Below are positions 1 to 22,340 of a DNA stretch of 22,340 nucleotides, piece after piece; the stretch's first letter is position 1; each line of letters begins with the position of its first letter. The notes beneath the pieces were generated by a model. That model was not told the origin of the DNA. It did no database searches and worked only from the letters and a program-made list of their open reading frames with translations. Made by a program: the position numbers and the translations under genes. The stretch spans positions 1-22,340 of the IMG/VR virus record IMGVR_UViG_3300037961_000342. The stretch is one strand, 5' to 3'. Source of the stretch: a virus.

Positions 1-416
1 GTGGTAATGGTGTTGTAGAAATAGCTGGAATCAAGATCTACAAGTCAATGAATATTCCTTTCCTTGGCAAGTATGGTACTGCTTTCGCTGGTACTACAGG
101 TAAAACTGCACCTACAAACATGGGTGACAGAATTGGTACAGCACTAGAGAATGCTAACGGTTCTCAGACTGGTATCAATAACGACTACGGTCAAGCTGCT
201 GAAGTAGGAGCTAAGTCATGTGGACTTATCTTCCAGAAAGAAGCTGCTGGAGTTGTTGAAGCAATCGGACCTCAAGTACAAGTTACTTCAGGAGATATAT
301 CCGTTGTTTACCAAGGTGATGTAATCCTTGGCAGACTAGCAATGGGCGCAGACTATCTAAACCCAGCTGCTGCTGTAGAATTATATGTTGGCGCAACAGC
401 ACCATCTGCATTCTAA
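1..416 (+). CDS. Major capsid protein, C-terminal part (T7 gp10-like)
   Basis: Partial gene, open from the window edge; codons are in frame from base 3, so the first ATG at 48 is internal. The residues before it (GVVEIAGIKIYKS) continue the same protein. The segment, with short strands and small/polar residues ending in a Gly/Ala-rich tail, resembles the C-terminus of T7-type HK97-fold capsid proteins. Position supports the call: it is followed by a strong terminator and then the tail tube A gene, exactly as gene 10, terminator and gene 11 are ordered in T7. The product would form the icosahedral shell. No T7-style frameshift extension (10B) is visible, because a terminator follows within 20 bases of the TAA. 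The N-terminal domain lies outside the window. Confidence 0.85.
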   Translation, partial: GNGVVEIAGIKIYKSMNIPFLGKYGTAFAGTTGKTAPTNMGDRIGTALENANGSQTGINNDYGQAAEVGAKSCGLIFQKEAAGVVEAIGPQVQVTSGDISVVYQGDVILGRLAMGADYLNPAAAVELYVGATAPSAF

Positions 417-432
417 TTTATACATTTTATAC
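413..432 (+). promoter_or_regulatory. Stop-codon-linked TATACA element (copy 1)
   Basis: The capsid stop TAA (414-416) is followed two bases later by TATACA (419-424) and then a T-rich stretch. The same arrangement, TAA + 2 nt + TATACA + 2 nt + TT, recurs after the stop codons at 20206 and 21706. It could be a phage promoter element or an RNA-processing signal. No function is proven, and TATACA alone is not rare in AT-rich DNA. Confidence 0.3.
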
Positions 433-457
433 GGGACCTTCGGGTCCCTTTTTTTTT
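433..457 (+). terminator. Rho-independent terminator after the capsid gene
   Basis: A perfect 6-bp stem, GGGACC (433-438) with GGTCCC (443-448), closes a stable TTCG tetraloop and runs into nine T residues (449-457). It sits between capsid and tail tube A, the same place as the T7 late terminator after gene 10, which lowers expression of downstream late genes relative to capsid. The T-tract ends only four bases before the next ATG. Confidence 0.93.
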
Positions 458-461
458 ATCT

Positions 462-1070
462 ATGACTACACCAATAGCAACCGATACCGAACTATCCGCA
501 GTTAATTCTATCTTGGGTAGCATAGGTCAATCACCTATAACCACTCTTAATTTTCAAAATCCAGAAGTATCTTTTATACATAATATTCTGACTGAAGTAA
601 CTAAAGATGTACTAAACGAAGGGTGGCATTTTAATACAGAAGATCATGTAAAAGTTAGTCCAGATGCAAATGGCAATATAACTATTCCTACTAACTATCT
701 CCGTTATGACCTTAATAATGGTCAAGCAGATAAACATATGGATCTTGTTAAAAGAGATGGAAAACTATATGACCTAGTGAATCACACAGATGTCTTTGAC
801 CATGACATGGAATTAGATGTTACATATCTTTTTTCCTTTACTGATATCCCTTCAGTATTTCAGAGATATATTATTTCTCGCGCAGCAACTAGAGCAGCTA
901 CTCAACTTGTATCTAATAAAGAATTGGTTTCCTTATTACAAGTACAAGAAGGAACTAATAGAGCAGCTCTACTTGAATATGAATGTAATCAGGGAGATCA
1001 TTCTTTCTTTGGATTCCCACATAACTCAGGTTACAAATCTTTCCAACCTTACAACTCACTTCATAGATAA
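462..1070 (+). CDS. Tail tubular protein A (T7 gp11-like)
   Basis: A 202-residue protein matching T7 gp11 in length (about 196) and position. The N-terminus (TELSAVNSILGSIGQSPI) is the characteristic start of this family. The central part has the conserved 'EGWHFNTE' segment, and the C-terminal half carries the Arg/Ala-rich helix 'ISRAATRAATQLV'. Gp11 forms the dodecameric gatekeeper ring between portal and nozzle. The ATG lies four bases after the terminator T-tract and has no Shine-Dalgarno, so initiation may be leaderless-like or depend on RNA processing. Its stop overlaps the next start as TAATG, implying translational coupling to tail tube B. An overlapping ORF at 817-1131 is a shadow frame. 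Confidence 0.92.
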   Translation: MTTPIATDTELSAVNSILGSIGQSPITTLNFQNPEVSFIHNILTEVTKDVLNEGWHFNTEDHVKVSPDANGNITIPTNYLRYDLNNGQADKHMDLVKRDGKLYDLVNHTDVFDHDMELDVTYLFSFTDIPSVFQRYIISRAATRAATQLVSNKELVSLLQVQEGTNRAALLEYECNQGDHSFFGFPHNSGYKSFQPYNSLHR

Positions 1071-3964
1071 TGGCAAGTATTACACAAAATATACCAACGC
1101 TAAATGGAGGACTATCACAACAGCCAGATGAGCTTAAAATTCCGGGACAAGTTAGTGTTGCAAAAAATGTAATACCTGATGTTACTCACGGATTAATAAA
1201 GCGTCCCGGTGGAAAGTTAATTGCTTCCCTTAGTGATGGTACTAATAACTCCAATACCAATGGTAGATGGTTTTCTTATTACAGAGATGAAGACGAACAA
1301 TATATAGGACAGATCAGTAGAGCTGGTGACATCAATGTATGGAGATGTAGTGATGGTGCTGAGATGGTAGTGAACTATGACACTGCTACTGCCACTGCTC
1401 TCACAAACTATCTAACTCATACAGATGATGAAGATCTACAAACTCTAACTTTGAATGACTACACCTTCATTACTAACAGAACGAAGACAGTATCAATGTC
1501 TAACACTGTTGAGCCAGTCAGACCTCCTGAAGTCTTTATAGATTTAAAAGCTATTTCCTACGCTAGGCAGTACGCATGTAATCTATACGATAACCAAACT
1601 ATGACTCCAGTTTCTACAACTACGAGGATTAGTGTTGAGCTAGAAAAGTCTAGTAATAACTATTGTGATACCAATGGAGCTATGGTTGCTCGTAGCAGCA
1701 GACCTTCACAAAGTACAAGATGTGATGATTCAGCTGGTGACAGTAGAGATGCTTATGCACCTAACGTTGGTACACGAATATTCAACGTAACTGATGGAGA
1801 TAGTCTTACAGATGAAGGTGTTTCTGGAAGTCACACATACACAATAGATGTGAAAGCTGCAAACGGTACGTCAGTTAATAGAGGAGCACAGCTATATTTC
1901 AGGATTAGAACTGTTGGACAGTCAGTACCATTTACATCTGGTTCTGGAGAAAACCAAACAACCACATACCAAGCAAGATATACCACAACATACGATATGT
2001 TGTATGGAGGTACAGGCTGGCAACAGGGAGACTATTTCTACGTATGGATGAAAGATGGATACTATAAAGTTACTATCGAAGCTATAAGTACTACACAAGT
2101 ACAAGCTAACTTAGGTTTGATTAGACCTAATCCAACTCCTTTCGATACAGAAACTGCTATTACTGCTGAGAGTATTCTTGGAGATATAAGAAAAGCGATT
2201 ATAGATGCTGGTAATTTTACCTCTGCTAATATCCAACAGATAGGTAATGGTTTATATATAACTAGAACATCAGGAGCATTTAATATAACCGCTGTAGCTG
2301 GAGATCTACTCAGAGTAATGTCTAGCGAAGTAAAGAACGTGACTGATCTACCAGATCAATGTAAGCATGGATATGTAGTAAAAGTAGCTAACAGTGAAGC
2401 TGATGAAGATGACTACTATGTGAAGTTCTATGGTAACAACGATCAAGATGGAGACGGTGTTTGGGAAGAATGTAATAAACCCGGGAGAAAGATAGAGTTT
2501 GATAAAGGCACTATGCCTATTCAATTAGTCAGAGAAGCTAACGGTCAATTTAAAGTATCTCAAGTTACATGGGATAACTCTCCAGTAGGAGATCCTGATA
2601 TTACTAACCCAGCACCATCATTTGTTGGAAACACTATTAACAAGATGGTGTTCTATAGAAACCGTATGGTAATGCTGAGTGATGAGAATGTAATCATGTC
2701 ACGCCCGGGAGACTTCTTTAACTTCTGGTCCAAGACAGCTACAACATTCACACCTACTGATGTTATTGATTTATCTTGTAGCTCTAACTATCCAGCTATT
2801 GTCTACGATGGTATTCAAATAAATACAGGATTACTATTATTTACTAAGAATCAGCAGTTCATGTTGACTACAGATTCTGATGTTTTAAGTCCTCAGACTG
2901 CCAAGATCAATGCAGTTTCTACATATAACTTTAATAACAAAACTAATCCAATTTCATTAGGTACAACTGTTGCTTTCTTAGATAACGCTAATAAGTATTC
3001 TCGATTCTTTGAGATGTCTAATGTGCTTAAACAAGGGGAGCCTGATGTTGTTGATCAAAGTAAACCTATATCAACTTTACTGCCAAAAGATTTAAGTCTT
3101 ATCTCTGAATCCAGAGAGAACTCAGTCGTATTTTTTAGTCAAAAAAATTCCTCAACACTTTTCGGATTTCGATATTTTGGAACGAGTGAAGGGAGGATGC
3201 TACAAGCTTGGTTTACTTGGGAAGTAACTGGACTGATTCAGTACCATTGCATGATGGACGATTCTATCTACCTTATTGTTCGCAATAACAATAAAGATCA
3301 GATGTTAAAAATCGCTTTAAAACTTGATGATAATGGGCATTTTGTAACCTTTAATGATGATGATTACAGAGTGCATGTAGATCATTCCACCAGTAGTACT
3401 GGTTGGACATATAATGCAACTACTAATAAATCTACTAAAGCTAAACCAGCAGGATTAGAGAGTACAGCTCAATTAGTTGCTTACGATACGGATACAGGAA
3501 ATAATATTGGTCGATATGGAAAGATAACTATTAATGGTTCCAATATGGAACTTGATGGTGACTGGTCTGGAGAGACATTTATTATTGGATATCTATATGA
3601 AATGGATATACAACTACCTACTATCTACACAACCCAAGCACAGGGAAATAAGACGAGAGCTGATACAAAAGCTTCTTTAATTATCCATAGACTGAAGGTT
3701 AACTTTGGACCAGTAGGAGTATATGAAACTAAATTAACTAGACCCGGGAAACCAGATTATACAGATCTAAAAGAACTGGCTATAGCTAGTAACGTAGCAG
3801 CTAATAGAGTACCAGTTGTTGATGAAGTTCAACAGACTATCCCTTGTTATGAAAGAAATACAAACTTAACGATAAATATTAAATCATCACATCCATCCCC
3901 AGCCACAATATTTTCATACGCATGGGAAGGAGACTACAGCAATAGATTTTATAGGCGTGTCTAA
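1070..3964 (+). CDS. Tail tubular protein B (T7 gp12-like nozzle)
   Basis: A 964-residue protein (T7 gp12 is about 794) beginning 'ITQNIPTLNGGLSQQPDE', the diagnostic N-terminus of tail tube B proteins, followed by 'GLIKRPGGKL'. The mid-region 'NKMVFYRNRMVMLSDENV', then 'SRPGDFFNFW', is also family-typical. Gp12 forms the hexameric nozzle at the distal end of the stubby tail and contacts the fibres. The excess over T7 appears to be an insertion in the first half (about residues 170-380), rich in Thr/Ser/Asn and Asp, possibly an extra surface domain. Start overlaps the upstream stop (TAATG). Three CCCGGG hexamers fall in this gene at Pro-Gly codons. Confidence 0.94.
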   Translation: MASITQNIPTLNGGLSQQPDELKIPGQVSVAKNVIPDVTHGLIKRPGGKLIASLSDGTNNSNTNGRWFSYYRDEDEQYIGQISRAGDINVWRCSDGAEMVVNYDTATATALTNYLTHTDDEDLQTLTLNDYTFITNRTKTVSMSNTVEPVRPPEVFIDLKAISYARQYACNLYDNQTMTPVSTTTRISVELEKSSNNYCDTNGAMVARSSRPSQSTRCDDSAGDSRDAYAPNVGTRIFNVTDGDSLTDEGVSGSHTYTIDVKAANGTSVNRGAQLYFRIRTVGQSVPFTSGSGENQTTTYQARYTTTYDMLYGGTGWQQGDYFYVWMKDGYYKVTIEAISTTQVQANLGLIRPNPTPFDTETAITAESILGDIRKAIIDAGNFTSANIQQIGNGLYITRTSGAFNITAVAGDLLRVMSSEVKNVTDLPDQCKHGYVVKVANSEADEDDYYVKFYGNNDQDGDGVWEECNKPGRKIEFDKGTMPIQLVREANGQFKVSQVTWDNSPVGDPDITNPAPSFVGNTINKMVFYRNRMVMLSDENVIMSRPGDFFNFWSKTATTFTPTDVIDLSCSSNYPAIVYDGIQINTGLLLFTKNQQFMLTTDSDVLSPQTAKINAVSTYNFNNKTNPISLGTTVAFLDNANKYSRFFEMSNVLKQGEPDVVDQSKPISTLLPKDLSLISESRENSVVFFSQKNSSTLFGFRYFGTSEGRMLQAWFTWEVTGLIQYHCMMDDSIYLIVRNNNKDQMLKIALKLDDNGHFVTFNDDDYRVHVDHSTSSTGWTYNATTNKSTKAKPAGLESTAQLVAYDTDTGNNIGRYGKITINGSNMELDGDWSGETFIIGYLYEMDIQLPTIYTTQAQGNKTRADTKASLIIHRLKVNFGPVGVYETKLTRPGKPDYTDLKELAIASNVAANRVPVVDEVQQTIPCYERNTNLTINIKSSHPSPATIFSYAWEGDYSNRFYRRV

Positions 3965-4412
3965 ATTTATACATGAAATAACTGAGGAAGCTGCACTAGC
4001 TGTGGCTTCCAATCTTTTACCGGATGACCGTAGAGAAGTTGAAGAGGGTCATGGACATGATCCTATTGAAATAATTCCTCAATGTGCTCAATTGGGACAG
4101 ACCGTATACTTTACTGTTCCAAACGGTGACTTAGCAGGGGTCGCAGGCGTACAGCCTGATGGCAGAATCTGGATGTTATGTACCCCAGCTATAAAAAAAT
4201 ATCCCACTACTTTTGCTAGAGAAGCTAAAAGATATGTGGAAAGTAGACAAGAGAAGTTGCTCTGGAACATCGTTGATAAACGAAACAGAGTTCATATAAA
4301 ACTACTCAGATTCCTTGGGTTCAAATTTTTAAGGGAATTAAATCACGGACCTAATCAATTACCTTTTATGGAGTTTTGCCGTGTGCTTAGGAGCAGCAGC
4401 GAGAACAGCTAA
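3957..4412 (+). CDS. Internal virion protein A-like (T7 gp13 position)
   Basis: A 151-residue protein in the T7 gene 13 slot, between tail tube B and the gp14-like protein (T7 gp13 is about 138 residues). It shows an N-terminal acidic helix, a strand-rich middle ('GLAGVAGVQPDGRIWML'-like pattern around residues 58-75) and a C-terminal 'FLGFKFLRELNHGPNQLPF', reminiscent of small GNAT-fold proteins found here in T7-like phages. The role is probably virion morphogenesis; enzymatic acetylation is unproven. The start is GTG, overlapping the previous gene by 8 nt. The only purine-rich site (GGAAGGAG, 3925-3932) is about 24 bases upstream, too far to be convincing. No in-frame ATG is available nearby. 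Confidence 0.7.
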   Translation: MSKFIHEITEEAALAVASNLLPDDRREVEEGHGHDPIEIIPQCAQLGQTVYFTVPNGDLAGVAGVQPDGRIWMLCTPAIKKYPTTFAREAKRYVESRQEKLLWNIVDKRNRVHIKLLRFLGFKFLRELNHGPNQLPFMEFCRVLRSSSENS

Positions 4413-4983
4413 TGCTAACGCTCGCAGAAGATATAAGTACGAACTAGAGAGGAGAGAACGTCAGTGGAATCAAACCACTTCGATGTACGCTGCCCAGTTA
4501 GTTAAGTATCAAGAAGATAGTGAGAATGTTAACTTAGCAATGGCTCAGTCTGTTGTCGATCAGCAAGAAGCGATGGACGACGCTAGAGGTCAGGCTCAAG
4601 TTAAGTATCAAGAACTATTTAGAAAAGTATTCCAAAATAGTGACTATTCCAAACTTGTAGCATCTGGTCAAACAGGGCAATCTACAAGAAGAATGGGAGC
4701 AATGGAATTTGCTAAATATGGAAGAGATGTAGCTGAGATATCAAGACAGCTTGTTTTAAACGATAGAGAATTAGCTAAGAAGACAGGAAAACAACAAGCG
4801 CAATATAAACAATTCAAAGATCAGGCATTTGCCAAAGTAGCATTCCAACCTATTCCTGATGTTGAACCACCTGTACCAGTTATGCAAAACGTAGGTGCAG
4901 CAGCACTAATGGATGGACTATCAATAGCTTCATCTATCGCTACAGCTGGTGGAACTGGTGGATTCGGAATCTGGGGTGGTTAA
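4381..4983 (+). CDS. Internal virion protein B (T7 gp14-like)
   Basis: A 200-residue protein, the same size as T7 gp14 (196). It starts 'MCLGAA', echoing the Met-Cys-x-x-Ala-Ala start of T7 gp14. A long charged helical or coiled-coil segment (about residues 10-110, rich in Arg, Glu, Gln) is followed by a Pro-rich linker ('PIPDVEPPVPV') and an Ala/Gly-rich C-terminus that could insert in a membrane. In T7, gp14 is ejected first and forms the outer-membrane pore of the ejectosome. GTG start, with GGAG (4370-4373) seven bases upstream. It overlaps the preceding gene by 32 nt and ends exactly before the next ATG. Confidence 0.85.
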   Translation: MCLGAAARTANANARRRYKYELERRERQWNQTTSMYAAQLVKYQEDSENVNLAMAQSVVDQQEAMDDARGQAQVKYQELFRKVFQNSDYSKLVASGQTGQSTRRMGAMEFAKYGRDVAEISRQLVLNDRELAKKTGKQQAQYKQFKDQAFAKVAFQPIPDVEPPVPVMQNVGAAALMDGLSIASSIATAGGTGGFGIWGG

Positions 4984-7479
4984 ATGGTACAACCAAGATT
5001 TGAATTTACTGAATCAGCTGACTTTGCAGCTGCTTTAGGATTAACCTATGACCCTGTAAATAAGAGTTATGACAGGCGTGAAGAGCTAGAGCAAGAGAAC
5101 GACAAGACTCGACTTGCTAATGCTGAGATGCCTGTAAAGCTTATTAAAGAGTTAATAGATTTCTCCCCTAAAGTTAAAAAGATGTACGAAGGTATTCAAG
5201 ATAATGCCTTCGATAGGAATACCGCAGATGGTTGGGATGATACTCCTGACGATCTGACTCAGACTATTAATGAGAATATTAAAAAGGTCTATGAAATAGA
5301 TGCTGGTTATAACTATATAGAAGCTGAAGCTACTAGTAAGAATGATAATGCGACCTTAAAATGGTTAAGTCAAGATGGAGTAAAACTAGCTAAGAACAGA
5401 GACTTGTTCATGCTTGATAGCAAGAACATGTTAAACAGCCAATTTAACTCATTTATTGAAAAGAATTACCCTGATGGATTTAATGATGAAAGGGAAGCTT
5501 TAGCAGCTTTTAATCAGTTCCGAAGAGGATTTAGCTATAACATGTCCCAGCTTGGATATAACGGTGGTTATATAAAAGCTAGAACAGAAGATAAGTTTGA
5601 TGAAATAAAAGCTAACTTCCTTGCGAAAGCAGTCACAGATGTTACTGGTAAGTACACTCTCAAAAATGACAGGTTACTAAGAGCGCATGTTAATACTGCA
5701 CTTAATGTTTCCGACAATCATTTTCAATCTGCTGAAGCTTGGGTCACTAATAACTTAGGTAAGTTTAATGGCAATAGAGCTAGAGCTTGGGAGTTCTTTT
5801 TACTTGAAGCTGTTGACAGTGTTAGTAAAGGAACTGCTGGTTGGGATAATATCGAAGAGATACTTTACACAACCGTTGATGGAAATAAAAAATATAACGA
5901 GCTACTAATTGAAAAGCTTGGTGGTAGTGAAAAAGGTCAAGAAGTCATGCGAGATATTCTTCTTAAATTAGAAGAAGGTAAAAAAGTTTGGGCAACTCGT
6001 AAGACTGATGCAAATAAAGTCTATCAAATTGAATTTGAGGAGAAGATTAAAGAGCTAGAAAAAGATGGACCTTTAAGTAAGACAGCTTTAGCAGATTATG
6101 TTGGCAAGAATTGGGAGTGGTCTGAAGGAGGAGCACTTCCTCAATCTATCTTGGGACGATTATCTAAAGAAGACGTTGATGATTTTGAAATTATCGCAAT
6201 CCTCGAACAGCGTTACAAGATAGGAGAAAAGATATTCCCTGAAGATATAAATCAAATTACCGATACAAGACTTAGGGAAGAGTGGACTAAGAGACTCAAC
6301 TTCACTACTGAAAATGGACAAGCCGTAGCTCAAGATCCATTAGTTCCTGATGGTAATCAACTAACTTCTGCTACCTTAATGATTGAAGCTCACGCTGATA
6401 AAAGAACTAAGTTAGGTGGTATTCCCGGGAAGACTGAAGAGTGGATTAATTTAAAAAATAATGGAACAGCTTATTTTAAAGAAAGGTATGCGTTTCATAT
6501 AAAAACTGCTCCTAGTAAAACTGCTGCTTATGATTTAGCAATGGCAGATGTTAAGAATGCCATGATCAATAATCAAGGTTATGTGGGTGGAACATTAACA
6601 AAGGTAGACCTTACAGCTGGATTTGATTTACCTACTAAAGAAGAGATAGGTGATCACAGTATAAACATCATAAAAGCTGAAAGACATATTAAAGAACTTA
6701 GTCCAGATGGTTCAATTATTAATACTGAAATCATTTATGGAACTGAGGAGTATGTAGAAGAAGCATATGAGCTATATCAAAAAACTGGTACTACCGCTTT
6801 AATTTATGACCAGATAGCAAAAAATATCCCCGGTATAAGTGGATCTGAATTGCAGTATGCACAATTAAAAGTGTATGCCAAAAAATTAGGGTTAGAAGAA
6901 CCTATTAAATCAAAAGTTTTAATTGAGTTAGAAGAACTTAAAGACAAGAATCCTGAAGCTTACAATCTACTAACGAACTTTAAAGATCAAGCTCGAGTTG
7001 TACAGGCAACTATCAACGCGTTTGGTCCTGAATCTGAGAACGGTGAAAAGATTGGATTTAATGAATACAGCAATCTCATCCCGGAACTACTTGAAGAGTT
7101 CAACGCAAAAGGTGAAGGTAACGCATTTGTGCTGGAAAATGGAATGGTTCATGTAAGTCAAACTTGGTTAGAACAAGCTCAACCAGAAATAGGAGATTGG
7201 AAACAACTACCAATGAGTCATGCTCAACAACTATCTATGACCACTACATATATAAAATGGGATGGAGAGCATTGGGTTACAACACCATATCGTCCAAGTG
7301 GAAACAAATGGATTGGAAGTATTGATGGCTTTGTTACTAAACAACCTACCTATGACGATGGTGGTTGGGAAACAGGCTCTGAAATAGTCAAAGAATACAC
7401 AGGTTTAACTTACTCTCATAGAAATGAAATTACGGGATACGACGGCTTTGAAAAAGCTAAACCTTTCTGGGAATGGTAA
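4984..7479 (+). CDS. Internal virion protein C (T7 gp15-like)
   Basis: An 831-residue, mostly helical, highly charged protein in the T7 gene 15 slot (T7 gp15 is 747). It contains no obvious transmembrane segment or enzymatic motif. Trp-containing helical stretches repeat through the protein, and the C-terminus is Trp/Gly-rich ('GYDGFEKAKPFWEW'). T7 gp15 forms the periplasmic tunnel of the DNA ejection machine with gp16. Identification rests on position, size and composition more than on a single motif. The ATG directly follows the TAA of the gp14-like gene. Confidence 0.82.
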   Translation: MVQPRFEFTESADFAAALGLTYDPVNKSYDRREELEQENDKTRLANAEMPVKLIKELIDFSPKVKKMYEGIQDNAFDRNTADGWDDTPDDLTQTINENIKKVYEIDAGYNYIEAEATSKNDNATLKWLSQDGVKLAKNRDLFMLDSKNMLNSQFNSFIEKNYPDGFNDEREALAAFNQFRRGFSYNMSQLGYNGGYIKARTEDKFDEIKANFLAKAVTDVTGKYTLKNDRLLRAHVNTALNVSDNHFQSAEAWVTNNLGKFNGNRARAWEFFLLEAVDSVSKGTAGWDNIEEILYTTVDGNKKYNELLIEKLGGSEKGQEVMRDILLKLEEGKKVWATRKTDANKVYQIEFEEKIKELEKDGPLSKTALADYVGKNWEWSEGGALPQSILGRLSKEDVDDFEIIAILEQRYKIGEKIFPEDINQITDTRLREEWTKRLNFTTENGQAVAQDPLVPDGNQLTSATLMIEAHADKRTKLGGIPGKTEEWINLKNNGTAYFKERYAFHIKTAPSKTAAYDLAMADVKNAMINNQGYVGGTLTKVDLTAGFDLPTKEEIGDHSINIIKAERHIKELSPDGSIINTEIIYGTEEYVEEAYELYQKTGTTALIYDQIAKNIPGISGSELQYAQLKVYAKKLGLEEPIKSKVLIELEELKDKNPEAYNLLTNFKDQARVVQATINAFGPESENGEKIGFNEYSNLIPELLEEFNAKGEGNAFVLENGMVHVSQTWLEQAQPEIGDWKQLPMSHAQQLSMTTTYIKWDGEHWVTTPYRPSGNKWIGSIDGFVTKQPTYDDGGWETGSEIVKEYTGLTYSHRNEITGYDGFEKAKPFWEW

Positions 7480-7486
7480 ATAAATT

Positions 7487-10400
7487 ATGGAACTAGAAAG
7501 AGATTTAAACATCTCGTTAGATGCTGAGGAGGTAATGAATAGCGACATTGAGTCGCAAAAAGATTACGAAGAAGCTCAGCAATTTCACGAAAATCGTGAG
7601 CAAAATGAATACGAGATGCAACGCCAAGTGGAGCAACGTCAACGCGAGTTTGATGATCCACGAAATGAAGAAGGTGGAGGTGGTAGTAGAGGTTTCTTTA
7701 AGGAACTAAAATCTGCTGTCACTGGCGGTGTACAAGATACAGCATCCTCTTTAGTTACTCTCCCGGAACGTGCAATTGATATGTTCAGCGGTGAGATGGT
7801 AGAGGAAAATAAAACTGAAGAAGGTTATGATGCCGAATCAGATAATTGGTTTGTTGATAAGAATAACCCTATAGAAACAAAGACATGGTGGGGTGGTGCA
7901 ATTAGATCACTCGTACACTTCGGTACTATGGCAGCTGCTATTATTCCAGCTGCAAAAGTATTAGGTGTAAGTGCTGCTACTACTGCCTTTGGATCATTAG
8001 TAAGAGGAGCAGCAATCGGTGGAGTTTCAGATTTAGCATCTAAGTACTCCCAAGAAGAAAACGGTCTAGCTATTTTGAGAGATCGTTTTAATTTTATTGA
8101 TACACCTATATCAACTAAAGATACAGATCACCCAGCTATGAAAACATTGAAGAATGTTGTAGAAGGTATGGGTATCGGTATTGTGTTTGATGGGGCAGCA
8201 ATAATGATTGGTAAAGGTAGAAAGATATTTAAAGGTAAAAAAGTTATAGGTGATGGTTCTACTGTAGAAGTGCAAAAAGCTCTTGCTAGGGAACAAAATG
8301 TTCGTGGGCAAGTAGTTGAAAAAGCACAACAAGAGATGATGACCAAACCGGGATACGGTGCCTATAAAAATAAAGATATATCTAGTTCATATCAAGCAGC
8401 TCCTACTTCAACAGGTAAACCTGTAGATGTATATAACCAGCTTAAACGTACTAGAAAAGAATGGGGTGCTGAAACCGGATCAACTGATTCATTACATACA
8501 CCTGTTCAGTTAGAACGTACTGCAATAAGTGCTGAAATGGCAGAAGACCAAGTAGCCAGAGTGTTATCTGAGTTCATGTCTGATGCAAAAATCAAACAAG
8601 AAATTGCAGCTGCTAAAGCAAAAGGCACAACACTCGCTGAAATATGGGGTGATGCTGCTGATACTGCTAAGAGAATATTTGAAGGCAGAAACACTTCAGA
8701 GTTAACTACTGATGAGTTCTGGAAAGAGATGTTCGAGGGGCGGACTGTGATTAAAGAAGGTCAAGTAGATGAAATTAAAATCTGGGACCCTGAGAAAATT
8801 GCAGCTGCTGACTTAGTAATTGGTTCTCTGATGAAAGAGATACGAGATATTGGTATAGCTGGTAGAGAGTTATATGGAATAGCAGATCTTAAAGCAGCTG
8901 AGGGTCCAACCAAAGCTATGTATGACAAGATCATTGCTGGTCTAACTCAAATCAAACTATCTAAGATGAAGACATCTGGACAGTTAAGAGCATTTGCAGC
9001 TGGGAAGACAAATCTTAAACAGTTACATCTGGAGGTTAACTCTCAAGTTGGAAAGACTATGGAAGCCTTCCAATTAGCTTTAGATTTTGCTGGTAATAAC
9101 AGAGATGACAGTCTATTTAAAGCTATATGGGAAACAGTTTCTATGAGTAATGAGATCCATAACTTGACTGATTTAGATGCTTGGATGAGGAAAAAGATAC
9201 TTGGTGGAGAGTTTAATGGTAAGAAGAAAGTTGGAGCTTTAACTAAAGAGCTTCAAGGTGTAATGGTTAATAGTGTTCTTAGTGGACCTAAAACACCAAT
9301 GCGCGCAATTATGGGTACAGGTTCTGCAACTTTCTTGCGTCCTATATCTCAAGCATTAGGAGCAGCTTTAACTTTAGATGGTCAGACTTTAAGAACTTCT
9401 TTAGCTGAAATTAATGGAATAGTTCAGGCGATACCTGAAGCTTGGTCATTATTTAGATCTAAGTTAAATGCTTATTGGTCTGGAGATATCTCAACCATTA
9501 AGAACAGATTCCAAGAATATAGTAAGGGTGACGAACAGTGGGAAATGTTTGGTCACTGGATAGAGACTGCTGAAGGTGTAACTGAAGCTGATAAGGCAGC
9601 TTATTACTTAGCAAACATGGCTAGGAATGCGAATGACAATAAGTGGTTTACATATTCCACAAAGATAATGGCAGCTACTGACGATACATTCGGATATATC
9701 CTTGCTAGAGCTAGAGCTAAAAGTAAAGCTATGCGTGAAGCTTTTGAGTTACAAGGTAAAGGTAGAGTTACTAATATAGACCCAAAAACTGTAAGTGAAT
9801 TTGAAGAGAAATTCTTAAAGAATATCATTGACCAAGATGGAAACATAACTGATGATGCACTTATTTTCCAGAAGAAAGAAGTAACACTTACTGAAGACCT
9901 ACAGGGATTTTCTAAAGGATTGGAGACAGTCTTTAATGAAACACCTTGGGCTAAACCATTCTTCTTGTTTGCAAGAACTGGAGTTAATGGTTTAAAACTT
10001 ACAGCTAAACACACACCTATATTTAATTTCCTAGTTAAGGAATTTAATGACGTTGTATTTGGTACAGCTGCTGATTTACCGAAACTTAAAAAGTACGGTA
10101 TTGAGAGCATGAATGATTTAAGAAGTGCTAAAGCTCTTTATAAAGGAAGAGTTGCTATGGGTTCGTCAGTTATCTTTATGGCTGCTCAACATTTTATGAG
10201 TGGAAACCTTACAGGTAATGGACCAACAGATAGACAAAAGCGTAGAGCGTGGATAGATGCTGGATATAAACCTAGAACAATAACTATAGGTGGAGTTCAA
10301 GTTGGATATGATGCGTTTGAACCTTTTAACCTAATTCTCTCAACGGTTGCTGATATTGGAGATCACAGTGAATTAATGGGTGAAGAGTGGACAAAAGATA

Positions 10401-11230
10401 ACTATCAAAAGTTAGCTGTTGTTCTAGCTCAGGCTGTTACAAGTAAATCCTATCTAGCTAGTATGCAAGACTTCGTTGATTTGTTTGCTGGTAAACCCGG
10501 ATCTTGGGAAAGGATTGTTGCTGGATTAGCTAATAACCAAATACCTCTTTCTTCTTTAAGAAATGAATTAGGTAAATTAATTAACCCTTACATGAAGGAG
10601 TTAAATTCTGGAATATGGCAATCTATTAGAAATAGAAACTTATATTTTGAAGGGTTAGATATTGATGGTGGACTACCAAATAAATATGACTTATTAAATG
10701 GTGAGCCTATTAAGGATTGGGACTTCCCAACTCGTATGTTTAATATGTTCAGTCCTGTGAACTTTAACTTTAAGCAGGGTGAAGGTAGAAACATGCTATT
10801 CAATAGTGGGTATGACATGAGAATGTCTACTTACTCTTCTCCTGATGGAATAGATCTCAGCTCATCACCATTACTTAGATCATTATTCCAAAAAGCTATA
10901 GGTAGTCAAAACCTTGAAGCAGAATTAGATAAGTTAGCTAAAGACCCTAAGATTATTGCTTCAATAAATCAAATGATTTATGACAGGAATAATGGACTTA
11001 GAGCTAATGACCCTATGCAATCTTATTACCATAATCAGGTTATACATGCTTTATTCACGAATGCTAGGAAAATAGCTTGGTCTGAAGTAAGAACTCATCC
11101 AGAAGCTTTGAGGTTATATCAAGAAGATAAAAGAATAAATATAAATAGTGCTAAATCGTTATATTCGACTTCGCAACATGACGTTAGTTCGGATGCAGCA
11201 AGTAATAATTTTTTACTCCCTTATAGATAA
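7487..11230 (+). CDS. Internal virion protein D (T7 gp16-like)
   Basis: A 1247-residue protein, the largest here, in the T7 gene 16 slot (T7 gp16 is 1318). The N-terminus is a Gln/Glu-rich helix and Gly linker, then an amphipathic/hydrophobic region (about residues 140-190: 'FGTMAAAIIPAAKVLGVSA'). The C-terminal part ends with a gp16-like helical region. I see no N-terminal lytic transglycosylase domain such as T7 gp16 carries, so cell-wall opening may be assigned elsewhere or be unnecessary. Start choice is uncertain: the ATG at 7487 lacks a Shine-Dalgarno, whereas an in-frame ATG at 7535 (residue 17) follows GAGGAGGT, though with only about 2 bases spacing. It forms the inner-membrane part of the ejectosome in T7. 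Confidence 0.85.
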   Translation: MELERDLNISLDAEEVMNSDIESQKDYEEAQQFHENREQNEYEMQRQVEQRQREFDDPRNEEGGGGSRGFFKELKSAVTGGVQDTASSLVTLPERAIDMFSGEMVEENKTEEGYDAESDNWFVDKNNPIETKTWWGGAIRSLVHFGTMAAAIIPAAKVLGVSAATTAFGSLVRGAAIGGVSDLASKYSQEENGLAILRDRFNFIDTPISTKDTDHPAMKTLKNVVEGMGIGIVFDGAAIMIGKGRKIFKGKKVIGDGSTVEVQKALAREQNVRGQVVEKAQQEMMTKPGYGAYKNKDISSSYQAAPTSTGKPVDVYNQLKRTRKEWGAETGSTDSLHTPVQLERTAISAEMAEDQVARVLSEFMSDAKIKQEIAAAKAKGTTLAEIWGDAADTAKRIFEGRNTSELTTDEFWKEMFEGRTVIKEGQVDEIKIWDPEKIAAADLVIGSLMKEIRDIGIAGRELYGIADLKAAEGPTKAMYDKIIAGLTQIKLSKMKTSGQLRAFAAGKTNLKQLHLEVNSQVGKTMEAFQLALDFAGNNRDDSLFKAIWETVSMSNEIHNLTDLDAWMRKKILGGEFNGKKKVGALTKELQGVMVNSVLSGPKTPMRAIMGTGSATFLRPISQALGAALTLDGQTLRTSLAEINGIVQAIPEAWSLFRSKLNAYWSGDISTIKNRFQEYSKGDEQWEMFGHWIETAEGVTEADKAAYYLANMARNANDNKWFTYSTKIMAATDDTFGYILARARAKSKAMREAFELQGKGRVTNIDPKTVSEFEEKFLKNIIDQDGNITDDALIFQKKEVTLTEDLQGFSKGLETVFNETPWAKPFFLFARTGVNGLKLTAKHTPIFNFLVKEFNDVVFGTAADLPKLKKYGIESMNDLRSAKALYKGRVAMGSSVIFMAAQHFMSGNLTGNGPTDRQKRRAWIDAGYKPRTITIGGVQVGYDAFEPFNLILSTVADIGDHSELMGEEWTKDNYQKLAVVLAQAVTSKSYLASMQDFVDLFAGKPGSWERIVAGLANNQIPLSSLRNELGKLINPYMKELNSGIWQSIRNRNLYFEGLDIDGGLPNKYDLLNGEPIKDWDFPTRMFNMFSPVNFNFKQGEGRNMLFNSGYDMRMSTYSSPDGIDLSSSPLLRSLFQKAIGSQNLEAELDKLAKDPKIIASINQMIYDRNNGLRANDPMQSYYHNQVIHALFTNARKIAWSEVRTHPEALRLYQEDKRININSAKSLYSTSQHDVSSDAASNNFLLPYR

Positions 11231-11241
11231 TCCACCCATCA

Positions 11242-11253
11242 ATCCTAAAGGAT
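11242..11253 (+). promoter_or_regulatory. Shine-Dalgarno within a small inverted repeat before the fibre gene
   Basis: ATCC (11242-11245), TAAA, GGAT (11250-11253) forms a 4-bp hairpin that contains the purine-rich AAAGGA ribosome site, 5 bases before the ATG at 11258. This is one of the few clear Shine-Dalgarno sites in the window. The stem is short, so regulation by folding is only a possibility. Confidence 0.4.
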
Positions 11254-11257
11254 CTCG

Positions 11258-13471
11258 ATGGCAACAACTGAAGAATTTAAAAACGGTGGGAGTACCTCCT
11301 ACTCGTTTTCAATTGAATATTTAAAGGCGAGTGACATCAAAGTTGAAATTGATGGCTCTCCGCTTACATACACAACAAATACAAACCCATCATCTGGTCA
11401 GTACAAAGTAGTTAGTACGACTGTTACACTCGGCGCAGCAGCAGCAGCCGGTTCAGGGAATGTTCACATATTTAGAGAAACTGATTTAGACACATCAGCA
11501 GCTGTATTTGCTGCTGGTTCGTCTATCAGAGCTGCCGACTTAAACGCTTGCCACGATATGGTTAGGCTTGCAAGTCAAGAACAACATCAATTACAAAGAA
11601 CTCCTGATATAAAAGATCAGGCTGTAACTTCAGCAAAAATTAAAGACGGAACTATAGTTGATGCTGACATTAGCGGAAGTGCTGCTATAGCACAAAGCAA
11701 GATTGCTACAGGTGCATTACCTAGTGGCATAACTGTTAACTCAGCAAACATAGTTAATGGATCAATAGTTAATGATGATATAAGTAACTCCGCAGCTATA
11801 GCTGGTTCAAAAATATTACCTAACTTTGGATCACAAAATATAGTTACTACTGGAACTGTAGATGGAAGAAACGTATCTGCTGACGGTACAAAACTTGACG
11901 GAATAGAAGCTGGAGCTACTGCTGACCAAACAAACGCAGAGATAAAAACAGCTTACGAAGCTAACGCAAATACTAATGAGTTTAGTGATGCAGAGCAGAC
12001 TAAGTTAGCTGGAATAGAAACCGCAGCTACTGCCGATCAGACTGCTGCTGAAATCAAAACTTTAATTCAGTCCGACAAGCTTGAGTTATCTGAGATAGAT
12101 ACTACATCTTTAGATAGTAGATATTTCACAGAAACTGAACTAACTAACGGAGCTTTAGACGGAAGATATTACACAGAAACAGAAGCTGAAGCTAAATTCC
12201 TTAGACAGGATTCAACAGAAACTATTGCTAGTGGAGTTACATGGTCTGGTACTGATTCCAAAGTAGCAACTACTGCTGCTATTGATGCAAGAATAATTGA
12301 CCTCCTCGAAGACGTAGGTGGATTCGTACCTTTAGCAAATGAAACTTCATTCCCTACAGCTAATCCGGATATTAACAATGGGGCTGGCACTGTGGTGTCT
12401 GTTAAAGCTGTATCAACAAATCTTACCCCCAGCTCCGGAACAGTCACCATTGCAAACGGTGCAGGAACTGGCAACACTGTCACTATTACAGGAGTAACAG
12501 GTGTAATACCTCAAGGTTTTGGAATGATACTTGAAACGACAAGTACATTACATACCTACGCATTCCACAGATTACAAGCAAAAGCAACTGAAGTTAGTAC
12601 TGTTGCTTCTAATATCACTAACGTTATTAACTGTGGTGCAAACTTATCTGATATTGAAAACTTTGCTGATTTATATCAGATAGCTACTTCAGCACCTACA
12701 ACAAGAGCTGACGGTACATCACTAACAGTTGGTGACTTGTGGTTTGATAGTTCTTCTAACCAAGTGATGATGGTTTATGACGGCTCCGCAGGAGACGGCT
12801 TCTCACCAATCACACCTAGTCAAGCAACTATTACAGCTATTAATAGTGTTTCTGGTCACGTTACATTTACAGAGGATTTAGGAAGTATTGCTGATGCTGT
12901 TAATACCGGCTCAGGAAATAACTCTATTAATACAGTTGGTGCAAACATAGCTGCTGTTAACACAGTTGCTTCTGACTTAAACGAAACTGTATCTGAAATA
13001 GAAACTGTTGCAGGGGCTATTTCAAATGTAAATACTGTTGGAAATGCAATAGCAAACGTTAACTCAGTAGGATCAAATATAAGCAACGTAAATGCTGCTG
13101 CAAGTAATGCAAGCAATATTAATGCTGCTGTTTCTAATGCGACAAATATAAACAGTGCAGTTTCTAATGCGTCAAACATTAATACTGTTGCTGCTTCTAT
13201 AGCTGATGTAAATAGATATGCTTCGGAATATGTAATACAAAGCGGAAGTCCATCATCTCCAAGCGGAGGAGATCTTTGGTACAACTCTACATCTAACACA
13301 CTTAACTATTACACAGGTAGTTCATGGGTAGGAATAGCTCCCGGTATTAGTGGAGTTATTAACGACCCTAACCCAGCTTTAGCAAATCATCTTGACTGCA
13401 ACGATAAGAACCTTACAGAGGTTGCAACAGTCAGTGGGAACAATTTACAAATAGATTTCGGTACACTTTAA
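11258..13471 (+). CDS. Tail fibre protein, T7 gp17-type anchor
   Basis: 737 residues. The first ~110 residues match the T7 tail fibre N-terminal domain: an early 'FKNGGSTSYSFSIEYL', then a 'SSIRAADLNACHDMVRLASQEQHQ' stretch equivalent to the part that attaches fibres to the tail tube. The shaft follows with 'ADGTKLDGIEAGATADQ' modules (two related copies around residues 205-260), typical of marine phage fibres. A long 10-residue-periodic region with N-I/V-N motifs (about residues 550-650) follows, flanked by two 'GDLWF/YNS' modules. The C-terminus stops without an obvious receptor-binding tip, and the next gene begins on the next base, so the distal function is likely supplied by that product. 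Confidence 0.9.
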   Translation: MATTEEFKNGGSTSYSFSIEYLKASDIKVEIDGSPLTYTTNTNPSSGQYKVVSTTVTLGAAAAAGSGNVHIFRETDLDTSAAVFAAGSSIRAADLNACHDMVRLASQEQHQLQRTPDIKDQAVTSAKIKDGTIVDADISGSAAIAQSKIATGALPSGITVNSANIVNGSIVNDDISNSAAIAGSKILPNFGSQNIVTTGTVDGRNVSADGTKLDGIEAGATADQTNAEIKTAYEANANTNEFSDAEQTKLAGIETAATADQTAAEIKTLIQSDKLELSEIDTTSLDSRYFTETELTNGALDGRYYTETEAEAKFLRQDSTETIASGVTWSGTDSKVATTAAIDARIIDLLEDVGGFVPLANETSFPTANPDINNGAGTVVSVKAVSTNLTPSSGTVTIANGAGTGNTVTITGVTGVIPQGFGMILETTSTLHTYAFHRLQAKATEVSTVASNITNVINCGANLSDIENFADLYQIATSAPTTRADGTSLTVGDLWFDSSSNQVMMVYDGSAGDGFSPITPSQATITAINSVSGHVTFTEDLGSIADAVNTGSGNNSINTVGANIAAVNTVASDLNETVSEIETVAGAISNVNTVGNAIANVNSVGSNISNVNAAASNASNINAAVSNATNINSAVSNASNINTVAASIADVNRYASEYVIQSGSPSSPSGGDLWYNSTSNTLNYYTGSSWVGIAPGISGVINDPNPALANHLDCNDKNLTEVATVSGNNLQIDFGTL
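13106..13195 (+). repeat. Tandem 30-nt repeats in the fibre shaft
   Basis: Three consecutive degenerate 30-base units begin with AATGC at 13106, 13136 and 13166, encoding decapeptides of the form N-A-S/T-N-I-N-x-x-x-S. More diverged units extend upstream to about 12900. The regular period suggests a trimeric repetitive shaft, and repeat number is likely to vary between related phages by slippage or recombination. Confidence 0.75.
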
Positions 13472-15031
13472 ATGGCTAAAAAATTACAATTAAGACGTGG
13501 TACTACAACTCAGCACGGGTCATTTACTGGTGCTGAAGGTGAATTAACTATAGATACTACAAAAGATACTGCTGTCGTACATGACGGTAGTACAGCAGGA
13601 GGAAGACCTCTTGCAAGACAAGATATGGACAACGTACCAGCAGGAACAATCCTTGGTACACAATTAGAAAACTCTGGCGTAACTGCTGGTCAATATGGTT
13701 CTAGCTCTGCTATTCCTATCGTCACAGTTGACGCTCAAGGTCTAGTTACCGCAGCTTCAACAACTGCGATTGACAGCACAACTATTGCAAACGGTTCGTC
13801 AAGCGTATCCGTAGCAAACAACGGTGCTATTACATCTAACGCTAACCACGATTTTTCTGCTGGTATTGACGTAACAGGAGAAATAACTGGAGATAAACTC
13901 ACTCTCGAAGATGATGGTTCAGCTAGTCCAATCTTAAATATTAAGACTGACGATCAAAACCCTTGGGGTCTTCGGTTAGGAAACGACACATATAGTACTA
14001 ACGACAATCATGGTATGATGTCTTACCTCAATAATGGTGGGGAAGGTTATTTCTTTATCAGAGGTAACGGCGCATACAAAGATATGCACTTTAGTCAGAG
14101 TGATGGTACTGCTAATAAAATAGTTATTAAACTTGAAGCTGCTGACCAATCTGCTGAACTTTACGCAGGGGGAAGTAAAAAGTTTGAAACTGACTCTAAT
14201 GGTGTTACGGTAACAGGAAATATCGCAGTATCAGGAACAGTTGACGGTAGAGACTTAGGTTCTGATGGAACTTATTTAGATTCTTTATATGGTGGCTCTA
14301 ACGGAGTTATTGATGATGATGTAACCGTACAAAGCACTGTAGCTCAATCTGACAACTCAAATAAAATTGCTACAACTGCATATGTAAGAACAGCTATTGC
14401 TAACGCTGATGCTTTTCCTTCTGGAACAAAGATGTTGTTTCAACAAACATCAGCTCCTACAGGTTGGACAAAGATAACATCTAGTGTAGACAACAAAGCT
14501 CTTAGACTTGTATCTGGTTCAGTAGGTAGTGGTGGTAACGCAACCTTTACAGCAGCATTTTCTAGCTATACACCAGCTGGTAATGTGGGTACAAGTGGAA
14601 ACTCTACTGCATCATTTAGTGGAAGTGTCAGTGGTAATACAGGGAACTCTGGAGGGTCAGCTACAAGTAGTGTGGCAACCGGTGGTTCAGTAAACAACCA
14701 TACGTTGTCCAATAACCAGATGCCTAGCCATAGTCATAGCACTTCATTTAGTCGTCATAACAACTATTACAGTACTGACCGTCCACAATGGACAGATAGT
14801 GGATCTGGTTCTAGAAACTTTGGTACTAACAACTCAGGTGGAAGTGGCTCACACAGTCACGGATTCACTGGGGGTAGTCACAGCCACAACATAAGCGACC
14901 ATGTACACAGTTTTAGTGGAAACATCAGTGGTAATACTGGAAACCATACTCACTCTGGAGGTAGTTTTACAGGTACTGCAAGAGATTTTGCTGTTCAATA
15001 TGTTGACGTAATCGTATGCTCTAAAGATTAA
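13472..15031 (+). CDS. Distal tail fibre / tip protein with HxH-rich C-terminus
   Basis: 519 residues. The N-terminus ('KKLQLRRGTTTQHGSFTGAE', then 'GELTIDTTKDTAVVHDG') is the small domain found at the start of many phage tropism/fibre proteins. The middle has fibre modules, including a 'GTVDGRDLGSDGTYLD' motif shared with the preceding gene. The C-terminus is tail-collar-like: 'MLFQQTSAPTGWTK' (about residue 325), a Gly/Ser/Asn-rich region, five His-x-His motifs (residues 420, 461, 470, 477, 492) and the ending 'YVDVIVCSKD'. In T4 gp37, HxH motifs of a trimer coordinate iron ions in a needle tip; a similar tip is inferred. Start abuts the upstream stop. Likely receptor-binding component. Confidence 0.85.
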   Translation: MAKKLQLRRGTTTQHGSFTGAEGELTIDTTKDTAVVHDGSTAGGRPLARQDMDNVPAGTILGTQLENSGVTAGQYGSSSAIPIVTVDAQGLVTAASTTAIDSTTIANGSSSVSVANNGAITSNANHDFSAGIDVTGEITGDKLTLEDDGSASPILNIKTDDQNPWGLRLGNDTYSTNDNHGMMSYLNNGGEGYFFIRGNGAYKDMHFSQSDGTANKIVIKLEAADQSAELYAGGSKKFETDSNGVTVTGNIAVSGTVDGRDLGSDGTYLDSLYGGSNGVIDDDVTVQSTVAQSDNSNKIATTAYVRTAIANADAFPSGTKMLFQQTSAPTGWTKITSSVDNKALRLVSGSVGSGGNATFTAAFSSYTPAGNVGTSGNSTASFSGSVSGNTGNSGGSATSSVATGGSVNNHTLSNNQMPSHSHSTSFSRHNNYYSTDRPQWTDSGSGSRNFGTNNSGGSGSHSHGFTGGSHSHNISDHVHSFSGNISGNTGNHTHSGGSFTGTARDFAVQYVDVIVCSKD

Positions 15032-15327
15032 TGACACAATTAAAACCCGGGACACTCTGCCCATTAATCGGGGAAAACTGTCGTGGATTGGAATGTTCTT
15101 GGTACACCCAAGTACGAGGTAACAATCCACAAACAGGTGAAGAAGTTGATGAATGGGGCTGTGCAGTTACTTGGCTGCCAGTCCTTCTTATTGAAAATTC
15201 TCAACAACAAAGACAAACAGGAGCAGCAGTTGAATCATTTAGAAATGAGTCTGTTAATACCAGAAACATGTTAGCTGCTATGACTGAATTGCCAAAATTA
15301 AAACCAATAATAGAACATGACAACTAA
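15031..15327 (+). CDS. Small four-cysteine protein, unknown function
   Basis: 98 residues, overlapping the fibre gene as TAATG, so probably translated from the same message. It has four cysteines (10, 17, 22, 44; spacing C-x6-C-x4-C-x21-C) in the N-terminal half next to several Trp residues, followed by a Gln-rich helix 'IENSQQQRQTGAAVESFRNE'. The cysteine spacing suggests a zinc or Fe-S site, but none is demonstrated. Its place directly behind the fibres suggests a fibre-associated or assembly role, or the first gene of the accessory cassette. An overlapping +2-frame ORF at 15083-15274 is a shadow. No named family is recognised with certainty. Confidence 0.75.
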   Translation: MTQLKPGTLCPLIGENCRGLECSWYTQVRGNNPQTGEEVDEWGCAVTWLPVLLIENSQQQRQTGAAVESFRNESVNTRNMLAAMTELPKLKPIIEHDN

Positions 15328-15721
15328 AAATGTATGTGTAGTCGTCCCAGATAAAATAGTTTCTGTAGATGGAGAAACTTACCATATAGAAACTTGGTCC
15401 TTTGACGATTCAAAAACTTGGGCTATTCAATGGAATGGTTCAACAAAAACAGGAGATATTGAACCAGCTCCTGTAAACGGAAAGATAGAAAGCGGTAACG
15501 AAGATATTACAGAAAGTGATTACAACGCGAAAGTAAAACCTTATGTAGACGCTTGGGAAGTTGAAAAGGCTAGACAAGCAAAATTAATAGAGGATCAAAA
15601 AAAGTTAGATGCTGAAGCGTTGGCAACTAAAATTGCAAACCGCGCAGCTGTTAGAAAGTTAGGCAAGATACCTGTTGAAAATCAGATAGCACACTATCCT
15701 AAAGACGCTACAGAGATATGA
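15317..15721 (+). CDS. Hypothetical protein with beta N-terminus and Lys-rich helix
   Basis: 134 residues, overlapping its neighbours at both ends (11 nt upstream, ATGA downstream). The first ~70 residues look beta-rich ('VVPDKIVSVDGETYHIE', then 'TWAIQWNG'). Residues about 80-115 form a charged helix, 'AWEVEKARQAKLIEDQKKLD', possibly coiled-coil. The sheet-plus-helix plan and the position after fibre genes resemble phage tail fibre assembly or chaperone-like proteins, but that is only suggestive. No catalytic motif is seen. Confidence 0.7.
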   Translation: MTTKNVCVVVPDKIVSVDGETYHIETWSFDDSKTWAIQWNGSTKTGDIEPAPVNGKIESGNEDITESDYNAKVKPYVDAWEVEKARQAKLIEDQKKLDAEALATKIANRAAVRKLGKIPVENQIAHYPKDATEI

Positions 15722-16227
15722 TTCAGCAGCTATTCTCTATACCTGTATTTAGTACTAAGGTTAAAAACTTTGATCAAATACAGAATGAAATTACTAGGGG
15801 ACTTAAGAACAGTAAATTTTCTATGAACCCACTTTGGGGGAGTACTCATTACTTATCAGACCCTACATTTTCAGAGAATTGGCTTGCTAAACACAGTTGT
15901 AACACCCTACTTTCTGAAATAGATACTTATTTAAAAGAGTATCAAGATGATGTATATACAATGAAAGATTCTTGGGTAGCTTTATTTAAAGAACACAATT
16001 ATGGACATATTCATCATCACGGCATAGGAATATCAGGAGTTTATTATTATAAAGTTAAAGGTAGTACAGGTAATTTATTTTTTAAAACAAACAGGGATTG
16101 GCAAGGTAGAGTAGACATAGAAAGTGAAGAGGGTCGTTTGTATTTATTTCCTAGTGATCTCGAACATGGGATTACTACTAATACAACTAATACATCAAGA
16201 ATTAGTATCTCATTCAACTTCAAATAA
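15718..16227 (+). CDS. 2-oxoglutarate/Fe(II)-dependent oxygenase (oxygenase 1)
   Basis: 169 residues. It begins 'LFSIPVFSTKV' and carries the features of the small phage/bacterial 2OG-Fe(II) oxygenase family: a His cluster 'HIHHHGIGISGVYYY' (H97, H99-H101), 'GRLYLFPSDLEHGI' with the distal metal ligand H150, and 'SRISISFNF' with R161 as the likely 2-oxoglutarate-binding arginine. Such enzymes hydroxylate proteins, nucleic acids or small molecules using Fe(II), O2 and 2OG; the substrate here is unknown. Start overlaps the upstream stop as ATGA. The TAA stop overlaps an ATA that appears to start the next gene. Similar genes are common in marine cyanophages. Confidence 0.85.
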   Translation: MIQQLFSIPVFSTKVKNFDQIQNEITRGLKNSKFSMNPLWGSTHYLSDPTFSENWLAKHSCNTLLSEIDTYLKEYQDDVYTMKDSWVALFKEHNYGHIHHHGIGISGVYYYKVKGSTGNLFFKTNRDWQGRVDIESEEGRLYLFPSDLEHGITTNTTNTSRISISFNFK

Positions 16228-16580
16228 TAGAAATACCTCAAACCCCTGTTATAGAAACTATATCAATACCTTTACCTACCGGAGACGTTCCTTACTATAA
16301 ACCTTTAGTCGTTCCACCTAGTGATTTAACACGACCAGATGGTGTACAAGCTGAAGCTACAGAAGAAACAGATACAGGTATAAGGAATGTCAATATTCCA
16401 ATCGTAGATTTTGATGTACCTTTACCAGAAAATGAAATATTAATTACTGCATCGACAACCGCAGTAGTTTCAGTAGCTGCAACATTAACAGCTACGGCAG
16501 CCTTTAAATGGGTTGTAACAGCTATGAAACCAATACTAAAAACTACATGGAAGAAGTTAAGCAACCGAAGAAAGGGTTGA
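16227..16580 (+). CDS. Cryptic membrane protein, apparent ATA start
   Basis: An open frame of about 117 codons fills what would otherwise be a 280-base gap. It reads 'IEIPQTPVIETISIPLPTGD', then 'VPYYKPLVVPPSDLTRP', an acidic stretch, 'IPIVDFDVPLPENEILITAS', an Ala/Thr/Val-rich hydrophobic segment suitable as one membrane helix (about residues 77-101), and a basic tail 'KLSNRRKG'. Codon use and composition look coding. There is no ATG, GTG or TTG at the front (the first ATG, 16523, is near the end). ATA 16227-16229 overlaps the preceding TAA exactly as ATG does in the TAATG overlaps at 1070, 15031 and 17666. The frame is open from 16206, so ATT 16212 or ATA 16224 are alternatives. Pro-rich, presumably an envelope-associated protein; function unknown. 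Confidence 0.68.
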   Translation: MEIPQTPVIETISIPLPTGDVPYYKPLVVPPSDLTRPDGVQAEATEETDTGIRNVNIPIVDFDVPLPENEILITASTTAVVSVAATLTATAAFKWVVTAMKPILKTTWKKLSNRRKG

Positions 16581-16855
16581 TAGGAAAACTAAAAGACATG
16601 AGTGATGAGAAGGAACATACATTAGAAGTCCTAGGAACCTTAGTTAGATTAGGCGTTGTTGTCTGGTCTGGTTTCATAATCACTATGAACTACATAGATA
16701 TACCGATGGTGAAGAAGTCTGGGAATAGCGATATCACTTTCGTAGCCAGCGTTTTTACGGGAGCCCTAGCCACATTCGGCTTGACTACCGGGAAGAACGG
16801 TAATGGCAAACCACCAATATGCCCTATGGCAAATAAAGATAAACCAAAAGCATGA
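16547..16855 (+). CDS. Small two-helix membrane protein, holin-like
   Basis: 102 residues from the ATG at 16547; a longer in-frame ATG lies at 16508, but most of that extension overlaps the upstream gene and looks non-coding. The N-terminus is basic ('EVKQPKKGLIGKLKD'). Two hydrophobic helices follow at about residues 29-50 ('TLVRLGVVVWSGFIITM') and 63-80 ('TFVASVFTGALATFGLTTG'), then a polar Gly/Asn/Lys tail. Small size, two helices and charged tails resemble class II holins, which open the inner membrane at lysis. No endolysin is visible in the window to confirm a lysis cassette, so another membrane role is possible. It overlaps the next gene as ATGA. Confidence 0.65.
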   Translation: MEEVKQPKKGLIGKLKDMSDEKEHTLEVLGTLVRLGVVVWSGFIITMNYIDIPMVKKSGNSDITFVASVFTGALATFGLTTGKNGNGKPPICPMANKDKPKA

Positions 16856-17208
16856 AGAAACTAATTCTGCTTTTAGCTCTGTTATCACCCAGCATAGCTA
16901 GAGCCAACACAGTCACTCCCCAGTTCACTACAGGGAGTATGAACTCAACGACCACTACGACTCAAACTATTGTGGAGACGGAGCAACGTCAGGTCTTCGG
17001 AGCTGAAGTTAAAACGTGGTCAGGTAATAACGTAACTGCATCTGGAAACTTATCAGATACAGCTACAACATTTTCAGTAACTAACGCCACCCTACCGTGG
17101 AACTTAGAAACAACAACAAGAAGCGCAGGCTTAGTAGAGCAAATAGATTACACCAGAAACTACACAATAAACTCTACTACTACTTCGCTGTCTGTCTTCT
17201 CTCAATAA
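16852..17208 (+). CDS. Exported Thr-rich protein
   Basis: 118 residues with a clear Sec signal peptide: basic start, hydrophobic core and Ala-x-Ala cleavage site ('KKLILLLALLSPSIARA', cut before Asn19). No lipobox cysteine is present, so it is soluble or outer-surface rather than a lipoprotein. The mature part is very rich in Thr/Ser/Asn, with short beta-like stretches and no Cys. Function unknown; envelope or outer-membrane association is plausible. Its last 112 bases also lie within the next gene in another frame, and its start overlaps the preceding stop (ATGA). Confidence 0.72.
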   Translation: MKKLILLLALLSPSIARANTVTPQFTTGSMNSTTTTTQTIVETEQRQVFGAEVKTWSGNNVTASGNLSDTATTFSVTNATLPWNLETTTRSAGLVEQIDYTRNYTINSTTTSLSVFSQ

Positions 17209-17666
17209 GTCCAGTACTGGCTGAAGGAGACACAAATAATAATAGTAACCCTGTGGCAGCAGCCACCGGAAACGTTACGAATCAAGCTGTCCAATTCCAG
17301 AATAATGGAGCACCAAGTAGACAATCCTTTGGTCCCAACATTTCTTGTAACGGCAGCACGATGACATTTAGCCCATTTTATATGGGCAACGATACGGAAC
17401 CACAGACAGAAGATGGTTACGTAATTTCAGAGAACTGGGGGTTTCAAGTAAACTTCTCAGTTCCTTTAAACAGAAAACTGACAAAGCAATGCGAAGAAAT
17501 GGCAGCTAGTCAGATACAAAAAAATAAGCTCGATTTTGAATTAGTTCGTGCACTCAAATGTGCCGAGCTACAGCAGAAAGGCTTTACCCTGCTACCCGGA
17601 TCACGTGTATATCACCTCTGCTCTGATGTAGTACCTATCCAATCACTTATACCAAAGAAAAAATAA
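17097..17666 (+). CDS. Exported four-cysteine protein
   Basis: 189 residues from GTG 17097, the only ordinary start codon in this frame (stop upstream at 17082-17084). The N-terminus has many Arg/Lys, then a hydrophobic core and an Ala site ('FAVCLLSISPVLA' before Glu), giving a long-n-region signal peptide. The mature domain contains four Cys ('NISCNG', 'KQCEE', 'LKCAE', 'HLCSD'), consistent with periplasmic disulfides, and a strand motif 'ENWGFQVNFSVPL'. No enzymatic motif is recognised. It overlaps the preceding exported-protein gene by 112 nt, an unusually long dual-coded stretch, and the following gene as TAATG. Probably works with its neighbour in the envelope. Confidence 0.68.
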   Translation: MELRNNNKKRRLSRANRLHQKLHNKLYYYFAVCLLSISPVLAEGDTNNNSNPVAAATGNVTNQAVQFQNNGAPSRQSFGPNISCNGSTMTFSPFYMGNDTEPQTEDGYVISENWGFQVNFSVPLNRKLTKQCEEMAASQIQKNKLDFELVRALKCAELQQKGFTLLPGSRVYHLCSDVVPIQSLIPKKK

Positions 17667-17824
17667 TGTTAGCAATTCTAAAACCATTCGTGCTCAGTGC
17701 ACTTAAGTCACCAAAATTCAAGACTTTTGTTGTGGAATTATTGGAAAAATTAGTAGCCCAGAGTGATAACGAATTGGACGACAAAGCATTAGCAATAGTC
17801 AAAAAAGGATTAGACCTTGAGTAA
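17666..17824 (+). CDS. 52-residue conserved-looking small protein
   Basis: A short ORF that begins at ATG 17666 overlapping the upstream stop (TAATG) and ends with TAA directly before the next ATG. The protein starts 'LAILKPFVLSALKSPKFKTF', an amphipathic helix, followed by 'VVELLEKLVAQSDNELDD' and ends 'KGLDLE'. It is entirely helical in appearance, with no signal peptide or cysteines. The perfect tiling between two real genes and the regular amphipathic pattern support it being expressed. Function unknown; a membrane-surface helix is possible. Confidence 0.68.
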   Translation: MLAILKPFVLSALKSPKFKTFVVELLEKLVAQSDNELDDKALAIVKKGLDLE

Positions 17825-18610
17825 ATGGTTAGACCACTCCGACACCCAATAATATCTCCCGATCCATTTATTTGGATTCGGGACTATGCTTTAGAACCAG
17901 ACTTTTGTGAACATGTTATCGCAAAGTTTCAAGAAGACACTGAAAATACTTATGTAGGATTAACAGGTTTTCCACCACGAGTAAGTCCAATAAAAACATC
18001 TCGTGATTTAAGAACTGATATACATGAGCATTGGATTGAAGAAACAGGTGTCTTTAGAGAAAACCTTAGAGTAGCTTTACAAGAGTATGTAAATCATATA
18101 CAAAGCCACATAGTTTTACCAACATACGAACATAACGAGCAACTACCCTATGCACAATTTCCTATGTGTACAGGCGATATAATTGATTACGGCTTTCAGA
18201 TACAAGAAACAAAACCTTACGGTTGTTATGACTGGCACGAAGATAGCTTAATTAATTTTGTAGATCGACATGAGCGTACATTGACTTATCTATATTATTT
18301 GAATGATATTTTTGACGATGGTTGTACTGAATTTATGAATGGATTTAAAGTACCTCCACGTCAAGGAAGACTGATTATATTTCCATCTACATGGACTTAC
18401 ATGCACAGAGGAGGTATTCTTCATGGTCAGCAAAATAAGTATATAGCTACTGGCTGGATTTGTAGAGATTACAGCAATGAACCAGAAGGTAATTTGCCAA
18501 GTAATGCTGTACAAGAAGATATAGAGTTAAAAGAAGAAGATATTGATGAACTTACATATGAACCTCCAATCGAAGGAGAATTAACATTAGACGAAACTAT
18601 TTTGCAATGA
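17825..18610 (+). CDS. 2-oxoglutarate/Fe(II)-dependent oxygenase (oxygenase 2)
   Basis: 261 residues, a second and distinct oxygenase. The metal triad is visible: H138 and D140 in 'YDWHEDS' and H194 in 'TYMHRGGILH'. 'LTYLYYLNDIFDDGCTEF' followed by 'GRLIIFPS' forms the jelly-roll core. The 2-oxoglutarate-binding residue is probably in 'NKYIATGWI', where Lys205 stands in place of the more usual Arg. An acidic tail of about 40 residues follows the domain. The N-terminal 120 residues fit the helical part of prolyl-4-hydroxylase-like proteins. Substrate unknown. The start is contiguous with the upstream stop and its TGA overlaps the next ATG. It is much longer than, and not obviously a duplicate of, the oxygenase at 15718. 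Confidence 0.87.
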   Translation: MVRPLRHPIISPDPFIWIRDYALEPDFCEHVIAKFQEDTENTYVGLTGFPPRVSPIKTSRDLRTDIHEHWIEETGVFRENLRVALQEYVNHIQSHIVLPTYEHNEQLPYAQFPMCTGDIIDYGFQIQETKPYGCYDWHEDSLINFVDRHERTLTYLYYLNDIFDDGCTEFMNGFKVPPRQGRLIIFPSTWTYMHRGGILHGQQNKYIATGWICRDYSNEPEGNLPSNAVQEDIELKEEDIDELTYEPPIEGELTLDETILQ

Positions 18611-18741
18611 AATTATTAATTCCATTAATTATTGTGTTTGGAGCTTTAACTCATTCAGCTATAGCACATCCACAAGTTCACCTACATGACCATGACCACG
18701 AAGAAACAGATATTGAACAGGTGGTTATTCTCGACGAATAA
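18607..18741 (+). CDS. Tiny exported His-rich peptide
   Basis: 44 residues, overlapping oxygenase 2 as ATGA. A signal peptide ('KLLIPLIIVFGALTHSAIA') occupies the first 20 residues. The 24-residue mature peptide begins 'HPQVHLHDHDHEETD', with five His and several Asp/Glu in alternating positions, typical of Zn/Ni/Cu/Fe-binding stretches. The gene tiles correctly after the oxygenase, but its last 56 nt overlap the start of the sulfotransferase-like gene in another frame. A metal-capturing role is inferred only from composition. It could alternatively be the truncated remnant of a longer exported protein. Confidence 0.6.
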   Translation: MKLLIPLIIVFGALTHSAIAHPQVHLHDHDHEETDIEQVVILDE

Positions 18742-19318
18742 TTGCGGATCTACATTAATGGCAGCTTTACTCTGCCGAACAATAAAGACATATGTAGAAC
18801 CTCCAACATTAGATAATGTTGTAGCTGGAAGCTGTGTAGAACCTCGGTATTATTTACATAATCTAGCTACTACAGTCAGAGGTCCAAAAGTATTTTTATA
18901 TAGAAAGCTTCCATCTCAAATTGGTGCATGGATGCAAGAGATGGTTATATATGAACTTATGGAGCATGCAGAAAGATGGGTCAATTCTGTACAGCTGATG
19001 AAAGAAGCAAAAGATCTTATTTTTATAGACTCAAATGACTTCTTTTCAGACGTGCGTGGCACTATGGATTTAGTATGCGATCATTTTAAAATTCCTAAAA
19101 TAAAGAATTTAAACTGGGCAAACCATAATGTTAAATATCTAGGATTACAACGAGTACAGCATGCACCTATACAATTACCAGAACCTCCAGAAGGTATTGG
19201 TACATTTACTGCTAAAGATGGAATTATAGATCCAGACTTAGCAATGACTATACCTCAGATAGAAGAGGTTGTTACTCCTTTACGCGAGAAGTACCCACAT
19301 CTTCGGAAATACATGTAA
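18686..19318 (+). CDS. Sulfotransferase-like protein
   Basis: 210 residues. The N-terminal 'RWLFSTNNCGSTLMAALL' (residues 12-29) resembles the PAPS 5'-phosphate loop of sulfotransferases (strand, Ser-x-x-x-x-Gly-Ser-Thr, helix). 'KVFLYRKLPSQIGAWM' (68-83) fits the 3'-phosphate-binding Arg/Ser region, and 'LIFIDSNDFFSDVRGTMDLV' followed by 'CDHFKIP' (111-137) fits the usual 'E/D-D-F/L...FLG' segment before the C-terminus. It would transfer sulfate from PAPS to a sugar, protein or lipid. The middle helical region is shorter than in cellular enzymes. The ATGs at 18686 and 18692 both lie within the preceding gene; the first strand needs this N-terminus. A related P-loop fold cannot be excluded. 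Followed by a terminator. Confidence 0.58.
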   Translation: MTMTTKKQILNRWLFSTNNCGSTLMAALLCRTIKTYVEPPTLDNVVAGSCVEPRYYLHNLATTVRGPKVFLYRKLPSQIGAWMQEMVIYELMEHAERWVNSVQLMKEAKDLIFIDSNDFFSDVRGTMDLVCDHFKIPKIKNLNWANHNVKYLGLQRVQHAPIQLPEPPEGIGTFTAKDGIIDPDLAMTIPQIEEVVTPLREKYPHLRKYM

Positions 19319-19321
19319 ATC

Positions 19322-19388
19322 AAGGGGTACAAACATACCCAGACAAAATTACAAGCCCCTTACAGGCGATTCTGGAGGGGCATTTTTT
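19322..19388 (+). terminator. Terminator with possible antiterminator pairing
   Basis: The stem GCCCCT (19355-19360) with AGGGGC (19376-19381) is extended inside by CAG/CTG (19363-19365 with 19372-19374) and followed by A and six T (19383-19388). Upstream, AAGGGG (19322-19327) is complementary to CCCCTT (19356-19361), so it could compete with the terminator stem. The same upstream segment can instead form a local hairpin GGGTA/TACCC (19325-19340). This three-way arrangement resembles an attenuator. It separates the accessory cassette from the packaging genes. Confidence 0.8.
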
Positions 19389-19398
19389 ATGAAAATCA

Positions 19399-19644
19399 AT
19401 GAAAAAGGCAACTGAAGAGGAATTTAACGAATTACACCAGTTAGTCACAAAAGAATTTTTAGCGAGAGTTAAAAGCGGTGAAGCTACAACTCAAGACCTG
19501 AAAGCAGCCTGTGATTGGCTGAAGTCAAACGATATATCAGGTGTTGCCTACGATGGCAGCCCATTATCAAAGCTGGCGCAAGTATTGCCAGAAGTAGACC
19601 CAGAATTAGTAAAGGCAAAACTCTATGGCAAAATCGGGAGCTAA
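19399..19644 (+). CDS. Terminase small subunit (T7 gp18-like)
   Basis: 81 residues, close to T7 gp18 (89). The protein is helical, with 'EEFNELHQLVTKEFLARVKSGEAT', then 'DLKAACDWLKSNDISGVAYDG', a pattern I associate with small terminase subunits of marine T7-like phages (helix, Ser-Gly-Glu turn, 'LKAA..WLK.N.I'). It would recognise concatemeric DNA and recruit the large subunit. The position upstream of the large terminase fits, although three genes intervene. The ATG is ten bases after a terminator T-tract and has no Shine-Dalgarno; an ATG at 19389 opens only an 8-codon frame. It overlaps the next gene by 20 nt. Confidence 0.72.
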   Translation: MKKATEEEFNELHQLVTKEFLARVKSGEATTQDLKAACDWLKSNDISGVAYDGSPLSKLAQVLPEVDPELVKAKLYGKIGS

Positions 19645-19879
19645 ATATGCCAATGGCAACTATAAAGCTCAACAAAAAGCATATAACAAAACAAAGAAGG
19701 GGTTAGCTCTACGTGTCAATGCGAATGCTATTAACCGAGCCAAAGGTACTTATGGCAATGGTGATGGGAAAGACGTTGCCCATAAAGCTGGAAAACAAAA
19801 CAGCAAAAACCCAAAAGACGCAACTTTGCAGTCTCCATCTAAAAACAGAAAAAGCAGACTAAAAATACGTAAAGCATGA
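19625..19879 (+). CDS. Small basic protein, possibly nucleic-acid binding
   Basis: 84 residues, very rich in Lys, Arg, Asn and Gly, with almost no acidic or hydrophobic clusters. It contains 'AKSGAKYANGNYKAQQKAY', then 'INRAKGTYGNGDGKDVAHK', and ends 'KSRLKIRKA'. It overlaps both neighbours (20 nt with small terminase; ATGA with the HNH gene), so the three are probably co-translated. A disordered basic DNA-binding or packaging-accessory role is inferred from charge and context. No recognised domain. Alternative-frame ORFs here are shadows. Confidence 0.7.
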   Translation: MAKSGAKYANGNYKAQQKAYNKTKKGLALRVNANAINRAKGTYGNGDGKDVAHKAGKQNSKNPKDATLQSPSKNRKSRLKIRKA

Positions 19880-20208
19880 CCCCTCTACTACCTAGTCCAA
19901 AACATTACTTACACAATTTAATAACCATGACAAGTTCAGATTCAAAACGGCTCTGGAGAAGAGCTGTGAAACAGCACTTCAATTGTCAATGTGTTTATTG
20001 CGGAAAAACTTATGAAGAACATGAACTCACGCTCGACCACGTTAAACCTCTTAGCAGAGGTGGAGAAACTCTTACGAAAAATATCGTATGTGCCTGCAAG
20101 AGCTGCAATCAGGATAAAGGTAGTAGAAACTGGCTCCAATGGATGAGACATCGTTGGGGTCCTAGACCTAAAAGGGAAAAGATGATAAGCGACCACCTAG
20201 CTGCATAA
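19876..20208 (+). CDS. HNH endonuclease
   Basis: 110 residues with a complete HNH core: CxxC at C39/C42 ('CVYCGKTY'), 'LDHVKPLSRGG' with D54-H55, N69, then 'CKSCNQDKG' with C74/C77 and N78. Two CxxC pairs would hold a structural zinc, and H55 with N69/N78 forms the beta-beta-alpha-metal nuclease site. Free-standing HNH proteins beside terminase genes assist DNA packaging in several phage groups; homing is the alternative. It overlaps the previous gene as ATGA. A second possible start, M18 at 19927, keeps the whole nuclease core. An element and a terminator follow. Confidence 0.9.
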   Translation: MTPLLPSPKHYLHNLITMTSSDSKRLWRRAVKQHFNCQCVYCGKTYEEHELTLDHVKPLSRGGETLTKNIVCACKSCNQDKGSRNWLQWMRHRWGPRPKREKMISDHLAA

Positions 20209-20226
20209 TCTATACACCTTAGAATA
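20205..20226 (+). promoter_or_regulatory. Stop-codon-linked TATACA element (copy 2)
   Basis: The HNH gene stop TAA (20206-20208) is followed two bases later by TATACAC (20211-20217) and TT. Over 22 bases this copy matches the one at 21705-21726 at 17 positions without gaps. It lies upstream of a terminator, as does copy 1 after the capsid gene. Candidate promoter or RNA-processing signal; function not shown. Confidence 0.35.
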
Positions 20227-20232
20227 TTTACC

Positions 20233-20252
20233 GCCCCGTAAGGGGCTTTTTT
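20233..20252 (+). terminator. Rho-independent terminator after the HNH gene
   Basis: GCCCC (20233-20237), a GTAA tetraloop of the GNRA type and GGGGC (20242-20246) are followed by six T (20247-20252). Only one base separates the T-tract from the ATG at 20254, so the next gene has no Shine-Dalgarno and read-through transcripts would carry the hairpin at the start codon. Confidence 0.88.
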
Positions 20253-20253
20253 A

Positions 20254-21708
20254 ATGGGAAGAAAAAAGTTACCTAAACCCGAGAATACGAAATATACTTT
20301 TGAAGAATACAGACGACTAGCACTAGACCTATACCATAACCAAGGGAAGACCCCGGGACAGATCAGAGCCCAATTAGGTACTCCGTTTTGGGATGGTCAA
20401 GAATGGTTTATAGAATTTAGCAAGAATGATCCTTCAGTATTTAATAGAACTCGGGCAGAGAAGAAAGTAGGAGCGTTAAATAAAAGAGCAAAGAGATCCA
20501 CATTCGTTGATAAAGACGTACAGCAATGGGCTGATCGTCTGACTAAAGAAGGAAAGTGGCCGGAAGGTAAATCACTTGATGGGTTTATATCAGCTGAAAA
20601 GCGATTACAAACCTTATTAACTAAAGAAATAGAACGTTTAAGAGGTTTAGGTCTTGATGTGTCTGATGGACATATTATTGCCTTAGCTAACGAGAACGTT
20701 AGAGGAACACCTCTTGATAAGGCTGGGAAAGGCGGAAGTCATAGTCCTAGGTCAAGAGTTGCTGAAATGCAATCATCAAATAAAGCTAGAGGTTCTCAGT
20801 ACGATATAGACAAATTTACTGCTAGAGAAGCTGGTATTCCTACCACTTCGTCAGAAGCATTTGCCCAGTACTTAACCGGGGACCAAGGAACCGGCGTACA
20901 CCTTACCTCTAAAGACAAACAAGCAATACATTTACAAGGGGCAGACCCTAACCAAGTAATTGCCGAGAGATATGAATATGTTGAACGGAAGAAGATGGAA
21001 GCGTGGAATAAAAGACTTTCTGGTGTGGTGGCTTATTCTCAAGCTGATTCAAACTACGAAGCCGTAAAGACACCGAATCGAAGAGTAAGTAACGGTAACG
21101 GAAACGGAAACGGTAACGGAGTTAACGGTAACGGAAACGGTAACGGAGTTAACGGTAAGAATGGTAACGGAAAAGCTAACGGTACCGACCTTAATTATGA
21201 AGAGTTCTTAGCATCTAAGAAGAACGGTAATAATCTTCTAACTGGAATACAAGGCAAATTTGGTAATCTTAGAAGAGTAGACCAAGTTACAAACATTGGT
21301 CTTAATGCAGCTTCCGGAAACGTTGCTGGAGCAGCTTTAGGTACTGGACTATTAGCTGGAAGCGAACTACTTAAGAATGAGAAGTTCCAGAGAAGAATGG
21401 CGACACAGATCAGTGAATTAGTAGCTAAACGTGGAACTAAGTCTGCATTAAAGCTTATTCCCGGGTTAGACGTACTTATATCAGGAAAAGAAACTTGGGA
21501 CTACCTTCAAAGAGGAAAATTAGACCAAGCAGGAATTGCACTGTTAAGTGGAGCTATTGGTTGGATTCCTGTCATAGGAGATGGTATATCAGCTTCTTTA
21601 GACCTAACAAATACAGGATTAGATATAGCTCGTATGAATTACACAGGCAATGATCCTAAGAAGAAGAAGAACAAGCTTGATACGCCCACCAGACGCTTCA
21701 AAGTATAA
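20254..21708 (+). CDS. Large unknown protein with Asn-Gly linker and hydrophobic Gly-rich C-terminus
   Basis: 484 residues, no family recognised. The N-terminal ~75 residues look like a helical DNA-binding region ('YTFEEYRRLALDLYHNQGKT', 'PGQIRAQLG'). Residues about 125-190 contain 'LGLDVSDGHIIALANENVRG' and 'SHSPRSRVAEMQSSNKARGS', vaguely HNH-like in His/Asn spacing. A low-complexity Asn-Gly linker (about residues 280-310) separates these from a C-terminal domain with hydrophobic Gly/Ala segments ('AASGNVAGAALGTGLLAGSE') and 'LIPGLDVLISGKE', 'ALLSGAIGWIPVIGDGISAS', resembling pre-toxin/membrane-active Gly-rich domains of polymorphic toxins. It sits alone between two regulatory gaps, directly before the large terminase. 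It may be a virion-carried or packaging-linked effector; this is inference. Confidence 0.72.
   Translation: MGRKKLPKPENTKYTFEEYRRLALDLYHNQGKTPGQIRAQLGTPFWDGQEWFIEFSKNDPSVFNRTRAEKKVGALNKRAKRSTFVDKDVQQWADRLTKEGKWPEGKSLDGFISAEKRLQTLLTKEIERLRGLGLDVSDGHIIALANENVRGTPLDKAGKGGSHSPRSRVAEMQSSNKARGSQYDIDKFTAREAGIPTTSSEAFAQYLTGDQGTGVHLTSKDKQAIHLQGADPNQVIAERYEYVERKKMEAWNKRLSGVVAYSQADSNYEAVKTPNRRVSNGNGNGNGNGVNGNGNGNGVNGKNGNGKANGTDLNYEEFLASKKNGNNLLTGIQGKFGNLRRVDQVTNIGLNAASGNVAGAALGTGLLAGSELLKNEKFQRRMATQISELVAKRGTKSALKLIPGLDVLISGKETWDYLQRGKLDQAGIALLSGAIGWIPVIGDGISASLDLTNTGLDIARMNYTGNDPKKKKNKLDTPTRRFKV
21091..21183 (+). repeat. AACGGW hexamer array encoding an Asn-Gly linker
   Basis: Twelve AACGGT/AACGGA units, mostly in tandem, with two GTT interruptions. 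Bases 21097-21123 and 21124-21150 are 27-base copies differing at one position, evidence of recent duplication or slippage. It encodes Asn-Gly repeats with occasional Val or Lys. Linker length is likely variable between relatives. Confidence 0.85.
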
Positions 21709-21726
21709 CTTATACACATTCGTATA
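21705..21726 (+). promoter_or_regulatory. Stop-codon-linked TATACA element (copy 3)
   Basis: The stop TAA (21706-21708), two bases, TATACAC (21711-21717), one base, TT and then CGTATA run directly into the ATG at 21726. It matches copy 2 at 17 of 22 positions with the stop codon in register. Here no terminator intervenes before the start codon. Confidence 0.35.
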
Positions 21727-22133
21727 TGTATGACAATTTAAACGCCTTACAGGGCGATTTCAAGCTGTTTCTGCAAGCATTATGGAATCAGCTTGATCTA
21801 CCTTCACCCACACGTGCACAATATGCGATTGCAGACTATTTACAAAACGGTCCGAAACGATTACAGATCCAAGCGTTTCGTGGGGTTGGTAAGTCTTGGA
21901 TTACTGGTGCTTTCGTCCTTTGGACTCTATTTAAAGACCCAGAAAAGAAAATAATGATAATTTCGGCTTCTAAAGAAAGAGCCGACAACATGAGTATCTT
22001 CTTACAAAAATTATGTATCTCGGGACTCCTCAGACTACTTTTACTGTTTATCGTAAGTTGGCAGAGCGGGCTTATCGACCATTTGTCTGGCCGAGTAGAT
22101 ACCCAAAAGACGTTACACCATACGAAGGACTAA
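21726..22133 (+). CDS. Terminase large subunit, N-terminal fragment (T7 gp19-like)
   Basis: Genuine terminase sequence runs to about 22012 (residue ~96). It includes 'LPSPTRAQYAIADYLQNGPK', the Walker A loop 'AFRGVGKSW' (about residues 54-62) and 'IMIISASKERADNMSIFLQK', which closely parallels T7 gp19. After 'FLQKL' the frame leaves the family: the remaining ~40 codons to the TGA at 22131-22133 (Leu-rich, then His/Thr) are out of frame and unlike terminase. The proper continuation appears at 22013 in another frame, with roughly 90 residues missing compared with T7 gp19, including the Walker B region. As written, the product could not be an active packaging ATPase. Either a real deletion or an assembly error. 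Confidence 0.88.
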   Translation: MYDNLNALQGDFKLFLQALWNQLDLPSPTRAQYAIADYLQNGPKRLQIQAFRGVGKSWITGAFVLWTLFKDPEKKIMIISASKERADNMSIFLQKLCISGLLRLLLLFIVSWQSGLIDHLSGRVDTQKTLHHTKD

Positions 22134-22340
22134 TAGCTCCACAGCTACAAGAAGACATAGATAATGGTGCCGAAGCAGGGCAACCGACTGACCCAGAACG
22201 ATTTGCTAATGAAGACTTACTGGAAAGGGAGTCAGCTATGGGACGAAGCAACTTTATGCTTCAGTTCCAGCTTGACACCACGCTTAGTGATGCTGAGAAG
22301 TTTCCTCTTAAGGCTGCTGACCTTGTTATTACTAGCGTTA
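22013..22340 (+). pseudogene. Terminase large subunit, displaced downstream part
   Basis: From ATG 22013, frame +2, the sequence reads 'MYLGTPQTTFTVYRKLAERA', then 'WPSRYPKDVTPYEGLIAPQL' and later 'GRSNFMLQFQLDTTLSDAEK', matching the part of T7 gp19 beginning 'IYLGTPQTE' and continuing to 'LQFMLNPNLSDAEKYPL'. It stays open to the window end. It is joined to the Walker A fragment at about 22005-22013 with a frame change of one base, so the intact gene would need about 3n+1 bases restored. The ATG at the join is an internal codon in relatives, not a natural start. The nuclease domain should follow beyond the window. Confidence 0.85.

Follow-up and report, generated by a model that had tools for sequence, protein, structure and literature searches.

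Loss of CCWGG from a T7-like marine cyanophage and the alternative loss of CCSGG among its relatives

Introduction

Why should a stretch of phage DNA more than 22 kb long contain neither CCAGG nor CCTGG? The stretch analysed here (the window, 22,340 bases of a 29-kb virus record) comes from a T7-like cyanophage. P-SSP7 matches 43% of the window at 77% (Megablast), gene order is common to the window and Prochlorococcus podoviruses, and a gene-by-gene comparison places the virus among the T7-like cyanopodoviruses, with P-SSP7, P-SSP2 and P-GSP1 as its named relatives. EcoRII sites are scarce in T7; EcoRII and MvaI recognise CCWGG, and BcnI and NciI recognise CCSGG. A preliminary description, made from the letters of the window, had reported the absence of CCWGG and attributed it to selection by a CCWGG-cutting system in the host range or to methylation with deamination. 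A literature search found no publication that deals with the loss of CCWGG from Prochlorococcus phages, and the main text of PMC6286503, which treats restriction-site avoidance in phages, does not mention "prochlorococcus," "cyano" or "ccwgg."

Results

CCWGG is absent from the window

Computation gave 0 CCAGG and 0 CCTGG across the 22,340 bases, against an expectation of 20.1 (order 3 Markov), 22.0 (order 1) or 18.5 (base composition) CCWGG sites, so that both the reported absence and the expectation of well over ten sites held. The other 6,882 bases of the record likewise contain 0, versus 5.6 expected (order 3). When palindromes of 4 and 6 bases, and those of 5 with a W or S centre, are ranked for the window, CCWGG shows the strongest depletion (z -4.48) and CCSGG, at 25 versus 11.3 by order 3 and 6.2 by order 1, the strongest excess. 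The 25 CCSGG words (14 CCCGG and 11 CCGGG) lie at 18 places, 7 of them CCCGGG; the earlier figure of about 17 was nearly right, with two of the listed positions, 1139 and 1204, corrected to 1142 and 1205. GATC is common (66 in the window), as had been described, so the avoidance is not general to palindromes, though GGCC is also depleted (2 versus 13.9).

Synonymous codons were permuted in 1000 shuffles of 21 genes (21,186 coding bases), keeping all proteins and the codon usage. Shuffled sequences held 19.6 CCWGG on average (range 11–29), far from a near-zero expectation, where 0 are observed, and 4.5 CCSGG (maximum 12), where the coding sequence has 24. By this protein- and codon-preserving measure of restriction-site avoidance, CCWGG is avoided in the window. 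Isolates that were sequenced independently share the loss, with 1 CCWGG versus 37.6 in P-SSP2 and 0 versus 37.5 in P-GSP1. Strong selection has purged CCWGG from the window phage, and its target is the DNA itself rather than the proteins or the base composition.

Table 1. Features of the window and third-base usage at conserved Pro-Gly pairs.
Feature	Position	Strand	Observation
Region without any CCWGG (CCAGG/CCTGG)	1..22340		0 vs 20.1 (order 3); codon shuffle mean 19.6
Tail tubular protein B (gp12) gene	1070..3964	+	Basis of tree and codon-swap test
CCSGG site, conserved Pro-Gly pair, tail tubular protein B gene (CCG GG)	1142..1146		CCWGG-avoiders CCS 55/55; CCSGG-avoiders CCW 11/11
CCSGG site, conserved Pro-Gly pair (CCC GG)	1205..1209		CCS 50/50 vs CCW 8/8
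CCCGGG, conserved Pro-Gly pair	2480..2485		CCS 55/55 vs CCW 6/6
CCCGGG; Pro-Gly codon pair from 2705	2704..2709		54 CCS + 1 CCA vs CCW 9/9
HNH endonuclease gene, 110 aa	19876..20208	+	PF14279 HNH_5, E 6.7e-16
Hypervariable ORF between HNH gene and terminase	20254..21708	+	N-terminal HNH-like motif by eye only; Pfam scan without match
DNA maturase/terminase large subunit gene, start	21726..22340	+	Gene runs on past the window in the record

Two mutually exclusive states in one clade

The comparison with related phages that the preliminary description had called for showed that P-SSP2 and P-GSP1 lose CCWGG and that other relatives lose CCSGG instead. Tail and polymerase scans gave 59 testable loci, of which 47 avoid CCWGG only, 8 CCSGG only, 4 neither and 0 both; 9 loci had been removed beforehand, so that the CCSGG-avoiding contig 3300017912_000540 is wholly absent from this test. 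The clade thus contains two states that exclude each other, one without CCWGG and one without CCSGG. P-SSP7 (35 CCWGG) and P-GSP1 (0) are in opposite states.

The swap is visible in single codons. Pro codons before Gly are CCS 311 times and CCW 4 times in 15 CCWGG-avoiding records, and CCW 86 times and CCS 2 times in 5 CCSGG-avoiding records; NATL1A-7, CCSGG-type by rule, was shifted by hand to "neither" for these codon counts and for the comparison of fuller records below. The proline codon of conserved Pro-Gly pairs ends in C or G in one state (CCC or CCG) and in A or T in the other (CCA or CCT; Table 1), which indicates that selection acts on DNA. Counts, palindrome ranking, codon shuffle and this swap together strongly support the selection against CCWGG first proposed. 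On the gp12 tree, a quick tree, starred branches mark at least four gains or losses of the CCSGG-avoiding label.

The pooled CCWGG-avoiders (153 loci, after removal of 8 loci of repeated contigs) hold 24 CCWGG versus 1499 expected, a figure that is descriptive and no test since the pool was picked by CCWGG depletion. Because the classes are defined by word counts, totals within a class are partly circular; exclusivity, the keeping of the same Pro-Gly pairs with a swapped third base, the repeated changes on the tree and the gene association are not. Before counting, 13 loci were left out (IMG/VR copies of P-SSP7 and of P-SSP2, and partial loci), as were loci with a small expectation, and a pooled CCSGG-side set, mixed with CCGG-avoiders, was left aside. 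Near-duplicates were left in (P-SSP2/P-SSP3, and G055/G056 and G054/G064 with identical gp12).

phrog_757 and DUF7227 are associated with the lost word

Across 27 records phrog_757, a family named DNA methyltransferase, occurs in 4/5 CCSGG-avoiding, 2/2 CCGG-avoiding, 0/15 CCWGG-avoiding and 0/5 other records, P-SSP7 and other CCSGG-avoiders being among the carriers; DUF7227 is present in both states. In a wider phage set, taking the best 80 loci of a longer list for each family, CCWGG is lost in 33/76 DUF7227 loci and, as controls, in 6/78 phrog_757 loci and 2/60 ThyX loci; Fisher tests on these three sets ignore relatedness, and many of the non-avoiding DUF7227 loci are one close group. On the same best-80 basis CCSGG is lost in 24/62 phrog_757 loci versus 8/76 and 0/21 in the two other sets, and GGWCC is lost altogether in 31/73 phrog_757 loci. 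Carriage by CCSGG-avoiders such as P-SSP7 recalls phage-encoded cytosine methyltransferases; unlike these, phrog_757 carriers of the wider set are often without CCSGG or GGWCC, at the proportions just given.

Exceptions occur on both sides. CCWGG is kept in 35 of the best 80 DUF7227 loci of the longer list and in five ThyX loci that bear a DUF7227 motif. L189 avoids CCSGG without phrog_757, L457 has both families and yet avoids CCWGG, and L476 and L477 have closely similar DUF7227 proteins and opposite classes. No DUF7227 residue separates the CCWGG-avoiding from the other class, and no neighbour family is enriched around CCWGG-avoiding DUF7227 loci. Of eight CCWGG-avoiders found without DUF7227, only one has it in its record, some of these records being fragments. 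Among named phages, DUF7227 is present in Pseudomonas phage PaP1, where the 50 kb examined (of 91.7 kb) hold 0 CCWGG versus 86. DUF7227 is rejected as a universal cause by S-SRP01 (92 CCWGG versus 97) and DSL-LC03 (56 versus 64), and P-RSP2, a partial match, has 54 versus 57. CCGG stands at 1 versus 20 in DSL-LC03. In the same way phrog_757 is rejected as a universal cause, since CCSGG counts are normal in the carriers Bcep1 (137 versus 147) and PA11 (19 versus 21); the word is low in PB15 (2 versus 15), 25 versus 42 in DB2 and uninformative in mumin9-1 (1 versus 1.4). Neither family is decisive by itself.

The DUF7227 model (pLDDT 96.1) is a barrel. Radical SAM enzymes fill the first six rows of the structure comparison (Z 6.8 to 5.9, rmsd 4.2–5.5 over 158–168 residues), followed by other barrels (Z 5.4), although values of Z under 8 may reflect a common arrangement, and the best Foldseek match is another barrel, UVDE (E 2.7e-3). 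DUF7227 is predicted to be a barrel whose closest resemblance may be to radical SAM enzymes rather than to a nuclease. The canonical radical SAM cluster motif is CX3CX2C. It was not seen in an alignment of 41 DUF7227 sequences, where invariant C28, C32 and C38 form CX3CX5C and C186, C196, C199 and C202 are also invariant. A profile search for a solved relative found none (best E 0.81).

Other phage genes and the host

Several phage genes were tested as possible determinants or cutters and gained no support. For the T7 endonuclease I homologue gp3, the nearest relative is of the same class in 42/53 cases and identity across classes reaches 99%. No column of the HNH protein splits 29 CCWGG- from 12 CCSGG-avoiding contigs, the hypervariable pre-terminase ORF has several unlike versions among CCWGG-avoiders, and the PD-(D/E)XK gene PSSP7_018 has, by eye, closely similar versions in S-type G056 and W-type G065. 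By eye, a proline-rich gene that precedes the portal does not look like a nuclease either. Class-separating columns were found in RNA polymerase (5; 32 CCWGG- and 8 CCSGG-avoiding contigs), integrase (54; 13 and 5), gp0.7 (22; 12 and 5) and gp15 (131; 7 and 6); since the RNA polymerases of S-type contigs seem to form a single group and neither gp0.7 nor integrase was seen in P-GSP1, we judge this separation to be linkage. At the BLAST level used, no convincing gene is shared by P-SSP2 and P-GSP1 but missing from P-SSP7; the best candidate, a small protein family, occurs in 7/10 fuller CCWGG-avoiding and 0/3 CCSGG-avoiding records. The MvaI_BcnI domain was found in 0/26 phage records (some fragments) at E <= 1, in a search whose control appeared in 1/14 genomes, below the cut-off.

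On the host side, 10 of 50 Prochlorococcus genomes have C5-methyltransferase matches. In 2 of the 50 a Dcm-like enzyme adjoins a putative Vsr-like protein, as in Escherichia coli Dcm and Vsr, although unlike those it is a host locus seen in just these two of the 50; the one that was scanned matches Vsr, and Dcm below the model's own cut-off. BglI-like and weak TdeIII-like nuclease matches adjoin two other C5-methyltransferases. No CCWGG nuclease was recognised in the 50 genomes, and the MvaI/BcnI family was found in none of them, a search that recovered no control either. The CCWGG-cutting system originally placed in the host range thus has a candidate methyltransferase and no recognised nuclease, and is possible but unproven. 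CCWGG is not avoided in sampled Prochlorococcus DNA: pooled low-GC host loci have it at normal frequency (1038 versus 860), a figure that by itself speaks neither for nor against a host system. MED4 is the reported host of P-SSP7 and of P-GSP1 (PMC3350473, a phage record and a table passage), which means that the selector cannot be an enzyme of the MED4 strain alone.

Discussion

What, then, makes CCWGG dangerous to one phage and CCSGG to its close relative? We tentatively favor a combined explanation that may well prove wrong, in which CCNGG sites are cut in the cells entered and the phage's own DNA-acting genes set which half is dangerous. A restriction-like activity, which we infer and which would most likely come from the host or from a mobile element in the host, would cut DNA at CCNGG-type sites. 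Phages with DUF7227 and without phrog_757, the window phage included, would have to shed CCWGG and would escape by site removal; phages that also have phrog_757 could keep CCWGG, perhaps by methylating it, and would shed CCSGG instead. Against it, no cutting enzyme was found in the phage and host records searched, neither gene family is decisive, restriction-modification is scarce in the host genus, and protection of CCWGG by phrog_757 would not account for the loss of CCSGG.

Plain host restriction is the rival we consider possible, though rather unlikely. Prochlorococcus populations would have type II systems cutting CCWGG or CCSGG, and phages would shed the sites of their own hosts, with the phage genes as bystanders. 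PMC6286503 calls site avoidance common among prokaryotic viruses, though not universal, and the host methyltransferases, the Dcm-like locus and the adjoining nuclease-like matches fit. However, host restriction does not predict that 0 loci avoid both words and few avoid neither, two phages from MED4 are in opposite states, and restriction-modification (R-M) is scarce in Prochlorococcus according to the relevant passages of PMC8262939.

Self-avoidance seems unlikely. A phage-encoded, site-specific DNA-damaging enzyme, in a CCWGG or a CCSGG form, would hit host or rival phage DNA, the phage's own genome being immune because it is siteless. The mutual exclusivity and the almost complete loss point to an agent that is always present, and the common host MED4, the association of gene carriage with the lost word in the wider set, and PaP1 are in keeping with it. 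Against it, gp3, the HNH gene, the hypervariable ORF and the PD-(D/E)XK gene fail to separate the states, the MvaI/BcnI domain was not found in the phage records searched, and DUF7227, predicted to be a radical SAM-like barrel, also occurs in phages with normal CCWGG. We regard as doubtful the proposal that DUF7227 and phrog_757 belong to phage-borne DNA-acting systems that would make CCWGG (DUF7227) or CCSGG or GGWCC (phrog_757) lethal in the carrier, targeting host or rival DNA while the siteless genome stays immune; states would flip by gain or loss of one gene, followed by a third-base swap at every Pro-Gly.

Mutational loss, by CCWGG methylation and C-to-T deamination or by a replication or repair bias, is very improbable. 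The name of phrog_757 speaks for it, though the family is found in none of the 15 CCWGG-avoiding records. In the pooled CCWGG-avoiders the products of C-to-T change, which the deamination proposed at the outset should have left, are hardly enriched (CTAGG/CCTAG 1.02 and CTTGG/CCAAG 1.10 of expected), while the centre-base change CCSGG stands at 1.62, and near-zero counts with a two-way third-codon-base swap are unlike one-way mutation bias. Codon usage, dinucleotide content or an assembly artefact can practically be dismissed: the AT-rich window (GC 0.385) lowers all GC-rich words, but the codon-preserving shuffle never fell below 11 sites, independent isolates share the loss, and CCSGG is in excess.

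The loss resembles the phage restriction-site avoidance described in PMC6286503, in that a short palindromic word of R-M type is gone from a lytic-type phage genome. It differs in its two exclusive states within one clade, with the same codons swapped and repeated changes on the tree, and in that the lost word tracks phage-encoded genes while the host genus is R-M-poor. The two lost words are exactly the recognition sequences of EcoRII/MvaI and BcnI/NciI; unlike in those systems, the MvaI/BcnI family was not found in the phage and host records searched, the host search having recovered no control.

These marine phages are under a near-absolute, genome-wide sequence constraint. It takes either of two interchangeable forms and can be recognised at just one codon position, which offers a sequence-only test for DNA-cutting pressure on a phage. 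DUF7227 and phrog_757, both poorly characterised families, are now associated with a lost word in a wider phage set. The identity of the cutter would tell whether the constraint comes from ocean hosts poor in R-M, from mobile elements or from the phages themselves.

Results

The window covers bases 1 to 22,340 of a virus record that is 29,222 bases long. A Prochlorococcus podovirus, P-SSP7, aligns to 43% of the window with 77% identity, and the window's genes for tail and internal core proteins, an HNH endonuclease and the terminase are as in a T7-like cyanophage. A hypervariable ORF between the HNH gene and the terminase has a counterpart in P-SSP7; in both, HNH-like motifs were recognized by eye, and NGNGNG linkers are present. 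Part of the P-SSP7 counterpart is labeled "genomic PCR only" in its record; this DNA may have been unclonable.

The absence of CCWGG (CCAGG or CCTGG) claimed in the preliminary description was confirmed by direct count over all 22,340 bases, against expectations of 20.1 (order-3 Markov model), 22.0 (order 1) and 18.5 (composition), and it withstood 1000 codon-preserving shuffles conserving all proteins and codon usage (mean 19.6, minimum 11). Of the palindromes 4 to 6 bases long, CCWGG shows the strongest depletion in the window and CCSGG (CCCGG or CCGGG) the strongest enrichment, with 24 coding-sequence CCSGG sites versus a shuffle mean of 4.5 and maximum of 12. The remainder of the record holds no CCWGG where 5.6 are expected. 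Selection against CCWGG is strong.

Pro codons preceding Gly in the window are CCC or CCG in 13 of 13 cases, versus 23 of 234 at other places. Across 15 CCWGG-avoiding records this position has CCC/CCG 311 times and CCA/CCT 4 times, while CCA/CCT make up 84% of Pro codons elsewhere, and five CCSGG-avoiding records have CCA/CCT 86 times and CCC twice; these totals are partly circular, as the classes are defined by these very words. In the tail tubular protein B gene, four conserved Pro-Gly columns show 214 CCC/CCG codons and one CCA in CCWGG-avoiders, and 34 CCA/CCT and no CCC/CCG in CCSGG-avoiders. Since the dipeptides are retained and the third base alone flips, the constraint acts on DNA.

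Coordinates of features discussed in the text
Feature	Record	Position	Remark
Conserved Pro-Gly columns, tail tubular protein B gene (gp12)	Window	1142, 1205, 2480, 2705	
Hypervariable ORF	Window	20254-21708	
Hypervariable ORF counterpart	P-SSP7	40359-42065	
"Genomic PCR only" label	P-SSP7	40435-41124	
Small PD-(D/E)XK-like protein	P-SSP7	12697-13071	Under Pfam cut-off
Dcm/Vsr locus, possible defense island	Prochlorococcus genome G041, contig C19 (L400)	7592-12768	Gene content partly by eye

IMG/VR was scanned with the tail tubular protein B, terminase and DNA polymerase genes (80 loci per gene), and a word was scored as avoided at no more than 0.15 of its order-1 expectation in loci with enough expected sites, excluding repeated contigs and copies of P-SSP7 and P-SSP2. 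Among 59 tail and polymerase loci, 47 avoid only CCWGG, 8 only CCSGG, 4 neither and none both; the corresponding numbers in the terminase set, which includes more distant phages, are 11, 4, 22 and 0 of 37. The pooled CCWGG-avoiders (153 loci, 1.57 Mb), themselves selected by CCWGG depletion, contain 24 CCWGG sites where 1499 are expected, and 1378 CCSGG sites where 853 are. A quick tree of the tail gene, read by its starred branches, requires the CCSGG-avoiding label to have been gained or lost four times or more. Two contigs from one sample (L036 and L257) each hold both words; no DUF7227 is visible between talC and RNA polymerase in L257, possibly a phage freed from the constraint. GGCC is also strongly depleted in the pooled CCWGG-avoiders (147 vs 1189), as it is in P-SSP7 and S-RIP2, with sampled host DNA near normal (1214 vs 1345).

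CCWGG counts are 0 in P-SSP3 (43.5 kb), 1 in P-SSP2 and 0 in P-GSP1 (41.2 kb), with 37.5 to 37.6 expected each; the whole records have 1 for P-SSP3 and 0 for P-GSP1. P-SSP7 has 35 CCWGG (59 expected) and one CCSGG (7.7 expected). Cyanophages 9515-10a and NATL2A-133 lack CCGG (36 and 42 expected) and both carry phrog_757. Word counts revealed no comparable CCWGG loss in S-TIP37, Syn5, P60 or SS120-1. Pelagibacter phage Gjalp EXVC020P lacks several words together: GATC (75 expected), GCWGC (39), CASTG (42) and CCWGG (24). The P-SSP2 host is Synechococcus WH8017 in its GenBank record and Prochlorococcus MIT9312 as listed in PMC4646655.

Gene-content comparisons singled out one gene that tells the states apart by being present or absent: P-SSP7 gp12, a phrog_757 methyltransferase-like protein, carried by four of the five CCSGG-avoiding records (the remaining one is incomplete, at 32.9 kb), 2 of 2 CCGG-avoiding, 0 of 15 CCWGG-avoiding and 0 of 5 other records; the locus L189 avoids CCSGG and lacks it. 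Close upstream sits DUF7227 (PF23872), visible in 18 CCWGG-avoiding and 5 CCSGG-avoiding contigs and in 3 of 21 that avoid neither; nearly all of the other 15 and 4 have a contig end near that place, and L164 and L253, typed as CCSGG-avoiding, may truly lack it. In the window's own record DUF7227 lies outside the window, broken up by unknown bases. Among the records searched, the family of a small PD-(D/E)XK-like protein encoded between the P-SSP7 DNA polymerase and exonuclease genes is present in four of the five CCSGG-avoiders and two of the 15 CCWGG-avoiders.

Pseudomonas phage PaP1, which carries DUF7227, has no CCWGG in 50 of its 91.7 kb (86 expected) and 149 CCSGG (105 expected). In the best 80 IMG/VR loci each for DUF7227, phrog_757 and ThyX, CCWGG is lost in 33/76, 6/78 and 2/60 testable loci, CCSGG in 8/76, 24/62 and 0/21, and GGWCC in 9/78, 31/73 and 2/55, respectively; the GGWCC loss in phrog_757 carriers concerns a second word, outside the explanation offered here for CCWGG and CCSGG. 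Every other word of the 48 tested in the DUF7227 set is lost in at most 9 loci, and the excess of CCWGG loss in that set has Fisher p values, uncorrected for relatedness, of 2.4e-8 (vs ThyX) and 2.5e-7 (vs phrog_757). The association has limits. CCWGG is retained in 35 of these 80 DUF7227 loci, and likewise in S-SRP01, DSL-LC03 and five ThyX loci that contain a DUF7227 motif. CCWGG avoidance switches at least 10 times along the DUF7227 tree, closely similar proteins falling in different classes; we found no class-separating residue in DUF7227 and no neighbor family enriched beside it in CCWGG-avoiding loci. Only one of eight CCWGG-avoiders found without DUF7227 has it in its record, and none of the three among 42 other records with DUF7227 above cut-off avoids CCWGG. 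Two of 50 DUF7227 records scanned for phrog_757 carry it, one avoiding CCSGG (L447) and one CCWGG (L457); L552, with both by motif, avoids CCSGG.

Discussion

The preliminary description proposed a CCWGG-cutting system in the host range. Of 50 Prochlorococcus genomes, 10 have a C5-methyltransferase match, in two of them next to a Vsr-like protein, but no CCWGG nuclease was recognized. One of the two loci was scanned (Dcm match NF007772, E 6e-100, below the model's cut-off; Vsr TIGR00632, E 8e-42) and also holds a gene for a 667-aa protein that by eye resembles an ATPase, two genes without assigned function and, farther along, an integrase-like gene (by eye); it is a possible defense island. 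Many Prochlorococcus genomes are described as having no restriction-modification, with typically 0 to 1 system each (PMC8262939). The isolation host of P-GSP1 is MED4 (GenBank record; table in PMC4646655), and P-SSP7 infects MED4 (PMC3350473), so a single host strain tolerates each of the two words in some form. Simple restriction by two pools of hosts seems to us rather unlikely.

The confident AlphaFold2 model of DUF7227 (pLDDT 96.1) is a barrel, and the solved structures that match it best are from radical SAM enzymes, among them pyruvate formate-lyase activase (Z 6.8) and QueE (Z 6.3), at modest Z values with other barrels next at 5.4, and its cysteine spacing is not canonical for that family. 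As modeled, DUF7227 looks unlike a nuclease; a predicted role in DNA or nucleotide modification would be in keeping with this. Self-avoidance, with sites absent owing to a phage-borne weapon, we judge less probable again. Neither deamination nor host composition is supported as the source of CCWGG loss: the C-to-T products of CCWGG stand at just 1.02 and 1.10 of expectation in the pooled CCWGG-avoiders, contrary to the methylation-with-deamination route suggested earlier, and pooled low-GC (under 0.36) Prochlorococcus loci hold 1038 CCWGG vs 860 expected and 144 CCSGG vs 220.

Site avoidance in itself is a known phenomenon; the open-licence literature searched yielded no description of the switch between two states, of its codon signature or of its link with two gene families. 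The account that we tentatively prefer, at somewhat below even chances, is that a restriction-like pressure would fall on CCNGG-type sites, from a putative cutter of host, mobile-element or phage origin; the phage's own DNA-acting genes would decide which half of these sites is dangerous, and the phage would purge that half.

Follow-up and report, generated by a model that had tools for sequence, protein, structure and literature searches.

A conserved PHROG 9426 gene of marine T7-like cyanophages is likely translated from an AUA codon in a stop-start overlap

The sequence analysed here, hereafter the window, comprises 22,340 nucleotides of a 29,222-base linear virus record (IMG/VR IMGVR_UViG_3300037961_000342) and belongs to a T7-like cyanophage. 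Between an oxygenase-like gene and a DUF6450 gene lies a forward frame, 16206-16580, which is open for 124 codons from the TAG at 16203-16205 to its own stop at 16578-16580 (Table 1). A first-pass annotation of the window had described this frame as coding-like but without a start codon at its front, and had offered a rare AUA or AUU start, a start lost by a G-to-A change, or a -1 frameshift from the oxygenase gene as explanations. It had also called the downstream gene holin-like, a label that we could not uphold: 16508-16855 has no match to a holin family and is recognised only as DUF6450 in Pfam and as PHROG 2714/721. The order of the two genes, with the DUF6450 gene overlapping the one before it, is the same in P-SSP7 and P-GSP1. 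Further downstream, an ORF with a signal-peptide-like front (16852-17208) and a GTG-started ORF (17097-17666) have 112 nt in common, read in different frames.

Table 1. Genes and candidate start codons at the oxygenase-DUF6450 junction of the window
Feature	Position	Strand	Basis or remark
2OG-Fe(II) oxygenase-like gene (PF13759)	15718..16227	+	Pfam E=1e-14, PHROG 81
Oxygenase TAA stop, shares A16227 with AUA	16225..16227	+	Sequence
ATT, alternative start of the first-pass annotation	16212..16214	+	No relative starts in this column
ATA, alternative start one codon upstream	16224..16226	+	Column of GTG in L047/L048 and of ATG in SS120-1
Proposed AUA start, overlaps oxygenase stop as TAATA	16227..16229	+	ATG/GTG column in most relatives; no NTG available
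PHROG 9426 member, 117 residues	16227..16580	+	Start AUA 16227 proposed, stop TAG 16578-16580; profile match, P-SSP7 identity, dN/dS
DUF6450 (PF20048) gene, 73-nt overlap with the 3' end of the AUA gene	16508..16855	+	Pfam; overlap also in P-SSP7 and P-GSP1

The homologue search that the first-pass annotation had proposed as a check placed the frame in a known family. Its product matches the PHROG 9426 profile with E=4.1e-46 over positions 12-131 of its 136, shares 81% identity with PSSP7_042 of P-SSP7, and gave tblastn matches to cyanophages with E-values down to 2e-39; relatives are also present in P-GSP1, S-TIP37, S-RIP1, S-SBP1, SS120-1 and others, and are encoded by 278 IMG/VR stretches. 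Four matches in a genome collection added nothing about the start. One contig assigned to a Neomarinimicrobiota MAG (PBPT01000069.1, 7458 bases) carries the cyanophage gene and is a phage contig in a bacterial bin. Over the 99 codons that precede the first NTG, comparison of the window with five relatives gave dS of 0.5-1.8 and dN of 0.09-0.15, and with dN much lower than dS, this part of the frame, which no NTG could start, is under purifying selection. Coding statistics agree, with a score of 0.25 in frame, like that of the other genes of this phage, and of about -0.2 in both of the other forward frames, although one reverse frame scores as high. As the first-pass annotation had noticed, the N-terminal half is Pro-rich (12 of the first 70 residues are Pro) and is followed by one hydrophobic helix; the C-terminal tail is basic. 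Structure prediction yielded a long helix at residues 75-115 behind a disordered front, at a low-confidence mean pLDDT of 62 that is too weak for a fold search. Together, these comparisons indicate that 16227-16580 is a genuine gene, conserved as the local representative of PHROG 9426. The protein, with one helix and encoded between tail-fibre and terminase genes, would suit a part in lysis or in the membrane.

Where this gene starts is less obvious. The frame contains a single ATG and no GTG or TTG; this ATG comes 99 codons behind ATA16227, at codon 100, and for this reason the gene is absent from the ordinary, program-made ORF list of the window, as had been foreseen for any ATG-based finder. 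ATA16227 shares its first base with the oxygenase stop, in the same register as the TAATG overlaps at 1070, 15031 and 17666, all of which are real. Taken alone, this TAATA register is weak evidence for a start because TA follows TAA in the window by chance in about 9% of cases (TG in 10%); homology, with the selection and coding statistics given above, lifts the case above chance. No Shine-Dalgarno sequence precedes ATA16227 (predicted pairing +2.2 kcal/mol). The three TAATG overlaps likewise have none, and among the 22 other starts examined in this phage just 5 have one.

We then compared the start column across relatives. Most distinct relatives have ATG or GTG immediately before a conserved (E/D)(I/L)P motif, and this column is that of ATA16227. 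In S-SBP1 and S28-C3 the junction reads CAAATAATGGA, a TAATG overlap, versus CAAATAATAGA in the window. The S-SBP1 homologue (L005:1504-1926), from a Synechococcus phage, has no annotated CDS in spite of this normal ATG. The next closest N-termini to that of the window, those of L047 and L048 (GTG) and of SS120-1 (ATG), begin a codon further upstream, at the position of ATA 16224, which would speak for use of that codon; most relatives, including the whole Shine-Dalgarno-bearing AUA class described below, nevertheless start in the 16227 column. Among the relatives none starts in the column of ATT 16212, and the AUU start suggested in the first-pass annotation was rejected on this ground. We regard initiation at either of these two other codons as very improbable. 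Fusion to the oxygenase by -1 ribosomal frameshifting is scarcely credible. The frame does lie in the -1 register relative to the oxygenase gene and stays open over the 7 codons ahead of ATA16227, but no slippery heptamer is present between 16206 and 16227. The oxygenase gene has a single such heptamer, near 15930; it falls about 275 nt short of the point where the frame opens, and the -1 frame has later stops after it. Moreover, in the relatives an in-frame stop immediately precedes the gene's own start, and the upstream genes are unrelated, so that this proposal of the first-pass annotation fell as well.

ATA in the start column is not confined to the window. It occurs in 8 of about 110 distinct relatives (about 7%, window included), and in the seven besides the window it is followed by GAA. 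One of these is the isolate P-SSP7, in which the ATA is identical in two GenBank records. In the annotation, PSSP7_042 begins two codons further in, at a TTG (L001 1492) too far from the Shine-Dalgarno sequence; the ATA at L001 1486 is the better start. An IMG/VR scan for the junction GA(A/G)..GC.GC-ATA-GA(A/G), a pattern in which the codon forming the Shine-Dalgarno sequence was not required (GAA was allowed), found 29 contigs, all with GAG. Part of this set had first been fetched with a pattern requiring GGAG; the pattern allowing GAA returned the same contigs and three more, again all GAG. In this class, to which P-SSP7 belongs, the ATA overlaps the stop of a tail-fibre gene as ATAG and follows GGAG(G/A)TAGCAGC, and the junction is borne by several clearly different gene bodies.

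A point against general use of the AUA is that 24 of the 29 contigs have CTG or TTG as third codon, which might be used instead. This codon varies, being CTG in 19, CTT in 3, TTG in 2 and ATA in 2 of 26 contigs and CTG in the other three, which argues that it is not the start in general. Five contigs of the class (L099, L104, L202, L204 and L205) have no usable NTG or CTG, and an NTG or CTG before the conserved motif was found neither in the window nor in L149/L078, L145/L089, L202, L204 and L205. Because nothing of this kind is available near the front, the AUA would be the only reasonable start in several members. We conclude from these junctions that the P-SSP7-type phages very probably start their PHROG 9426 protein at AUA.

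The recurrence bears directly on whether base 16229 has been read correctly. A sequencing or assembly error, such that the real phage has ATG at 16227-16229, has several points in its favour: the window is one base away from the TAATG overlap of S-SBP1 and S28-C3, its ATA junction is known from one contig, and that contig is not flawless, since about 277 nt of its terminase gene are missing, out of frame. We looked for another contig with this junction between the oxygenase gene and the present gene, allowing either ATG or ATA, and found none, though near-identical records may be missing from the set searched. Yet an ATA present in about 7% of distinct relatives is far above any plausible base-error rate, the two GenBank records of P-SSP7 agree on it, and the fault in the terminase is structural, not one of base calling. 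An error is thus improbable, and a wrong base at just this place is far less likely than a true AUA. The terminase fault itself, in the large terminase gene at 21726-22339, is probably a mis-join or else a real deletion relative to P-SSP7: the pieces 21726-22013 and 22013-22339 match AY939843 at 42081-42368 and 42645-42971 and are 88-93% identical to P-SSP7.

The base may also be right and the gene weakly translated or silent, as a recent loss-of-function allele. An AUA without a Shine-Dalgarno sequence should be weak, and the tip branch of the window gene is long (0.17 against a median of 0.031). Set against this, the frame is intact for 117 codons, and dN/dS is about 0.1-0.24 versus the five relatives and not above that within the AUA class. 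We consider genuine loss of the start decidedly improbable. The G-to-A change proposed in the first-pass annotation survives in part: a change from TAATG to TAATA fits the junctions of S-SBP1 and S28-C3, while a dead gene is opposed by the low dN/dS and by the recurrence of AUA.

To ask whether AUA junctions behave as initiation sites, we turned to the tail-fibre ends. The upstream genes of the AUA class are tail-fibre-like and end in Glu-(Ile/Val)-Ala-Ala, encoded by GAG(A/G)TAGCAGC; with the G before it, this sequence forms GGAG(G/A)T, which lies six bases ahead of the ATA. Other tail-fibre genes of the same phages have the same end and run into ATGA or ATAATGG overlaps; the ATG of the ATGA overlaps lies at the same distance from the Shine-Dalgarno sequence as the ATA of the AUA class. 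A role of GGAG in initiation predicts that the synonymous Glu codon is kept as GAG ahead of a start and left unconstrained at other ends. The counts of GAG were 21 of 21 for distinct AUA junctions, 46 of 47 for distinct ATG-coupled ones and 4 of 14 for uncoupled ends, taken to be those lacking an NTG within 12 bases (Fisher p=5e-6 for AUA versus uncoupled and p=1e-7 for ATG versus uncoupled, both optimistic since the sequences are related). The one GTG junction with a tail-fibre end of this kind has GAA, and GAG makes up 27% of the Glu codons of this phage. In their choice of Glu codon, AUA junctions behave like ATG junctions. The 3'-terminal module GGAG(G/A)TAGCAGC is shared by tandem tail-fibre-like genes (L001, L025, L030, L078, L089, L099, L103, L105 and others), where it encodes Glu-(Ile/Val)-Ala-Ala and doubles as the Shine-Dalgarno sequence of the next gene; terminal copies without a start prefer GAA. 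This module may be a recombination joint for swaps of fibre genes.

Taking these lines of evidence together, we think it likely that 16227-16580 is a functional phage gene of PHROG 9426 translated from the AUA at 16227. The rare AUA start, first among the options of the first-pass annotation, is the one that finds support. ATA16227 occupies the column in which relatives have ATG or GTG, and for the family the support is strong, 29 other contigs having AUA in that column behind a Shine-Dalgarno sequence. In the P-SSP7-type phages, initiation would take place at an AUA overlapping the tail-fibre stop (ATAG) and would be aided by GGAG(G/A)T six bases upstream. That argument transfers only in part to the window because the window has no Shine-Dalgarno sequence. 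There, the AUA probably works by termination-reinitiation at TAATA: a ribosome that has terminated on the oxygenase TAA, or one close to it, would begin again on the overlapping AUA with the initiator tRNA. Efficiency would be lowered, and little of the membrane protein would be made.

Near-cognate AUN starts are known from natural genes, including one in a phage: infC of Escherichia coli and the internal gene 26* of phage T4 both start at AUU, whereas the codon here is AUA. In stop-start register the junctions are the same as the ATGA and TAATG overlaps of termination-reinitiation and differ from them in having AUA in place of AUG; the tail-fibre genes of these phages carry the same GGAGGTAGCAGC module before ATGA, ATAATG and ATAG. 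Within PHROG 9426, the window gene shares family, place before the DUF6450 gene and start column with PSSP7_042 and its relatives; most of these start with ATG or GTG, but P-SSP7 itself has ATA. No AUG, GUG or UUG is able to serve as start in the window, L149, L145, L202, L204 or L205, and the AUA stands where homologues start, as a natural AUA start should. Reinitiation without a Shine-Dalgarno sequence has been documented in an M13-derived reporter, where it is sensitive to IF3 (PMC2268962). Natural AUA starts have been described for infC, ccpN and citZ of Staphylococcus aureus by ribosome profiling and reporters, with about 10-30% of the output of AUG and with strong extended Shine-Dalgarno motifs stressed (PMC13009471). 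The GGAGGT of the P-SSP7-type class resembles such a motif. A strong Shine-Dalgarno sequence at a suitable distance is present in the 29 other contigs and missing from the window; it is a feature of the S. aureus examples that is not strictly defining. The S. aureus genes are bacterial regulatory or metabolic genes, whereas the present case is a phage gene in ATAG and TAATA stop-start overlaps, known from sequence comparison alone. The main new result is the recurrence of AUA in the start column.

How often AUA arose in this family is a further question. The AUA of the window probably arose separately from that of the P-SSP7 type because the upstream gene, the type of overlap and the Shine-Dalgarno sequence all differ between them. 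A gene-body tree (112 columns, 48 open forks) gives 7 changes to AUA, and well-supported branches require at least 3 of them; the 5' end, however, moves between phages together with the tail-fibre gene, and the tree does not fix the number of origins. A wider reading is possible, though on balance doubtful: AUA would be a regular, selected start of this gene across marine T7-like cyanophages that arose at least twice, as ATAG with a Shine-Dalgarno sequence behind a tail-fibre gene and as TAATA without one behind an oxygenase gene, and was retained since it reduces the amount of a membrane protein that would be harmful when made early or in excess. Published proteomic or ribosome-profiling data on PSSP7_042 did not turn up in the literature.

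Phage gene finders allow ATG, GTG and TTG, and a conserved gene with an AUA start is consequently missed, as in the window, or given a misplaced start, as in P-SSP7. The gene affected is conserved in an abundant group of ocean phages. The family would offer natural AUG, GUG and AUA pairs behind nearly identical junctions, with which it could be tested how far reinitiation at overlaps tolerates AUA and whether phages use this codon to hold down a membrane protein.
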